Source: Gallionella sp. (GTDB lineage Bacteria; Pseudomonadota; Gammaproteobacteria; Burkholderiales; Gallionellaceae). From it: 61,915 nucleotides of DNA. Positions 1 through 61,915 of the stretch are shown in pieces; the first letter of the stretch is position 1; each line of letters starts with the position of its first letter. The stretch is from positions 1 through 61,915 of the forward strand of contig JAQTYN010000013.1 in assembly GCA_028688275.1 (NCBI GenBank), written 5' to 3'. A program made the position numbers and the translations under genes. The notes beneath the pieces were generated by a model. It saw only the letters and a program-made list of their open reading frames with translations. It ran no database searches and was not told where the DNA came from.

Positions 1-134
1 CGACGCTCCTTGCTCTCCCACGGGCTTGATGTCCCAGAGGGGTATCGAACTGCCGTACCGAACCAGATAAGATTAACTAACAAAAAACTAACCTTGTCTA
101 GCAAACTAAGCATACAAGGGGTAGGGGAGAGGGC

Positions 135-1178
135 TTACGTCGAGAACTTAAAGTCTTTTTCTCGGAAAAGTTGCAAACAGGTTTGCACCACTTCTGAGTC
201 GTAGAGCGTACCTTGATGTTGGGTGATTTCTGCCAATGCCGCGTCTATACCCAACCCTGCACGATATGGTCGGTGCGTCACCATAGATTCCACCACATCT
301 GCAACGGATACCAGTTTTGCCGCGAGTAAAATTTGTTCTGCGTGGAGGCCTTGTGGGTAGCCTGAACCATCCTCGCGCTCGTGATGTTGATGCACAATTT
401 CAGCAATAGGCCAAGGAAAGTCGATATTTTTCAGGATTTCGTAGCCATTCTGTGGATGCTCGTTGATGATGCCTATTTCATGCAAGCTGAGATGTCCTGG
501 TTTGCTGAGGATTTCGGCAGGGACGCGAATCTTACCCACATCATGCACTACACTCGCCAAACGAATCCCTTCAATTTCCTCTGCGGGAAGGTGTAGTTCC
601 TGTGCCATGGCAACCGCCAGTTCAGACACGCGTCGTTGATGGCCTGCTGTATAAGGGTCGCGCATTTCAACGGTTGCGGCGAGTGCCGTCACAGACTCTA
701 ACAAGTTGGCGCGTAATTTTTGTTCGCTTTCCTTGAGAGCCTGTGTGCGTTCATCCACTAAGTCCCCCAGTCTGTTTCGCAGACGATTTAGCTCCAGATG
801 CGTGCGTACCCGTGCCAATAGCTCTTCGCGTTGATAGGGTTTCGTGACGAAATCCACCGCACCTGCTTCAAAACCCTGAAGTTTTTCCTGTGTTTCCGTC
901 GCGGCACTGACAAAAATAACAGGAATGTCGCGGGTGGAGAGCTGGGCTTTGAGTTGGCGACACACTTCAAAACCATCCAATTCTGGCATGCGTATGTCGA
1001 GTAAAACCAGATCAGGCGGATGGTTAAAGGCGTACTGCAACGCAATTGTGCCGTTAATAGCAGAACGAACTTCATAGCCTTCCGACTTGAGGAGGTCGGT
1101 CAACAGGCGCAAAGAGGCGGGCGTGTCGTCAATAGCAAGTATCTTCCCTTTTTTGGCGGTATCAGTAGCGTCGTTCAT
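135..1178 (-). CDS. RpfG-like response regulator, REC plus HD-GYP
   Basis: 347 residues. An N-terminal receiver domain (about 12-130) has the acceptor aspartate in LVLLDIRMP near residue 60. A short coiled linker follows, then an HD-GYP domain (about 155-340) with the metal-binding HDVGK near 212 and the HHEREDGSGYP signature near 265-273. The HD-GYP family hydrolyses cyclic di-GMP, so this is probably a cytoplasmic phosphorylation-controlled phosphodiesterase. Its start overlaps the end of the upstream hybrid kinase by four bases, so the two are translationally coupled and the kinase is the likely phosphodonor. All HD-GYP catalytic signatures look intact. The output in vivo (motility, biofilm) cannot be read from the sequence. 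Confidence 0.93.
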   Translation of the reverse strand: MNDATDTAKKGKILAIDDTPASLRLLTDLLKSEGYEVRSAINGTIALQYAFNHPPDLVLLDIRMPELDGFEVCRQLKAQLSTRDIPVIFVSAATETQEKLQGFEAGAVDFVTKPYQREELLARVRTHLELNRLRNRLGDLVDERTQALKESEQKLRANLLESVTALAATVEMRDPYTAGHQRRVSELAVAMAQELHLPAEEIEGIRLASVVHDVGKIRVPAEILSKPGHLSLHEIGIINEHPQNGYEILKNIDFPWPIAEIVHQHHEREDGSGYPQGLHAEQILLAAKLVSVADVVESMVTHRPYRAGLGIDAALAEITQHQGTLYDSEVVQTCLQLFREKDFKFST

Positions 1179-3793
1179 GTTTGCGTCAGGCTGGTTTGAA
1201 GTGCGGATTGTATCGCGGGATAGTTAAAGTTTTCGGTCAGTTGCATCAGTATTTTGTAGAGCTTGCTATCAACGGCAGAAACTTGTTGAATGACGTGGGT
1301 GATGCGGCTGTCATCCAAGCTGTTGAGTGCCTCTGCCAATTGCTGACGGAAGGCTAACGGCAGTGCCGTGAACATTTCAGCCGTTAGAGGATCATGTTCT
1401 GGGGGTTGTGATGCTTGCGTGTCGGCATATACATATTGCACACCAAGTTGTTCGGCGAGACAGTCGTATATTTCATGTGCGCGATATGGTTTGCGCACGA
1501 TACCATCCACGCCTGCGGCAATGATTTCATTGTGTTGCTCAAACATGACCGATGCGGTTACGGCGACGATTTTGACCGCTTTTCCACTAGGTAATGCACG
1601 AATATGTCGTGTTGCTTCTAACCCATCCATGACGGGCATACGTCTGTCCATCCAAATTAAGTGTGGCTGCCACGATTTGAAGAGTTGCACAGCTTCTTCG
1701 CCATTTTCGGCGAGTTTGACCTGAAAGCCCATGTTTTTCATCAATTGCGTCAGCAGCATTTGGTTTTCGAGCTGATCTTCAACAATCAAAATGCGGTAGT
1801 CAGGTTGTCCTGCGACTAAGCTGATGGCTTCGCCATGTGCTGAGGGGGCAGGGCGGATGACATCACTGGAGGCTATTTTCTCCACGGGTAAGTCGATCTT
1901 GAAAATCGTCCCTTTGCCTAAGGTGCTGGTCATGCTCAGTGTGCCGCCCATCAATTGGATAAATTGGCGGGTGATGCTGAGCCCTAAGCCCGTGCCTTTT
2001 TGTGAACTATCTTCGCTGAGTTGTACAAAAGGCTCGAAGATTCTGGCTTGATCTTCAGGCTTAATCCCTGTTCCAGTATCTTCAATGTCGACAATAAGAT
2101 GTGAAGTGTGATTTTCGAGGGTATTTAAGCGCAGGATAACCCCACCATGCTGGGTAAATTTAATGGCGTTGCCGATGAGGTTAATGAATATTTGGCGTAG
2201 GCGTGCCTCATCACTTTTGATATAGCGTGGAAAACGAGAAGATTGGTCTATGTGTAAATACAGACCTTTGTCATGCGCTCGCACTGACATCATATCGATA
2301 ATATCGCGCACCAAGCCGCCCAGATCAAAGGCAGCATGACTGATTTGTACTTGCCCCGCTTCAATTTTGGCCATTTCTAACACGTCGTTAATCAGCGTTA
2401 ACAAATGCTCGCCGCTGCGATTGATAATGTTCAGCTTGTCACGCTGACTTTCTGCGAGATTTTCCTCACGACGTAGCAAGCTGGAAAACCCCAGAATGGC
2501 ATTTAACGGCGTGCGCAATTCGTGGCTCATATTGGCTAAAAATACGCTTTTGGCTTGGTTGGCAGTATCGGCGGCTTGTCGCGCTAAAATGAGCGATTCG
2601 GTGCGCTGCTGAACGACTTCTTCCAGATGATTTTTGTATTGCTCCAGCTCGATTTCGGATTTTTTTCGTTCAGTAATATCCAAAATAGAGCCGATGAAAT
2701 ATTGTGGTTGATTCTTTTCGTCTCTGAATAAATAGACGGAAAGATTGACCCAAATGACTTCGCCATCTTTGCGAATGTAGCGTTTTTCCATTGCAAATGC
2801 GTTGCGCGTGCCATTGAGTAGTTCATTGACATAGGCGAGATCACGGGGTAAGTCTGCAGGAAAAGTGATGCGCTGAAATGAAAATGTGGGTGACAATACT
2901 TCTGCTTTTTCATAACCAATAATGCGACAAAACTCATTGTTGATTTGTAAGAATTGCCCAGAGAGAGAGACCTGAGCCAGTCCAGCCATCGCATGATTAA
3001 ACACCACTTGAAAACGAATTTCGTTCTGCAGTTTTGCCTGTTGTTCGGTTTCTATCGTATTGAGCATGTGCTGCAAATTTTGCGCCAACACCCCAATTTC
3101 ATCGTGGCGTTCGAGTTCTTCCTGTTGAAAGGCATATTTGTTATGAGGGTTGTTGGCGACAGTCATTAAACGCGTTAATCCACGCGTCATGCGTCGTGAG
3201 AGTGCCTGTGCAATAAAGATAATGACAAACAAAAGAAACAGCGTCATGACAAACCCCGCCCATGCCAGTTCACGCAAATTCGCATTGGCGGTCTGTCGTG
3301 ATGAAGCAATACGTACCCAACCAATGTGGCGATCTCCTGCTTTAATGGGAAATGCCACATCAATTAGCTTGGAGGTGTTGACCAGAATTTGGGGTGAGGG
3401 CGGTTTGGTCAATAAGCTAAGACTTACCTCGTCGTTAAAAAACTGGTCTATATATTCAGGTCGGCTAGATGCCATAATTTCGCCCTGCGTATTTTGTACC
3501 ACGGCAAATTGTAGATCGACGATGCCCTCCGTGCCCTTGATGACTTCTTGTAAACCGACTACGTCGTCTGATAGCAACCAAGAGGTGCTACTGAAAGATA
3601 AAGCGCGGGCGAGTTTTATGGCGTTGTTGTTGCCCTGCTGATAGAGAAAGTCACGTTGGTAGGCATAGAGGAAAGAACCTGTTGTTAGGATAATGCTTAG
3701 CACCACCAGAGAAAATGACCAAGCCAATTGACGGCGGATCGACTTACTCCACGCGTAGTGAAGTTGTGTAAATAGCGATTTGAATGGATTCAT
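1175..3793 (-). CDS. Hybrid sensor histidine kinase (HAMP-PAS-HisKA-HATPase-REC)
   Basis: 872 residues. Two transmembrane helices (about 24-46 and 178-200) flank a periplasmic segment. A HAMP region, a PAS domain with PAC ending ITERKKSE, and a coiled coil follow. The HisKA phospho-acceptor is in [11 protein letters not shown] (H near 421). The HATPase has N-box [16 protein letters not shown] and GTGLGLS. A C-terminal receiver carries the aspartate in IWMDRRMP near 714. A tail of about 80 residues could hold a degenerate Hpt-like helical region, but I see no clear phospho-accepting histidine motif there. It is the middle gene of a three-gene operon, 12 bases after the binding protein and overlapping the HD-GYP regulator by four. 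The binding lipoprotein is the obvious candidate ligand sensor. Confidence 0.93.
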
Positions 3794-3805
3794 GGGGGGG
3801 GCTAT

Positions 3806-4726
3806 TCAGTGCTCAATTTCTCGTACGCTCGCAGAAAATACGGCTAAAAAATCACGAACAGGTTGATAAGTTTCATCTGTGGCAGCTTCAAAATGAGTAA
3901 GGGGTAAACGTGCCAAAATGACTTTGCCTGATGGTCTATCTTGCAGGCTGAATAACCGTTGGGAAAATTGTGTGGTCAGTGAGATGGGAATATCGTTGCG
4001 AACCACCCAACCATTGTTGGGCAACGTGTTGGTTTGCCATTTTACCTCCAACTGGCTCGCCTTTTCTGGATGTTCTTTCGTGTACAGTTTCCATGGCACA
4101 GGCCAAGTTGCCCCTGCCGCGACATGACCTCGAAAAACGTTTTCAAGAGAAGACTCTTGCGACCCCACATAGCGATTTTCGATGTCTTTGTTCACATTGA
4201 TGCCATGGGTGTGTAAGTAGTATTGCGGCATCATGGTGGCGGCCAAGGCGGTGGGCGCAGGGTATGAGACAGCCTTGCCTTGGAGGTCGCCCACCTTTTG
4301 AATGCCACTATCTCGCCGTATGAGAATAATGCCGCGAAAATCTGCATCGTCGCCCATTTTGCCAAAGATATGATAATCATGTTTCAGTGACATGACCGTT
4401 TGATAGGGATTGGGCATCGCAAAGGCAAAATGTCCCGCGTACAGCTTTTTCTCAAACTCAGCATAGCTGCGCGAGGTTTCAAGTATAAAGTGAGCCGTGG
4501 GAATAGCAGCATTCAAGTCATCCACGATAGGACCATATAATTCCATCAGGCGTTGCGGATTATGCAAAGGATGTATGCCGACAATAAATTCTGGGGTGTG
4601 TTGGACTTGTTTGGGAGCGAGGGTAGGATGATAGTTGTTGTCTGCTGACTCGCCACATGCGCTGAGCAATATCAAAATTGATAGCACGACATAAATATGA
4701 ATGTGGCAAGATAAAGAGCGAAACAT
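3806..4726 (-). CDS. PhnD-like substrate-binding lipoprotein
   Basis: 306 residues from an ATG preceded by AAGG. A TTG 18 bases further upstream is a weaker alternative start. The signal peptide ends in LLSACGES, a lipobox, so the protein should be lipid-anchored facing the periplasm. The body fits the PhnD/type 2 periplasmic binding family: an EFIVGIHPLHNP start, VGDLQGKAVSYPAPTALAATMMPQ in the middle, and a late WVVRND strand. No ABC permease or ATPase genes lie nearby; the next genes are a hybrid kinase and an HD-GYP regulator. This suggests use as a ligand-presenting sensor subunit rather than a transporter component. The ligand (phosphate, phosphonate, phosphite or other oxyanion) cannot be assigned. 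Confidence 0.85.
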   Translation of the reverse strand: MFRSLSCHIHIYVVLSILILLSACGESADNNYHPTLAPKQVQHTPEFIVGIHPLHNPQRLMELYGPIVDDLNAAIPTAHFILETSRSYAEFEKKLYAGHFAFAMPNPYQTVMSLKHDYHIFGKMGDDADFRGIILIRRDSGIQKVGDLQGKAVSYPAPTALAATMMPQYYLHTHGINVNKDIENRYVGSQESSLENVFRGHVAAGATWPVPWKLYTKEHPEKASQLEVKWQTNTLPNNGWVVRNDIPISLTTQFSQRLFSLQDRPSGKVILARLPLTHFEAATDETYQPVRDFLAVFSASVREIEH

Positions 4727-4894
4727 GGTCAACCTTAGTAGCAATTAATGTGCAGCACGGGGGAATGTCAACAGCAAGTCTCAAATGACAGGCATTCTCA
4801 GAGGGCGAAGAATACCCCATTTTTTGGGGGGAATTCAAAATGTTTATCATGATAGGCAATGGGCAGTTCGGGCGAACTCACGAAAGGAATAGAT

Positions 4895-5731
4895 ATGGAT
4901 AGCTCCCGCAGTATTGAACGTTTGATTACAGGTGTTGCCACCTCGGATGGGGCGGGCGTCACACTGACCCGCGTATTGACGGGGAAATTGCAACGCCGTT
5001 TAGATCCCTATCTGATGTTAGATGCGTTTGGTAGCGATGATCCTGATGATTACATCGCGGGATTTCCTGACCATCCGCATCGCGGCTTTGAAACCATTAC
5101 CTATATGCTGGCGGGACGGATGCGTCATCGGGACAGTGCAGGGCATGAGGGCTTGTTGGAAAACGGCGGCGTGCAGTGGATGACGGCGGGGCGCGGCGTG
5201 ATTCATTCCGAAATTCCTGAACAGCAAGATGGCGTGATGGAAGGTTTTCAACTTTGGTTGAATCTACCTGCCTCGCACAAGCTGTGTGAACCTTGGTATC
5301 AAGATTTTCCGACGGCGGCAATTCCTGAGTTCACCACGGCGGAAGGTGTGCTGGTGCGCGTGATTGCGGGCATCAGTCATGGCATCGCGGGCGTGGTGCA
5401 GCGTGAATTCACTGAACCCGTGTATTTGGATGTGCATTTACCTGCGAACACCACGTTTACCACCGCGTTGCCGATGACGCATAACGCCTTTATCTACGTG
5501 TATCGCGGTGCAGCACAAGTCGGTGAAACCCAAGTGGACACACAGCGCATGGGGATTTTGAGCAATACGGCGGACAGTGTGACGATCAGCGTGCATGAGG
5601 CGACGCGCTTGATTTTAGTCGCGGGTAGGCCGCTTAATGAACCCATCGTACAATACGGCCCGTTTGTGATGAATACCCAAGCTGAAATCCAGCAGGCACT
5701 GGATGATTTTCGCAATGGACGGATGGCGTAA
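4895..5731 (+). CDS. Pirin family protein
   Basis: 278 residues from the ATG with AAGGAA upstream; an ATG 36 bases earlier is in frame but lacks a ribosome site. Bicupin of the pirin family: HPHRGFETITYMLAG and GGVQWMTAGRGVIHSE carry the metal-binding histidines and glutamate of the N-terminal cupin, and the C-terminal pirin_C domain covers about 165-275. Bacterial pirins bind one metal, and some act as quercetin 2,3-dioxygenases or redox-sensitive regulators. The gene is monocistronic and divergent from the PhnD-kinase operon. The exact substrate is unknown. Confidence 0.9.
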   Translation: MDSSRSIERLITGVATSDGAGVTLTRVLTGKLQRRLDPYLMLDAFGSDDPDDYIAGFPDHPHRGFETITYMLAGRMRHRDSAGHEGLLENGGVQWMTAGRGVIHSEIPEQQDGVMEGFQLWLNLPASHKLCEPWYQDFPTAAIPEFTTAEGVLVRVIAGISHGIAGVVQREFTEPVYLDVHLPANTTFTTALPMTHNAFIYVYRGAAQVGETQVDTQRMGILSNTADSVTISVHEATRLILVAGRPLNEPIVQYGPFVMNTQAEIQQALDDFRNGRMA

Positions 5732-5936
5732 TTCAGTAATTCTCATTTTTACCGTGGGTAGGGCAGATTGGTAAGTGGCTGCGCTTATCCCCCCTCGTAT
5801 CTACGCGTTCGTTTTTGCACTAACTGACGAATCGAAAATACACGAAAACTTAGACGCAACGACTTATCGTCATCAATCGGTCATACAATAAGCCAATGAT
5901 GTTCAAATATGCGGCATTTACGAAAGAAAGTAACAG

Positions 5937-7043
5937 ATGGAAATTAAACGGATTATAGGTCCTGCGGTCTCTATTATTTTGGCGATTGGCATTGGGGTGG
6001 CGGTAATGGTTTCCCATGAACGCAAAGCCAATGATGAGGCGGTCAAAAATACAGCTGCATCGGTGGTTACCTTAAAAGGCATGATAGGCTCAGAAAAAGA
6101 GTCTCTTTTTGCGGATGCCCGTGTGATTGAACGCTTGCGTACCCAAGGATTTCGGGTGGAGGTGGAAAAAGTAGGCTCGCGCGAAATCGCCAGCCGCGAG
6201 CTTAAAGGTTATGATTTTGGCTTCCCCGCAGGCGCACCAGCCGCCATTGCGTTGCAAAATAAAGTGAAGGCAAAGCAGGTTTATCCTACCTTTTTTACCC
6301 CCATGACGATTGCTTCATGGCGGCTGCTGATCCCCGTGTTGGAAAAAGAAGGCGTGGTGAAAAAAGAGGCGGATACCTATTACATTGTGAATATGAAACG
6401 CTTGTTGGAAATGAGCGCGAATGGGGTGCGTTGGCAAGATTTGGCGGGCAATACGGCGTATCCGACGCGCAAAAGTATTTTGGTGAGCTCGACCGATGTG
6501 CGCAAATCCAATTCTGCCGCCATGTATTTGGCATTGGCGAGTTATGTGGTCAACGATAACAATGTGATGGATGACAAAGCGCAAGTGACGCAACATTTGC
6601 CGTTTTTGACCTCCTTGTTTTTGCGTCAGGGTTTACAAGAATCCAGTTCAGCAGGGCCGTTTGAGGACTACACCACCATGGGCGTGGGCAAAGCCCCGTT
6701 GGTGATGATTTATGAAAGCCAGTTTTTGGAGTATCAATCCAAACGCGCCAAACCCAATATGGATATGGTGTTGCTCTACCCGCAACCGACGCTTTACACC
6801 AAACATATTGTCGTGCCTTTTACCGAAAATGGGCGCAAGTTGGGCGAGTTGCTGGCAACAGACCCTGAGTTGCAAAATCTTGCCGCGCAATATGGTTATC
6901 GCACCACCTCCTCGGACAACTTTGCGACCTTTTTGAAAGAAAAACACCTACAAGCCCCGATCACGATTGTGGATGTGATCGACCCGCCGAGTTATGAAAT
7001 GCTAGAGCGCATGATTCAAGCCATTGAGTTGCAATTTCAATAA
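5937..7043 (+). CDS. Membrane-anchored periplasmic binding-like protein
   Basis: 368 residues. A single hydrophobic helix (about 7-25) is followed by a long extracytoplasmic domain. Segments such as LKGYDFGFPAGAPAAIAL and the alternating strand/helix pattern resemble type 2 periplasmic binding proteins. I do not recognise the exact family. It is the first of four same-direction genes with TelA, a binding-protein/VWA lipoprotein and an XpaC-like protein. The later lipoprotein also carries a binding-protein fold, so the operon encodes two different ligand-binding modules on the outer face of the membrane. The ribosome site is weak (GAAAGAAAG). Function unknown. Confidence 0.72.
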   Translation: MEIKRIIGPAVSIILAIGIGVAVMVSHERKANDEAVKNTAASVVTLKGMIGSEKESLFADARVIERLRTQGFRVEVEKVGSREIASRELKGYDFGFPAGAPAAIALQNKVKAKQVYPTFFTPMTIASWRLLIPVLEKEGVVKKEADTYYIVNMKRLLEMSANGVRWQDLAGNTAYPTRKSILVSSTDVRKSNSAAMYLALASYVVNDNNVMDDKAQVTQHLPFLTSLFLRQGLQESSSAGPFEDYTTMGVGKAPLVMIYESQFLEYQSKRAKPNMDMVLLYPQPTLYTKHIVVPFTENGRKLGELLATDPELQNLAAQYGYRTTSSDNFATFLKEKHLQAPITIVDVIDPPSYEMLERMIQAIELQFQ

Positions 7044-7054
7044 ATGATAGTTGA

Positions 7055-7230
7055 TAGCGGTTAGTCGCTAGTCGTTAGTTTTTGGTTTTTAGTTGATAGG
7101 GTGGGTAAGCGCAGCGCATCCACCATTTTATGTAATTTATTCAGTTAGATATGATCATATTTTCAGTCCGCTCGCTAATAACTAGCGACTAGCGATTAAC
7201 GACTAGCAACTAACGAGCAACGACTAACGG
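7055..7230. repeat. Degenerate CTAG-rich inverted repeat between two genes
   Basis: Short units such as TTAGTCGCTAGTCGTTAG (about 7060-7080) are mirrored on the other strand by ACTAGCGACTAGCGATTAAC and following units (about 7180-7225). The sequence can fold into a long imperfect stem. The middle holds GGGTGGGTAAGCGCAGCGC followed by ATCCACC, a member of a dispersed hairpin family that recurs near 14500 and 15240-15305. No coding potential. It separates the first gene of the TelA operon from TelA. Confidence 0.6.
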
Positions 7231-7252
7231 CACACTTTAAAGGAAATTCATC

Positions 7253-8461
7253 ATGCCAGATACGCAAAATCAAGCGCAAGTTGCCGAACCCGTTGATATG
7301 CTGACCCCACCTGAGGTCCTCACGCCTGTTGCCGAAGCCAAGGCAACCGATATGGTGGCACTCAAGCCAGAATTAGTCGGAAAAATTGATGCGCAAGTAT
7401 CGGCTTTTGTCGAGAGTTTATTGGCGGAAGAGGTGCAAAGTGCGGGGTTTCAAGCAAAGGTTGATTCGGCTTTCCGTTTGGGGCGCGAGGAAATTTCCAA
7501 TGCTGCGTCGATGATGACGGGACGTTTTATGGAGCGCAATTTTGTCGGGATTGAAGACTCCAGCTCCTTTAAGTCGATTCAAGCCATGCGCGGGATGTTG
7601 GATGCGTTGAACCCTGGCAAGCAAGGGGATTTGCTGGAGAAAAACAAGTTGTTTGGTTTGATTCCTTTTGGCAATAAATTGCAGGCGTATTTCCGCAAAT
7701 TTCAGTCCGTAGGCAATCAGATGCAAACGGTGATGACCCAGATTTATGCGGCGCGGGACGATATGCAGCGCGATGCGGCTGAAATCGAATTGGTGAAATC
7801 CAAGTTGTGGGAGGCGATGCAAAAGTTGAAAGGCGCGATTTATTTTGCTGAGCAATTGGATGCGCAGATTGCCCGTCAGGTGGATAGCTTAAAAGTTAGC
7901 GATCCTTTGCGTGGAAAAGCGTTGGAGCAGGAAGTACTGTTCTATGCGCGTCAAAATCTGCAAGATATGCAGGTGCAAATGGCGGTGAATGTGAATGGCT
8001 ATTTGTCGTTGGATGTGTTGAAAAAAACCGCGCGGGAAATGGTGAACGGCTGTAATCGGGTGGCAACCACGGGGATGTCGGCATTGGCGACGGCGCAAAC
8101 GGTGGCGCGGGCGACGGGGAATCAAATTCAGGTGATGGAAATGCTGGGCGGGGTGAGCAATACCATCGGGGAATTGGTTACGGAGACTTCTCGCCAACTG
8201 GGGCAACATGTTGAACAAACGGGTGATTTCGCCTCAAATCCCTTGATTGGCGTGCAAAAAATTCAGGAGATGTTTGACAACACCTTTAAAGCGATGGATG
8301 CGATGGATACTTTCCGCGCCAAAGCCATCGACACCATGGGCAAAAATAATCAGATGATGAAAGCACAAATTGCCCATTCGGAACAATATCTGGATCGGGT
8401 GCGCAGTCAGCAAGCAAAAAGTGCCGTGCAGACTGAAGATGCTGCCCCTGTCGCACTTTAG
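7253..8461 (+). CDS. TelA/KlaA toxic-anion-resistance family protein
   Basis: 402 residues from an ATG preceded by AAAGGAAA. The length and helical character fit the TelA family (PF05816): a Pro/Ala-rich N-terminus of about 60 residues, then extended amphipathic helices with features such as LFGLIPFGNKLQAYFRK and LQDMQVQMAVNVNGYLSLD. TelA proteins are cytoplasmic or peripheral proteins first linked to tellurite resistance on IncP plasmids. In many genomes they accompany XpaC-like proteins and VWA proteins in envelope-stress loci. Here the XpaC-like partner lies two genes downstream. A role in tellurite tolerance is possible but not shown by the sequence. Confidence 0.88.
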   Translation: MPDTQNQAQVAEPVDMLTPPEVLTPVAEAKATDMVALKPELVGKIDAQVSAFVESLLAEEVQSAGFQAKVDSAFRLGREEISNAASMMTGRFMERNFVGIEDSSSFKSIQAMRGMLDALNPGKQGDLLEKNKLFGLIPFGNKLQAYFRKFQSVGNQMQTVMTQIYAARDDMQRDAAEIELVKSKLWEAMQKLKGAIYFAEQLDAQIARQVDSLKVSDPLRGKALEQEVLFYARQNLQDMQVQMAVNVNGYLSLDVLKKTAREMVNGCNRVATTGMSALATAQTVARATGNQIQVMEMLGGVSNTIGELVTETSRQLGQHVEQTGDFASNPLIGVQKIQEMFDNTFKAMDAMDTFRAKAIDTMGKNNQMMKAQIAHSEQYLDRVRSQQAKSAVQTEDAAPVAL

Positions 8462-8471
8462 GAGAATAAAA

Positions 8472-10064
8472 ATGAAAAACATCATGGTAGGGTGCGTGAT
8501 TGCGTTGGGGATGCTGCTCGCGGGTTGTGACAATCAAGAGGGCGGTGTCAGTGCTTCACCCCCTGCTGCGCGGGCAGACAATGAATTGATGGTGTTGGCG
8601 GGGTCGGAGTTGAAAGACATTGCGCCGTTGTTGCCGAAAATTGAAGCAGCGACGGGGATTCATCTGCGTTTGGAGTATTCGGGCACGCTGGAAGCGGTTG
8701 AAAAATTGCAATCAGGCGAGGCGGTGGATATGGCGTGGTTGGCGAGTAATCGCTATGCCATGCTGATTCCTGAAGTGAAGTCGCGGATTTTGGCATCCGA
8801 ACGCACCATGTTGACTCCTGTGGTGCTGGGGATTAAGGAAAGCAAAGCACGCGAATTGCACTGGCTCAACAATCCCAAAGTGACATGGAAAAACATCGCC
8901 GATGCGGCAGAGCAAGGCAAGTTCACTTTTGCCATGACCAGTCCCGCGTCTTCCAATACGGGATTTTCAGGGTTGCTCGGATTGGCGGCAGCGTTGTCTG
9001 GCAAGGGCGATGCGCTGGAAGAACAGGATATTGATGCCAGGCGGCTGGGGGCTTTTTTCAAAGCGCAACGACTGACCGCAGGCAGTTCGGGCTGGTTGGC
9101 GGATGCCTACCTCAAAGAACAAGATAAAGTGGATGGCATCATTAACTATGCTTCAACGTTGTTGTTGATGAATCAAGGCGTGGGCTTGAAAGAAAAGCTG
9201 GTGTTGATTTATCCACAAGATGGCATTGTTACCGCAGATTATCCGATTATGCTGGTCAATCCCGCCAAGCGTGATGCCTATAACAAGGTGGTTGCCTATT
9301 TGCGTGGGGTTGAGTTTCAGCAGCAAATGGCGCAAAGCACGTTGCGTCGTCCCGTGAATCCTGACGTACAAGTCGCCGATGCCGCGCCCAATACGCTGGT
9401 GGAATTGTCTTTTCCCGCTAAGTTGGCGGTGGTTGATGCGATTTTGACCGCATTCGATCATCATTTGCGCTTGCCGACCGATAGCACCTTTGTGTTGGAT
9501 CAAAGTGGCTCAATGGCGGGCGGGCGGATTGAAACACTCAAAACCGCGATGATCGGGTTGTCAGGTGCGGATACCACCATCAGCGGGCGATTTTCCCGAT
9601 TCCGTAATCGTGAACGTATCTTTTTGCTACCGTTCAGTAACGAGTTTGGCAATGCGGAACGATTCGATATGGGGGAAGATGCCCGTTCTAATCAAGCCAC
9701 GTTAAATACCCTTGTCACACGGGTTAATGCCCTGCGCGCTAACGGTGGCACGGCTATTTTTGCAGCAACCCAACAAGCTTATCTTGACGCGGCTCAACGT
9801 CGCCGCGCGGATCCTGCGCGTTTTTATTCTATCGTGCTATTGACCGATGGACAAAATCACGATGGTATCAATATGGGGCAATTTGCGGCATGGTACGCGG
9901 CACTGCCTAAGGAAGATCAAGGCATCAAAATATTCCCCGTGTTGTTTGGCGAAGCGAATCCCGATGAGTTAAGACAGTTGTCCGAGCTGACAGGCGGGCG
10001 TACTTTTGATTCGCGCAAAAGTGCTTTGAAGTCCATTTTCAAAGAAATCAGGGGTTATCAATAA
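8472..10064 (+). CDS. Lipoprotein with substrate-binding domain fused to VWA domain
   Basis: 530 residues from the ATG ten bases after the telA stop, with GGAG as ribosome site. The signal peptide ends in LLAGCDNQ, a lipobox. Residues of about 30-320 form an extracellular solute-binding domain (LMVLAGSELKDIAPLL, then the SGTLEAVEKL and VDMAWLAS segments typical of molybdate/iron-type binding proteins). Residues of about 340-525 form a von Willebrand A domain with a MIDAS in LDQSGSMAGG and the later SIVLLTDGQN. Binding-protein plus VWA fusions are known from TelA neighbourhoods but are poorly characterised. The protein should face the periplasm. The last base pair overlaps the start of the next gene. 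Confidence 0.85.
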   Translation: MKNIMVGCVIALGMLLAGCDNQEGGVSASPPAARADNELMVLAGSELKDIAPLLPKIEAATGIHLRLEYSGTLEAVEKLQSGEAVDMAWLASNRYAMLIPEVKSRILASERTMLTPVVLGIKESKARELHWLNNPKVTWKNIADAAEQGKFTFAMTSPASSNTGFSGLLGLAAALSGKGDALEEQDIDARRLGAFFKAQRLTAGSSGWLADAYLKEQDKVDGIINYASTLLLMNQGVGLKEKLVLIYPQDGIVTADYPIMLVNPAKRDAYNKVVAYLRGVEFQQQMAQSTLRRPVNPDVQVADAAPNTLVELSFPAKLAVVDAILTAFDHHLRLPTDSTFVLDQSGSMAGGRIETLKTAMIGLSGADTTISGRFSRFRNRERIFLLPFSNEFGNAERFDMGEDARSNQATLNTLVTRVNALRANGGTAIFAATQQAYLDAAQRRRADPARFYSIVLLTDGQNHDGINMGQFAAWYAALPKEDQGIKIFPVLFGEANPDELRQLSELTGGRTFDSRKSALKSIFKEIRGYQ

Positions 10065-10690
10065 TGCAGCCCATCAGCCCCAAAATGCGCCTGTTGCTGT
10101 TTCTCTACAGCACGCAAAATCTGGTGGGATGCACCTTGGCGATTGGTGGTTTAGGCTTGTTTTTCAGCGGATTGATCGCCGACTGGTGGTTTCCCATTGT
10201 GTTGGGGCTGTATGCCGTGGGCTGGTTTGCCGTGCCGCGAGATCACGAACTGGAGCTGCGGGTTCGCAATGAGGCAACACAGGCGGACTTAACCGACTCT
10301 ATTGATGAATTGCTCGAACAATCCAAAGCTAAATTACCACAAGAGGCGGTTGAGCGACTGACACATATTCGCGTGATGGTGTTGGAGTTAGCCCCCAAAT
10401 TGTTTTCGGGCGAAATGGCGGTCAATTCAGCGATTTCCCTGACCAATGCCGTCACCCGTGACCTCCCTGAAACCGTGCGCAATTACCTCTATTTGCCCAC
10501 CGCATTCGCCACTTTACACGTCATTCACGATGGTAAAACCTGTAAACAATTGCTGATTGAACAACTCGACTTGTTGAACCAACAGCTGTCAAAAATCGCC
10601 GAAAGTATTTACCAAGAAGACGCGGAGGCATTGGTGATTAACGGGAAGTTTTTACAAGAAAAATTCCATGCGGTTTCGTTTGTCGGCTAA
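10064..10690 (+). CDS. XpaC-like membrane protein (putative TelA partner)
   Basis: 208 residues. Two adjacent N-terminal transmembrane helices (about 12-33 and 36-55) are followed by a cytoplasmic helical domain with DLTDSIDELLEQSKAKLP and a C-terminal region of about 110 residues (LPETVRNYLYLP). This resembles the XpaC family (5-bromo-4-chloroindolyl phosphate hydrolysis protein), which in Bacillus is encoded beside the TelA homologue. The match is by layout, partner and a few motifs, so moderately firm. The start overlaps the stop of the VWA lipoprotein (TAATG). Probably the membrane anchor of a TelA complex. Confidence 0.6.
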   Translation: MQPISPKMRLLLFLYSTQNLVGCTLAIGGLGLFFSGLIADWWFPIVLGLYAVGWFAVPRDHELELRVRNEATQADLTDSIDELLEQSKAKLPQEAVERLTHIRVMVLELAPKLFSGEMAVNSAISLTNAVTRDLPETVRNYLYLPTAFATLHVIHDGKTCKQLLIEQLDLLNQQLSKIAESIYQEDAEALVINGKFLQEKFHAVSFVG

Positions 10691-10810
10691 ACCCTGTCCG
10701 TCAAGCCGCTGTTTTGATAAGCCGCAGGTATTGGCTATCGGCATACTTTTGTACCAGCGAGTGTTCAGGTGAGCGATAATCTACACCCTAACCCCAACCA
10801 AGGAAAACCT

Positions 10811-11893
10811 ATGAACACCACGCTTTTTACCCTTTATACCCTCGGCAAATTGACTTTATCGAATCGCATTGTCATGGCACCGATGACCCGTTGTCGTGCC
10901 ATTGGCAATGTGGCAAATGAACTGATGGTGCAGTATTACCAACAGCGCGCTGCCGCAGGATTGTTGATCTCGGAAGGCATCGCACCTTCTGTCAATGGAC
11001 TGGGCTATGCGCGTATGCCAGGATTATTTACCGAGGCGCAAGTGCAAGGCTGGCAAGCGGTGACGGCTGCGGTACACCAAGCGGGCGGGCATATTTTTGC
11101 GCAATTGATGCACTGTGGGCGCGTCAGCCATGCTGCCAATATGCTGGACGGGGCGAAAATTCTCGCGCCTTCCGCCATTGCTTCACAAGGTGAATTGTGG
11201 ACGGACAGTCTAGGGCAACAAGCCTTGCCTGTCCCTGACGCGATGAGTGAAGCCGATATTGCCGCAACCATTGCGGAATTTGCCGCTGCGGCGAGTCGTG
11301 CCATTGAGGCGGGTTTTGATGGCGTGGAATTACACGCGGCGAATGGCTATTTGCTGGATCAATTCTTGAACGTCGCCTCCAACCAACGCAGCGATCAATG
11401 GGGCGGCAGTGTAGAAAATCGCATTCGCTTTGTGGTGGAAGTGGCAAAAGCCACGGTGGCGGCAATCGGTTCGGCGCGTGTCGGGATGCGCATTGCGCCT
11501 TACGGCGTATTCAACAATATGACCCCCGATGCTGAAACTGACGCGCTATTTGAACGTTTAATTGCGGAATTGAATGCTATCGGTTTGGTGTACATCCACA
11601 TTGTCGATCACAGCGCGATGGGCGCGCCCGAAGTCAGTCCCACGCTCAAAGCAAGCATCCGCGCCAACTTTAAGGGTGCCTACATTCTGTCTGGTGGTTA
11701 TGACGCAGCGCGTGCCAATGCCGATTTGGAGGCACAACGCGGTGACTTAGTGGCATTTGGTCGTCCCTTTATCTCCAACCCAGACTTGGTTGAAAAACTG
11801 CGCAACAACACAATATTGACCGCTCCCGACTTCAATACCTTCTATACCGCAGATGAGAAAGGCTATACCGATTACCCCGTCGGCGTAGCATAA
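10811..11893 (+). CDS. NADH:flavin oxidoreductase, old yellow enzyme family
   Basis: 360 residues from an ATG with AAGGAAAA upstream; an ATG 42 bases earlier is in frame but poorly placed. FMN-dependent TIM barrel: NRIVMAPMTRCRA near the N-terminus, FAQLMHCGRVSH, the active-site pair in FDGVELHAANGYLLDQF, and GDLVAFGRPFISNPDLV near the C-terminus. The family (NemA, OPR, PETN reductase) reduces activated alkenes and nitro compounds with NAD(P)H in the cytoplasm. It stands alone. The substrate cannot be specified. Confidence 0.92.
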   Translation: MNTTLFTLYTLGKLTLSNRIVMAPMTRCRAIGNVANELMVQYYQQRAAAGLLISEGIAPSVNGLGYARMPGLFTEAQVQGWQAVTAAVHQAGGHIFAQLMHCGRVSHAANMLDGAKILAPSAIASQGELWTDSLGQQALPVPDAMSEADIAATIAEFAAAASRAIEAGFDGVELHAANGYLLDQFLNVASNQRSDQWGGSVENRIRFVVEVAKATVAAIGSARVGMRIAPYGVFNNMTPDAETDALFERLIAELNAIGLVYIHIVDHSAMGAPEVSPTLKASIRANFKGAYILSGGYDAARANADLEAQRGDLVAFGRPFISNPDLVEKLRNNTILTAPDFNTFYTADEKGYTDYPVGVA

Positions 11894-11945
11894 CTTCCTG
11901 ACCATCGCCTCCCAGCGGGCGATGGATTAAGGAATCGCAGATAGC

Positions 11946-11975
11946 ATCCCTTCGACAAGCTCAGGGCGAACGGAG
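11946..11975. repeat. Dispersed CCCTTCGACAAGCTCAGGG repeat
   Basis: One short copy of a repeat whose core CCCTTCGACAAGCTCAGGG also occurs near 39030 and, in longer palindromic versions, at about 15327-15452 and 29797-29927. It lies between the convergent old yellow enzyme and histidine kinase genes and could act as a terminator hairpin. This core is common in proteobacterial intergenic regions. Confidence 0.6.
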
Positions 11976-11993
11976 GATTTATTCTGTGTTTCC

Positions 11994-13025
11994 TTAATGT
12001 CCATAGGGCAGGGTGATGGTGACGCGATAAAAGTCTTTGCCGCGTTCTACTTCGTATTGCGCTTCCACATCAAACAACAAAATTAGGCGTTCGCGGATGT
12101 TTCGCAACGCCATTTTGTTGCCTGAATGAGGGAAGTGCTGTTGCGGGCTACAGGTGTTGTTGACTTGGAGTTGAAATGTTTCCCCTTGATTGTGCAGGGT
12201 AATGCTAATCGTGCCGCCTGAAACGAGGGGTTCGATGCCGTGATACACGGCGTTTTCTAGCAAGGGTTGTAGCAACAGCGGGGGAATCAGCGTGGTGTCG
12301 GGTACTCCGTCGTTCACCCAATTGACTTGTAATCGTTCGCACAGTCGTAGCTGTTCGAGAGCAAGATATTGTTTGCTTAAAGTAATTTCTGCCGACAAGG
12401 GAACGAGATCGGCGGTTTCACTCATGGCGGAGCGAAATAAGTCTGCCATGTCTTCCAGCGCAGTTTCGGCCTGTTTGGGCTGGCTGCGAATAATCGCTAA
12501 TACCATGTTGAGGGTGTTAAACAGAAAATGTGGGCGGATGCGGGCGCGCAAGGCTTGCAATCGCGCATCATGCAGCGCGCGTGACAGCACTTGGTTGCGC
12601 AGACGGAAGTAAATCAGCACGACATTGCACACCATGGCACTCAGCAAACTGTAGCGAATGACATCAAATAGGTTGTCGTCCTTGCCGAGCGGGTGGTAGA
12701 GGTCGCCGCCCAAAAAGTAGGTCACCAGCGTAAATAACAGGACTAAACCATTGACGGTCAGTACGCCGTAACGAAAGCTTAATTGACTCAATTGCGGTTG
12801 TATGACCCATAGCAGTAACAGGCTAAAGAGCAAAATGGGGGTAAACAAGGGGAATATCTGCAATAGGATGATGGGCAGGTTGCTCCAACTGTTAGCCAGT
12901 GCAAGGGCATAAAATCCAACCAATACATTACTTAATAGAATGATTTTTAACACGATGCCCAAGTTGCGGAAGTTGGGGAGCGCGTCGGACACGGCGTTTT
13001 GTTTTATACTGCGCGACTTATTCAT
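11994..13025 (-). CDS. LytS/AlgZ(FimS)-type sensor histidine kinase
   Basis: 343 residues from the ATG; a GTG 24 bases upstream is also in frame. Four predicted transmembrane helices (about 20-150) precede a His_kinase domain of the LytS/YehU class with RPHFLFNTLNMVLAII (phospho-acceptor near 165). The ATPase has a PLLLQPLLENAVYHGI N-box and a short G-box region. In Pseudomonas and many gammaproteobacteria the homologue AlgZ/FimS sits divergently from argH and upstream of the LytTR regulator AlgR. The argH neighbour is present here, but no regulator follows; old yellow enzyme lies downstream in the opposite orientation. The partner regulator must be elsewhere. Confidence 0.88.
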   Translation of the reverse strand: MNKSRSIKQNAVSDALPNFRNLGIVLKIILLSNVLVGFYALALANSWSNLPIILLQIFPLFTPILLFSLLLLWVIQPQLSQLSFRYGVLTVNGLVLLFTLVTYFLGGDLYHPLGKDDNLFDVIRYSLLSAMVCNVVLIYFRLRNQVLSRALHDARLQALRARIRPHFLFNTLNMVLAIIRSQPKQAETALEDMADLFRSAMSETADLVPLSAEITLSKQYLALEQLRLCERLQVNWVNDGVPDTTLIPPLLLQPLLENAVYHGIEPLVSGGTISITLHNQGETFQLQVNNTCSPQQHFPHSGNKMALRNIRERLILLFDVEAQYEVERGKDFYRVTITLPYGH

Positions 13026-13078
13026 GGCGTGGGTAGGTGAACGATGCACGCCGCATTTTGGGACATAGAGGGATAACG

Positions 13079-14461
13079 ATGCAAGATAAACATATTTGGT
13101 CAGGACGTTTTAGTGAGCCAGTCTCGGAGCTGGTGAAGCGTTATACCGCCTCGGTGGGCTTTGATTACAAGCTGGCGTTGTTTGATATTCAAGGGTCTTT
13201 GGCGCACGCGGAAATGCTGGCGACTTGCAAAATTATCGGCGCGGAAGATTTTGGCGACATTCAGCGCGGGCTGGCGCAGATTAAAGAAGAAATTCTCAAA
13301 GGCGAATTTGAGTGGTCTTTAGATGCCGAAGATGTGCATTTGAATATTGAAAGACGACTCACGGCAATCGTGGGCGATGCGGGCAAACGCTTGCACACAG
13401 GGCGGTCGCGCAATGACCAAGTGGCAACCGATGTGCGGCTGTATTTGCGCAGTGCGATTGATGATCTGATTGAGTTGGTGAAAGCCTTGCAAAGTGCGTT
13501 GTTGGATTTGGCGGAGCATCATACCCACACCATCATGCCTGGCTTCACCCATTTGCAAGTCGCGCAACCGATTAGCTTTGCCCATCATCTGATGGCGTAT
13601 TTTGAAATGCTCAAACGCGATGCGGAACGCTTAGCAGATTGCCGTAAACGCGTGAATCGCTTGCCCTTGGGCGCGGCGGCATTGGCGGGCACGAGCTATC
13701 CGATTGAGCGGGAAATGGTGGCGGATTTATTGGATTTTGATGGGGTGTGTGAAAACTCGCTGGATGCGGTGTCGGATCGTGATTTTGCGATTGAATTTAC
13801 CGCCTGTGCCGCGCTGATTATGACCCATTTGTCGCGTTTTTCAGAAGAACTGATTTTGTGGATGAGCCCGCGTTTTGGCTTTATCGACATCGCAGATCGC
13901 TTCTGCACAGGTTCGTCCATCATGCCACAAAAGAAAAATCCTGATGTGCCAGAACTGGTGCGCGGCAAAACAGGGCGGGTCAATGGGCATCTCATCGCTT
14001 TGCTGACCTTGATGAAAGGTCAGCCACTGGCGTACAACAAGGATAATCAAGAAGACAAAGAGCCGCTGTTTGATACCGTGGAAACCTTGACCCAAACCCT
14101 GCGTATCTATGCCGACATGATTACGGGCATCAAAGTTAAACCTGACGCGATGCGCAATGCCGCGTTGCAAGGTTATGCCACCGCGACCGATTTGGCGGAT
14201 TACTTGGTTAAAAAAGGCTTGCCCTTCCGCGATGCACACGAAGTCGTGGCGCGAGCCGTGCGTTTTGCCGAACAAAAGGGCTGTGATTTGGCGGAAATTC
14301 CGTTGGCAGAGTTGCAACAATTCTCCGCCGATATTGCCAGCGATGTGTATGGCGTGCTGTCCCTAGAAGGTTCGCTCGCCAGCCGAAATCATATTGGCGG
14401 CACCGCACCGAGCCAAGTCATCATGGCAATCGCACGGGCAAGGATTAACTTGATGCAGTAG
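13079..14461 (+). CDS. argH: Argininosuccinate lyase
   Basis: 460 residues from the ATG preceded by GAGGG; an upstream in-frame ATG at 13037 has no ribosome site. Cleaves argininosuccinate to arginine and fumarate, the last step of arginine synthesis, as a cytoplasmic homotetramer. Visible signatures: the WSGRF start, [25 protein letters not shown], the active-site loop [24 protein letters not shown], and [21 protein letters not shown]. Full length for the family. Divergent from the LytS-type kinase, as in Pseudomonas. Confidence 0.97.
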
Positions 14462-14788
14462 TGCGTCTGCCCGTGAGTTCGTAGTCGCTAGTAGTTCAGG
14501 TGGATAAACATCGCGCATCCACCTGAATAGTCCAAAAATCAGGCTCTATGTGAATCATAGTGGGGCATCGTGGCACAAGTGAACAATCTCCCTCCCCTTC
14601 AAGGGGAGGGCTGGGGTGGGGATGGGTTATAGCCGCCGCAAAACAGAGGAAAAACCACGGTTTCTGCTTCAAAATCAAAGCCGTCTATAATCCCCTGCCC
14701 AACAAGGGGATGCCACTGTCCACCTTATTAAGGCGCGTGCTGTGGCAATCCTGCCACGCGGTTTGTATTACCAACAAGGGGAATCACC
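14462..14788. other. Intergenic stretch carrying a dispersed repeat
   Basis: No convincing gene. It contains a GGTGGATAAACATCGCGC hairpin with ATCCACC (about 14500-14525) and, at about 14545-14640, an element beginning GCTCTATGTGAATCAT and including CCCTCCCCTTCAAGGGGAGG and GGGGTGGGGATGGG. The same element occurs in reverse orientation at about 35165-35275. The sequence just before 14789 supplies AAGGGG as ribosome site for the next gene. Confidence 0.6.
14545..14640. repeat. Dispersed G/C-skewed repeat, copy 1
   Basis: About 95 bases that match, as reverse complement, the region 35165-35275, apart from small insertions and deletions. Shared landmarks are GCTCTATGTGAATCAT, GTGGCACAAGTG, CAATCTCCCTCCCCTTCAAG and GGGGTGGGGATGGG. 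Intergenic only. Likely a small non-autonomous repeat. Confidence 0.6.
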
Positions 14789-15229
14789 ATGCCAAACAAT
14801 GAAAATGTAACGCACGGCACGTCATACAGTGCCACAAACAACGGCAATGGCGCAATCGCACAAGGAAACGGCGCGCAAGCAATCGGTACGGGAGCCGTTC
14901 ATGTTTGCGGCAACAATAGCGGCAATATCAACACAGGCACGCAAACAAACGGCATCTCGCCTGAAGCATTAGCCGCATTATTTGCGCCGTTGCTGGCAGT
15001 TATCGCAGAAGCTCCAGCGGATAAACAAGCCGCAGCCCTGCAACAGGTTGAAGCGTTAAAAGCAGAAATTGCCAAGGGTAAAGACGCGAAAGACAAGACG
15101 TTAGCTAACACGATCAAGGGCTTGCTGGAATATGTGCCTGCCACCATTGGCGCGCTTACTGCCCTAGTGAGTTCTCCCCTTGTTGGCGATATGGTGGGTG
15201 CAGCGACGGAATTCGTGTTGGGTATTTAA
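14789..15229 (+). CDS. Small Gly/Asn-rich protein sharing a motif with the NACHT neighbour
   Basis: 146 residues, ATG with AAGGGG upstream. The N-terminal 50 residues are rich in Gly, Asn, Ala and Thr (NGNGAIAQGNGAQAIG ... NNSGNINTGTQ). A central Ala-rich helix (about 53-100) is followed by a hydrophobic C-terminus (GALTALVSSPLVGDMVG). The GAIAQG...SGNINTGTQ pattern at residues 21-52 recurs at residues 39-69 of the NACHT protein encoded next (GAIAQG...SGDINTGTQ). This suggests the two proteins share an oligomerisation or recognition module. I do not recognise a family. The hydrophobic tail could insert into a membrane, which would suit an effector, but that is speculation. Confidence 0.6.
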   Translation: MPNNENVTHGTSYSATNNGNGAIAQGNGAQAIGTGAVHVCGNNSGNINTGTQTNGISPEALAALFAPLLAVIAEAPADKQAAALQQVEALKAEIAKGKDAKDKTLANTIKGLLEYVPATIGALTALVSSPLVGDMVGAATEFVLGI

Positions 15230-15239
15230 CCAAGCGGTA

Positions 15240-15452
15240 GAGTGGATAAGTGCAACGCATCCACCTGAATTTGAAGGGAAAATAGTGGATGCGCTATCGC
15301 TTATCCACCCTGCACGCAGAAATAATTTTCCACGTTCGTGGTGAGTTTGTCGAACCATAAACGGAAGATTCAATATAATCAACGAATTAAATCCGCTCAT
15401 CCTTCGACCGTTCGACAAGCTCACGGCTCAGGACGAACGGATTTATTTAGCA
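15240..15452. repeat. Two dispersed hairpin repeats between small protein and NACHT genes
   Basis: About 15240-15306 holds an inverted pair: GTGGATAAGTGCAACGCATC followed by CACC, then GTGGATGCGCTATCGC with TTATCCACC. About 15327-15452 holds a longer element beginning at GTTCGTGGTGAGTTTG, with GAACCATAAACGGAAGATTC, ATTAAATCCG and CCGTTCGACAAGCTCACGG. Its close relative is at 29797-29927. The repeats may separate transcription of the two flanking genes. Confidence 0.6.
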
Positions 15453-15474
15453 ACTTCTTGGATGTGAGTGCCAA

Positions 15475-18276
15475 ATGACCAAAGACGACAAACTTGCCCG
15501 CTACCAACGTATGCTCGATGCTGGCGACATTGACCAGCATGAATATGAAACGTTGGTTGCAAAGTATCGCGCATCTGTCGAAGGTGCTGGCGCAATCGCT
15601 CAAGGCGGTGGTGATGCATTAGGGCAAGGTAGCGTAAAAGTGGAGGGCGCAAATTCGGGTGACATCAACACGGGCACACAAGTTCTCGGCAATGTAGAAA
15701 CGTTTGTTGCGCTTCAGCACATCACCCAAACAGGCGAAGATCCCAAAATCGCCCAGTCCGTGATTGTTCATTATCTCAGTGCCTTGGCAACCGACCTCGC
15801 GGGTTTAAAACTGGGGGAAATTGACGGGGCGATCAATCAGGCGCAGCAAAAGCCGTTGGAGCTGGCCGACATTTACGTCCCGCTGGATACTACGCTCAAC
15901 ATTCCCAAAAAAATAAGCTTGGCACAATGGCGCACCCAAAACTTTAAGTACTATGGTATTGAAACAAAAGGCGAAACCCGTGTTATTTCTGCGCTGGATG
16001 CCTTGGCAGCACATCGAAAACTCACCTTGTTGGGCAATGCGGGCGGCGGTAAAAGCACTTTTGGTGCAAGTGTGTTGCTGAATTTGGCGCAAGCGTGGCA
16101 AGGGCATGACGACAAGCTCAAAGCACTAGGCGAGCATTGGGAATTCGGAAAATTGTTACCGATACGCGTGATCTTGCGTCGTTTTGCCGAGCAATATGGT
16201 GAGGGTCAACCCACGGCGGGCGATATTTGGACATTTATTGAGCAAGACTTAAAGTCCAGTGGCTACGGCATGTCGTCTGACACCTTGAAATACATCCAAC
16301 AGATTGTTCTCAAGCGGGGCGCGTTGATTTTGTTTGATGGGCTGGATGAATGCGGTGACAGCCAACGTCGTGCGCGAGTCGAAAAAGCAGTGCAAGAATT
16401 TATCCAGCACAACCAACAAAAGTGCCGTTTCCTGCTCACCGCTCGTCCGTATGCTTTCCCAAAAGGCGCAGCTCCCGAACAGGGAATCTACATGCTGGCG
16501 GATTTCAACGATGCACAAATTGAACAATTTATCCGCGCTTGGTACGCCGCGCTGGTCAAACGGGGCTGGAGTTCGCCAGGGGATGCCGAGCGCAAAATGG
16601 TGGATTTGTTGGCAGTGCGGCAACGCCATGATTTGAAAGAGCTGGCGAAAAACCCGTTGTTGCTGACCCTGATGGTCATCGTCAACGCCAATCAAAAGAT
16701 ACCCGACGACCGCGTGGATTTGTATGACGAATCAGTAGAATTGCTGTTGTTGCGCTGGAATCGGCAAATTGGCGCGGACAAAGCCTTGTTGGACGAGCTG
16801 AGTATGCCAGACTTGAAGCTCTCGGCTTTACGCGGAGTGCTGGAAAAGCTGGCTTTTACGATACACGAGGAAAATGTGGGGCGCGAAGCTGTGGCGGATG
16901 TGGGCGAAGACAAACTGGTGCGCGCATTTTGCCCTTTGCTGGGCAACAGCAAAGACAAAGCGAGCATTGTGGTGGAATACATCGAAAAGCGCGCTGGGTT
17001 GCTGGTAGGGCAGGGTGAAAAAGACGGCGAACGTCAGTTCGCCTTCCCGCATCGCACCTTTCAGGAATTTCTGGCGGCTTGTTATTTGTCAAAGCAAGTG
17101 AATTTCTCTGCTAGATGTAATGCCTTGGCTCGTAAAGCGATGGGACACTGGCAGGTTGCTCTGACGCTGGCGGCACGCGTTGCCGAAGTCGAGCGTGGCA
17201 GCAATGCGGCGAATGCACTGATTCATGGCGAATCCGTCGCAGAATATCGGCTGTCTCATACACCTAATCCGACAGACTGGGCGTGCGCGCAGTTGGCGGG
17301 CAATCAGCTATTAGAAATTGGCTTGAGTGAAATTCGCATGGAAGAACACACTCGCGCCATTGCCAAGCGCGTCGCGGATTGGCTGGTCGCGGGCTTGGCG
17401 TTGCACCCCGACCAAGGCGGCGCACCTGCCATTCAGCGGGCGCAAATGGGCGATGTGCTTTCCCAACTGGGCGATCCGCGCTTTGACCCGCAGCGATTGT
17501 ATTTGCCGAATGACGAGATGTTGGGGTTTGAGTTTATTCCTGAAGACAAAGAATTCCGCATTGGCACGCGCAAGGTGGGTGCGCATGACGACGAAATCAA
17601 CGACCAGCTCACCCCCGCGCCTGCCTGTTATCTCGCCCGCTATCCTGTGACCGTGGCGCAATTTCGGGCGTTTGTCGAAGCCAATCAGGATTTCAAGCTC
17701 GGTGATAAACGTGCTTTACATGACCCCGATAATCACCCCGTGCGCTATGTCAATTGGCACGAAGCCCGCGCCTATTGCGATTGGTTAAACCCGCAATTGC
17801 TAAACGAACCCGCAACCAATCCCATTGCAAAGCTGGTGCGGGAAGGTTGGCGCGTCAGTCTGCCCAGCGAACTGGAATGGGAACACGCTGCACGCGGCGG
17901 GCAACCCAATCAGGAGTTTCCTTGGGGTGACCAGCCCGATCCCAATCGTGCCAATTATCACGATACGGGCATAGCCAACACTTCCAGCGTGGGCTGCTTC
18001 CCGCCCAATGACGATGAGTTGTATGACATGGTAGGCAATGTGTGGGAATGGACGCGTAGTCATTTCAAAGACTATCCTTACAAAGCTGAGGATGGGCGCG
18101 AGCATTTAAATGCGGGTGATGATGTACGGAGGGTGGTGCGCGGCGGGTCTTGGAACAATCTCCATGACGGTGCGCGCTGTGCCGTTCGCAGTTGGATTCG
18201 TCCTAGCAATCGCTATGACTATATTGGCTTTCGGGTGGTGTTGCGCTTTTCCCCTGTCAACTCTGAACTCCGTTAA
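15475..18276 (+). CDS. NACHT ATPase with C-terminal FGE-sulfatase/C-type-lectin-fold domain
   Basis: 933 residues. An N-terminal helix hairpin (7-31, [24 protein letters not shown]-like) and the Gly-rich GAIAQG...SGDINTGTQ motif precede a NACHT P-loop domain: Walker [10 protein letters not shown] near 188, Walker [13 protein letters not shown] near 284, and ARPYAFP sensor region. A helical region follows to about 680. Residues of about 690-930 form an FGE-sulfatase domain ([51 protein letters not shown]). NACHT proteins are STAND switches; many bacterial ones act in anti-phage defence. The C-terminal fold is that of variable proteins of diversity-generating retroelements, and the gene ends in a region of that kind. 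No obvious effector domain (nuclease, TIR) is fused. The start has only a weak ribosome site. Confidence 0.88.
18139..18240 (+). other. Candidate DGR-like variable region at the 3' end of the NACHT gene
   Basis: Encodes RGGSWNN...AR.AVRS...P.NR...IGFRVV, the C-terminal loop of the FGE/C-type-lectin fold. In diversity-generating retroelements this loop is the variable repeat, with Asn-rich codons in the template replaced at adenines. No template repeat, reverse transcriptase or Avd gene is seen in this window, so this is position and fold resemblance only. Ordinary FGE domains share the same motif. Confidence 0.35.
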
Positions 18277-18387
18277 CTCTGTACTCTGAAACTCTGTACT
18301 CTGTACTCTGAAACTCTGAAACTCTGAAACTCTGAAACTCTGACTACTGTGACTCTGACTACTGTGACTCTGACTACTGTGACTCTG
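18259..18387. repeat. Microsatellite-like tandem repeats after the NACHT gene
   Basis: Units of 7-8 bases (TACTCTG, AAACTCTG) repeat about ten times from just inside the NACHT stop codon. They pass into three copies of a 15-base unit ACTCTGACTACTGTG. The last codons of the NACHT gene (encoding VNSELR) are made from the same unit, so the array has grown into or defines the 3' end. No spacers of constant length, so not CRISPR. Confidence 0.85.
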
Positions 18388-18951
18388 GAGGGGGTGCGGG
18401 GGAGACTTCCCCCGCCACGCACATTTTTTACGTTTTGGGATAAACAAGGGCGATGGGTGGGATAGACCACAAAGTCCAACCATGGAATGCCGTCTTGCAC
18501 AGGCTGCACTTGGGCTTACGATGCACCGCCATGCGATAGGCAAGCCGTCAATTGTCCCAAGCGGTGATATTGTCGAACAGGTTCAATTTTGTAAGAACAG
18601 GCATGCACTTCACGCACCCGTCCCCTCGCACGCTTGCGGGAGAGGGCGATGCTTTTGATTTTCGGGGCTGTTCCCTCTCCCCCGCCCCCTCTCCCCCGCC
18701 CCCTCTCCCACAAGTGGGCGAGGGGAGAATGATGTGGTCTCGCTACGCGAGGCTCATTGAAACATCTGGATACCGACTTTGCGAGCATCTGCTTCGCAGA
18801 TTGCCTGCTTAACCCTCGCGTCGGTATGACGAGCTTGTAGATTGGGTGGATAATCTTGAATTGAGAATTGTAGCGTGCGAGCGTTGCATGGCGACGTATC
18901 CTGTGTTCTGCGGCATAATACGCGCCTTAATTTTTACGAAAGCGTGCGGGA
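18388..18951. other. Intergenic region of repeats before ugd
   Basis: Short frames are present but none looks coding. It contains G/C-biased low-complexity DNA (CTCTCCCCCGCCCCCTCTCC twice at about 18675-18715) and a hairpin pair formed by CGCTTGCGGGAGAGGGCG (about 18640) and CCCACAAGTGGGCGAGGGGA (about 18708). The last 60 bases before 18952 are the probable promoter region of ugd, but I see no clear -35/-10 pair. Confidence 0.5.
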
Positions 18952-20277
18952 ATGAAAATCACGGTCATTGGGTCAGGGTATGTGGGGTTGGTGTCGGGCG
19001 CGTGTCTGGCGGAATTGGGTAATGATGTGCTGTGTCTGGATGTGGATGCACGCAAAATCGACCTGCTTCAGTCGGGCGGGGTGCCGATTTATGAACCTGG
19101 TTTGGATATTGTGATTCAGCGCAATGTGGCTGCGGGTCGCTTGCGCTTTACCACCGATGTAGCGGCGAGTGTGGCGCATGGGCTGGTGCAGATGATTGCG
19201 GTCGGCACGCCGTCTGGTGAAGATGGTTCGGCCGATTTGCAATATGTGATTGCCGCCGCCCGCGCGATTGCAACGGCGATGACGGAATACAAAGTGATCG
19301 TGGATAAGTCCACTGTGCCAGTCGGTACGGCAGACAAGGTGAAGCACGCGGTGCAGGAAATCTTGGATCAGCGTGGCGTGGATACCAAGTTTAGCGTGGT
19401 GTCCAATCCTGAATTCTTGAAAGAAGGTGCGGCACTGGATGACTTTAATCGCCCAGACCGCATTGTGATTGGCGCGGAAGATGAACGCGGGATTGAAGTG
19501 ATGCGCGAAATGTACGCGCCGTTCCAACGCAACCATGATCGCCTGATGGTGATGGACATTAAATCGGCTGAATTGACCAAATATGCCGCCAATGCCATGT
19601 TGGCGACGCGTATTTCGTTTATGAACGAGCTGGCGAATTTGGCGGAACGGGTCGGTGCGGACATTGAACATGTGCGTAAAGGTATCGGGTCGGATCAGCG
19701 CATCGGTTATCACTTCCTATATGCGGGTTGCGGTTACGGCGGATCGTGTTTCCCCAAAGATATTCGCGCTTTGCAACGCACAGGGCGGGAATATGGCTTG
19801 CCGCTCAAGGTGTTGGACGCGGTCGAGCAAGTGAATGATGCGCAAAAATCGGTGTTGCTGAATAAAATTACCGCCCGTTTTGGCGAGGATTTAACAGGTA
19901 AACATTTTGCTTTGTGGGGCTTGGCATTTAAACCTGGCACAGACGACATGCGTGAAGCCACCAGTCGTGTGACTATGGAAGGACTGTGGGCGCGTGGCGC
20001 GACCGTCACAGCATTTGACCCTGTTGCTATGCCCGAAACTCAGCATATTTACGGCGAACGCGCGGATTTGAGCTACGCCGAAAACAGCAAAGATGCGTTG
20101 CATAATGCCGACGCGCTGGTGATCGTCACGGAATGGAAAGCCTTCAAAAGTCCTGATTTTGAACTGATTAAGGCGCGTTTGAAACAGCCTGTCATTTTTG
20201 ACGGGCGTAATCTATTTGAACCCAAAACCATTGCTGCGCTGGGAATTGAATACCATGGGATTGGGCGGGAAGTATGA
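18952..20277 (+). CDS. ugd: UDP-glucose 6-dehydrogenase
   Basis: 441 residues. Oxidises UDP-glucose to UDP-glucuronate with two NAD+, supplying acidic sugar for exopolysaccharide or lipopolysaccharide. The Rossmann motif [17 protein letters not shown] is at the N-terminus. The catalytic cysteine is in [12 protein letters not shown] near 260-270. [14 protein letters not shown] and the C-terminal UDP-binding domain ([16 protein letters not shown]) are complete. It overlaps the DUF202 gene by four bases. UDP-N-acetylmannosamine dehydrogenases share the fold, but these motifs favour the UDP-glucose enzyme. Confidence 0.94.
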
Positions 20278-20642
20278 GCGATTTAAACGACCCTAGAGTG
20301 TTTTTTGCCGCTGAGCGCACGTTATTGGCATGGAATCGAACCAGCCTTGCCTTGATGGCATTTGGCTTTGTGATTGAGCGTTTTGGTCTGTTTTTGAAGT
20401 TGATGATGCCTAAAGTGAGTAGTTCGTTGGAAACCAATTTTTCATTTTGGGTTGGCATCGCCTTTGTGTTGCTGGGCGCATATATTTCCTACGCCTCCAC
20501 GCGCCAGTATCGCTTGGTGTTGAAAACGCTGAAGCCCATTGAAATTCCAGATGGCTATCGCACGGCAAATGGCGTATTCACCAACCTCTCCGTCAGTTTT
20601 TTGGGCGTGGCATTGACGGTTTATTTGTTTATTGCCCAGTAG
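20274..20642 (+). CDS. DUF202/YidH family small membrane protein
   Basis: 122 residues. The N-terminal signature [23 protein letters not shown] is diagnostic of DUF202. Three transmembrane helices lie at about 24-46, 58-78 and 98-120. Inner membrane; biochemical role unknown. ATG overlaps the ugd stop (ATGA), so translation is coupled. Confidence 0.88.
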
Positions 20643-20664
20643 TAGGTGAATCTAAGGATGTGCT

Positions 20665-20880
20665 GATTTATTCGGTTTTGTAGTTTTTGCTGAAGCAAAA
20701 ACACTTTTGTATCAATGGACTGGATTCCGACCTTCGTCGGAATGACGAATAAATCAGTGCCTCCCTAAACTCTCATCGTTCCCGTGATGGAACGTCACCC
20801 CCGAATGTTACTGTTGGGGGTAGAGATCCAGCTCTTGGATGAAACTGGATTCCTGCTTTCGCAGGAATGACGATATCCGA
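20665..20880. repeat. Two REP-like hairpin repeats
   Basis: At about 20670-20750: TTTTGCTGAAGCAAAAAC, TTTTGTATCAATGGACTGG and the hairpin ATTCCGACCTTCGTCGGAAT. Most of this recurs inverted near 60360-60450. At about 20838-20873: CTGGATTCCTGCTTTCGCAG followed by GAATGACG, the same family as the hairpins near 37757 and 38740-38800. No gene in this stretch. Confidence 0.65.
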
Positions 20881-20940
20881 AGCAATCAATGTTGCTTTAA
20901 GTCGAAAAGGATTCAGTAGCACTAACCTCAAGAGGAATGT

Positions 20941-21297
20941 ATGAGTGAGTTTGCAAGTAAAGCGGTAGATGAGAAATTTTGCAGTGAGTGCGGGTCGGTG
21001 ATTAAGGCGAAGGCTGAAATCTGCCCAAAATGTGGCGTGCGCCAAATGCGTAAGCCACTGGCGATCAATCTAGGTCCCGTGGCGGACAATGGCAAAAGCA
21101 GAATGGCGGCGGTGTTGTTTGCTTTCTTCCTCGGTTTTTTCGGGGCGCATAAGTTCTATTTGGGTCAAATTGGTCTCGGCATTCTTTATTTGCTTTTCTG
21201 CTGGACGATTATTCCCGCTATTGTCGCGTTTATCGAGTTTATCCTGCTGCTCTCGATGAGTGATGAGACATTCAATCAAAAGTATGGGCAGGTGTAG
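20941..21297 (+). CDS. Zinc-ribbon and TM2 domain membrane protein
   Basis: 118 residues, ATG with AAGAGGAA upstream. The N-terminus has two CxxC pairs (FCSECGS and CPKCGVRQ), forming a zinc ribbon. The C-terminal TM2 domain comprises two helices around FFLGFFGAHKFYLGQIGLGILY and the DETFNQKYG ending typical of the family. Inner-membrane protein of unknown job. Confidence 0.85.
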   Translation: MSEFASKAVDEKFCSECGSVIKAKAEICPKCGVRQMRKPLAINLGPVADNGKSRMAAVLFAFFLGFFGAHKFYLGQIGLGILYLLFCWTIIPAIVAFIEFILLLSMSDETFNQKYGQV

Positions 21298-21333
21298 TTT
21301 CTGTTAGCCCTGAAAAAGCATCGGAGTATCACA

Positions 21334-21684
21334 GTGGATTCTCTCTTTTTTATAGCCACAGTCACTTGGTTCGTTATGTTGTTTTTATGGCCATTTGCAG
21401 TTTTGCTATCCGCTATCAGTTGGCTTATCGCTGCTGCTAGATTGTCGCGATGTGGAAAAATTGCTATCGCGTGCGCATCTGCACTGCTTGGCATTGTGGT
21501 ATTAGCTGATGGTGCGCATGTAGTTGCAAATTTTGATCTCCTAGCGACACTTCCGTCACAGTCACGCCCTATCGCTCAGTTGATTATCATCACCTTACCT
21601 TGGTTAAGCTTGATCCTGGGCGCGTTTATTTTCGCATTAAGCCCCAACTCCCTTCGCCTACTTGGGGGAGAGATTACGCTGTAG
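21334..21684 (+). CDS. Small hypothetical membrane protein
   Basis: 116 residues from GTG, with GGAG nine bases upstream. Three hydrophobic segments (about 3-35, 45-65, 80-105) predict an integral membrane protein. I recognise no family. It follows the TM2 gene by 36 bases in the same direction and may be co-transcribed. Confidence 0.55.
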   Translation: MDSLFFIATVTWFVMLFLWPFAVLLSAISWLIAAARLSRCGKIAIACASALLGIVVLADGAHVVANFDLLATLPSQSRPIAQLIIITLPWLSLILGAFIFALSPNSLRLLGGEITL

Positions 21685-21836
21685 GCGTGATTTATGTATT
21701 GATCGCGGTGGAAAGTGGACGCAGCATCAAGCTTGGCTTCGGCGCATGTGCGAAGCTCTTGCTGTGATGGCAGTGAGACGAGTCGACAAAAGCTAGGTAC
21801 GGTGTATGCCGTACCTAGATGATGAGGACGAGAGGG

Positions 21837-22865
21837 CTACTGATTGGAGAGAGTGATGACGCGTGCGACACGGAAACCGATGCTCGGACTGAGGTGATCC
21901 CATGTTTTTCGGTCACGCGCTGCGCTGCGTAATGCGGTAGCGTTACTATCCCATGCGCCGCCACGCACGAGGCGCCGACCTTCGCTGCAAGCGGTGACCC
22001 ACGCGCTTCCATCTTGTGGCGCGCCTTGGTAGTTCTCATGCCAGCAATCCTGCACCCATTCTTGCACATTGCCGTGCATATCAAATAAACCGAATAAATT
22101 TGGAGTATAAGAGCCAACCAGTTGTGGTCCAATAACTTTGGACTGTGTGGACTGTGAACCGCATAGGGAGCAATTGGCTTGATTATTGCCGATTTGATTT
22201 CCCCAATAGTAGGCGGTTTGAGTATTGCCACGAGCGGCATATTCCCATTCGGACTCTGTGAGCAAACGATAAGATTGACCAGTCGTCTTGGAGAGCCACT
22301 CTATGTAAGTATTCGCATCATTCCAGTTAATGTTGATGGCAGGTTGTTGCCCACGTGGCCAATTGCTTTCGACGTTTTTGCGACATACTCCTGCCGTTGA
22401 ACAGGCATCCCATTCGGCAAAAGAGATCTCTGTTCTAGCCACGGCTAAAGCATAATTAAGGGTGACACGATGCTGGGGCATCTCCATTTGTTCGTGTGCA
22501 GTTTCCGCTTCGGGTGCGCCCATTAAAAACTTACCTGCGGGTAGCACGATCATTTCTGGGCAACTTGGACAGTCCCGAAACACGGTGCCTGGTTTGGACG
22601 ATACTTGTTGAGGAAGTGGCGCGGCTTGCAACCCTGCTTTAGCTACTTCGTCTTTTGCCATCCCTCTGGTTGATTCGTGGTTGGTATACAGCCAAATGCC
22701 CAAAGTAATGAGACAAATACCCGCGACGAAACCGATTCCTCGGGCAAACTCCCCCAACCATTGCTGCAAGGGCTGGCCAAAAAATTTCAATCTGATGCCC
22801 ATCAATCCAAAAAGGATCAATATTCCGCCTAAAATAACGGCTGCAATTGCAATACTACTGAGCAT
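21837..22865 (-). CDS. Membrane-anchored FGE-sulfatase (SUMF1/EgtB-type) protein
   Basis: 342 residues. Two N-terminal transmembrane helices (about 4-24 and 42-62) precede a complete FGE-sulfatase domain (about 95-340): EMIVLPAGKFLMGA, SFAEWDAC, PRGQQPAININWNDANTYIEWL, LLTESEWEYAARG, LFDMHGNVQEWVQDCW, LVRGGAWDS and the SIGFRVAR ending. The superfamily includes formylglycine-generating enzyme, EgtB, PvdO and non-enzymatic C-type-lectin folds; I cannot place it more finely. Last gene of an operon whose other products are exported (DUF3160, WD40-caspase, OmpA). The catalytic domain probably faces the periplasm. Confidence 0.87.
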   Translation of the reverse strand: MLSSIAIAAVILGGILILFGLMGIRLKFFGQPLQQWLGEFARGIGFVAGICLITLGIWLYTNHESTRGMAKDEVAKAGLQAAPLPQQVSSKPGTVFRDCPSCPEMIVLPAGKFLMGAPEAETAHEQMEMPQHRVTLNYALAVARTEISFAEWDACSTAGVCRKNVESNWPRGQQPAININWNDANTYIEWLSKTTGQSYRLLTESEWEYAARGNTQTAYYWGNQIGNNQANCSLCGSQSTQSKVIGPQLVGSYTPNLFGLFDMHGNVQEWVQDCWHENYQGAPQDGSAWVTACSEGRRLVRGGAWDSNATALRSAARDRKTWDHLSPSIGFRVARVITLSNQ

Positions 22866-22919
22866 GAAAATTCCTTACGTTGAATGGACAACAGGAGTTG
22901 CTAGGCATTTTATACTACT

Positions 22920-23780
22920 TTATTGCGCAAAGACGAACTCGACACGGCGATTTAGTTGATGATCCTCTTCACTATTGCCTGGGTATTTAGGTTGCGTCAT
23001 CCCTTTGCCCTGCGCTTGTAAATGTCCTTGCAAAGCAGGATTTTCACCAAGCAGTAAAGTGACGATACGTTTTGCACGTCGTTCGGAAAGCTGTTGGTTA
23101 TAGGCTTTCTTGCCTTGTACATCGGTATGTCCAATGACGCGAATCGTGCCGTTGTCAGCTTGTAGCGAGGCGGCAATTTGACTCAATTGTTGTTTACCTG
23201 CTTCGGTGGGTTGATCGCTATTGAACTCGAATAACACGCGATAATCCACGGTCGGTTCTACCCCCAAATCTCGCATAGAACGCAATGAGGCCTGCATTTC
23301 TGTGGGGGTGAGTGGGCGTTTGTCTAATTGTTGATCTAAGTCCTTTTGTAAGGGGACGACCCAGTCGGGCAAGGAGAGTTGATGTTTTTGAGCAAACTCT
23401 CTGGCGACTTTGAATCCGATCAAGGCTTTGGGACGATTTTCACTGCGATAATCATTTTCAGCCAGTCTGCCCAGCACTTCTAAGCGCATCATAGGAGGAA
23501 GGTTTTGTTTGGTTGCTTGCTCCATGGCATTCATGAGCGCGGTGTGCGCCTCAGCATAGCGAGCACTTGCCATCAATGCTAAACCTTCACGGTAGTGCAT
23601 ACGCGGATCGCTTGGACACAGGCTTCTGGCTTGTGTGTAGTCGTTGAGACGATGGGCAAGTTGTGCTTGTCCTTCGGCTTGTTGGGTAATACGAACCGCT
23701 TCGGAACAGTCTTCCTCTGCCAATACAGGCGCGCTGGCAAACACACCGAACAAGACTAAATTACGTATCAAATTTTTCAT
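22920..23780 (-). CDS. TPR-like and OmpA-domain exported protein
   Basis: 286 residues from an ATG with AAGGA upstream. A longer frame to 23861 lacks a ribosome site there. Signal peptide of about 20 residues (FGVFASAPVLA). Helical, TPR-like repeats at about 25-150 are followed by a C-terminal OmpA domain (VLFEFNSDQPTEAG ... IRVIGHTDVQGKKAYNQQLSERRAK ... LNRRVEFVF) with peptidoglycan-binding residues present. Likely periplasmic and cell-wall-tethered. It lies between the caspase and FGE genes in the same operon. Confidence 0.87.
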   Translation of the reverse strand: MKNLIRNLVLFGVFASAPVLAEEDCSEAVRITQQAEGQAQLAHRLNDYTQARSLCPSDPRMHYREGLALMASARYAEAHTALMNAMEQATKQNLPPMMRLEVLGRLAENDYRSENRPKALIGFKVAREFAQKHQLSLPDWVVPLQKDLDQQLDKRPLTPTEMQASLRSMRDLGVEPTVDYRVLFEFNSDQPTEAGKQQLSQIAASLQADNGTIRVIGHTDVQGKKAYNQQLSERRAKRIVTLLLGENPALQGHLQAQGKGMTQPKYPGNSEEDHQLNRRVEFVFAQ

Positions 23781-23890
23781 GGTAATCCTTTCAAAGCTCA
23801 TTTTTTGTGAAATGTGAGACGTGAAATGTGAAACAAACCGTTGCACACCCACACTGCCCACCTTTCACGTTTCACTTTTCACCATCAATC

Positions 23891-26782
23891 CTATTTCCCC
23901 GTAATTGCAATCGGGAAGTCTGCCACGCCATTTGGCGCGATACTGACAGGAGATTGTTGACCATGGGTCAGTTCTTTCACACGTTCGGCGACGTAATAAT
24001 CCAAGCCTTTATGCGTAATTTTACCGCGATTACCAAAGTCTGCTTTGCCACTCAAACCTTCGACGACTGCCTTGGTAAAGGCACCGTTACCCCAAGCTGG
24101 ATCTTCTTGTGAAGACTGTTTGCCTGTGGATGCTGCAAACACCACCACGCCATTTTCTGCGGAAGACAGATCGTTGACGATCCCATTGGTGTCTGCCACG
24201 CCACGAGTTTTCGCTGAACCCAGTGCGTTGCCAGAGTGACACGTATCGACAAAGAATATCGCCTTGCCCGCCAAGCTGTTCAGGGTGATTTTGATGTCGT
24301 TTTGTGCCACCCCAGTACGGAGTAATTGGCTGGTATTGACGTTGTGCGGCAAGAAGTAGTAATTGCCGTTATTGTCGTTTAGACCATGTCCCGCTAAGAA
24401 CATAATCCCCACGTCGCGAGAAGTTACTTGGGATTTAAGCCATTCCAATCCATCCAGCACATCATCTTTGTTAGCTTGCTCATCCGTCAGTAATTTGACA
24501 ACCACATCACCGTATAAGCGACCCTTTTGTTTTTGCAATACGGCAGCAAAGTCACGCGCATCCTTAGAGGCGAGTCCTAAGTTGTAATCCGCATTTTTGT
24601 ATTTCGATACACCAACCGCCAAAACATAAAGTTTAGGTTTGAACATGGTTTCTTCAGACTGAATTGCGCGTGCCCCGCCCCATACCACATTGACTTTGCC
24701 AGCAACCGATACGCCATTTCTGTTTTCGGCAAATAGGGCAATTTCGCTGTCAGACTCAGGAATCTTGACTTCGATTTCGCGCGTTGGATCAGCGGGGTTA
24801 TCTTTGCGGGCTAAGCCACGTTCAACCGTCACGGCTTGTCCGTTAATCCGTACACGAACTGATGTCACAGGCGCGTTGTCAGGACTGCGTACTGAGTACT
24901 TGATTTTGATCGTGGTGGAGCTGACGGTCATGCCTGGTGGCGATAAAATGGTGATAACAGGTGGCAGCACTTCCGTAATGGATTGTGTTTGCTCTCTGCG
25001 ACCTGTTTCTTGGTTGGCCTGTTGCAAAGCTGCATCTGCCGTGCCTAAATCCAGTACTTTGCTAATCACATCTGGGCGATAGAAGCGGTCACGGAAACGT
25101 GAAGCAGGGAAGAAGTCCGCAGCTTGATCTTTGCCATTGTTGACATGCCAACCGATTAAGTCTTCCGCGCCAGGGCTGGCATCGTAATACCCATTTGGTG
25201 TCCACATGACCCAACGTTTGCGATCAGGGCTTGGATATAAAGCGAGTTGCTCTTCGCCATCACTCACGCGGTGCCAGCGGATGGTGCCATCGCTATAGCT
25301 GGCAACGACCCAGCGACCATCTTGCGAGGTATTCACCCCCCATGCGGAGCCTGGAACTGGTTTTTCCCAGACTTGTTTACCCGCGCCATCAAAGGCACGC
25401 AACCGCCATTCAGTCCCCAGTACAAAACCGACCGTATCAAAGCGCATCGCTACGCTACGTGACCTTTCGTTCGACTTTAGCGTCAAAGGATTGTTATTGA
25501 GCTTGGGATCGAGATAGTTTTTCCAATTGGACACGGTCAAAGCCGAAGTTGAAATAACGGGCGAATTCAGTCCGTCGGCATTTTCGGGCAGGAAAGCACG
25601 CCGTTGAACATCAAATACCACAGGGTCTTTGCCGTAATTCAAGTAACCAAAACGCACTTTTGAGGCATCGCGTGACAACTTAAAGCCTTCGTAATTGGAG
25701 CGAAAATCGACCACAGGTGCACCGTGGTAAATCACTTTCTCGCCCGATGAATTCATCACGCCCCAGCTAGGCTCTCCCGTGCTAAAAGCGACTTTATCCC
25801 CAGGCAGGGCGGATAAAAACATAATGGTGTCACTAGAAACAGGCCAGTCTACGAAGTTTCCCGCGCTAAAGTCGTATGTTTTCCAGCGGCGAATAAAACG
25901 CTTGTCCCCACTTTGCGACGATCCAGCGGCATACAACCAGTTGCCATTATCCGACCATGCGGTGCATTGCATGGACGCTGTCGCGCCAGAGATGTCTGGG
26001 GAGTAGCGTAAAGACAGGTCACTGCCATCCAGCACGCTGATGGTGTTTTTGTCGTAGAACCCAACGGCGACGCGGCGACTGTCATTGGAAAACACGGTTG
26101 ATCCAGGATCCGTTCCGCCAGCAGCTTTTTCCTTACTGATGAGACTAAGAGAATTATCACCGTAGCGATAAATTCGCACATAGCCATCTTCGCTGCTGGT
26201 AATCAATCGGCCATCTCGACTAAAGTGCGCGCTGAAACTTGCACCACCATAATCTTTATCTTCCGCAACGACTTTCCCTGTCGCAGCCGACATCAAACGA
26301 ATACCATGCTTTAAGGTTAAAGATACGGCGATCAGTCGATTATCAGGTGAAAAAGCCAGATGATTGACCACATTCGGTAAGCCTAATAAGCGATGGATCA
26401 TGCGACCACTGGCACGATCAAACAGGTAAGCTGAATTATCCGAATCATCTGTCCAACCCCCTGTCGCAACCAGCTTGCCATCGGGTGACATCGCGACGGC
26501 ATTGAGTTTGCCAATGTTGCCCAGTCCGATTGGCGGACGCAACGTGGTGACCAAGCGACCATTGTTGCTCAAATCCCATACGCGTACCGTTTTGTCATCT
26601 GAAGCCGTTGCCAACCAACGTCCCGCATCATCCGAGGCAATCCGTCTAATCACAGCGACATGGTCACCCGTGTCAATGCGCAAAATGGGTTCGGTGGGCA
26701 TCACATCTGCTTGTGCATATGTACTTGTGAAGAGACATAACATCATCCAGTATGATGATTTAAAGAGTGGTTTTATATTCAT
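23891..26782 (-). CDS. Exported WD40-repeat protein with C-terminal caspase (C14) domain
   Basis: 963 residues. A signal peptide (to about 26) is followed by WD40-like beta-propeller repeats over about 30-560 (for example WLATASDDKTVRVWDL). An Ig-like stretch at about 610-700 (VITILSPPGMTVSS) precedes a caspase-family peptidase domain at about 715-960. The dyad is visible: His in IMFLAGHGLND and Cys in IFFVDTCHSG. Prokaryotic caspase homologues (orthocaspases, Peptidase_C14) cleave after basic or acidic residues and act in stress, death or defence pathways. Export to the periplasm and the OmpA, FGE and DUF3160 partners make it unlike cytoplasmic CRISPR or NLR caspases. Ribosome site GGAGAG is good. 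Confidence 0.9.
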   Translation of the reverse strand: MNIKPLFKSSYWMMLCLFTSTYAQADVMPTEPILRIDTGDHVAVIRRIASDDAGRWLATASDDKTVRVWDLSNNGRLVTTLRPPIGLGNIGKLNAVAMSPDGKLVATGGWTDDSDNSAYLFDRASGRMIHRLLGLPNVVNHLAFSPDNRLIAVSLTLKHGIRLMSAATGKVVAEDKDYGGASFSAHFSRDGRLITSSEDGYVRIYRYGDNSLSLISKEKAAGGTDPGSTVFSNDSRRVAVGFYDKNTISVLDGSDLSLRYSPDISGATASMQCTAWSDNGNWLYAAGSSQSGDKRFIRRWKTYDFSAGNFVDWPVSSDTIMFLSALPGDKVAFSTGEPSWGVMNSSGEKVIYHGAPVVDFRSNYEGFKLSRDASKVRFGYLNYGKDPVVFDVQRRAFLPENADGLNSPVISTSALTVSNWKNYLDPKLNNNPLTLKSNERSRSVAMRFDTVGFVLGTEWRLRAFDGAGKQVWEKPVPGSAWGVNTSQDGRWVVASYSDGTIRWHRVSDGEEQLALYPSPDRKRWVMWTPNGYYDASPGAEDLIGWHVNNGKDQAADFFPASRFRDRFYRPDVISKVLDLGTADAALQQANQETGRREQTQSITEVLPPVITILSPPGMTVSSTTIKIKYSVRSPDNAPVTSVRVRINGQAVTVERGLARKDNPADPTREIEVKIPESDSEIALFAENRNGVSVAGKVNVVWGGARAIQSEETMFKPKLYVLAVGVSKYKNADYNLGLASKDARDFAAVLQKQKGRLYGDVVVKLLTDEQANKDDVLDGLEWLKSQVTSRDVGIMFLAGHGLNDNNGNYYFLPHNVNTSQLLRTGVAQNDIKITLNSLAGKAIFFVDTCHSGNALGSAKTRGVADTNGIVNDLSSAENGVVVFAASTGKQSSQEDPAWGNGAFTKAVVEGLSGKADFGNRGKITHKGLDYYVAERVKELTHGQQSPVSIAPNGVADFPIAITGK

Positions 26783-26821
26783 TGTTCTCTCCTTCGCCTT
26801 AGCAAAAATTAGGGGATACGA

Positions 26822-28579
26822 TTACTTGATTTTGACTTGTTTGCGCCATGCTTCATGGGTGAGTCGATCCGACATGGCTTGTTTGAATTCATAATGACTA
26901 AACCACGCACCCCGTGCTGCGCCCTGTATGTCGATGTCTGGTAAGCCTATGGCTTCTTCAACCACCAGCTTATCGGCGGGATTGGTTTGAACGTCAATGA
27001 CGATAGGTGCGTCTTTGGCTTTTGTTAAGGTCAGCAGCGTTTGATCCAAAGCATTGAGGTAGGATTCCTCTTCTTCATTCAAACTCCCGTCTGCTTTATT
27101 CGCGAATTGTTCTAAGCGCGTCGTGATGTCAGCAAATTGTTGCCACGTTTCAGTATCGCCATGTGTTTGATGTTGTTGTGCCAGTTGAGAGAGCGCGTGA
27201 TAAAAAGCTGCCCCACCCAATAATTTCGCACCCGCCCGCGCAACCACTTTAGTCGAGCCTATGAATTTACTGCCTGCGCTGGAAGGTTGTTTGGCATACA
27301 AGGCATTGATATTGCGTTGCCATGTCCAGAATCCCAGCATACTGGTGAGCTGTCGTGTAGGCGTTTCACTTTTTTGCGTAAACACGTTGTGCATAAATTG
27401 CATTTGTACACCACTCAAACTTGCATCGTTTTGTAACAGACTTTGTGCGCGTTTGCTTGCGTCGGTATAGCCTGTGTATAAATGGTCACCTTCGCGCTGA
27501 CTTAACCAGCGTGCGGTTTCAGAACCCAGCCAGCCCATCACTTCCATACCGCTGACGTACCCCTTCGCCTGAATGCCGTCTAGTCGCGACACCGTCCATG
27601 GTTGTACGCAGTTGATCGTGCCACAAGGACTGATAAATTGTTGAGTATTGGGATAGAGCACGGCTTGCGTTGCCATGGCATCGGGATTGAGTGTCCCTGG
27701 AATAAGTCGCCAGCCGACGGCGATCTCTGCCAGTTTCTGATTTTTGTCTAACTTGCCTGTATCCACGGGAAAGTCGATTACTTGGGGGAGTTTGTTCGTC
27801 TTCTGTGCGTAAGCCAATAAAGCTGCGCCGTATTGATTACTTTCTTTTACATCCTTTAATGCCAGTGGCACATCTTGTGCGCTTAAGTCCCCCGCTGCAC
27901 CGTACTCCCAATTGCTTGCTTGATTCAGGCTGTCGAAGTGTGCTTTCAGGAAAGGATTTTTGTTGATGATTTGCGAGAGACGCACGGCGAGTTGTGTCAT
28001 TTGCTGGGATTTTTCAGGGCTTACACCTGTTGCCAAGCTGGGTTGGACAAAGAAGTTAACGGAATTAGCGTAGCGATAGGCTGTAAAAAAATGTTGTAGC
28101 GATTCGGATAGGGTATAACGTCCACGCGGCTTAAACTGCGAATAATCCAGCGGGATGCCCCACACAGGAGATTCCGCCACACCCGCCGCTTGTTGTATCA
28201 GTTCCCATTCTCTTTGCACATGAGCAGGGGATTTTTTAGCTAATTCACCTGTTTGCATCGCTTGTAACAAGGTCAAATAATCCCGTCCCAATTGGCCAAC
28301 GGCATCATTTTTATCGGTTGTCAGTTTCTTTTGTAAGCCATTGAGCAAGGCCTGAAAGGCAGGGATCACAACTTTAGCTTCTGCCTGTTGATTCAGTTGT
28401 TGGCGCAGTAGGCTGTAAGAAACGAGAAGTAGATCGGGTGTCACCAAGTTGGCGATGTCTCGCTCTCTATTTTCTTGATAAACGTCGAATAAGCCTTGTG
28501 GGGTGGAGGACTCCGCTTGTGCGGACAAGGGGAATAAGGTAACACATAACATCGCGAAAACAGTAGGACGAAACATCAT
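26822..28579 (-). CDS. DUF3160 exported protein
   Basis: 585 residues. A signal peptide (to about 22, FPLSAQAES) is followed by a helical body. NLVTPDLLLVSYSLLRQQL near 42 and the later KESNQYGAALLAYAQ and VMGWLGSETARWLSQREGD segments fit the DUF3160 family, which has no assigned activity. First gene of the four-gene minus operon; 39 bases separate it from the caspase gene. The family assignment rests on the N-terminal pattern and overall layout. Confidence 0.72.
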   Translation of the reverse strand: MMFRPTVFAMLCVTLFPLSAQAESSTPQGLFDVYQENRERDIANLVTPDLLLVSYSLLRQQLNQQAEAKVVIPAFQALLNGLQKKLTTDKNDAVGQLGRDYLTLLQAMQTGELAKKSPAHVQREWELIQQAAGVAESPVWGIPLDYSQFKPRGRYTLSESLQHFFTAYRYANSVNFFVQPSLATGVSPEKSQQMTQLAVRLSQIINKNPFLKAHFDSLNQASNWEYGAAGDLSAQDVPLALKDVKESNQYGAALLAYAQKTNKLPQVIDFPVDTGKLDKNQKLAEIAVGWRLIPGTLNPDAMATQAVLYPNTQQFISPCGTINCVQPWTVSRLDGIQAKGYVSGMEVMGWLGSETARWLSQREGDHLYTGYTDASKRAQSLLQNDASLSGVQMQFMHNVFTQKSETPTRQLTSMLGFWTWQRNINALYAKQPSSAGSKFIGSTKVVARAGAKLLGGAAFYHALSQLAQQHQTHGDTETWQQFADITTRLEQFANKADGSLNEEEESYLNALDQTLLTLTKAKDAPIVIDVQTNPADKLVVEEAIGLPDIDIQGAARGAWFSHYEFKQAMSDRLTHEAWRKQVKIK

Positions 28580-28845
28580 AGCGTGACTCCCTTAGAAATC
28601 AGGCATCTTCGGCGGAAGATGCGGTTTAATGTGTAAAAAACAAATTGCAATGTGTGGCTGGTTGCGATTGTACCGTATAAATTGTGGGGAATACGGGGGA
28701 TTTCAGTGTGAAAATTGCATAGTTATTTGGTTCTCATGTTGTCGTTTGTCGTCAAGATGAAGATGTCTAGTTATCTCAAACACACGGTTGTGCAAGTTGT
28801 GTGCTATCTTTCACCCCATTTATTTTTACTTGTTTGCCAAAAGCT

Positions 28846-29784
28846 ATGAGTCTATTCGCTTTGATCGCGGCGCTATTGCTGGAACAATTTCATCCTTTGT
28901 CGTCACGCCAGTATCTGTTCGGTTGGTTGTCGCGGTATGTCAACTTCTTTCAGCAGAAGTTCAATGCAGGAGAGCAAAAACACGGCAGAGTGGCATGGTT
29001 GTTGGCAGTGCTGCCACTCACCAGCTTGGTTGTGCTGATATTTTGGTGGCTGCATCATGTCAATCCTTTGTTGGCGTGGTCATTTAACGTATTGGTTTTA
29101 TACATGACGATGGGATTTCGCCAATTTAGTCATTACTTTACTGATATTTATCAGCGTTTGCGTGCGGACGAACTGAATGGTGCACAGCAAACGCTGGCGA
29201 CATGGAGTGGGATGGCAACGCATGAACTGAATCAAGAAGAGGTGGCGCGGGTCGCCATTGAGCAGGCATTATTGTCCTCGCATCGCAACGTATTTGGGGT
29301 CATTGTATGGTTTGTTTTGTTTAGTGTTTTAGGTGCAGGGGGCGCAGCGGGGGCATTGTTGTATCGTTTAGGACAGTTTTTACGCGCACAGTGGGGCGAT
29401 GCTGATGAGGCAGAGTTCGGTGCCTTCGGTGAGTTTTCTCGTCGTGTCGATTACTATCTAGAATGGTTGCCTATTCGTCTCGCGTCACTGACCTTTGCCA
29501 TTGTGGGTGATTTTGAGAACACGGTGTATTGTTGGCGCAGCCAAGCTGCCAATTGGGCGGATCGCGAGATTGGTATTTTGCTCGCCAGTGGGGCAGGCTC
29601 GCTGGGCGTGAGATTAGGGATGCCGCTTCCTCAAGAAGGATGGCTGCTAGATCGTGCTGAATTGGGTGTAGGCGACGATGCTGATGCTGGTTTTATGCAA
29701 AGCACGGTGGGCTTGGTGTGGCGCGCCGTGCTCTTTTGGTTGGTGTTACTGGCTCTGCTGACGTTGACGCATTTGCTGGGTTAG
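28846..29784 (+). CDS. AmpE/CobD-CbiB-like inner membrane protein
   Basis: 312 residues from ATG; 45 upstream in-frame bases look noncoding. Segments MSLFALIAALLLEQFHPL, YMTMGFRQFSHYFTDIY, LSSHRNVFGVIVWFVLF and the late LPIRLASLTFAIVGDFE match the AmpE/CobD superfamily, which has four to five transmembrane helices. AmpE is linked to beta-lactamase regulation; CobD/CbiB makes adenosylcobinamide phosphate. No ampD or other cobalamin genes lie nearby, so the role is open. I favour the AmpE-like branch from length and lack of cob neighbours. Confidence 0.75.
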   Translation: MSLFALIAALLLEQFHPLSSRQYLFGWLSRYVNFFQQKFNAGEQKHGRVAWLLAVLPLTSLVVLIFWWLHHVNPLLAWSFNVLVLYMTMGFRQFSHYFTDIYQRLRADELNGAQQTLATWSGMATHELNQEEVARVAIEQALLSSHRNVFGVIVWFVLFSVLGAGGAAGALLYRLGQFLRAQWGDADEAEFGAFGEFSRRVDYYLEWLPIRLASLTFAIVGDFENTVYCWRSQAANWADREIGILLASGAGSLGVRLGMPLPQEGWLLDRAELGVGDDADAGFMQSTVGLVWRAVLFWLVLLALLTLTHLLG

Positions 29785-29796
29785 GGAGGCACTGGT

Positions 29797-29927
29797 TAAA
29801 TCTTCCGTTCTTGGTGAGCTTGTCGAACCATGAACGGAAGATTTAATGAAATCAAAGAATTAAATCGGTCTGCCCTTCGACCGTTCGACAAGCTCACGGC
29901 TCAGGGCGAACGGATTTAATTATCGTC
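29797..29927. repeat. Long dispersed palindromic repeat
   Basis: Two nested palindromes: AAATCTTCCGTTC ... GAACGGAAGATTT, then AAATCGG ... CCCTTCGACCGTTCGACAAG ... GGCGAACGGATTT. Closely related to about 15327-15452. It sits between convergent genes and can serve as a bidirectional terminator. Confidence 0.7.
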
Positions 29928-29935
29928 TCCTTAAG

Positions 29936-31279
29936 TTATTTTATGGCGAGGGGCAGTGCGATGCGTTGGCGATTTTTGCCGTAGCGTTTATATTGGAGCG
30001 CGCCACCTTCTAGCTCAATAAAAAGTTCGTGACGATCTGCATCCCATGAAACAGGTTGACCATTAAAAGGATTGTGCAATTCTGCCGCGCTGTTGTTGAG
30101 AAACGCAGGGAGGTTCGCCTCCGTGATGTTCCTGTCCGTGATTTGCTGTTGCAAGGTCATCAAGCGGATAAACGCATCCAGTTCGAGTGGGCGACGAATA
30201 TAGCGGTGATAATCGACACGACTCAGCTCAACCAGCCATTTTCCAACAGGATTGTAGACATAACGCCAATCAACATCCGACAGTTGAATGGACAAAGCGC
30301 GTGCCTGGGCTTGTTTTTGAGCAAAATTGTGCGGTAAAGCGCGCGCTAATGCTTCATCAGCTTGTTCTAGTTGATACAAGCGATTGATGCTGGCATTGCG
30401 CAACAGTAAGTTTTCCATTAAAGGCGCGCGAATGGTATCTACCCATACCGAAGCCTGCCCCCACTCTTCTCGCAATGATTCGTATTTGAATGATCGCAAG
30501 GCTGCTGACAACATACGGAATTCATGTCGGATAGCAGGTAGCATGTCGCGTTCAGTGGCGGTGAGGGGGGTGAGTAAGGCGTGAACCTTCACTTGTTGCG
30601 TCGCCATTTCGCTGGGTTTTGCTCGCATTAAGTCTGCGAGCATCACATAGTCACGTTGCAACGCCGCTAAGGTCACCATTTTGCCTATCAGTGTCTGCGC
30701 GCCTGTGAGGCAGCGACGTTGAAAAGCCATGTCTTCAGTTAATTCAGCTAATACCGCATCCATCTTCCCTGCTTCTACCCATAAAGCAATTTGGGCATGG
30801 CGTAAGGTTTGTGCACGAAATGCGGCCGAAAAATTCGGGTAAGGATCAATGCTTTGTTTGCCCGTACTTTCGGAAAATTGTGGAAATTGTCGTGCGGCAA
30901 TATAGCGTGCGACCAATTCAGGTTGCGCGGTCAATGCTTGTTGGAGTTGTTCTGGGTGTTGATTGGCAAGACGTAAACAATGCTGGGCTTCCAGATCGCA
31001 TACGGGGTCACTGGATAGGATAGGGGGTGTATATAACCCATGCGCTTGGGATGTCTTGAATCCCCATTCCGCCGCGTTCACGCCGCTGGGGGCGGTGAGA
31101 CCGATTAGGGTAAAGTAAGCGTTTTTTTCAGGGGGAACTTCAAGCAGGGGAGGGTGCAACAGTTTTTCTGCATCAGGATGCAGCGATTCATCAATATGAT
31201 TCAGGATAAAAAATAGAATAGTTAGCAACACAAGGGTTGCGACGATCCATTTGATGACGTTTCCCAGTGTTTTGAGCAT
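29936..31279 (-). CDS. Hypothetical membrane-anchored protein
   Basis: 447 residues from the ATG just downstream of the tRNA genes. The frame continues upstream through two tRNAs, so any longer start is wrong. One N-terminal transmembrane helix (about 12-32) precedes a soluble, mostly helical domain with Ala- and Gln-rich stretches. The C-terminus has ELHNPFNGQPVSWDADRHEL, reminiscent of a pilin-like or secreted-protein strand pair. I recognise no family. Probably exported and anchored in the inner membrane. Confidence 0.6.
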   Translation of the reverse strand: MLKTLGNVIKWIVATLVLLTILFFILNHIDESLHPDAEKLLHPPLLEVPPEKNAYFTLIGLTAPSGVNAAEWGFKTSQAHGLYTPPILSSDPVCDLEAQHCLRLANQHPEQLQQALTAQPELVARYIAARQFPQFSESTGKQSIDPYPNFSAAFRAQTLRHAQIALWVEAGKMDAVLAELTEDMAFQRRCLTGAQTLIGKMVTLAALQRDYVMLADLMRAKPSEMATQQVKVHALLTPLTATERDMLPAIRHEFRMLSAALRSFKYESLREEWGQASVWVDTIRAPLMENLLLRNASINRLYQLEQADEALARALPHNFAQKQAQARALSIQLSDVDWRYVYNPVGKWLVELSRVDYHRYIRRPLELDAFIRLMTLQQQITDRNITEANLPAFLNNSAAELHNPFNGQPVSWDADRHELFIELEGGALQYKRYGKNRQRIALPLAIK

Positions 31280-31309
31280 GGCAAGCCCTGTATTTTCTCT
31301 ATTTTGGAT

Positions 31310-31401
31310 TGGTGCCCGAAACCGGAATCGAACCGGTACGCCCGTTTTATCGAAGCGACGGATTTTAAGTCCGTTGTGTCTACCAATTTCACCACTCGGG
31401 C
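31310..31401 (-). tRNA. tRNA-Leu (anticodon UAA)
   Basis: Read on the minus strand: acceptor GCCCGAG pairs with the 3' TTCGGGC, followed by A and an encoded CCA. It has a long variable arm as expected for a class II tRNA, and the loop CTTAAAA carries TAA. First to be noticed of a Gly-Cys-Leu cluster (transcription order Gly, Cys, Leu). Confidence 0.96.
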
Positions 31402-31406
31402 AGTTC

Positions 31407-31480
31407 TGGAGGCGAGACCCAGAATCGAACTGGGATGAACGGATTTGCAATCCGCTGCATAACCATTTTGCTATCTCGCC
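31407..31480 (-). tRNA. tRNA-Cys (anticodon GCA)
   Basis: Acceptor GGCGAGA pairs with TCTCGCC at the 3' end, discriminator T, encoded CCA. The anticodon stem encloses TTGCAAA with GCA. The D-arm is AGCAAAATGGTTATGC and the T-arm CCCAGTTCGATTCTGGG. Five bases separate it from tRNA-Leu. Confidence 0.96.
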
Positions 31481-31538
31481 ATGTCTTAATTGACAACTTG
31501 AAATGAATAAGGGAAAGCGTGAAGCTTTCCCTTTGATT

Positions 31539-31614
31539 TGGAGCGGGAGAAGAGGCTCGAACTCTCGACCTATACCTTGGCAAGGTATCGCTCTACCAAC
31601 TGAGCTACTCCCGC
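31539..31614 (-). tRNA. tRNA-Gly (anticodon GCC)
   Basis: Acceptor GCGGGAG pairs with CTCCCGC, discriminator T, encoded CCA. The anticodon stem ATACC/GGTAT encloses TTGCCAA with GCC. D-arm GCTCAGTTGGTAGAGC. A hairpin (GGGAAAGC/GCTTTCCC at 31511-31532) lies between this tRNA and tRNA-Cys and may be a processing site. Confidence 0.96.
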
Positions 31615-31741
31615 GAACAGGTGTGCATTATAGAGATTAAAGATTTGCTGTCAACCCCTTTATGCAAAAAAGATGAAAATAATGTGGGCGGTGAAAATTG
31701 GATGTGATGTCGAGGTGTTTATATCAACTGCGCCACGGCGT

Positions 31742-32032
31742 TTATACCTGTTGATGTGCATCGGTTCGTAGTTCTTCTCGTATGGTTTCCCGAATCACTT
31801 CGACCAAGGTTTGACCTTGGGCGTGCTGGCGAAGTGCTTGCACCATGAGCGTTTGTGGATCTGTGCCACTGAGTTCGGCATGGGTGTTAAAGAAGTCTTG
31901 AGTTTCGGCATCTATCCAAAGTGTCATGCAGTGTGCCTTATCTTGTATAAAGGGAGTAGGGGGCGTATCGACAGATCCCGCATCAGTAAAGTCGAGTACA
32001 TCATCTTGTGTGGCTTCAGGTATATCGCTCAT
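31742..32032 (-). CDS. Small hypothetical protein, ribbon-helix-helix-like
   Basis: 96 residues. An acidic N-terminal 30 residues is followed by MTLWIDAETQDFFNTHAELS and an amphipathic helix (DPQTLMVQALRQHA), a strand-helix-helix pattern like ribbon-helix-helix DNA-binding proteins. It has no toxin partner. It lies 21 bases downstream of hda in the same direction. The regulator assignment is tentative. Confidence 0.5.
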   Translation of the reverse strand: MSDIPEATQDDVLDFTDAGSVDTPPTPFIQDKAHCMTLWIDAETQDFFNTHAELSGTDPQTLMVQALRQHAQGQTLVEVIRETIREELRTDAHQQV

Positions 32033-32053
32033 GATTATTTTCGTCAGAAAAGG

Positions 32054-32716
32054 TTATTCGGTCGTGTGGGATTGCATCACCTGTTTGAGCAGGGGAACGG
32101 AGGGTGCGCGATGCAGACGGAGGGAGAGTTCATCCAATGCGTCTAACGTGGCAAGTAAACTGGGTAAATCGCGTCGTCCATGATTGAGCAGGTACTGAGC
32201 GACATCAGGCGGCAAGATAAAGCCTTTGGCCTTGGCGTGTTCGGTCAGGGCGAGGGCTTTTTCTTGCTCGCTGAGTCCTTGTAGCTGATAAATTAGACCC
32301 CAGCCTAAACGAGTGCGTAGATCAGGGCGCAGCTTGAGGTGTTGGGGAGCGACGGAGCCACTGACTAATAACACGCCGCTCTGCTCACGCATTTCGTTGT
32401 AGAGATTGAACAAGGCGATTTGTGACTCTGCATCGCATATCTCCACATCATCGACAGCGACCACTTCGGCTGCTTCGGGGACGCTGCTTTGGGCATAAAT
32501 CGCCGCCTGCCCAGCGTGTTGTGCCGCACTGACCATGGCGTGTAGCAAATGACTTTTGCCGCTGCCCGCCTCGCCCCATATATAAAAGCATCGTTCAGTG
32601 CTATGTCCCGCCAAGGCTTCACGTAAACCAAACAGCAGTTCTGCATTGCTGCCCACCACAAAGTTATCCAATGTGGGTCGCCAGCCAGGACTAATATCAA
32701 GTAGTAATTGACTCAT
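32054..32716 (-). CDS. hda: DnaA regulatory inactivator Hda-like protein
   Basis: 220 residues, the usual Hda length. Walker A GEAGSGKSHLLHA is near 46-58, followed by VVAVDDVE, LVSGSVAP and DLRTRLGWGLIYQL with the arginine-finger region. With the DNA clamp, Hda promotes hydrolysis of ATP bound to DnaA after initiation. The start overlaps the AI-2E permease stop by four bases. A permease-hda pair next to purM is the usual gammaproteobacterial arrangement. Confidence 0.9.
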   Translation of the reverse strand: MSQLLLDISPGWRPTLDNFVVGSNAELLFGLREALAGHSTERCFYIWGEAGSGKSHLLHAMVSAAQHAGQAAIYAQSSVPEAAEVVAVDDVEICDAESQIALFNLYNEMREQSGVLLVSGSVAPQHLKLRPDLRTRLGWGLIYQLQGLSEQEKALALTEHAKAKGFILPPDVAQYLLNHGRRDLPSLLATLDALDELSLRLHRAPSVPLLKQVMQSHTTE

Positions 32717-33771
32717 CGCTGTCTATACATATTACTGGTGAGATACCAAGCAAGCGCGTGGCGGAGTCCAACGAGCAGGATGGCGGACATCGGCAATGCC
32801 AAGAGTATGCCGAAGAAGCCAAATAATTGCCCAAAAGCGAGCAAGGCAAAAATCACGGCGAGGGGGTGTAATCCTACCCGTTCACCCACCAGCAGAGGGG
32901 TAACCAGCATGCCTTCCAGCAATTGTCCCAGACCAAAAGCCACCCATACCCACAACACACTACCAAAATCAGAGAACTGCATGACCGCTGCCAACGTCGC
33001 TAGCACCAGTCCCAAAATCATGCCTAAATAAGGCACAAACACCAGCATCCCTGCCACTAATCCGATGGGTAGCGCAAATTCCAACCCTGTCATCCACAAT
33101 GCCACGTTGTAATACACGCTCATCAATAGCATGACCGAAATTTGCCCGCGTAGGAATTCAGCTAATACATTATCTATTTCGCCCATGATTTTCCGTGTTT
33201 TTTCATGCAGCGGGCGGGGTATAAATTTATCTATTCTTGCCAGCAGTCCATTCCAGTCGCGTAAAAAATAAAACAGGGCGACAGGAATGAGCAGCATATT
33301 GACCAGTGCGCCGACGATTGCTCCACCGCGACTGGATAACCACGGCAAGATTTGTCCCGCCACACTGCCTGCACTTTGCCAATGGCTGAGGGCAAATTGC
33401 TTGATTGCGTTGCTGTCCCACGTCAACGCGTTACCAAATAAGGGTTGTAAACGGGGAAGTAGTTTGACACGCACCATCTCCAATCCATCTGGTAGGCGTG
33501 CGAGCAGTAAGCGCAACTCCTTTTCGAGCAACGGTAATACAATCAACAATAAGACGATGAATAGAGTAAATAGTATGGTCATCACCACGGTGACGGCGAG
33601 GCTACGTGGCAATTTATATTTTTCCAGCCGATTAACCAGCGGATTGCAGATGTAAGCGAAGATGGCCGCCGCGACAAATGGGGTCAAAATAGGACTCAGT
33701 AGGTAAAATAGTGTAGCCACTGTCACCATTAAAACCAGCCATTGCACAGCAGTGAGGCGAGATAAGGTCAT
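32713..33771 (-). CDS. AI-2E family permease (PerM/YdiK type)
   Basis: 352 residues with about eight transmembrane helices. Family features: an N-terminal LSPILTPFVAAAIFAYICNPLVNRLE and the C-terminal LVPLLVGERVGLHPLAVIFALLAFGQLFGFFGILLALP-type block. Despite the family name, substrates are mostly unknown; autoinducer-2 export is one example. Divergent from purM with 63 bases between starts. Confidence 0.92.
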   Translation of the reverse strand: MTLSRLTAVQWLVLMVTVATLFYLLSPILTPFVAAAIFAYICNPLVNRLEKYKLPRSLAVTVVMTILFTLFIVLLLIVLPLLEKELRLLLARLPDGLEMVRVKLLPRLQPLFGNALTWDSNAIKQFALSHWQSAGSVAGQILPWLSSRGGAIVGALVNMLLIPVALFYFLRDWNGLLARIDKFIPRPLHEKTRKIMGEIDNVLAEFLRGQISVMLLMSVYYNVALWMTGLEFALPIGLVAGMLVFVPYLGMILGLVLATLAAVMQFSDFGSVLWVWVAFGLGQLLEGMLVTPLLVGERVGLHPLAVIFALLAFGQLFGFFGILLALPMSAILLVGLRHALAWYLTSNMYRQR

Positions 33772-33834
33772 TTCAGGTAAAATTCGCGAATAAAATTGTG
33801 CAGCACTTTATCCTGAAGAAAGCGAGAACTCAAC

Positions 33835-34896
33835 TTGAATACGAATTCCACCCCCGCCACCCCCAGTCTTTCCTACCGCGACGCGGGTGTTGACATTGAT
33901 GCAGGTGACCGTTTGGTCGAAAATATCAAGCCTTTTGCCAAGCGCACCATGCGTCCCGAAGTGTTGGGCGGATTGGGTGGTTTTGGTGCGCTAGTCGAAA
34001 TTTCCAAAAAATACCGCGAACCTGTGTTGGTCTCTGGCACGGACGGCGTGGGCACGAAATTGCGTTTGGCGTTTGAACTGAATCGCCATGACACCGTGGG
34101 GATCGACTTAGTGGGCATGAGCGTCAACGATATTTTGGTGCAAGGCGCGGAACCATTGTTTTTCTTGGACTATTTTGCTTGTGGCAAGTTAGATGTCGAT
34201 GCTGCAACCGAAGTCATTAAAGGTATCGCTTACGGTTGCGAACAAGCGGGTTGCGCGCTGATTGGTGGCGAAACAGCGGAAATGCCAGGGATGTATCCCG
34301 TGGGTGAATACGATTTGGCAGGTTTTGCGGTAGGCGTGGTGGAAAAGTCCAATATCATCACAGGCAAAGAAATTGTCGCGGGCGACGTGGTGATTGGACT
34401 GGCTTCTAATGGCGCGCATTCCAATGGCTATTCTTTGGTGCGCAAAATCATTAGCACGCAACAAGTAGATTTGTCAGCAGAATTAGACGGCACACCGCTG
34501 GCGGATCTCATCATGGCACCGACCCGCATTTATGTAAAACCGTTGTTGGCATTGATGCAAAGCCTCACCGTCAAAGGCATGGCGCACATCACAGGCGGTG
34601 GGTTGACCGAAAACGTGCCACGCGTGCTGCCTGAAAATGTGGTTGCAGACATCGATGGCACGTCTTGGCGCGCACCCGCATTGTTCCACTGGCTGCGTGA
34701 AAAAGGCAATGTCGCCCCACAAGAAATGTATCGCACCTTTAATTGTGGCATTGGTATGGTGGTGATTGTGGCTGCCAGCGATGCAGAAGCTGCCTTGGCA
34801 CAATTGAATGCAGCAGGTGAAACTGCCACCGTCATTGGCACAGTTCGCGCCCGTGTCGGCGACGAAGCCCCGACACAAGTATCGAATGGTTGGTAA
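33835..34896 (+). CDS. purM: Phosphoribosylformylglycinamidine cyclo-ligase
   Basis: 353 residues. Forms aminoimidazole ribonucleotide (AIR) in purine synthesis, ATP-dependent and cytoplasmic. Landmarks are [53 protein letters not shown], the [12 protein letters not shown] loop and [15 protein letters not shown]. The only in-frame start that keeps the conserved N-terminus is a TTG, with a weak GCGAGAA upstream; the next ATG would remove essential residues. Followed by purN after a repeat-filled gap. Confidence 0.95.
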
Positions 34897-35306
34897 GACG
34901 GAGGTCGGGTTTTAACCCCTGCTCGATGTTTTTATACAGTATTATTTGGTTCTATGTCATTGACAGTGGGTGAAATAAAACTCCCTACCCTTCAAGGGGA
35001 GGGCTGGGGTGGGGATGGGGTAGAGATGAAAGCTTACAGTACGATCATCGGCAGACAGCTTCAGCGAACAGATGACCGATGCGAAAATACGGTTATGGCA
35101 ACGACTACGCAGTCGGCAACTAGCGGGCAGCAAATTCCGCCGCCAACATTCGTAGCTGGATAGCTTTACAGAACGCGGCGGTTATACCCCATCCCCACCC
35201 CGCCCCTCCCCTCCCCTCCCCTTGAAGGGGAGGGAGATTGTCACTTGTGCCACGATGATTCACATAGAGCCGCGATGTTTTTACACAGCATTATTTTTTG
35301 ACCACT
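34897..35306. other. Repeat-filled gap between purM and purN
   Basis: No gene supported. Two inverted copies of a CCCTTCAAGGGGAGG / GGGGTGGGGATGGGG element (about 34977-35023 and 35188-35240) flank about 165 bases of unrecognised sequence, so the whole looks like a small mobile or repeat cassette. The right arm continues to about 35275 as the copy of the repeat at 14545-14640. Confidence 0.6.
34977..35275. repeat. Composite inverted repeat, copy 2 of the 14545 element
   Basis: The left arm ACTCCCTACCCTTCAAGGGG continues with GGGGTGGGGATGGGGTA. The right arm is its near reverse complement, TACCCCATCCCCACCCCG continuing to CCTTGAAGGGGAGGG. A triplicated CCCCTCCC run marks slippage in the right arm. 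Outside the right arm, ATTGTCACTTGTGCCACG and ATGATTCACATAGAGC match the copy at 14545-14640 inverted. Confidence 0.65.
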
Positions 35307-35942
35307 ATGAAAAAAATTGTCATTTTGATCTCTGGGCGCGGCAGCAATATGCAGGCTCTATTGCGGGCAAATTTGCCCTGCGCGGTTGCGGCGGTTATCA
35401 GTAATCGTGCCAGCGCAGAAGGTTTAAATTTTGCTGCGTCGCAAGGGATACCCACTGCGGTGGTTTCTCATCAGGAATACCCCACGCGTGCAGCTTTTGA
35501 TGTCGCGCTGGCGAAAGTGATAGACCAATATCAAGCGGACTTTGTGATCTTGGCTGGTTTTATGCGCATATTGACGCCTGAATTTGTTGAGCATTATCAA
35601 GGTCGTTTGGTCAATATACACCCCTCATTGTTGCCCGCTTACACAGGGCTGCATACTCATGCGCGGGCATTGCAAGATGACATCAAAATTCACGGTTGCA
35701 CTGTGCACTTTGTTACCGCTGATTTGGATCATGGGCCGATTATCATCCAAGCAGCCGTCCCTGTTTTATGTGATGACACGGAAGACGTGTTGTCCGACCG
35801 CGTGTTGCTGGAAGAACATCGTGTTTATCCGCAAGCGGTGCGTTGGTTATGTGATGGTGAAGTGAGTTTGATTGAGGGGAAAGTCAAGTTTTGTCATCAA
35901 AAACAAGCTAGTTTTGCCTTAATTTCACCAGGGTTGGAGTGA
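35307..35942 (+). CDS. purN: Phosphoribosylglycinamide formyltransferase
   Basis: 211 residues from the ATG; a TTG nine bases upstream is less likely. Transfers a formyl group from 10-formyl-THF to GAR in purine synthesis. Signatures: KKIVILISGRGSNMQAL, ISNRASAEGL, FVILAGFMRILTPEFV, the catalytic NIHPSLLPAYTGLHTH and VHFVTADLDHGPII. Complete. The stop overlaps the start of a DUF3108 gene, matching the purM-purN-DUF3108 order of related genomes. Confidence 0.95.
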   Translation: MKKIVILISGRGSNMQALLRANLPCAVAAVISNRASAEGLNFAASQGIPTAVVSHQEYPTRAAFDVALAKVIDQYQADFVILAGFMRILTPEFVEHYQGRLVNIHPSLLPAYTGLHTHARALQDDIKIHGCTVHFVTADLDHGPIIIQAAVPVLCDDTEDVLSDRVLLEEHRVYPQAVRWLCDGEVSLIEGKVKFCHQKQASFALISPGLE

Positions 35943-36685
35943 TGATTTTGTTTTTAAGCGGGTTGAAAAAGCAGCGATTGGCATCTTATTGGATACAGGT
36001 CTGGCTGGGCGTTTTGTTAACTAATCTCGCTTTTGCAGCACCACCCAGCCACATTATTGCCACGTATGATGTCGCTAAAAGTGGTATGCAGGTCGCGCAA
36101 CTCGAAGAAAACTACACCCGCAACTCAGATGGTAGCTATCAACTCGTTAGCACAGCGCGCCCTGTAGGTATGTTGGCAATGTTTAAACCTGAAAAAATTA
36201 TCATTCGTAGCAGCGGACGCATTACCCAACAGGGCTTGCAGCCCTTGACCTTTGATTACGAGCGTGAAAAAGATCCTGCACGCAGTAGTCGCGCGGAATT
36301 TAATTGGGAAAATGGCGAAGTGGCATTGATACGCCAAGCAACGCGCAATGTGGTTGCGTTACCTGATGGCACACAAGACCGCTTGAGCGCGATGTATCAA
36401 TTTATTTTTTTGAATCTAAAACATCAGTCTACCTTAGATTTTTCCTTAACCAATGGCAACTCATTGAGTCAACAACATTACGCCATCGCTGCTGGCGACA
36501 TGATAACCACGCCTGCTGGAAAATTTAAGACCCTGTATTTGGACAATCAATCCAAAGCAGGCGAAAGCCGTACCGAAATTTGGTTAGCAACGCAACAGCA
36601 CCAGCTACCTTGCAAAATGCGCATCACCGATGCCAACGGGGACGAGCTGATCCAAGTTCTCAGCAAACTCGTGATCGAACCATAA
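35942..36685 (+). CDS. DUF3108 family exported protein
   Basis: 247 residues from the ATG that shares its A with the purN stop; a GTG three bases earlier is also possible. An N-terminal hydrophobic segment (about 15-35, LGVLLTNLAFAA) looks like a signal sequence. The rest is predicted beta-rich: IIATYDVAKSGMQVAQLEE, RPVGMLAMFKPEKI, DRLSAMYQFIFLNL and a late ESRTEIWLATQQHQLPCKM strand pair characteristic of DUF3108. Periplasmic, function unknown. One-base overlap with the next gene. Confidence 0.85.
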   Translation: MILFLSGLKKQRLASYWIQVWLGVLLTNLAFAAPPSHIIATYDVAKSGMQVAQLEENYTRNSDGSYQLVSTARPVGMLAMFKPEKIIIRSSGRITQQGLQPLTFDYEREKDPARSSRAEFNWENGEVALIRQATRNVVALPDGTQDRLSAMYQFIFLNLKHQSTLDFSLTNGNSLSQQHYAIAAGDMITTPAGKFKTLYLDNQSKAGESRTEIWLATQQHQLPCKMRITDANGDELIQVLSKLVIEP

Positions 36686-37698
36686 TGCTGCACACCACCA
36701 AGGGCAGAATCGCGATTACCTTAGTTGTATCACTATTGATACATCTGGTTTTGCTGTTTGTGCCTTGGGTGCAGCTGCCGCCTGTAGAAGAACCTGAACT
36801 ACCGCCTTTAACCGCCAAGCTGGTAGCGTTGCCCAAAGTTGTGCCAGTAAAGCCTGCCTCGCCATCGCCCAAGCCACGCCCTAAGCCGCCTAAACCCAAG
36901 CCTGTACCAAGTGAACGGCTCGTGCCTATTGATGAAGTCGTATCTGACGTGTTAGCCGCTTCATCTGTTGATGCCACTTCATCCGTGGCGGCCGTTTCAG
37001 CAGTTGAGCCTGTCGTTGCCGCTGAGGTTGTGCCCGCATCGCCCAGTCATCCCGCTTTGCCCAAACATGCACAATTGCGTTTTATCATTTACAAAGGCAA
37101 AGATTTTCAGGTGGGTGAAGCCAAACACCGCTTTGAAATCACTGAAGATCAGCACTACAGCATCAAAGTTGGCATGAGTACCACGGGCATCGTAAGCCTG
37201 TTCAAAACCTACGATTCAGAGCAAATCAGCAGCGGCACAATTGATGCGCAAGGACTGCGCCCAGATAGTTTTACCGAAAATAAGCGCACAGGTAGTGGCA
37301 AGGAATCCTTTGGGGCGAAATTTAACTGGATAGACAAAACGCTCAGTTTTTCTGAAGGTAATCAAGTCGCGCTGCCAGCACATACTCAAGATTTACTCAG
37401 CTCACTGTATCAGGTCTCCCAGTTGGCGTTAGAAAAAGGCACAATCTCCGTGCCGTACACCAATGGTCGCAAACTGGAATACATCCAATTTGAAGTGGGC
37501 GAAGAAGTTGAATTATCCACGCGCCTAGGCACATTGCGCGCGTTGCCCTTGCGCAAAGTACACGCCGCTGGCGAAGAAGGCTTGGAAATCTGGCTAGGAC
37601 TGGAATACCGCCTGCTGCCCATCAAATTTTCCCAGATAGATCGAGCAGGTCAAGTCGCCGCTGAAATGGTGATTGCAGAAATACGGGTGAAGGATTGA
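36685..37698 (+). CDS. DUF3108 protein with TonB-like proline-rich N-terminus
   Basis: 337 residues. A single N-terminal membrane helix (about 9-29) is followed by a Pro/Lys-rich stretch (about 45-80, KPRPKPPKPKPVPSE) as in TonB-type periplasm-spanning proteins. The C-terminal domain (about 130-335) is DUF3108: YSIKVGMSTTGIVSLFKTYDS, RTGSGKESFGAKFNW, LLSSLYQVSQLAL, LEIWLGLEYRLLPIKF. A paralogue of the preceding protein on an anchored linker. Translation is coupled to it (TAATG). Confidence 0.85.
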   Translation: MLHTTKGRIAITLVVSLLIHLVLLFVPWVQLPPVEEPELPPLTAKLVALPKVVPVKPASPSPKPRPKPPKPKPVPSERLVPIDEVVSDVLAASSVDATSSVAAVSAVEPVVAAEVVPASPSHPALPKHAQLRFIIYKGKDFQVGEAKHRFEITEDQHYSIKVGMSTTGIVSLFKTYDSEQISSGTIDAQGLRPDSFTENKRTGSGKESFGAKFNWIDKTLSFSEGNQVALPAHTQDLLSSLYQVSQLALEKGTISVPYTNGRKLEYIQFEVGEEVELSTRLGTLRALPLRKVHAAGEEGLEIWLGLEYRLLPIKFSQIDRAGQVAAEMVIAEIRVKD

Positions 37699-37754
37699 GG
37701 TTTAAACTCATTCCCTCGCCCGCTTGCGGGAGAGGCGAGCACAACTCTAAAAAC

Positions 37755-37820
37755 CCGTCATTCCCGCGAAGGCGGGAATCCAGCTCTTTTTTTAACAGGT
37801 TTTTGCCTAGGAATGACAAA
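37755..37820. repeat. REP-like hairpin repeat
   Basis: CATTCCCGCGAAGGCGGGAA forms a hairpin, followed about 40 bases on by CTAGGAATGACAAACCAG. Same family as hairpins at about 20838-20873 and 38740-38800. Lies between convergent genes. Confidence 0.7.
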
Positions 37821-37846
37821 CCAGAATAATCCAGAGTTGCCAAAGG

Positions 37847-38061
37847 TTAACCGATATTTGGGTTGCTCGACGAGGGATTAATAGCGGCAGAGCTTCGCTG
37901 CATAAGCGCAAGTATTATCTTCTCTCGCAATTCAACCTGACGCTCAAGTGGCTGAACCTGTTCGCACAGTTTTACAGAAAGCATTGTGTCTTGCATTTTT
38001 ACGAGCTGCGCAAAGAAAAAGTTCAACTGATCCTGACTCTTGCGGTATAGGTAAAAATAAG
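37847..38061 (-). pseudogene. Out-of-frame C-terminal tail of the TRADD-N-associated membrane protein
   Basis: The reading frame one base away from the upstream gene continues without stops as FYLYRKSQDQLNFFFAQLVK, then MQDTMLSVKLCEQVQPLERQ, and ends at a TAA at 37847. This is the expected continuation of the family. One extra base in the C6 tract at 38062-38067 would join it to the upstream frame. A real frameshift, phase variation or a sequencing error are all possible. Confidence 0.6.
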
Positions 38062-38625
38062 CCCCCCAATAAACTGCGTAAGGATACCCGCAATAGATGT
38101 GATAGCTGTTAGCTCAACGCGTGGTGTTTCACGCAAGTAAAATATCCATATCCCTCCAAGGAGTGTGGCGAGGCCAACGATGATGGCAAAAACGCTGAAC
38201 GTAAAACTGTTCCTCGCTTGGCTTTTATTAATTGTGTAGTACTCATTGAGTTGATTCAGGCTTAACTGGATAGTATCTAGAATATCAGGCCTTGGAGTAT
38301 CTGCCAGTCTTTGCGTGATTCTCTTTCGTTCTTCATGCAAAGATTGGAGCTCCAGTTCAAGCATGCCGCCCCCCTTCACTTTAAGCCCAGTATATGCCGC
38401 TAAACCTAGGAATAACATAAAGATGGCGGAGATAATAAGTGGGGGAAAAATATTTGAGGCTAGCTCAAATGGCAACGGCCAAGAAAAGATAGTCGTTGAT
38501 ATTGCCAAGGCTGCTGTTAGAGCCAGGATAGCTAGTGCAAGAGCAATGACAATTCGTCTAATGGGTGGATTGCGTTTTAGACTTTCGATGAGGAGACCCA
38601 CTGCGTCTAATGTAAAGTCAAGCAT
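38023..38625 (-). CDS. TRADD-N-associated membrane protein, C-terminus shifted out of frame
   Basis: 200 residues as read. Two N-terminal transmembrane helices (about 24-50 and 58-80) are followed by a charged linker and a helix-TM-TM block (LNEYYTINKSQARNSFTFSV, VGLATLLGGIWIFYL, ITSIAGILTQFIGG). This matches the membrane domain that accompanies bacterial TRADD-N death-like domains. After QFIGG the frame gives an unconserved end. With one more base in the C6 tract (38062-38067) it becomes QFIGGAYFYLYRKSQDQL and runs on to 37847, giving about 259 residues in all. TRADD-N systems are thought to act in programmed death or defence; no TRADD-N domain gene is adjacent. Confidence 0.7.
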   Translation of the reverse strand: MLDFTLDAVGLLIESLKRNPPIRRIVIALALAILALTAALAISTTIFSWPLPFELASNIFPPLIISAIFMLFLGLAAYTGLKVKGGGMLELELQSLHEERKRITQRLADTPRPDILDTIQLSLNQLNEYYTINKSQARNSFTFSVFAIIVGLATLLGGIWIFYLRETPRVELTAITSIAGILTQFIGGLIFTYTARVRIS

Positions 38626-39146
38626 GCTTGCTCCTTTGTTGGTAGCACGATTCAGTGTCCATTAATGTGTTTATATAGATGCCCAAAATGCAACATACTT
38701 AATCCTTGGAAGGACTGATTTATTCTGATTTCATCATTCCTGCGAAAGCAGGAGTCCAATTAAAACAAAGAACTGGATCCCCGCTTTCGTGGGGATGACG
38801 AATCAATCAGTGTTTCCCTTGGTTGCTGCGTAAGAACTTTCATGGGACTCTGACGCACTGTTTTCAAATAAATTAGATTGTTTTAAATAAAGCGATATTT
38901 GGAAAAGCCTAGCCCTTCGACGCAGGCAGGATTAAACGCCATATTCTGCATCGTGGCAAATAGGAATCGCGTAAATAACAGGTTAATCCGCGATTACTTC
39001 TACAAAATCAATCAGTAAATCCATTTTCCCTTCGACAAGCTCAGGGCGAGCAGTTTTAATCTGTATCCGCCTTGAGCGGCTGATTCTTCAAGGTTTACCC
39101 GCAATTTCGGTTAAACTGCGCACCTTATTTTTAGGTGAACTTTGCC
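38626..39146. other. Gene-free stretch with repeats upstream of rsmB
   Basis: No coding frame of note. Contains a REP-like hairpin pair at about 38737-38810 (TCATTCCTGCGAAAGCAGGA and CCCCGCTTTCGTGGGGATGA) and the CCCTTCGACAAGCTCAGGG repeat at about 39030-39050. The last 20 bases carry AGGTGA, the ribosome site of rsmB. Confidence 0.6.
38737..38810. repeat. Paired REP-like hairpins
   Basis: Two hairpins of the ATTCCTGCGAAAGCAGGA family, separated by about 35 bases and followed by GATGACGAATCAATCAGTG. Similar tails follow the copy near 20745. Confidence 0.65.
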
Positions 39147-40394
39147 ATGCTGATTACTGAATACCGACTTGAACTTGCTATCGACGCGTTGAAACGCATT
39201 TTGCCGTTGGCGCATCCTGCGGACACGACCTTGCGCTATTTCTTCAAAGAGGAGAAGTTGGGCTCGAATGAGCGCGAGTTTGTGGCGGAGGCGGTGTTTG
39301 GCGTGTTGCGCCATCGCTTGTTGCTAGAGGCGGCGTGTGGGGAGCGGATTACCACGCGGCGTTTGGCGTTGGGATTTTTGGTGCGTTTTGGCGGCTATAA
39401 CCTGCGCGAACTCGCGCCGTTGATGCAACGGGATGAAAAAGATTGGCTGGCGACGGTCAAAGGCTTTAAGTCCGAATCGCTGTCGGTGCAAGCGGAATTG
39501 CCCGATTGGATTATTGAAAAGCTACGAGTCAGCTATAGCGATGAAGATATTTTGACCCTCGGCATGTCGATGCAGCAAGGCGCACCGCTGGATATTCGGG
39601 TCAACACGCTGTTGGCGAAACGCGATGAGGTGTTGGCTGAATTGGTGCGCCAACAAATTTCTGCCACGTTGATGACCTATTCGCCCGTGGGCATCCGTTT
39701 GCGCGACAAAATTCCTTTGAACAAAGATGCTTTGTTTACCGAAGGCAAAGTGGAAGTGCAAGACGAAGGTAGCCAATTGTTGGGCTTGCTGCTGGCACCT
39801 AAGCGCAGCGATATGGTGGTGGACTTCTGTGCGGGCGCGGGCGGAAAGACCTTGATGTTGGCAGCGTTGATGAATTCGCAAGGGCGTTTGTACGCGCTGG
39901 ATGTGTCAGAAAAACGCCTCGCCAATCTCAAGCCGCGTTTGAAACGCTCAGGTGCCAGCAACATTCAGCCGACCTTGATCGCCAATGAAAACGACCTGAA
40001 AGTGAAACGCTTGGCAGGCAAAATTGACCGCGTATTGGTGGATGCGCCGTGCAGCGGTTTAGGCACATTGCGCCGCAATCCTGATTTGAAATTCCGCCAA
40101 TCGGCGCAAAGCGTTGCTGAGCTGAATCTAAAACAAACCAATATCCTGAATGCTGCTGCACGTTTGCTGAAAAAAGGCGGGCGATTGGTCTATGCGACCT
40201 GCAGTATTTTGCCCGAAGAAAATCAGCACATTGTGCAAGCCTTCCTCGCTTCGCATCCTGATTTTGTGTTGCGCCCCGCAGGTGAAATTTTGGCACAACA
40301 AAAAGTCGCGATGGAAATGGGCGATTATTTGGAATTGCGTCCGCATCTACACAATACCGATGGCTTCTTTGCGGCGGTGCTGGAACGGGTTTAA
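39147..40394 (+). CDS. RsmB-like 16S rRNA m5C methyltransferase
   Basis: 415 residues from an ATG preceded by AGGTGA at -12; the GTG at 39135 is part of that ribosome site. SAM-dependent NOL1/NOP2/Sun family: VVDFCAGAGGKTLMLAALM motif I, the DAPCSGLGTLRRNPDLKFRQ motif with the resolving cysteine, and the catalytic ATCSILPEENQ. The N-terminal helical domain of about 140 residues is NusB-like, as in RsmB. Its usual companions (fmt, trk) are absent, so RsmB versus another rRNA m5C enzyme is not settled. Confidence 0.85.
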   Translation: MLITEYRLELAIDALKRILPLAHPADTTLRYFFKEEKLGSNEREFVAEAVFGVLRHRLLLEAACGERITTRRLALGFLVRFGGYNLRELAPLMQRDEKDWLATVKGFKSESLSVQAELPDWIIEKLRVSYSDEDILTLGMSMQQGAPLDIRVNTLLAKRDEVLAELVRQQISATLMTYSPVGIRLRDKIPLNKDALFTEGKVEVQDEGSQLLGLLLAPKRSDMVVDFCAGAGGKTLMLAALMNSQGRLYALDVSEKRLANLKPRLKRSGASNIQPTLIANENDLKVKRLAGKIDRVLVDAPCSGLGTLRRNPDLKFRQSAQSVAELNLKQTNILNAAARLLKKGGRLVYATCSILPEENQHIVQAFLASHPDFVLRPAGEILAQQKVAMEMGDYLELRPHLHNTDGFFAAVLERV

Positions 40395-42952
40395 ATTTCC
40401 GCACCCAGATTGAGGTAGGGTTGGGATGCGATCGTTCGTTGCCTTTGTACATAAGCTACAAATTCATCAGCGGGTAAAGGGGGGCTGAAATAATACCCCT
40501 GTATCTCATCGCAGCCAGCCGCGCTTAGGAAGGCGAGCTGCTCTGCTGTCTCTACCCCTTCTGCGATACACTGAAAACCAAGGTGATGAGCCATTTGGAT
40601 AATTGCACCCACAATGGCTTTGTCATCGGCATTGGTGCTGATTTCACGTACAAAAGAGTGGTCTATTTTGAGTTTGTACACCTTGAATTGCTTGAGGTAG
40701 CTGAGTGAAGAATAGCCCGTACCAAAATCGTCCAACGACATGCGCACCCCATGTGCGTGTAGCGCATTCATCAATGCGATCGCCTTTTTCGGATTGTCCA
40801 TGGCGAGGCTTTCGGTGAGTTCTAGTTCCAAATACTGTGGTGGTAATTGTGCCGATTCGAGGATGTTCCCCACTAAGCCAAGAAGGTCTGGATGACGAAA
40901 TTGGATCGCGGATAAGTTGACCGCCATAATCATGGGCGGGAGTCCTAAGTTAAACCAAGTTTGGAGTTGTCCTACAGCGGTGCGCAACGCCCACTCACCG
41001 ATTTTAATAATTTGCCCACTTCTTTCAGCAATGGGAATAAATTCTGTCGGAGACAGATTGCCGAGTTCTGCATGTTGCCAGCGTAGCAATGCTTCCACGC
41101 CGACAATGTGACCAGTGGCCAAGCTGAGTTGTGGTTGGTAGTGTAGTTGCAATTCATTGCGTGTGATCGCGTATCGCAATGCATTTTCAATTTTGAGTGT
41201 ACGTACTGCCAACGATTGCATTTCTTGCGTAAAGAAGCGGTAATTATTGCGACCTTCCAGCTTGGCGCGGTACATCGCCGTATCCGCGTGTCGATACAGT
41301 GTCACAAAATCTTCCCCATCTTCGGGATACATCGCTATGCCGATGGAAGGGGTGACAATCAACTCGTTGAGCCCGATGTGGAAAGGCTCGACGATCACTT
41401 GTAGCAATTTTGTGGCAGTCAAGGCTGCGTCCTGAGTGGTGCTGTCGGTCAACATCAGCATAAATTCGTCCCCGCCCATGCGCGAGACGCTATCCTCGGT
41501 GGGTACGCTGAGCTTTAGTCGTTTGCCGACTTCAATCAATACTTTGTCGCCGATGTGATGACCCAGGGTGTCATTGATGTCTTTAAAGTGATCGAGGTCA
41601 AGAAACAGGATAGATAAGAGCGTGTGATTGTGTTTCGCAGCATTGATCGCTTGTTCGACGCGATCATTAAATAGCATGCGGTTAGGCAACCCTGTCAACG
41701 GGTCGAAATTGGCGAGTTGTTGTATATGCTGCTCGTCCAGTTTGCGTTCGGTAATGTCAATATGCGATCCAATCAGGTGAGTCGCGACACCATTTTGATC
41801 ATATTGTTTCTCACCTCGCGCCAATATCCAGCGATAGCTGCCGTCACGGTGACGCATCCTAAACTCACTGAGGTATTGTGGTGAGGTGTCAGCCAAAAAT
41901 TTTTGAACATAGGCTGATGCAGGTTCAAGGTCATCGGGATGGAGCAGTGATTCCCACGTTGAAAATTGATCTTGCAATTCATCTGGCAAATAACCCAGTT
42001 GCGCCTTCCATTCGGGTGAGTAACTCACCGTATGCGTTTGTAAATTCCAGTCCCATAAGCCTGTATTAGAGGCCTTTAGAGAAGTTGCTAAGTTTTGCTG
42101 TGCCTGCGTTAGTTTGCTGTAAGGTTCTTCAATGGTTTCAACCACGATGGCACGGTAAATAAACAGGTATGCGATGACTTTATACACATGCCCCAGCACG
42201 TTGTAACTGCCCGTCATGGTGGTATAGAGCGTAAAAAAATATTCACTCATTGCCAAGGTACAGACCGCACCAAAGAGAAGCACACCATTGAATTTTTGGG
42301 GTTGGCGCAGTTTTTGCCACAAGATTGTAGCGGTGATGAGATGAAGCAGGATGATGAGGTATTCAGTGTTCTTTTTAAAGGTAGTGAGCCCTAGTCCAGA
42401 TACAAAGGTATCTGGTAGCCAGGGTTGGTGATACACCACGATCCAATTGAGCAGGGCGGTTAAAAAGAAGAGTGAGCTAAAAATGGTGTAGCGCATCGTC
42501 CTAGAATGCAGGGGTTTCCAAGGTCTGATGGTGATAGTGAGCAGTGTAATGGCAGCGATAAAACGAGCTGACAACCAGAAATTCAAGTGCTTTTGCATGT
42601 CGTTATGCGTAAAAAAATCAGGCATGCCGACGTAGGAAATGGTGTGTAAAAAATCGAGCATCCCGACTGAAAAAAAGGCGCAAGCCAGCAGGACGATATT
42701 GCCCGAAAGATTGGTGCTACGGGAATTCCAGCCTATGGCAAAAACCATCATAGAGACCACGACCGATACAGTCTCTAACAGCATGTGCAACGGCAGGTAG
42801 TTCGGGATGCCCTTAAACTCTGGTAGAGTGGGCGTTAACCAAGCAAGCAATTGTACGATCGCAAGCATCAGGAGCATCCTGATCATATTGGTCATGCTAT
42901 CTTGGTAGTTGGGGTGTACGCCTGACCAGCCCAGTTTATGAATATGTTGCAT
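40391..42952 (-). CDS. Membrane MASE3-PAS-GGDEF-EAL protein (c-di-GMP turnover)
   Basis: 853 residues. About eight transmembrane helices (20-275) form a MASE3 sensor (GMLDFLHTISYVGMPDFF, FWLSARFIAAITLL). A PAS/PAC domain lies at about 295-410 (GLWDWNLQTHTVSYSPEWKA to HIDITERK), GGDEF at about 420-575 and EAL at about 590-840. The cyclase motif is SRMGGDEF. The EAL domain has VEALLRW and the downstream metal ligands (VNLSAIQF, ELTESLAMDN, LDDFGTGYSSLSYLK, KIDHSFV). Both domains look competent, so net activity cannot be predicted. Convergent with rsmB, with four overlapping bases. Confidence 0.93.
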   Translation of the reverse strand: MQHIHKLGWSGVHPNYQDSMTNMIRMLLMLAIVQLLAWLTPTLPEFKGIPNYLPLHMLLETVSVVVSMMVFAIGWNSRSTNLSGNIVLLACAFFSVGMLDFLHTISYVGMPDFFTHNDMQKHLNFWLSARFIAAITLLTITIRPWKPLHSRTMRYTIFSSLFFLTALLNWIVVYHQPWLPDTFVSGLGLTTFKKNTEYLIILLHLITATILWQKLRQPQKFNGVLLFGAVCTLAMSEYFFTLYTTMTGSYNVLGHVYKVIAYLFIYRAIVVETIEEPYSKLTQAQQNLATSLKASNTGLWDWNLQTHTVSYSPEWKAQLGYLPDELQDQFSTWESLLHPDDLEPASAYVQKFLADTSPQYLSEFRMRHRDGSYRWILARGEKQYDQNGVATHLIGSHIDITERKLDEQHIQQLANFDPLTGLPNRMLFNDRVEQAINAAKHNHTLLSILFLDLDHFKDINDTLGHHIGDKVLIEVGKRLKLSVPTEDSVSRMGGDEFMLMLTDSTTQDAALTATKLLQVIVEPFHIGLNELIVTPSIGIAMYPEDGEDFVTLYRHADTAMYRAKLEGRNNYRFFTQEMQSLAVRTLKIENALRYAITRNELQLHYQPQLSLATGHIVGVEALLRWQHAELGNLSPTEFIPIAERSGQIIKIGEWALRTAVGQLQTWFNLGLPPMIMAVNLSAIQFRHPDLLGLVGNILESAQLPPQYLELELTESLAMDNPKKAIALMNALHAHGVRMSLDDFGTGYSSLSYLKQFKVYKLKIDHSFVREISTNADDKAIVGAIIQMAHHLGFQCIAEGVETAEQLAFLSAAGCDEIQGYYFSPPLPADEFVAYVQRQRTIASQPYLNLGAEI

Positions 42953-43079
42953 CTAAAGTTTTGAGTGTGTAGTTTTCAGTGTTGTACGTTGGGTTCGCAT
43001 TTTACACAATAACTTTTGCGGCAAGCATTCTGATGAGGATATGCAGTTGCCTAATCAATTGGATAAGTTAGGGATGGGC

Positions 43080-43152
43080 TGATTAAATCTATTCGCCTTG
43101 AGCCGTGAGCTTGTCGAATGGTGAATGAATTCATCTCGTGATTTAATCAGCG
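43080..43152. repeat. Imperfect palindrome with GAGCCGTGAGCTTGTCGAA core
   Basis: GATTAAATC at the left and GATTTAATC at the right close a palindrome. GAGCCGTGAGCTTGTCGAA is the reverse complement of TTCGACAAGCTCACGGCTC seen at 15412 and 29890. Lies downstream of a convergent hypothetical gene. Confidence 0.6.
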
Positions 43153-43710
43153 TTATCTTAGCTTCTGCCAGTCCAACATCACTTGTTTCGATACCCACTC
43201 TCCCTTCAACCCCGTTAAAAGTGTGGCGAAATCCATTGGGCAATCGGGTAATAAGCGTATCCAGTACAGCTGATGTCCGTTGTCTGTTTCAATCTCCACC
43301 GCCGAACCAAACCGCACGCGAGCGGTGGGTAGGTTATCTTCATACATCGACAGTTCCAATTGTTTCATTAGTGGCAACGGCGCGGGTGCGTGCCAAAATT
43401 GCCACCATGCTTGGGCTGGATAAAGCGGCGGGCTGCACAATGTGGCAGCTCCCAATGCGGATAAAGCTGACCACACGCGTTGATGCAATATCGCCGCCTG
43501 AGCATCCCAATACCCCTCTGAATAATCCGCATCGTCACTCTGAAAATCACAATGTCCCGCCTCAGCAAAACACACATCGTCATTCACAGGCGAAGGAAAA
43601 AGCGCGTAAAGCGACTGGTTGGGCTGTTCAGAAACTATGCCCCAATGCAGGGTGAAAGAAGGTGTTTCCATGATGGAGGATCGGCAAAGATGATTATCAA
43701 GAGACATCAT
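43153..43710 (-). CDS. Hypothetical protein
   Basis: 185 residues (172 if the second methionine cluster, at 43671, is used). Soluble, no signal peptide, Trp-rich middle (AQAWWQFWHAPAPLP). No family recognised. Monocistronic, divergent from the biosynthetic cluster that starts at 43819. The start is uncertain because neither candidate has a clear ribosome site. Confidence 0.5.
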   Translation of the reverse strand: MMSLDNHLCRSSIMETPSFTLHWGIVSEQPNQSLYALFPSPVNDDVCFAEAGHCDFQSDDADYSEGYWDAQAAILHQRVWSALSALGAATLCSPPLYPAQAWWQFWHAPAPLPLMKQLELSMYEDNLPTARVRFGSAVEIETDNGHQLYWIRLLPDCPMDFATLLTGLKGEWVSKQVMLDWQKLR

Positions 43711-43818
43711 TGTAGCAAGGACACCGCTTCAACATTTAGAGTGCAGATAAGGTGAGTGATAAATTTAGTCCGAGTGTCATTAAAATTGACTTACAATCAA
43801 CTTACCCTGAAATCACCT

Positions 43819-44541
43819 ATGACGACCATGGTAAATTACGAAGCGATATGCAAACGCATTGATGAATTGTCCGATAAGGATCGTTTAGACATGCAGGATC
43901 TCTACCTTTCTCATTATGCAGGATGTACCAAAGCGCAAGTGCAAACCGACTTGCAGGACAAAAGTGAGGCTATTTTGGTTTTCCTTGACCATGTTCTGGT
44001 GGGTTTTACCACGCTGAAGGTCTATGAACGTCAATGGGCGGGGCGCGATATCCGCATTATCTTTTCAGGTGACACCATCGTCGAACGTGCGCATTGGGGA
44101 CAACAAGCACTTGCGTTCACTTGGATTATGAAAATGGGGCAGCTTCAAAAAGAAAAACCAGATTTACCGATGTACTGGTTTTTGATCGTCAAAGGTCATC
44201 GCACCTATAAATATCTGCCTGTTTTCGGTAAATCTTTTTATCCCCACTGGGCAATTGATCGCACCGATTTGAAGCCTTTGGCAGACACCCTTGCACAAGA
44301 AAAATTTGGTGCGGATTACAATCTGGAAACAGGTGTGGTTGAGTTCCCAGAGTCTAAAGGGCATTTAATGCCCGACATTGCCTTACCCACTGAAGAAGAA
44401 AAATCCAAAGAGTCGGTGCAGTTTTTTCTCGCAAAAAATCCAAATTACCTCAATGGACACGAGCTTGTTTGTCTATGCGAAATCACGGAACAGAACATGA
44501 AGCCGCTGACCAAACGGATTTTTGCAAAAGGTCTCGCTTAA
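43819..44541 (+). CDS. GNAT-like N-acyltransferase-type protein, first gene of the cluster
   Basis: 240 residues from the ATG (MTTMVNYEA). A longer in-frame start at 43756 adds poorly placed residues. Alpha/beta protein: RIDELSDKDRLDMQDLYL at the N-terminus, ILVFLDHVLVGFTTLKVY and RIIFSGDTIVERAHWGQQAL as central strands, PMYWFLIVKGHRTYKYLPVF later. This resembles GNAT or autoinducer-synthase-like acyltransferases, but I do not see a textbook acyl-CoA loop. It opens a run of genes all read rightward, two bases before GH3. Possible N- or O-acyl transfer to a small metabolite. Confidence 0.55.
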   Translation: MTTMVNYEAICKRIDELSDKDRLDMQDLYLSHYAGCTKAQVQTDLQDKSEAILVFLDHVLVGFTTLKVYERQWAGRDIRIIFSGDTIVERAHWGQQALAFTWIMKMGQLQKEKPDLPMYWFLIVKGHRTYKYLPVFGKSFYPHWAIDRTDLKPLADTLAQEKFGADYNLETGVVEFPESKGHLMPDIALPTEEEKSKESVQFFLAKNPNYLNGHELVCLCEITEQNMKPLTKRIFAKGLA

Positions 44542-44543
44542 CG

Positions 44544-46070
44544 ATGGCTTGGCAAACGCTGTACGCTCAGGGTGCTAAGCTCAAGGTCACCAACTCATTG
44601 CGTCAACGTCAGGAAAACTGGTTGCAGAATTGTTTGCAGCGAAATCAACCTTGCGCCTATCTGCAACAGCTTGGCGTGAAAGCGGATTCATCATTGGCAG
44701 ATTTTCGCAAACGGCTGCCATTGGTCGATGATGAAATGCTGCGACCTTGGATACAGCGCATCGAACAGGGCGTGCCAAATGTGTTGTTTGACGGGCTGCC
44801 GCTTGCCTTTGAGCAAACAAGCGGTACATCTGGTGGCAGCAAGCGGATTCCCTATACTGCGCACAGTCTGCTGGATTTTCAGCATGCGCTTTTACCTTGG
44901 CTGTCAGATGTGATTGCGGCATTCAAAATCACCTCTGGTTGCGCCTACTGGGCGATCAGTCCCGCCACACGCCCTGCGACAAAAACGCCATCGGGTATCC
45001 CCATCGGTTTGCCTGACGCGGCGTATTTGGGCGAGGCTGCTTTGCACGCATTTATTGACGTGTCTGCCGTGCCGCCTTGGGTGGGAAGTATCGAGAATGT
45101 CCCAGATTGGTCGCTTGCAACGCTGTACTACCTGTTGTGTCGCGCCGATTTGGTGCTGATTTCCGTCTGGAGTCCGACTTTCTTTTTAATGTTGTTGGAC
45201 ACGTTGGCGCAGCAATATGCCGTATTGAGCGATTTGTTGCAACATGGTGGCGTGATCGCGGGGCAGATACTGCCGCCCGATACCGCCGCACTGCAAAGAC
45301 TGGAATGCTATCGACTTAACCGTGATACGCGGATACTCTGGCCGAATCTCAAGTTGGTGAGTTGCTGGGCGGATGCCTCATCCCAACCTTATTTCCACGC
45401 ACTCCAGCAACGGTTGCCTCATGCCATTTTTCAACCCAAAGGACTCTTAGCGACGGAGGGTATTGCCACCGTACCCGATCCGCAGGGCAAAACCGTATTA
45501 GCCGCAGATAGCGGATTTTTTGAGTTTTTGGATCAACAAGGCGAGGCTTGTTTTGCTTGGGAGCTTCAGCAAGGCAAGGAATACGAATTAGTGATGACGA
45601 CTTCAGGTGGGTTGTATCGCTATCGCACGGGAGATGGCGTGTGCTGTGATGGTTATGTGGGTGATCTCCCCGTGCTGCACTTTGTGGGCAGACAAGGGCT
45701 GACCACCGATTTGGTGGGTGAAAAACTGACCGAGCCATTTGTGACTGCGTGTTTGCATGACCTAGTAGGTTTTCGTATGCTGATGCCGAGCACACAAGGC
45801 CAGCCCCGATATGTGCTGATTTTAGATCAAAAGCATGACATAGAAATCCTCGCGCAGACGGTCGAAAATCGGCTTTCAGAAAATCCACAGTACGATTATG
45901 CGCGGCGCATCGGTCAATTGGATGCCTTGTTGGTGTTGCACATTGAGCAGCCACTTGCCTTATGGATACGACGCAAATCCCAAAATGGCATTCGGTTGGG
46001 CGACATTAAAGTGCCGTGTTTGTGCGCGGAAACCGATTGGCTATCTACTTTTATGGAGCAAACAACATGA
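44544..46070 (+). CDS. GH3 family acyl-acid ligase
   Basis: 508 residues from the ATG two bases after the upstream stop. Adenylate-forming GH3 fold: ATP-binding EQTSGTSGGSKRIPYTAHSL near 90, a YWAISPATRP stretch, AIFQPKGLLATEGIATVP (motif II region), YELVMTTSGGLYRYRTGDGV near 350-370 and FVGRQGLTTDLVGEKLTE. Plant GH3 enzymes activate carboxylic acids as AMP esters and join them to amino acids; bacterial members are less well known. Here it would activate the acid, or a fatty acid, for transfer by one of the two GNAT-like proteins. Overlaps the next gene by four bases (ATGA). Confidence 0.85.
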   Translation: MAWQTLYAQGAKLKVTNSLRQRQENWLQNCLQRNQPCAYLQQLGVKADSSLADFRKRLPLVDDEMLRPWIQRIEQGVPNVLFDGLPLAFEQTSGTSGGSKRIPYTAHSLLDFQHALLPWLSDVIAAFKITSGCAYWAISPATRPATKTPSGIPIGLPDAAYLGEAALHAFIDVSAVPPWVGSIENVPDWSLATLYYLLCRADLVLISVWSPTFFLMLLDTLAQQYAVLSDLLQHGGVIAGQILPPDTAALQRLECYRLNRDTRILWPNLKLVSCWADASSQPYFHALQQRLPHAIFQPKGLLATEGIATVPDPQGKTVLAADSGFFEFLDQQGEACFAWELQQGKEYELVMTTSGGLYRYRTGDGVCCDGYVGDLPVLHFVGRQGLTTDLVGEKLTEPFVTACLHDLVGFRMLMPSTQGQPRYVLILDQKHDIEILAQTVENRLSENPQYDYARRIGQLDALLVLHIEQPLALWIRRKSQNGIRLGDIKVPCLCAETDWLSTFMEQTT

Positions 46071-47464
46071 AAATTGTGCTCATTTCCCCGAAAGGCCCGC
46101 TATACCGCAGCAAAGGCGGGATATTCAAAAAATCATTGCGCTACCAGCCGCTGACCCTCACCACGCTGGCGGCGTTAATTCCCGCAGAGCTGAATGCCGA
46201 CATAGAACTGATCGACGAGGGCATACAGGATGTCCCCGATAATTTACAGGCAGATTTAATCGGCATTACCGTCATCACGGGAACGGCAAAACGTAGCTAC
46301 GAACTGGCAAAACAGTTCAGGGCGCGGGGGATCACGGTGGTGCTGGGTGGGTCGCATGTGACACTGATGCCACAAGAAGCGGGCGAGCAGGCGGATGCCA
46401 TTTGTATTGGCTACGCGGAAGAATCTTGGCCGCAATTGTTGCGAGATTTTGCCAATGGCACGATGCAGCCGATTTATCGGCAAAGTCCAACGATGTCCTT
46501 GGAAAACATGCCGTTTGCGCGCCGCGACTTGTTTGATAAGCGGCATTTTTTGACCCAAGCGGTGTTCGAGGCGACGCGTTCCTGCGCCCATGACTGTGAA
46601 TTCTGCGTCGCCCCAGCGGCGTGGGGGCGCAAACAATATCAAAAACCCATCGACTGGGTGATTGAGGACATTCGGCGCGTGGGGCAGAAAAAAATTATTT
46701 TCGTTGATTTGAATCTGGTATCGGATGTCAAATATGCCAAAGAGCTGTTTACCCGCTTGATTCCGTTGAAATTAAACTGGTTCGGACTTTCCACGGTGCT
46801 GATTGCCCATGATCGTGAGTTGATGGAACTGATGGCGCGCAGCGGTTGCAAAGGGCTGTTGCTGGGACTAGAAACCGTGTCTCAGGACAGCTTGAAGGAT
46901 GCCAAAAAGAGCTTCAATGCGTCGGTGGGTTATAAATCGCTGATTGCGGATTTGCATCACTTGGGCATCTCGGTGCAAGGCTGCTTCGTGTTTGGATTGG
47001 ATCACGACATGCCAGATGTGTTTGATACCACAGCAGAATTTGCCATTGACGCTGGTGTGGATTTGCCGCGTTTTGCTGTGCTAACGCCTTTCCCTGGCAC
47101 ACCGTTACACACCCGACTGGAAGCAGAAGGGCGTATCTTGTCACGGGATTGGGAATTGTATGACGGGCAGCATGTGGTGTTTCAGCCCAAAAATATGACG
47201 GTGCAGCAGTTGCGGGATGGGCATGAGCGGGCATGGAAAAAGACCTATGCGTGGTCATCCATCACGCGGCGATTGTGGCATGCCAAAAACTGGCAGCCCC
47301 TCGCCCTCAGCGCAAATATCGGCTATCGCTTCTATGCCCATCATTTGCATCAATTTTATAACTGCGACTGGCAAATCGAGCCGCTGCTACCCAACCCCAT
47401 CGCGGGTTTAGGGCAGACGGTACATTTGTCCAGCGACTCCAAAAATAAGACGATATGCGGCTAA
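46067..47464 (+). CDS. Cobalamin-binding radical SAM protein 1
   Basis: 465 residues from an ATG with GGAG upstream. The N-terminal B12-binding domain (about 1-140) has LIDEGIQDVPDNLQADLIGI and VLGGSHVTLMPQEAGEQADA, without the DxHxxG histidine seen in base-off methyltransferases. The radical SAM core has CAHDCEFC (Cys near 173, 177, 180). A TPFPGTPLHTRLEAEGR segment and a C-terminal tail follow. The BchE/P-methylase-like class uses cobalamin and SAM for methylation, cyclisation or C-C bond chemistry. First of four paralogues in the cluster; more diverged from the other three in its N-terminus. Overlaps both neighbours. Confidence 0.9.
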   Translation: MKIVLISPKGPLYRSKGGIFKKSLRYQPLTLTTLAALIPAELNADIELIDEGIQDVPDNLQADLIGITVITGTAKRSYELAKQFRARGITVVLGGSHVTLMPQEAGEQADAICIGYAEESWPQLLRDFANGTMQPIYRQSPTMSLENMPFARRDLFDKRHFLTQAVFEATRSCAHDCEFCVAPAAWGRKQYQKPIDWVIEDIRRVGQKKIIFVDLNLVSDVKYAKELFTRLIPLKLNWFGLSTVLIAHDRELMELMARSGCKGLLLGLETVSQDSLKDAKKSFNASVGYKSLIADLHHLGISVQGCFVFGLDHDMPDVFDTTAEFAIDAGVDLPRFAVLTPFPGTPLHTRLEAEGRILSRDWELYDGQHVVFQPKNMTVQQLRDGHERAWKKTYAWSSITRRLWHAKNWQPLALSANIGYRFYAHHLHQFYNCDWQIEPLLPNPIAGLGQTVHLSSDSKNKTICG

Positions 47465-48813
47465 CCCTCATCCATCCCGCCATTGGGCATCGCAAGGGCG
47501 AAGGCTATATCCGCTCTTGGCAAATGGAACCCTTGCCTGCCGCTGCGATTGCGGGACTCACGCCGAAAGACATTGAGGTTCGCTTCTATGATGACCGCAT
47601 GGAAAGCATTCCTTTCGACGAGCCGACCGATGCCGTGGCGATTTCCTTGGAAACTTATACCGCCAAACGTGCTTATCAAATTGCCAGCGAATACCGCAAA
47701 CGCAATATCCCCGTGATTGTCGGCGGCTTTCATGCGACCTTGATGCCCGACGAAGCAGCGCGTTATGCCGAAGCGGTGGTGGTGGGCGAGGCGGAGGATA
47801 TTTGGGCGACGGTCATCGACGATCTGCGCCACGGTAACTTGCAAAAATGCTATCAAAGCCTGACGCGCCCTGATTTGGCGCGCATTCATGCGGATCGTTC
47901 GATTTTCAAAAACAAGCGTTATTTACCGATTGCCTTGATCGAAACGGGACGCGGCTGCCGTTTCCCCTGCAATTTCTGTGCGATACAGACCTTTTTTGAG
48001 CGCACCCATCGTACTCGCCCCATTGAAAACATCCTTGCAGAAATCCGACAACTGAAGGACAGCACTAAATTATTCTTTTTCGTGGATGATAATTTTGCGG
48101 GCGACATCCCCGCTGCCAAAGATTTGCTCAACGCGCTGGTGCCGCTGAAAATACGTTGGATTACGCAGATGAGCATCAACGCGGCACACGATGAAGCCTT
48201 TCTGGCAATGCTGGAAAAAAGCGGCTGCAAAGGCGTGTTGATCGGCTTTGAGAGTTTGGACGAGGGCAATTTGCGCGCCATGAAAAAGCGTTTCAACACC
48301 ATGCAAGGTGGCTATGAAAAAGCCTTGCGCAATCTCAGAAAATACAACATCCGTGTGTATGCCACCTTTGTGTTTGGCTATGAAAATGACACCGTTGCCT
48401 CGTTCGATCAGGCGGTGGATTTTGCGATTGAGCAGCGTTTCTATATCGCCGCCTTCAACCATCTCACACCCTTCCCAGGCACGGCACTTTACACACAATT
48501 GCAACAGGAACAGCGGCTGAAATATCCCGCATGGTGGCTGGATGACCGCTATCGCTACAACGATTTGCCCTTCTTTCCAAAACAACTTGAGCCCGAAGAG
48601 GTGACCCGCTTATGCGTCGCGGCACGTCGACGATTTTATGCGTGGGATAGCATCCTTAAACGCGGTCTAGAAAAAACCAACCGCAGCGATTTTTTTATGT
48701 TCCGAAATTTCTTTCCAATCAATATGATGCACCGAGCCGATGTGAGCAACCGCAACGGTTATCCGCTGGGCGATGAAAATTGGCAGGGCGAATTATTGGA
48801 GGCGGTGCGGTGA
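47455..48813 (+). CDS. Cobalamin-binding radical SAM protein 2
   Basis: 452 residues. B12 domain DDRMESIPFDEPTDAVAISL, then VIVGGFHATLMPDEAARYAEA; cluster-binding CRFPCNFC near 167-174; LFFFVDDNFAGDIP; FNHLTPFPGTALYTQL; C-terminal WWLDDRYRYNDLPFFPKQLE. Much closer to paralogues 3 and 4 (same order of these blocks) than to paralogue 1. Its ATG lies ten bases inside the end of paralogue 1. Confidence 0.9.
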   Translation: MRLTLIHPAIGHRKGEGYIRSWQMEPLPAAAIAGLTPKDIEVRFYDDRMESIPFDEPTDAVAISLETYTAKRAYQIASEYRKRNIPVIVGGFHATLMPDEAARYAEAVVVGEAEDIWATVIDDLRHGNLQKCYQSLTRPDLARIHADRSIFKNKRYLPIALIETGRGCRFPCNFCAIQTFFERTHRTRPIENILAEIRQLKDSTKLFFFVDDNFAGDIPAAKDLLNALVPLKIRWITQMSINAAHDEAFLAMLEKSGCKGVLIGFESLDEGNLRAMKKRFNTMQGGYEKALRNLRKYNIRVYATFVFGYENDTVASFDQAVDFAIEQRFYIAAFNHLTPFPGTALYTQLQQEQRLKYPAWWLDDRYRYNDLPFFPKQLEPEEVTRLCVAARRRFYAWDSILKRGLEKTNRSDFFMFRNFFPINMMHRADVSNRNGYPLGDENWQGELLEAVR

Positions 48814-49946
48814 AACCTGTCACGCCCGCCCCGCAAATGGTCTATCGCGCAGGAGGGCTGCTGTTCCGTCCTGCGGGGTCGGCGGATGATGCGGCATTGC
48901 GGCGTTGTTTGCGTGATAACGACATGGATGCGTGGATTAACCTTGCTTTTGAGCGTGAGCCAAGTTTTTTCGACGGTGAAAGTTTGATGGGCGCATCGCT
49001 TGCCGTGATTGCCGAGGCGGAAAAATTGCCGCATGATTTTGTCGGGATGTACACCTGCGCTCAGCTTCCCGTGCATCTGAATGGGCAAGCCGCCGTTGCG
49101 GGTTATTTGGGCGGGTTGCGCGTCAACCCATCCTATCGGCGCAGGATACGCATCTTGAGGGATGGCTTTGCCTCAATTCCTGTTTTAACCCGCCCATGGG
49201 GGCAGCCGAACGCTTGGTTTACCAGCATTGGGCAAGAAAACAATCAAGCGCGCCGTGTGTTGGAAGCAGGTCTCAAACACCTGCCGCGCTACCTGTTTGC
49301 GGGGGAGATGGAAACGCTGGTTTTCCCGACGCGACGAGACCCGCCGACGGGGCTGTTGCAATCCGCGACGCAGGAAGACGTACCCGCATTGAGCGAATTT
49401 TTTAATCAGCAGGCACAGGCGTTCCAATTTTCGCCCAGCCTAGACGAGGCTTGGTTGCGATCATTGGATGGCACGCACGGACTTTGCTTGGCAGATTTTT
49501 GGCTGCTCAAGGACGGCGATGCGTTGCACGGTTGTTTGGCAATTTGGGATCAGCGCAGGTTCAAGCAAACCGTGGTGCGCTCGTACCGTTTTCCACTGAA
49601 TAAACTTCGTGTCGCCTATAACTTGTTGGCGGGCACCCTAGGCAAAATCAAACTGCCCGCACCCAATCAAAAAATTGAGCAGGTGTTTTTGTCGTTTGTT
49701 GCGTTGAACGAATCCGCGCAGCAGAGGGCGGTAGAGGTGGTCAAAGAAGGACTGAGACTGGCGGCAAAAAAAGGCGCGTTGGTCGGCACGCTGGGTTTGT
49801 CCGCGCAGCATCCATTGATCGCTCAACTGAAAACGGCACTCCCTCACGAAAGCTACCGCACGCGTATTGAAACCGTGAACTGGTCAGATGCGGATCGCCT
49901 TGCGCTAGATGATCGCCCCGTACAGCCAGAGGTTGCCCTGTTATGA
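48810..49946 (+). CDS. Double GNAT-like acyltransferase
   Basis: 378 residues from a GTG that overlaps the upstream stop (GTGA) with GGAGG eight bases before; a TTG at 48780 is a weaker start. An N-terminal GNAT-like half (about 1-180: AGYLGGLRVNPSYRRRIRIL with the pyrophosphate-binding loop pattern) and a C-terminal half (about 185-370: QSATQEDVPALSEFFNQQ, FLSFVALNESAQQRAVEVV). Could acylate an amine or hydroxyl of the product. The last about 20 codons and the stop lie in a segment duplicated 1.57 kb downstream. Confidence 0.75.
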   Translation: MKPVTPAPQMVYRAGGLLFRPAGSADDAALRRCLRDNDMDAWINLAFEREPSFFDGESLMGASLAVIAEAEKLPHDFVGMYTCAQLPVHLNGQAAVAGYLGGLRVNPSYRRRIRILRDGFASIPVLTRPWGQPNAWFTSIGQENNQARRVLEAGLKHLPRYLFAGEMETLVFPTRRDPPTGLLQSATQEDVPALSEFFNQQAQAFQFSPSLDEAWLRSLDGTHGLCLADFWLLKDGDALHGCLAIWDQRRFKQTVVRSYRFPLNKLRVAYNLLAGTLGKIKLPAPNQKIEQVFLSFVALNESAQQRAVEVVKEGLRLAAKKGALVGTLGLSAQHPLIAQLKTALPHESYRTRIETVNWSDADRLALDDRPVQPEVALL

Positions 49947-49967
49947 AGCTGGAAAAATTACCCTGTT
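49882..49967. repeat. Direct repeat, left copy, flanking the inserted segment
   Basis: About 86 bases that match 51449-51535 with four substitutions and one single-base gap. The copy spans the end of the GNAT-like gene and a false start (ATGAAGCTGGAAAAATTACC) equivalent to the start of radical SAM protein 3 (ATGAAGCTGGAGAAAATTAC). After this copy the sequence changes abruptly to LprI-type DNA. Confidence 0.85.
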
Positions 49968-50023
49968 GCACCTCTCTTCGGCGTACATTTCACAACCGTA
50001 GGACGAATCGTGAGAGAGGCGAA

Positions 50024-51175
50024 ATGATGAATGAAACAACAAAAATTCAATCCCGAAAATTCAGAAAAGTGCTGTGCAGCGCATTGGGTTTGATGGGCGT
50101 GATGAACGGCGGGGATGCGAAATACTATGATGCTAGACCTGACCCCATGGTTGACCCCGTGGTTCCTTCTTTGATGTTTTTTGCCATTCTTGCTTTTGCC
50201 ATTCTTGCTTTTGCTACGCCAGCACTGGCTGCAAGTGCTGAACCACCTATCTGGCGCGATGTGTTGCTTTATGGCTCGAGCATAACAATTCAACCAGATC
50301 TGCGACCGAGTTTTTCCTGCAAAAAAGCCAAGACTATTGTTGAGCAGCTAATCTGCAGCGACCGCAATCTGGCTAATTTAGACTGGCGCATGTTGGATAT
50401 CTATACCGCAGCTCGAACTTTGCTAACCGATGAAGAAAAGATGAGCGTGCTAAAGACCCAGCGCGAATGGCTGGCAGGGCATGATCATGCTTGTGGTATT
50501 ACCCCAGAGGGTGAATATGTCTACGGTGCCGCTGAGTGCCTGATTAAGCGTTACCTCATGCGTACAGAGAAGCTGCAGGCAATGCTTTCTCGCGGCAATG
50601 TGATTCGTGAGCTGGGCGGCTCAGAGCCGTGGACAGAGAATACGAAGCGTTACGGGATGTCGGAAAACCGCGTCACCCTGCTGCAGAGGTGTGTAGGAGA
50701 AGAATTGGAGGAACAGGTAAATTCGTGTTGTGCGCCTGGTACGGAGACAATAGAAGAAACGGCATCCTCCATCACGGCTTATGTAATCAACGGCAAAAGG
50801 TTCCTGCTTTATAACGGAAAGTATAGTCAGCATTTTAACATACCTCGTTATGCGGATTGTAACGATGAGGTCAACGAGAAGGGTGAGCTTGTTGGCTGTC
50901 CTGATAATACAACCTATGCCAGCTGTGCTGCGCTATTTGCTGAAATCGAGCTTGGAAATGGTGATTTTGCTTTTGCTGGTCATCGCTGGAATTTTCCAGT
51001 CACAATGGATGAATTGTTGATTGGAAAATCGAAGGATCAGCAGACAGGCAAGGAATTTACCAGTGAATTGCATTCCAAGTTGCTCGAGGGAGAAATAGTC
51101 ACACTGGTAACTTCCAAAGGCAAGATTAGCCGTTTCCAATGGGACGCAGGGAAGAAGGTGTATGTGCGGCATTAG
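50024..51175 (+). CDS. LprI-like (DUF1311) exported protein in the inserted segment
   Basis: 383 residues from an ATG preceded by GAGAGG. The frame runs back to 49943 only because it enters the duplicated radical SAM start. A hydrophobic segment at about 55-75 contains a tandem FAILAFAILAF encoded by a 15-base duplication and ends ATPALAASA, a probable signal or anchor; a start nearer to it (50147 or 50174) is possible. The LprI domain at about 95-190 has SCKKAKTIVEQLICSD, LDWRMLDIYTAAR and TQREWLAGHDHACG with conserved cysteines. LprI-type proteins inhibit lysozymes or act in the envelope. Its content is unrelated to the surrounding biosynthetic cluster. Confidence 0.75.
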   Translation: MMNETTKIQSRKFRKVLCSALGLMGVMNGGDAKYYDARPDPMVDPVVPSLMFFAILAFAILAFATPALAASAEPPIWRDVLLYGSSITIQPDLRPSFSCKKAKTIVEQLICSDRNLANLDWRMLDIYTAARTLLTDEEKMSVLKTQREWLAGHDHACGITPEGEYVYGAAECLIKRYLMRTEKLQAMLSRGNVIRELGGSEPWTENTKRYGMSENRVTLLQRCVGEELEEQVNSCCAPGTETIEETASSITAYVINGKRFLLYNGKYSQHFNIPRYADCNDEVNEKGELVGCPDNTTYASCAALFAEIELGNGDFAFAGHRWNFPVTMDELLIGKSKDQQTGKEFTSELHSKLLEGEIVTLVTSKGKISRFQWDAGKKVYVRH

Positions 51176-51339
51176 GCAGGTCTTTCGTTATCGCATTTGT
51201 GTCTTAAAATCGCCGCACGATGACCAGACCTTTACGACTTGAACTAGCAGGCGCGCTCTATCACGTCACGGGGATGGACACGAGAATATCTATCTTTCTG
51301 ATGCAGAAACTGAGGGAATGTGATAACGAAAGACCTGCC
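51175..51339. repeat. 23-base inverted repeat around a decayed transposase start
   Basis: GGCAGGTCTTTCGTTATC at 51175-51192 is exactly reversed as GATAACGAAAGACCTGCC at 51322-51339. Allowing one mismatch, the arms extend to 23 bases. The left arm begins on the stop of the LprI gene. The loop holds the start of a REP-type transposase fragment. Confidence 0.85.
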
Positions 51340-51420
51340 CATTTTGCTGCAAAGCAGCGTAACGCGCGCCCACAAGCGGGAGCAAGGACAAACGTGAAAG
51401 GCAATATCCAATCCTTGGGC
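51220..51420 (+). pseudogene. Frameshifted REP-associated (Y1) transposase fragment
   Basis: Starts MTRPLRLELAGALYHVTG, the N-terminal signature of RAYT/TnpA-REP transposases. It then continues in the next frame as GDGHENIYLSDAETEG, showing a frameshift near 51275. The HUH motif and Tyr are not found, and the rest is decayed. It lies inside the inserted segment, between the LprI gene and the second copy of the direct repeat. Confidence 0.75.
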
Positions 51421-51448
51421 GCGGTTCAACGCCATGCACACATTGAAG

Positions 51449-51535
51449 GGTCAGACGCGGATCGCCTTGCGCTCGATGATCGCCCCGTACAACCAGAGAT
51501 TGCCCTGTTATGAAGCTGGAGAAAATTACCCTGTT
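51449..51535. repeat. Direct repeat, right copy, flanking the inserted segment
   Basis: Copy of 49882-49967; see that entry. Here the duplicated tail of the GNAT-like gene has no gene body in front of it, while the ATG and following codons belong to intact radical SAM protein 3. This shows the segment came to lie between the two genes with duplication of the junction. Confidence 0.85.
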
Positions 51536-52823
51536 ACGCCCGAATATGGGGGATTACCGTTCAACGGACGGCTTGCCGCCGCTTGCCATGGGGATATTGG
51601 CGGCGCGCACGCCCAAAGACATTGCCGTCAATTTTTATGATGACAAGGTGGAGGTGATTCCTACGGATGACAAACCCGACTTGGTGGCAATCACGGTTGA
51701 AACCTTTACCGCTCGACGCGCTTATGACCTTGCGGCGGCGTACCGTGCCAAGGGTGTACCCGTGGTCATGGGTGGTTATCATCCGACCTTTTTGCCCGAC
51801 GAAGCCTTGCAACACGCCGATGCCATTGTCACGGGCGATGCGGAAGGAAGCTGGGAGCTGTTGCTGGCGGATTTTCGCCATGATCGTTTGCAGCGGGTTT
51901 ATGCGGGCGGCAATGACCGTCCGCTAGATGACTATCGGCTGGATCGCAGTATTTTCAAGGGGAAAAAATACGCGCCCGTGGAACTGGTTCAGTTTGGGCG
52001 CGGCTGTCGTTTTGTGTGTGATTTTTGTTCGATCCACGCGTTTTATCAGGACAAACTGCGGATGCGCCCAGTGGATCACTTTGTCGAAGAATTGCAACAA
52101 TTTAGCCGCCGTAAATTGATCTTTTTTGTGGATGATAATTTATTCAGTTCCCGCGAATTGCTCGAAGCCATGTTGACTGCCATTCGTCCGCTGAAATTGC
52201 GTTGGTCATGCCAGATCAGCATCGACGTGGCGCGGGACGAAGCCTTGCTGGATAAGCTGCGCGACGCGGGCTGCATTTTTGTGCTGGTGGGGTTTGAGTC
52301 ATTGTCGCCCGCTAACTTGAAGCAAATGGCGAAGCCTTGGAATCAGGTCGCGGGGGATTACCTCAGTGTAGTCAAAAAATTTCACCAGCGCGGTATCGCG
52401 GTGTATGGCACATTTGTGTTCGGTTACGATGAAGACACCACGACGACCATCCGCCAAAGTTTGGATTTTGCACAGGAGGCTAAACTGGAAATTGCGAATT
52501 TCAACCCGCTGACCCCCACCCCTGGTTCGCCGCTCTATGATCGGCTGTTAAGCGAAGACCGTTTACTGTCACCCCAATGGTGGCTAGACCCCAACTATCG
52601 CTACGGCGATCCAATTTTTATCCCCAAATCCATGTCCCCCGCAGAATTTGCCGAACAGTGCTTTGCCGCCAAGCAAGCGTTTTATTCTTGGCAGTCCATC
52701 GCCCGTCGGGTGTTGGGATCGGATGCGGGTATTGATTGGTTCCGCACAGGCATGGTCGGGATGGCAAATATCATTTCGCGTCGAGAAGTGATGCGTAAAC
52801 AATATCGAACATTGGGTACATAA
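51510..52823 (+). CDS. Cobalamin-binding radical SAM protein 3
   Basis: 437 residues. B12-type domain (YDDKVEVIPTDDKPDLVAIT, VMGGYHPTFLPDEALQHADA); CRFVCDFC near 165-172; LIFFVDDNLFSSRELL; GSPLYDRLLSEDR; WWLDPNYRYGDPIFIPKSMS. Same block order as paralogues 2 and 4. It probably followed the GNAT-like gene directly (ATGA overlap) before the inserted segment separated them. The ATG lies in the duplicated junction, so its upstream ribosome site is the former GNAT-like coding end. Confidence 0.9.
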   Translation: MKLEKITLLRPNMGDYRSTDGLPPLAMGILAARTPKDIAVNFYDDKVEVIPTDDKPDLVAITVETFTARRAYDLAAAYRAKGVPVVMGGYHPTFLPDEALQHADAIVTGDAEGSWELLLADFRHDRLQRVYAGGNDRPLDDYRLDRSIFKGKKYAPVELVQFGRGCRFVCDFCSIHAFYQDKLRMRPVDHFVEELQQFSRRKLIFFVDDNLFSSRELLEAMLTAIRPLKLRWSCQISIDVARDEALLDKLRDAGCIFVLVGFESLSPANLKQMAKPWNQVAGDYLSVVKKFHQRGIAVYGTFVFGYDEDTTTTIRQSLDFAQEAKLEIANFNPLTPTPGSPLYDRLLSEDRLLSPQWWLDPNYRYGDPIFIPKSMSPAEFAEQCFAAKQAFYSWQSIARRVLGSDAGIDWFRTGMVGMANIISRREVMRKQYRTLGT

Positions 52824-52870
52824 GTAGTTGCATAAAGTAATCGTGTATTTTTAATCTAACCAAACTAACC

Positions 52871-52968
52871 GTGGGTACGAATTTATTCGTACGCTTTTGG
52901 GTATATTTTCCCAATCCTATCCTTGTTTTTCGCCCTGTCGGGCGATGTACGAATAAATTCGTACCCAC
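52871..52968. repeat. 22-base inverted repeat with internal hairpin between radical SAM genes 3 and 4
   Basis: GTGGGTACGAATTTATTCGT continues with AC at 52871-52892 and is mirrored perfectly at 52947-52968. Each arm is itself palindromic around GTACGAATnnATTCGTAC. Between them CGCCCTGTCGGGCG (52931-52944) forms a second hairpin. Resembles a REP/BIME or small MITE. Confidence 0.85.
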
Positions 52969-53019
52969 AATCAATGCAATTGCAACCGCACGATAATTTA
53001 TAGTCAGGTACATAAGCCG

Positions 53020-54351
53020 ATGAAAATAACCTTTATCAAACCCAATATCGGTCGCCGCGAGCATAGCTTGTATGTCGATCATGGTCGGATGGAACCTTTA
53101 ATGCTGGGTGTGTTGGCGGGGCTGACACCGCCCGATGTAGAGGTGACGCTGTTTGATGATCGCATGGAGTCGATTCCGTATGACGAGCAGACGGATTTGG
53201 TGGCGATCACGGTGGAAACTTACACCGCCAGACGGGCGTATGAAATTGCCGCCGAGTATCGGCAACGCGGCGTACCCGTCATCATGGGCGGAATGCACCC
53301 GACGCTATTGCCCGATGAAGCCGCACTGTATGCGAACAGTGTTTTTACGGGCGATGCCGAAACGATGTGGGCGACGGTGGTGGCGGATGCGCAAAAAGGA
53401 CAACTCAAGCGTCGTTATCACGGCGAACCTGGGATTGCCCAAGCAGGTGGGCTATTGCCTAGGCGGGATATTTTCAAGAGCAAAGGCTATTTGCCGATGA
53501 CTTTGATGCAGTATTCACGCGGCTGCCGTTTTGCCTGCAACTTTTGCGCGGTGAGCGAATACTTTGACCGCAAGCATCACATCCGTCGTATCGACGAAGT
53601 GCTGAAGGAAATCGACCATCATGGGCATAAATTCATCTTCTTTGTGGATGACAACATCGCCTCGAACAAGACTGCCCTGAAAGACCTTTGTCGTGAACTG
53701 ATTCCGCTGCGGGTGAAATGGTTTAGCCAAGCCAGTTTGGATATTACTCGTGATGCCGAGTTGATGCGGTTGATGACCGACAGCGGCTGCGTGGGCAATG
53801 TGATGGGGTTTGAAACCATCACGCGTGACAGCCTGCGGGAGTCCAAAAAATCGCCCAACCTGCCTGGGTTCTCTAATTATCAGCAGGAAGTCGATATTTT
53901 GCGGGAATACGGGATGCAAACTTGGGCAGCGTTTACGTTGGGCTATGACCATGACACGCGTGACTCTATCCTCGATACACTTGATTTTGCGCTGACCCAT
54001 CGCTTCACCTTTGCCGCGTTCAACATCCTGATGCCTTATCCCAATACGCCGCTGTACCGCAAATTGGAGACCGAAGGGCGTTTGCTTTACGACGGAAAAT
54101 GGTGGTTGCACCCAGACTATCGCTTCAATCAGGCGGCGTTTGTGCCGAGCAAGATGTCTGCTGATGAGCTGACCGAGGTGTGCCATGCAGCCAGAAAGCG
54201 TTTCAATAGCCTGCCCGCGTTGCTGCATCGTTTCTCGGACATGAAAACCAATATGCGCACCTTGTGGAGCGTGGTGTCCTACTGGAAATACACGATGCTG
54301 TTCAGAAACGAGGTGTATCAAAAGCATCGCATGAGATTTGGGCTGAAATGA
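53020..54351 (+). CDS. Cobalamin-binding radical SAM protein 4
   Basis: 443 residues. B12-type domain (FDDRMESIPYDEQTDLVAIT, VIMGGMHPTLLPDEAALYAN); CRFACNFC near 169-176; FIFFVDDNIASNKTAL; NTPLYRKLETEGR; WWLHPDYRFNQAAFVPSKMS. Closest in layout to paralogues 2 and 3. It is the only one of the four preceded by a real intergenic gap (about 196 bases with a palindromic repeat), so it may have its own promoter. Overlaps the next gene (ATGA). Confidence 0.9.
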   Translation: MKITFIKPNIGRREHSLYVDHGRMEPLMLGVLAGLTPPDVEVTLFDDRMESIPYDEQTDLVAITVETYTARRAYEIAAEYRQRGVPVIMGGMHPTLLPDEAALYANSVFTGDAETMWATVVADAQKGQLKRRYHGEPGIAQAGGLLPRRDIFKSKGYLPMTLMQYSRGCRFACNFCAVSEYFDRKHHIRRIDEVLKEIDHHGHKFIFFVDDNIASNKTALKDLCRELIPLRVKWFSQASLDITRDAELMRLMTDSGCVGNVMGFETITRDSLRESKKSPNLPGFSNYQQEVDILREYGMQTWAAFTLGYDHDTRDSILDTLDFALTHRFTFAAFNILMPYPNTPLYRKLETEGRLLYDGKWWLHPDYRFNQAAFVPSKMSADELTEVCHAARKRFNSLPALLHRFSDMKTNMRTLWSVVSYWKYTMLFRNEVYQKHRMRFGLK

Positions 54352-55013
54352 AAAAAGCGATTTTTGAGGTTTATCAATATGTTGCGCCAGCGGTACTGAC
54401 CCCGCTCTCCTTTTTTCTGTGGTGGCGGACATACGACGGCAATATATGGCTGACGCTGATAGCTTGGCTTACGCCCATTCTTTATGCCTATATTGTTCCT
54501 GGCGTGGGGACGAATATCTTAAAAGTCTGGGAGTTCGATACGCGCTTTCGCTTGGGGCGGTTTCGCCCTCACCACGGATTTGTATTCGGCAGTGCCACGG
54601 CAACCTTAGCTTGGCTGTGCCACGGAGGGTTCGCTAACAGCGTGTTTGATCTGTTTCAAACCAGCTTGGTATTGGCTTCCGTGCTGGGGTTTTGGAATGT
54701 ACTTTACGATGTCAAAGCCATTGAGTCTGGCATCCTGCGGGTATATAACCAGCCTTGGGCGGACGATAAAGGGGCGGAGGCGATCACGCTGGATTATGCC
54801 CCTTGGTTCTTTGCAGGATTTGGGGCAATCTATGGCTTGGGTATGGCGGGGGCGGAATGGTTGGCGGCACGGGGTTTGCTAATTGCGACTGTATTTTGCT
54901 GTTTATTTCCCGTCCTACTGCTCACCGCCATCGCCTTTCCTGTATGGGGCTATCGCCGCCGATCTAATCGGGTACACGGTCATTCGGGCTGTCATCCCAT
55001 CGCCAAGGAGTGA
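54348..55013 (+). CDS. Polytopic membrane protein of the cluster
   Basis: 221 residues from the ATG overlapping the radical SAM stop; the frame continues upstream, but only as an overlap. About five to six transmembrane helices (12-30, 36-58, 83-105, 110-125, 155-175, 180-205). Motifs: LTPLSFFLWWRTYDGN, GTNILKVWEFDTRFRLG, EAITLDYAPWFFAGFGAIYG. No family recognised. Position between radical SAM 4 and the hydroxylase, with overlaps at both ends, argues for a role in the same lipid pathway. Confidence 0.7.
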   Translation: MKKAIFEVYQYVAPAVLTPLSFFLWWRTYDGNIWLTLIAWLTPILYAYIVPGVGTNILKVWEFDTRFRLGRFRPHHGFVFGSATATLAWLCHGGFANSVFDLFQTSLVLASVLGFWNVLYDVKAIESGILRVYNQPWADDKGAEAITLDYAPWFFAGFGAIYGLGMAGAEWLAARGLLIATVFCCLFPVLLLTAIAFPVWGYRRRSNRVHGHSGCHPIAKE

Positions 55014-55948
55014 AAATCTTGCCATTTAACGTGCTTATTTTATTGCTGTCATTTTTTGCCTCGTGGGGCTGTTTGTGGGTCGCCAGTCATTCGAGCTTGG
55101 GCTTTGCGCTGCTTGCCGTGTGGCTGTTTAGTCTCATCGCCAACACGCCGTTTGCCTTGATGCACGAAGCGGTACACGGGGTTGGCTGTGCGTCGCCGCG
55201 CCGCAATGAATGGCTGGGCATCGTGTGTGGCTGGGCTTTCCCGACCTCGTTCTCCATGCAGCGGTTGGCGCATGAAGGACATCATCAGCGTAATCGCACC
55301 GATCAAGAATTGTACGACTACTATTTGCCGCACCAGTCTCGGCTGATGCGCAATCTGTGGCTCTATACGGGTAATCTATTGGGCTTGTACTGGTGGTCGG
55401 TGGTATTGGGAAATGTGCTTTACCTGCTGGCACCTTGGGCATATCGCTCGCGCTTTTTTGTGGAACGCTATGCCCCCGCGTTGGGCTTTGGAAGCTATAT
55501 CGCCGACTTGGCTAAACTGCCCGTGTTACGCGTATGGAGCGAGATTGCCTTGGCGTTTGCGTATCAAGCCCTGATTTTTTATAGTCTTGATTTGAATGTG
55601 TTCTGGACGTTGGCGTGTTACGGCGCATTCGCGCTGCACTGGTCAGTGTTGCAATATGCCGATCATGCGTGGAGTGCGCGCGAGGTGCGCAGTGGCGCGT
55701 GGAATCTCAAGGTCTTGCCGCCTTTTCGCTGGATCGCACTCAATTACCATTATCATTTAGCACATCATCAATATCCCAATGTGCCGTGGTACAAATTACC
55801 CAGTTTGGTTGATCCATCGGTGCTCCAGCCGTCTTTTTGGCGGATTTATTTTAGTCTCTGGAAAGGCGTGCGTCCCGCACCGCCCATGGGTGCACCCGCC
55901 GATTTAGCTTTTCTTTTTCCTGCTGCGGAACAGGAATCGCACCGATGA
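55010..55948 (+). CDS. Fatty acid desaturase/hydroxylase-type membrane enzyme
   Basis: 312 residues from a GTG overlapping the upstream stop. Integral membrane di-iron family with three histidine boxes: LMHEAVHGVG near 51-57, AHEGHHQRNR near 87-93 and NYHYHLAHHQYPNVP near 246-258. About four transmembrane helices. Family members desaturate or hydroxylate acyl chains or carotenoids; which one is not settled by motifs. Stop overlaps the P450 start (ATGA). Confidence 0.87.
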   Translation: MKILPFNVLILLLSFFASWGCLWVASHSSLGFALLAVWLFSLIANTPFALMHEAVHGVGCASPRRNEWLGIVCGWAFPTSFSMQRLAHEGHHQRNRTDQELYDYYLPHQSRLMRNLWLYTGNLLGLYWWSVVLGNVLYLLAPWAYRSRFFVERYAPALGFGSYIADLAKLPVLRVWSEIALAFAYQALIFYSLDLNVFWTLACYGAFALHWSVLQYADHAWSAREVRSGAWNLKVLPPFRWIALNYHYHLAHHQYPNVPWYKLPSLVDPSVLQPSFWRIYFSLWKGVRPAPPMGAPADLAFLFPAAEQESHR

Positions 55949-57315
55949 TTGCTGACCGCCCCGTCTTCCAACCGCCCGCACCGCAGCCGCCCACCGCCTT
56001 GCCGACTTGGCAATTGTTGCGGGCAGCCTTGTTCAATCCGCTGAACGTGTGGTGTCAAAAACATTTTGAGGAGTGGGTGGTGGTGGAGCGCACCCTGCTC
56101 GGTACACGCTTGGTGGTGAGTGACCCCACGCACATCAAATGGATACTGGTCGATCACGCCGACAATTATGTGCGTGACAGTATGCAGCAGCGCATCGTGC
56201 TGCGCATGACGGGGCGCAGCGTGTTTTCGGCAGAGGGGCGCAAGTGGCAAGTTCAACGCCAAGCCTTAGCACCGCTTTTTTCGGCGAAAACGGTGGCGAC
56301 CTACTTGCCCAATATGGTCGCCGCCGCAGAGGCGGCGGTGCATCGGTTGCGTGCCATAGGAACGGAGATTGACCTTGGGCGCGAGATGGCGGCACTGACA
56401 GTCGATGTGCTGGGCCGCACGATTTTTACGCAGGGATTAGGCGAGCCGTCGACGGCGATAGCCGAGAGTGTAAGACGGTTTGCCGACATCAACGGCATGG
56501 TTGAACTGGGCGATTTACTCGGATTGCCTGCGTGGTTGCCAGGCATACGGCGCATGTTGGGGTGGCGCACGACCGCCTTGGTGCAACAACGGGCGAAACG
56601 TGTGATCGCCGAGGCAAAAAGGGCAGGCTCATCGCCGCCAGACGATCTCTTCGCGCGTCTTTTTGCGGCGCATGATGCCGAAACGGGGCAGTCGTTAAGT
56701 GCCCGCGAGATTGAGGGCAATGTGTCCACCCTGATTGGCGCGGGTTCGGATACGGTTGCGGTCGCTTTGACTTGGGCTATCTTTTTGCTGTCACAGACAC
56801 CACATGTACGCGAAGCAGTCGAGGCAGAGGTGGATGCGTATCTGACCAGTGAGTCATTCACGGCTGACACGCTTAAAAAACTGGTTTGGACGCGTGCCGT
56901 GGTTGAAGAAAGTATGCGCTTGTATCCACCCGCCCCGATGATCGGGCGCATGGCTCGCAGCGCAGACAAGCTAGGGGACGAGCACGTGCCAGCGGGAGCG
57001 TCCCTTTTGATTTCGCCTTGGGTGTTGCACCGACATGCCAAGCTGTGGCATGACCCTCATGCCTTTGTGCCTGAACGTTTTTTGCCTGAGCAACGGGCGC
57101 AAATTCCACGCTTTGCTTATCTGCCCTTCGGCGCGGGGTCTCGTGTCTGTTTAGGGATGGGGTTTGCGATGCAGGAAGCGGTGGTGATTTTGGCGATGCT
57201 GATGAAACACTTGCGTTTTGAACGCGCCGATCATCACCCTATCGAACTGCGCCAGTGCATCACCTTGCAAACGAAGGAACCGTTGCGTATGCACATTCGG
57301 TCTCGCTCAGCATGA
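55945..57315 (+). CDS. Cytochrome P450
   Basis: 456 residues. I-helix GAGSDTVAVAL near 265-275, ExxR in VVEESMRLYPPAP near 320, and heme-binding FGAGSRVCLGMGFAMQ with the axial cysteine near 401. An N-terminal Pro-rich stretch precedes the fold; there is no clear transmembrane helix, so it is soluble or peripheral. Layout is that of the CYP102/CYP120-like group acting on fatty acids and terpenoids. No ferredoxin or reductase gene is in the cluster, so electron partners come from elsewhere. Overlaps PAP2 by four bases. Confidence 0.92.
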   Translation: MIADRPVFQPPAPQPPTALPTWQLLRAALFNPLNVWCQKHFEEWVVVERTLLGTRLVVSDPTHIKWILVDHADNYVRDSMQQRIVLRMTGRSVFSAEGRKWQVQRQALAPLFSAKTVATYLPNMVAAAEAAVHRLRAIGTEIDLGREMAALTVDVLGRTIFTQGLGEPSTAIAESVRRFADINGMVELGDLLGLPAWLPGIRRMLGWRTTALVQQRAKRVIAEAKRAGSSPPDDLFARLFAAHDAETGQSLSAREIEGNVSTLIGAGSDTVAVALTWAIFLLSQTPHVREAVEAEVDAYLTSESFTADTLKKLVWTRAVVEESMRLYPPAPMIGRMARSADKLGDEHVPAGASLLISPWVLHRHAKLWHDPHAFVPERFLPEQRAQIPRFAYLPFGAGSRVCLGMGFAMQEAVVILAMLMKHLRFERADHHPIELRQCITLQTKEPLRMHIRSRSA

Positions 57316-57932
57316 ATACAGCGTATTTTTCTTGGCCCGATGCGGCGCGATGGCGTGCTTTCCTCAAGTTTATGGCACTGTTCTACGTGTTTTTCTTTCC
57401 GCTTTATTTTGGCGCGGGATATGTTGCGGCACATGCCCCGCAAACGTTTGGGTTCTATGGTGCATGGGAGCGCAATATCCCACTGGTTCCTTGGATGATT
57501 TGGCCGTATTTATCGTTGTACTCGGTATTTTTGTTGCCGCTGTTTCACCTAAGTGCCAAACAAATCGACATACTGGCACGTCAGTCCACAGCGACGTTGC
57601 TCATCGCGGGTGGTATTTTGCTACTGTTGCCAGCGCACTTAGGATTTGCGCCAGCCAAAGTGGTGGGGCTACATCAACCGCTGTTTGATTTGCTCACTCA
57701 AGTGGATACGCCACACAACCTCGTGCCGTCGTTGCATGTCGCATTTGCTGCGTTGATTCTGCTTGGCTGTGCTGAACGCGGCCCCAAGTTTTGGGCTTGG
57801 GGATATGGAGCCTGGTTGGTGCTGATGTCTGCCTCCACCGTGCTGGTTCATCAACATCACCTGCTTGATGTCATCAGCGGGCTGGGACTGGCTTTTATCA
57901 TGCGGCGGATTTTCCCGCTCGGCTCTTCCTGA
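57312..57932 (+). CDS. PAP2 family lipid phosphatase/phosphotransferase
   Basis: 206 residues from the ATG that overlaps the P450 stop. Six transmembrane helices. Signature DTPHNLVPSLHVAFA (motif 2, near 132-146) and TVLVHQHHLLDVISG (motif 3, His and Asp near 177-185). The HNxxPSLHVA form is that of AUR1/inositol-phosphorylceramide-synthase-like PAP2 enzymes that transfer phospho-head groups, as opposed to plain PSGH phosphatases. Likely dephosphorylates or head-group-modifies the lipid made here. The 3' end overlaps the convergent NTF2-like gene by 35 bases. Confidence 0.85.
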   Translation: MNTAYFSWPDAARWRAFLKFMALFYVFFFPLYFGAGYVAAHAPQTFGFYGAWERNIPLVPWMIWPYLSLYSVFLLPLFHLSAKQIDILARQSTATLLIAGGILLLLPAHLGFAPAKVVGLHQPLFDLLTQVDTPHNLVPSLHVAFAALILLGCAERGPKFWAWGYGAWLVLMSASTVLVHQHHLLDVISGLGLAFIMRRIFPLGSS

Positions 57933-58506
57933 CAAACCAGCCCGCGACGAAGCCCAGCATCAAACCACCTGCGGCACCTGCCACGCCGACCCAGACCACG
58001 CTTTTTTCGATAGCACTCAAGACGGGATTGTCGAGAAAGTTCGTGCCCGTATGAATAGCCAGTAATTTCCATTCGCCATTATCTTTGATGGAAACCGCTG
58101 TCCAGCGTCCATTCATGTCGAAACTGCGTCCGTCTGCCATTTCATAATGCTCTTTGGTCGAACCCTTGTTGACGGCAAATGTCCCTTGATAGATTTGCGA
58201 CAGACCATCAGGCTCCGCCGCAATCGACACGGTTTTCATGCGCAAGGTGTCGCGGGTGTATAGGTTCTCAAAATACGCTTTGAGTTTATCCATCTCCGTG
58301 AAGTTGTCCTGCGTCACCAAGGTGGTCATAAACGGTTGATGCAGTAGTTTTTGCAGGGCAACGTAATCACGGCTGTTCGCGGCGGCGGCGAGTTCGACCT
58401 TCAACTTGCGCAGGGCGGCTTGATCGGTTTGTTCCCCTGAGTTGTCCGCAAAAACGGGCGCAGCAAGCAACAGGGATAAGGCGAGGGTGGCAAAGAGACG
58501 GGACAT
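57898..58506 (-). CDS. Exported NTF2-like (DUF4440/SnoaL-type) protein with C-terminal anchor
   Basis: 202 residues. A signal peptide (to about 20, LLLAAPVFA) precedes an NTF2-like cone fold (about 30-145: LRKLKVELAAAANSRDYVAL, NDF-type strands, FDMNGRWTAVSIKDNGEWKLLAIHTGTN). A transmembrane helix at about 165-190 (GVAGAAGGLMLGFVAGWFV) and a basic tail (RKSRAGK) follow. Periplasmic, tethered. Could bind or isomerise a small hydrophobic compound, as some NTF2-like proteins do. Last gene of a three-gene minus operon facing the main cluster. Confidence 0.75.
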   Translation of the reverse strand: MSRLFATLALSLLLAAPVFADNSGEQTDQAALRKLKVELAAAANSRDYVALQKLLHQPFMTTLVTQDNFTEMDKLKAYFENLYTRDTLRMKTVSIAAEPDGLSQIYQGTFAVNKGSTKEHYEMADGRSFDMNGRWTAVSIKDNGEWKLLAIHTGTNFLDNPVLSAIEKSVVWVGVAGAAGGLMLGFVAGWFVRKSRAGKSAA

Positions 58507-58546
58507 CAGTATTTCTCCTATTCAGGTTGAAGGTATTGAAAAGTTG

Positions 58547-59215
58547 TCAGGGGGTTTGGGGATGCGCTTTGCGGCGCGGCCACTCCTCAAAGGGGTGGAC
58601 ACGGCAACCTGTGGGCAGCATCTTGCCTGCACGCAACACGGCACCAGGGCCGAGTTGCGCCGCACCGCCGAGTATCGCCTCGGACTCGACGATAGGTGCG
58701 GCTGCCAGCACCAGCCAACGACCCGTTGCATCGCGTTGTACCAAATGCCCCGCCAGGATGCTCTTCATGCCTAACACCGCGCCGCGTTCAACGCGAACAG
58801 CGTGGCGGTCGGTAATCAGCACCCTAGGGCCGACATAGGCATAAGGACTAAGCTGACCGCCCCACAATTTTATCCACAACGCGTACAGCCCTGGCACCAA
58901 TCGTAATAATTCCTCCAGCCACGGCAAACGGTTAAACAGCATTTGCCACTGGGTCAATGCCCACCACACCCGATACGCACGCATGTCTTGGGTCAATCGA
59001 CCTGCTGGTCGCCCCCAAATGACAATGATGAGTCGGGCGGCGAGCGGTGGTAGCAGGTAAATCCACGCGGCAAACATACCCACGCAAGCACTGGTTGTCT
59101 CACTGACGCCCACGGAAATGCCCAAGCCTGAGACCAAATGTAGAAACGGTAAGCCATTCAGCCATAAGGAAAAAGCACTGGGTTTTTCCAGATTATACGA
59201 TTCAACGTCGGTCAT
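58547..59215 (-). CDS. Membrane-linked left-handed beta-helix (hexapeptide) protein
   Basis: 222 residues. Two hydrophobic stretches near the N-terminus (20-75) are followed by a linker and a C-terminal left-handed beta-helix (about 115-205: PYAYVGPRVLI, ERGAVLGMKSILAGHLV, APIVESEAILGGAAQLGPGAVL). The hexapeptide fold is found in acyl- and acetyltransferases and in carbonic anhydrases; no catalytic residues stand out. Overlaps the AurF-like gene upstream by 14 bases, so both are co-translated. Confidence 0.65.
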   Translation of the reverse strand: MTDVESYNLEKPSAFSLWLNGLPFLHLVSGLGISVGVSETTSACVGMFAAWIYLLPPLAARLIIVIWGRPAGRLTQDMRAYRVWWALTQWQMLFNRLPWLEELLRLVPGLYALWIKLWGGQLSPYAYVGPRVLITDRHAVRVERGAVLGMKSILAGHLVQRDATGRWLVLAAAPIVESEAILGGAAQLGPGAVLRAGKMLPTGCRVHPFEEWPRRKAHPQTP

Positions 59216-60167
59216 AGCCCAGCATCCTTTCGCCCAGATTCGCCAATTCTGGGGTGTGGTCGAACACTTGGAAGGTGACGGGCATCATCTGGCGATTAAA
59301 CAAACTTTCTTGAAACGCTCGATTTTTCTCCAACGCCAGAATTGCCTGAATCATCTCTTCCTTGCGGCTGGACAATTCTGGCATTTCGCGCACCAACTGG
59401 TGAATGACCATGACCCCAGAACCGCTACGCGTGGGACGGGTAATGCCGCGCAACATGGCTTGGAACAACCACGCATTCACGCGTTTCGCTTTGCCCGCTG
59501 AACCCATGCACTGTTCAATCATCCTGCCGTCGATATGTAGGTGACGCGCTTCGTCTTTCATGTGTTCACGATGTACCGAAACGAAGGCGAGGTCTAGCGC
59601 ACCCAGCGTCTCCGTTTCGGGATGCCGTATCATCTCTCGCGCCATCGCCATGGACGATTCTTCCATCGCCATCAAATACCACAGCGCGAAAGCGAAACGT
59701 CCCGAAAGTGCACCAACCATCCAGAACATGGCTTGTGTCCATGCGGGCAGGCGAGAAAACAGGCGATCCTTGCCAAGCGGATAAAGGTCGGGACGGCAAG
59801 CGCGATTTAGTGCGGCAAAGGCAGCAAAATGCTTGTTTTCCTCTTCCATCATGGTGGTCATCGCTTGAACAAAAGCGGCATCGGCGGCAATTTGAGGTAG
59901 ACGAAGCAGTGGGGTAAGCAAGCGTTCCACCAAATCCGCTTCCAGCATCATAATGTACTCATTGATACGCAAGCCGAATAGCTGGTTGTAACGCAGTCGC
60001 TGCTCGAAATTCAGCGTGGTGTAGATAGGTGTGTAGTAAAGCTGGGTATAGCCTTCGGGTACGAAGGGGCGGTGCAAATCAACGTCCAAAGCCAAGGACG
60101 TGCGCGTGCAGTGAGCAGGATTAGCGGACAGTCGATTGATATGTTCTGCGGCAAGCCATCGTTTCAT
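59202..60167 (-). CDS. AurF-type di-iron oxygenase
   Basis: 321 residues from the methionine of MKRWLAAEH. The frame extends upstream to a GTG at 60347, but those 60 residues do not look like the family. Metal ligands of the AurF/CmlI family are in order: MMLEADLVERLL, MEEENKHFAAF (ExxH), MAMEESSMAMAREM and HREHMKDEARHLHIDG (HxxxxDEARH). Family members oxidise aryl or alkyl amines to hydroxylamine or nitro groups, or cleave fatty-acid-derived substrates. First gene of the minus operon converging on the main cluster. Which substrate it uses here is unknown. Confidence 0.85.
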   Translation of the reverse strand: MKRWLAAEHINRLSANPAHCTRTSLALDVDLHRPFVPEGYTQLYYTPIYTTLNFEQRLRYNQLFGLRINEYIMMLEADLVERLLTPLLRLPQIAADAAFVQAMTTMMEEENKHFAAFAALNRACRPDLYPLGKDRLFSRLPAWTQAMFWMVGALSGRFAFALWYLMAMEESSMAMAREMIRHPETETLGALDLAFVSVHREHMKDEARHLHIDGRMIEQCMGSAGKAKRVNAWLFQAMLRGITRPTRSGSGVMVIHQLVREMPELSSRKEEMIQAILALEKNRAFQESLFNRQMMPVTFQVFDHTPELANLGERMLGYDRR

Positions 60168-60359
60168 GTGATTCGCTTTCTCATACAAATTGCCAAATAC
60201 GGTCAGTTCATTGATCGTGAATATAGAGTAGGTATCCGAAATTTTACGTGAGGCATCAGAATACGCCCTCACTTGGCCACAATATTCCACATCTGCGTGG
60301 CGTATATTACACCTACTCCAACTGTTGAAATCACCCTTATTCACCACGGCTCACATTTT

Positions 60360-60455
60360 TTGTATTGGACTTGGGTTTGACGAAGGTCGGAATTCAGTGT
60401 GTTGATACAAAAAACATTTTGCTTCAGCAATAATCTCAAAACCGATCTACGACCA
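60360..60455. repeat. Dispersed repeat, inverted copy of 20670-20750
   Basis: TTGACGAAGGTCGGAATTCA, GTTGATACAAAA, TTTTGCTTCAGCA and CAAAACCGAT appear in the reverse order and strand of the element at 20670-20750. Decayed: the hairpin formed by GACGAAGGTCGGAAT lacks its second arm. Confidence 0.6.
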
Positions 60456-61352
60456 CGATTTAAGAACAATGTTGTTCCGTTGATATGAGGCTGCCGCTGT
60501 TTGAGAACAACCACTTTCTGGCTGGTAATCTTCATACGTTGCTAGATGTTGGTGATATTTTCGTAGGGAGATCAATTGAGCCTAGATAGCGGGCATGGTC
60601 GACTATTGAATAGTCTCGCATTTGCCAACTGTGTATGCAGGTGAAAATGCTTGCGTGAACAAATTTATATCCGTTAAATTTTTCAAAAAAAACATTGACA
60701 TAATATCCTTGAATAATTTAGCATTATTGCCACTTGCATTTCCCTCGCAAAGCACACAATACCGCATGTACGGTAAGGGGCATCGGCGGAATCCCCAGTC
60801 TAGATGGCTGGCGCACACTCATCAGATGATGGGGTGCGGCATGGATGTTAGCGTGCTTCATATTGATTCCAAAATGGGAATCGTTCGTTGGTGTGTTATG
60901 TGCTCGGGGGGCTCATGTCATTTCAATTGTTCTCAAGTCGCGTGAATGATGACCTGTTGAAACAGGTAGCGTTTGTTCACGTCATGAGGCTCTTGCCTCA
61001 AAAGCCTCCCTCGATATCCACATCATCTAATCATCACTTCGGGCATGACTGTCCCTACACCAGCTCCAACCCCTCGCCATTGACTCGGCACAAATTAAAC
61101 CTGATGTCCGTTCTCTCGCTGCTCTACCTCGTCTCGCAATCGTTCGAGCAAGGCAAGATCACGCCGATACTCGGCATGGAAAAATATTTCGACGCGAAAC
61201 TACAGGTGCTGCCCAACGTGCGCGCCTAGGTCGCGCCGTGCAAGGAATCACAAATCGTCGAGCATGGGGGCTTTGATTAAGGGAAAGTGAAGCAAGGCCA
61301 AAATTAATTGGCCATCGCAATTATTTCAAAACAACAAACAATGGAGAATGTC
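60456..61352. other. Gene-poor region of unknown content
   Basis: Open frames of about 100 residues exist (60622-60945 and 60888-61229) but show neither a good ribosome site nor recognisable domains. The second half (about 61040-61230) is more GC-rich than the first and ends in YFDAKLQVLPNVRA; it may be a fragment of a lost gene. Likely decayed or mobile-element DNA. Confidence 0.4.
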
Positions 61353-61832
61353 ATGGGATTTTCTGGAAATCCGAAAACTGAATGGCTACCTAATCCAGGT
61401 GGCTGCAATAGAGATATGAAGTTACTAGAGGACTTCTGGTTCGACGATCCAAAAGGCAGGCGATGGCTTGCTCCAAAGAATAGCGTTGTAAATGGTGCCA
61501 GCATTCCACAAGCACTTTGGTCCACGGTTGGCAGTCCTTATACGGACAACTATCGTAGAGCATCAATTGTTCATGACGTTGCCTGTAATGATCTAGCAGT
61601 ACGGCGCGATGATGCCGACGAAATGTTTTATTACGCCTGCCTTGATGGAGGGTGTTCGCTGCTGCAAGCAAAGATGCTGTACGCAGGTGTGCGCATTGGC
61701 GCGTGGGCTTGCATCGGAGGTCTTCAATTGATGGCAGTACCTATTGTGGGACAGCTTTATCGCCTGCCCAGTCAGCATACCAATGACGAGTATAGTGGAC
61801 CCCGAATTTCAGACAGTGAATTAAGATGGTAG
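61353..61832 (+). CDS. DUF1353 protein with IS-derived C-terminus
   Basis: 159 residues from an ATG with GGAG at a normal distance; longer starts at 61341 and 61308 are less well placed. The DUF1353 domain has DPKGRRWLAPKNSVVNGASI, IPQALWSTVGSPYTDNYRRAS and IVHDVACND with the conserved histidine and aspartate. The family is often phage-associated. The last dozen residues (SGPRISDSELRW) come from the left end of an IS3-type element, so the native 3' end has been lost or replaced. Confidence 0.72.
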   Translation: MGFSGNPKTEWLPNPGGCNRDMKLLEDFWFDDPKGRRWLAPKNSVVNGASIPQALWSTVGSPYTDNYRRASIVHDVACNDLAVRRDDADEMFYYACLDGGCSLLQAKMLYAGVRIGAWACIGGLQLMAVPIVGQLYRLPSQHTNDEYSGPRISDSELRW

Positions 61833-61915
61833 CCTGCAGTAAAAGAGGAGCAGGTGATGAGTGAAAGCCGACGTAAAAACTTCACGGGCGAGTTCAAGGC
61901 GAAAGTGGCACTTGA
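61796..61915 (+). mobile_element. Left end of an IS3-family insertion sequence (cut by the window)
   Basis: TGGACCCCGAATTTCAGACA looks like a terminal inverted repeat of an IS3-family element, followed within about 60 bases by an orfA start. The right end is outside the window. Confidence 0.7.
61857..61915 (+). CDS. IS3-family transposase OrfA (partial)
   Basis: Only the first 19 codons are present: MSESRRKNFTGEFKAKVAL, the conserved helix-turn-helix start of IS3-family OrfA. AGAGGAG lies just upstream as ribosome site. Continues beyond the window. Confidence 0.82.
   Translation, partial: MSESRRKNFTGEFKAKVAL

Follow-up and report, generated by a model that had tools for sequence, protein, structure and literature searches.

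Several radical SAM enzymes act on lipids in the ladderane and hopanoid pathways, which are among the known systems closest to the locus described here. Its nearest characterised relative is OlsH, the GH3 enzyme of ornithine-lipid synthesis, which makes N-acyl ornithine (PMC12493201). The locus lies in the window, a stretch of 61,915 nucleotides from a Gallionella-like 3.16-Mb assembly (contig JAQTYN010000013.1), in which sequence inspection revealed an intact cluster of 16.3 kb. The initial annotation had considered it an uncharacterised gene set without known pathway, and this still stands: no description of the cluster or of its product was found among the matches listed in open-licence PMC full text, although this does not prove absence. 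Two candidate papers (PMC10300848 and PMC8305402) are, in the excerpts concerned, unrelated to the cluster. Our preferred reading, on which confidence is evenly balanced, is a mobile pathway for a small, amide-linked, heavily C-H-functionalised and probably lipid molecule.

Layout of the cluster

The cluster comprises 14 pathway genes, or 15 cluster proteins when an LprI-like gene is included (Table 1). Eleven genes run on the plus strand in the order GNAT1, GH3, rSAM1, rSAM2, GNAT2, rSAM3, rSAM4, MEM, DES, P450 and PAP2, while the NTF2-like, left-handed-helix-like (BHELIX) and AurF-like genes face them from the minus strand. The genes are tightly coupled and the catalytic motifs of their proteins are intact; the Pfam scan left 3/15 proteins without a match, and the host genome contains a gene of the cobalamin adenosyltransferase family. 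Content and arrangement agree with the initial annotation, in which, however, two elements had been overlooked: a 1.6-kb insertion and an internal repeat of about 180 bp. The insertion is bounded by direct copies of the GNAT2 end/rSAM3 start (49882-49967 and 51449-51535), this duplicated flank being about 86 bp long and 94% identical; among the 80 loci compared (see below), LprI is matched elsewhere only in the Gallionella sister, and the insertion is not thought to be part of the pathway. The repeat, likewise no part of the pathway, occurs elsewhere in its own genome as two more copies of nearly full length (89%), with numerous partial matches besides, and was not found in the sister cluster.

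Table 1. Coordinates and domain matches of the features of the cluster
Feature	Positions	Strand	Domain match or basis
GNAT1, GNAT-fold acyltransferase, hallmark of the cluster family	43819..44541	+	
GH3, acyl-acid amido synthetase-like ligase	44544..46070	+	PF03321 129.5 bits, GH3_M, GH3_C
rSAM1, B12-binding radical SAM enzyme	46067..47464	+	PF02310 and PF04055 above cut-off
rSAM2, B12-binding radical SAM enzyme	47455..48813	+	PF02310 and PF04055 above cut-off
GNAT2, GNAT-like acyltransferase, 378 aa	48810..49946	+	PF13527 22.1 bits, under cut-off 25
Insertion, 1.6 kb, with LprI-like gene (49943-51175)	49882..51535		LprI 26.8 bits
rSAM3, B12-binding radical SAM enzyme	51510..52823	+	PF02310 and PF04055 above cut-off
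Repeated element, ~180 bp, with inverted repeats, between rSAM3 and rSAM4	52830..53005		
rSAM4, B12-binding radical SAM enzyme	53020..54351	+	PF04055 48.6 bits
MEM, multi-helix membrane protein, possibly Insig-like	54348..55013	+	
DES, membrane diiron desaturase/hydroxylase	55010..55948	+	PF00487 79 bits
P450	55945..57315	+	PF00067 233.8 bits
PAP2-type lipid phosphatase/phosphotransferase	57312..57932	+	PF14378 23.5 bits, under cut-off 27
NTF2-like (DUF4440) protein	57898..58506	-	PF14534 29.5 bits
BHELIX, membrane-anchored hexapeptide-repeat-like protein, possible acyltransferase	58547..59215	-	repeats by eye
AurF-like diiron oxygenase	59202..60167	-	PF11583 42.3 bits, cut-off 29.6

Predicted enzymes and their conserved residues

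The assignment of GH3 as an acid-activating ligase, as had been proposed in the initial annotation, is supported by its sequence. The protein (start at ATG 44544; scans were queried from 44538, with two extra residues) has GH3 domains with nucleotide-binding motifs, which in the window read TSGTSGGSK, LLATEG and LYRYRTGD, and the key motif positions are invariant in the aligned columns of 73/73 sequences. This count was used instead of a strict regular expression, by which motif I was recovered in 21/72 and motif III in 48/72 sequences, and which is too strict because the motif letters vary. The acylation suggested earlier fits the presence of two GNATs, the first of which has the fold of the GNAT superfamily.

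The four rSAM proteins are predicted to bind cobalamin and to work as B12-dependent radical SAM enzymes. Each of the 127 full-length rSAM sequences in the 80-locus set has the CxxxCxxC motif; PF02310 scored 29.9 or 32.5 bits for rSAM4 in two scans, around its cut-off of 32.1. In the tree, four clades were recovered, rSAM1 (42 rows, support 97), rSAM2 (40 rows, support 97), rSAM3 (33 rows, support 100) and rSAM4 (31 rows, support 100), which are four old orthologous groups of ancient fourfold divergence. The best rSAM scores remained far below the cut-offs of the BchE (97 against 481 bits), HpnJ (92 against 578), HpnR (69 against 650), PhpK (91 against 600) and rSAM_ladder_B12 (77 against 360) models, BchE being the top NCBIfam model for rSAM2-4 (91-97 bits). 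The radical alkylation or cyclisation proposed earlier is one among several reactions possible for this class.

As regards the remaining proteins, MEM is possibly Insig-like in its resemblance to MvINS, and Foldseek gave no match for it at E <= 0.001. The histidines 52, 56, 88, 91, 92, 219, 252 and 253 of DES are invariant in 38/38 sequences, as are S140-L-H142, H182 and D186 of PAP2 in 18/18. The nearest solved chains of P450 are 7wzl (a putative P450) and LUT5, followed by the BM3 group; its top NCBIfam models, albaflavenone monooxygenase (192.5 bits, cut-off 700) and ApyO (178.6, cut-off 525), are terpene and RiPP enzymes, every one scoring far under its cut-off. By eye, the NTF2-like protein has an apparent signal peptide and a C-terminal membrane anchor. 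BHELIX gave no Pfam or NCBIfam match and no significant PDB match (best E 0.49), and its H157 is invariant in 10/10. Finally, the AurF-like protein belongs to its family and has a predicted metal site (E109, H113, E206 and H209, invariant in 7/7).

Distribution across phyla and mobility

A scan of species genomes gave 436 GNAT1 relatives, from which 80 loci were retained for comparison. All four full-length rSAM genes are present in 26/80, mostly in the same order as in the window, and these loci span Alpha-, Beta- and Gammaproteobacteria, Campylobacterota, Acidobacteriota and one Planctomycetota-labelled MAG. The sister Gallionella genome and two MAGs of the Rhodocyclales also have the complete 14-gene set (L143; L051/L141; L061/L142). 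Moreover, GNAT1 and GH3 occur in five other arrangements, in four of which they are linked to GNAT2; in other clusters, Rieske or diiron oxygenases take the place of the rSAMs beside the GNAT1-GH3 core, the Rieske-bearing sister classes being found in Burkholderia, Pseudomonas, Accumulibacter and cyanobacteria. Homologues are linked rather than scattered, which settles the linkage check recommended in the initial annotation. Because it is conserved across phyla, the set is strongly supported as a predicted coherent biosynthetic cluster.

Horizontal transfer is the best reading of this distribution. One copy lies on a mobilizable Citrobacter plasmid, named strains of Morganella, Leminorella and Zhengella carry the cluster, and identities are mosaic. 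The Citrobacter cluster was not found in E. coli genomes by megablast, nor was a match to the window GNAT1 in IMG/VR or to rSAM3 in phage records (E 1e-20). Relatives of the upstream gene are present in 5/76 genomes of the genus, including the window's own and that of the sister; since the stretches compared from the other three have no additional flanking sequence in common with the window and contain no cluster gene, no empty insertion site is demonstrable.

Proposed pathway, its alternatives and known systems

We infer a substrate, product, order of steps and reaction types as follows. GH3 would adenylate a carboxylic, probably fatty, acid and couple it to an amine or amino acid, and GNAT1 and GNAT2 may add further acyl groups. 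The pairs rSAM1-2 and rSAM3-4 would form two modules that target unactivated carbons, using cobalamin and SAM for C-methylation or for oxidation/ring formation, while DES, P450 and the AurF-like enzyme would carry out O2-dependent hydroxylations or desaturations. MEM may retain a membrane-bound intermediate, and PAP2, the NTF2-like protein and BHELIX may complete or export the product at the inner membrane. That four paralogous B12 radical SAM enzymes retain a single order in different phyla points to a product whose carbon skeleton needs several separate C-H reactions, which it would receive without polyketide or peptide machinery. With rather less than even confidence, we further propose a class of natural product or membrane lipid formed without PKS, NRPS or RiPP machinery, widespread and once plasmid-borne, in which exchangeable modules, either B12 radical SAM enzymes in pairs or Rieske/diiron oxygenases, would remodel the carbon skeleton of a GH3/GNAT amide core; the Rieske-bearing sister classes suggest a family of related products. 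A RiPP pathway is unlikely, since related clusters leave little space between their genes and no gene for a precursor was noticed in passing. The presence of the cluster in named strains and on the Citrobacter plasmid makes its product directly searchable.

The lipid substrate of the initial annotation, whose overall interpretation is partly supported, is plausible in view of the membrane-bound DES, PAP2, the possibly Insig-like MEM and a P450 whose nearest solved structures include carotenoid and fatty-acid hydroxylases; these fit a hydrophobic substrate better than a small polar or alkaloid-like metabolite, in which GH3 and the GNATs would acylate an amine-bearing core to be decorated by rSAMs and oxygenases. 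This polar product is doubtful, but is favoured by the terpene and RiPP models of P450, by the fold of GNAT1, closest to protein and aminoglycoside N-acetyltransferases, by a weak likeness of DES to the arginine hydroxylase GntB, by rSAM scores on BchE and PhpK as high as those on lipid families, and by a core-only version in A. baumannii adjoining HlyD/MFS/OEP export genes. Genes for P450, Rieske, diiron and PAP2 proteins occur in catabolism too, and the numerous oxidative enzymes could be those of a catabolic or detoxifying island degrading a lipid; this is very improbable, as a GH3 ligase, two acyltransferases and four SAM-consuming enzymes, tightly coupled, are costly and typical of synthesis, and no beta-oxidation gene was found among the 14 proteins scanned. 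Chance neighbourhood without common function is scarcely credible, no point in its favour having been found and the gene order kept across classes and phyla, together with the plasmid copy, already contradicting it.

A further alternative concerns the chemistry and is compatible with the mobile amide-linked pathway preferred here. BchE and AcsF are an analogous pair of O2-independent and O2-dependent enzymes; likewise, rSAM3-rSAM4(-MEM) and Rieske oxygenases might be alternative routes to the same scaffold positions, the rSAMs being oxidases/hydratases and not methylases. A Rieske gene adjoins 1/25 loci with rSAM3/4 against 39/44 without (Fisher 1e-12), and 2/5 usable rSAM1-2-only loci, two of the three others stopping soon after GNAT2; L053, too short for this count, is also Rieske-bearing. 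The top rank of BchE for rSAM2-4 agrees with this, but at scores far under its cut-off. The exclusion may, however, reflect shared ancestry, because, when the GNAT1 tree is taken into account, the number of supported independent pairs is no more than 4 and significance is lost (median p 0.5); moreover, L046 carries rSAM3/4 and a Rieske gene together. We hold this alternative to be unlikely.

The mobile amide-linked pathway would be begun, as is the OlsH/OlsI pathway of Singulisphaera (PMC12493201), by a bacterial GH3-type ligase making an N-acyl amino acid, and both ligases have the conserved GH3 nucleotide motifs. However, the OlsH model (NF052613), the sole NCBIfam match of the window GH3, gave 27.6 bits, far under its cut-off of 620, and GH3s from other loci scored 35.5, 22.7 and 30.6 bits, one having no match. 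The 15 cluster proteins gave no Pfam match to an OlsI-type alpha/beta-hydrolase, and include, in addition, GNATs, four rSAMs, DES, P450 and AurF. The rSAMs share B12-binding and radical SAM domains and CxxxCxxC with HpnJ, HpnR, BchE, PhpK and rSAM_ladder_B12, but score far under every curated cut-off and make up four separate orthogroups. Set against the ladderane and hopanoid pathways, with which the comparison ran through the rSAM models only, the proteins scanned lack ketosynthase, acyl carrier and terpene cyclase domains, and a GH3 and GNAT core is present instead.

Layout and borders of the cluster

The gene cluster of the window, which is contig 112 in an assembly of 3.16 Mb, is a real, conserved and mobile pathway, not described, as far as our searches go, in any work found in the literature, and its product is probably a lipid. 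The nearest named record is Gallionella MAG STB_49, whose GNAT1 is 97% identical. Eleven pathway genes run rightward: GNAT1 (GNAT-like acyltransferase), GH3 (amido synthetase-like ligase), rSAM1 and rSAM2 (B12-binding radical SAM enzymes), GNAT2, rSAM3, rSAM4, MEM (membrane protein), DES (diiron desaturase/hydroxylase), P450 and PAP2. Three leftward genes, NTF2-like, BHELIX (hexapeptide-repeat-like) and AurF-like (diiron oxygenase), converge on them, and all 14 reading frames are intact. The initial annotation had described both the overlapping starts and stops of the rightward run and the convergence of NTF2-like, beta-helix and AurF-type genes; both descriptions hold, with overlaps of 4 or 10 bp at 8 of the 11 rightward junctions (the LprI gene counted in) and the three leftward genes open.

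The right edge fits, since the contig of a sister Gallionella MAG aligns with the window as far as 60445 and diverges beyond, and the AurF-like gene is also the final match in two Rhodocyclales MAGs. The left edge is placed at GNAT1 because the gene order at other loci starts with it; the sister contig starts 0.8 kb upstream of GNAT1 and is therefore no test of that edge. The sister sequence at the right edge also matches a second place in the window (80%), so the edge may be marked by a repeat.

Coordinates of the features
Feature	Record	Position
Cluster	window	43819-60167
Insertion with LprI-like gene	window	49882-51535
Inverted-repeat element	window	52830-53005
Right-edge sequence	window	60378-60445
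Second match of right-edge sequence	window	20653-20738
DES, Malikia spinosa strain 83	L157	10045-10961
Citrobacter portucalensis plasmid cluster	L166, NZ_CP134684.1	18010-30105
Acinetobacter baumannii set	L167	9132-18565
c25	L029	15158-16138
c7	L104	11781-12707

Two features had been overlooked in the first reading. The LprI-like gene, common to the window and the sister MAG, lies where GNAT2 meets rSAM3, within an insertion bordered by a direct duplication of that junction (about 86 bp, 94%); GNAT2 and rSAM3 are both whole because the junction sequence is duplicated around the insertion. Between rSAM3 and rSAM4 lies an element of about 180 bp with inverted repeats, absent from this place in the sister genome. 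Elsewhere the window's genome holds 2 more copies that are nearly complete and about fifty matches that are partial or in reverse complement.

Conservation and rarity

A species-genome scan with a GNAT1 alignment of nine sequences gave 478 stretches, of which 436 were relatives, and the best 80 of these were analysed. Among them rSAM1 was full-length in 37, rSAM2 in 36, rSAM3 in 28 and rSAM4 in 26, counts which are minima since contig ends cut some loci. The search for the same gene set in other genomes, proposed initially, recovered all four full-length in 26 of these 80 loci, also a minimum, and mostly in one order. By record name these belong to Gamma- (9), Beta- (8) and Alphaproteobacteria (4), Acidobacteriota (2), Campylobacterota (2) and Planctomycetota (1), labels which may be wrong, many records being MAGs; the genomes of Malikia, Zhengella and Leminorella and the four of Morganella, however, come from named strains. 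The DES gene of Malikia spinosa strain 83 matches as three fragments with shifts of frame from one to the next; either the gene is disrupted or the assembly is wrong there.

The commonest order is GNAT1-GH3-rSAM1-rSAM2-GNAT2-rSAM3-rSAM4-MEM-DES. Among the exceptions are L099, where rSAM3-4 and the remaining genes lie on the other strand, L074, in which MEM was not seen, and three loci with AurF after MEM (L071, L093, L115). Among 17 extended stretches of the rSAM type, two of them from one contig, PAP2 occurs in 16 and NTF2 in all; P450, AurF and BHELIX are optional.

The cluster is rare. Counting the window's own genome, GNAT1 occurs at genus level in 2 of 76 genomes and at class level in 9 of 369. 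At order level 17 of 399 genomes have a GH3 gene of some kind, and at phylum level MEM was found in 1 of 398, the one being the window's own. A mobilizable, IncFIB/IncFII-typed plasmid of 159 kb from Citrobacter portucalensis carries eleven genes (GNAT1, GH3, rSAM1, rSAM2, GNAT2, rSAM3, rSAM4, PAP2, NTF2-like, rSAM5 and DES); the source of its strain was a gull. The enteric versions (L159, L160, L162, L166) are without MEM, and in them a fifth, rSAM1-like gene (39-43% to rSAM1) adjoins DES.

Mosaic composition and radical SAM modules

The window proteins were compared with those of a Chromatiales (L041) and a Rhodocyclales locus (L051). From GH3 to MEM the window cluster is nearer L041, clearly (% identity L041/L051) for GH3 (53/43), rSAM2 (78/67), GNAT2 (52/38), rSAM3 (73/65) and MEM (68/55), and less clearly for GNAT1 (61/57), rSAM1 (73/71) and rSAM4 (76/70). 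From DES onward the relation is reversed (DES 56/66, PAP2 43/68, NTF2 34/68); P450, BHELIX and AurF are 68, 76 and 78% identical to L051, and none was seen in L041, whose contig stops 0.6 kb past PAP2. By these identities the cluster looks mosaic, and the switch of nearest relative suggests an exchange near the MEM/DES border.

The rSAM pairs behave as modules, since L148 has rSAM3-4, with rSAM1-2 absent within the stretch read, and 8 of the 80 loci, some cut short by the contig, have rSAM1-2 without rSAM3-4. In a tree of 148 sequences built by a quick method, rSAM1 and rSAM4 each make up one side of a branch, as do rSAM2 and rSAM3 once one very divergent outlier apiece is excepted; because the tree separates the four groups, their divergence predates the spread of the cluster.

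Related GNAT1-GH3 arrangements

Other arrangements are Rieske-mem24-GNAT1-GH3-GNAT2-RnfD/ASPIC; GNAT1-GNAT2-Metal_hydrol-DES-GH3-Rieske (Burkholderia, Pseudomonas, Cupriavidus); DES-Rieske-GNAT1-GH3-GNAT2 (two betaproteobacterial MAGs); and amidohydrolase-PAP2-GNAT1-Rieske-SDR-AurF with GH3-BHELIX-FA_hydroxylase (Chitinimonas and others). Acinetobacter baumannii has a distant GNAT1-GH3-GNAT2 set amid HlyD, MFS, OEP and SurE-like genes; the row reads HlyD, MFS, GNAT1, GH3, OEP, GNAT2, SurE-like, in a record labelled plasmid but of 3.97 Mb.

A Rieske gene lies beside 1 of 25 loci with rSAM3/4 and 39 of 44 without; after tree correction the supported pairs are only four and nothing is significant. 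For two Rieske proteins scanned, the nearest named model was SdmA, a methylsterol monooxygenase, with scores of 70 and 79 bits where the cut-off is 600. The conserved neighbours c25 and c7, without clear Pfam family, contain a serine-hydrolase-like stretch, read by eye, and would possibly be OlsI-like alpha/beta-hydrolases.
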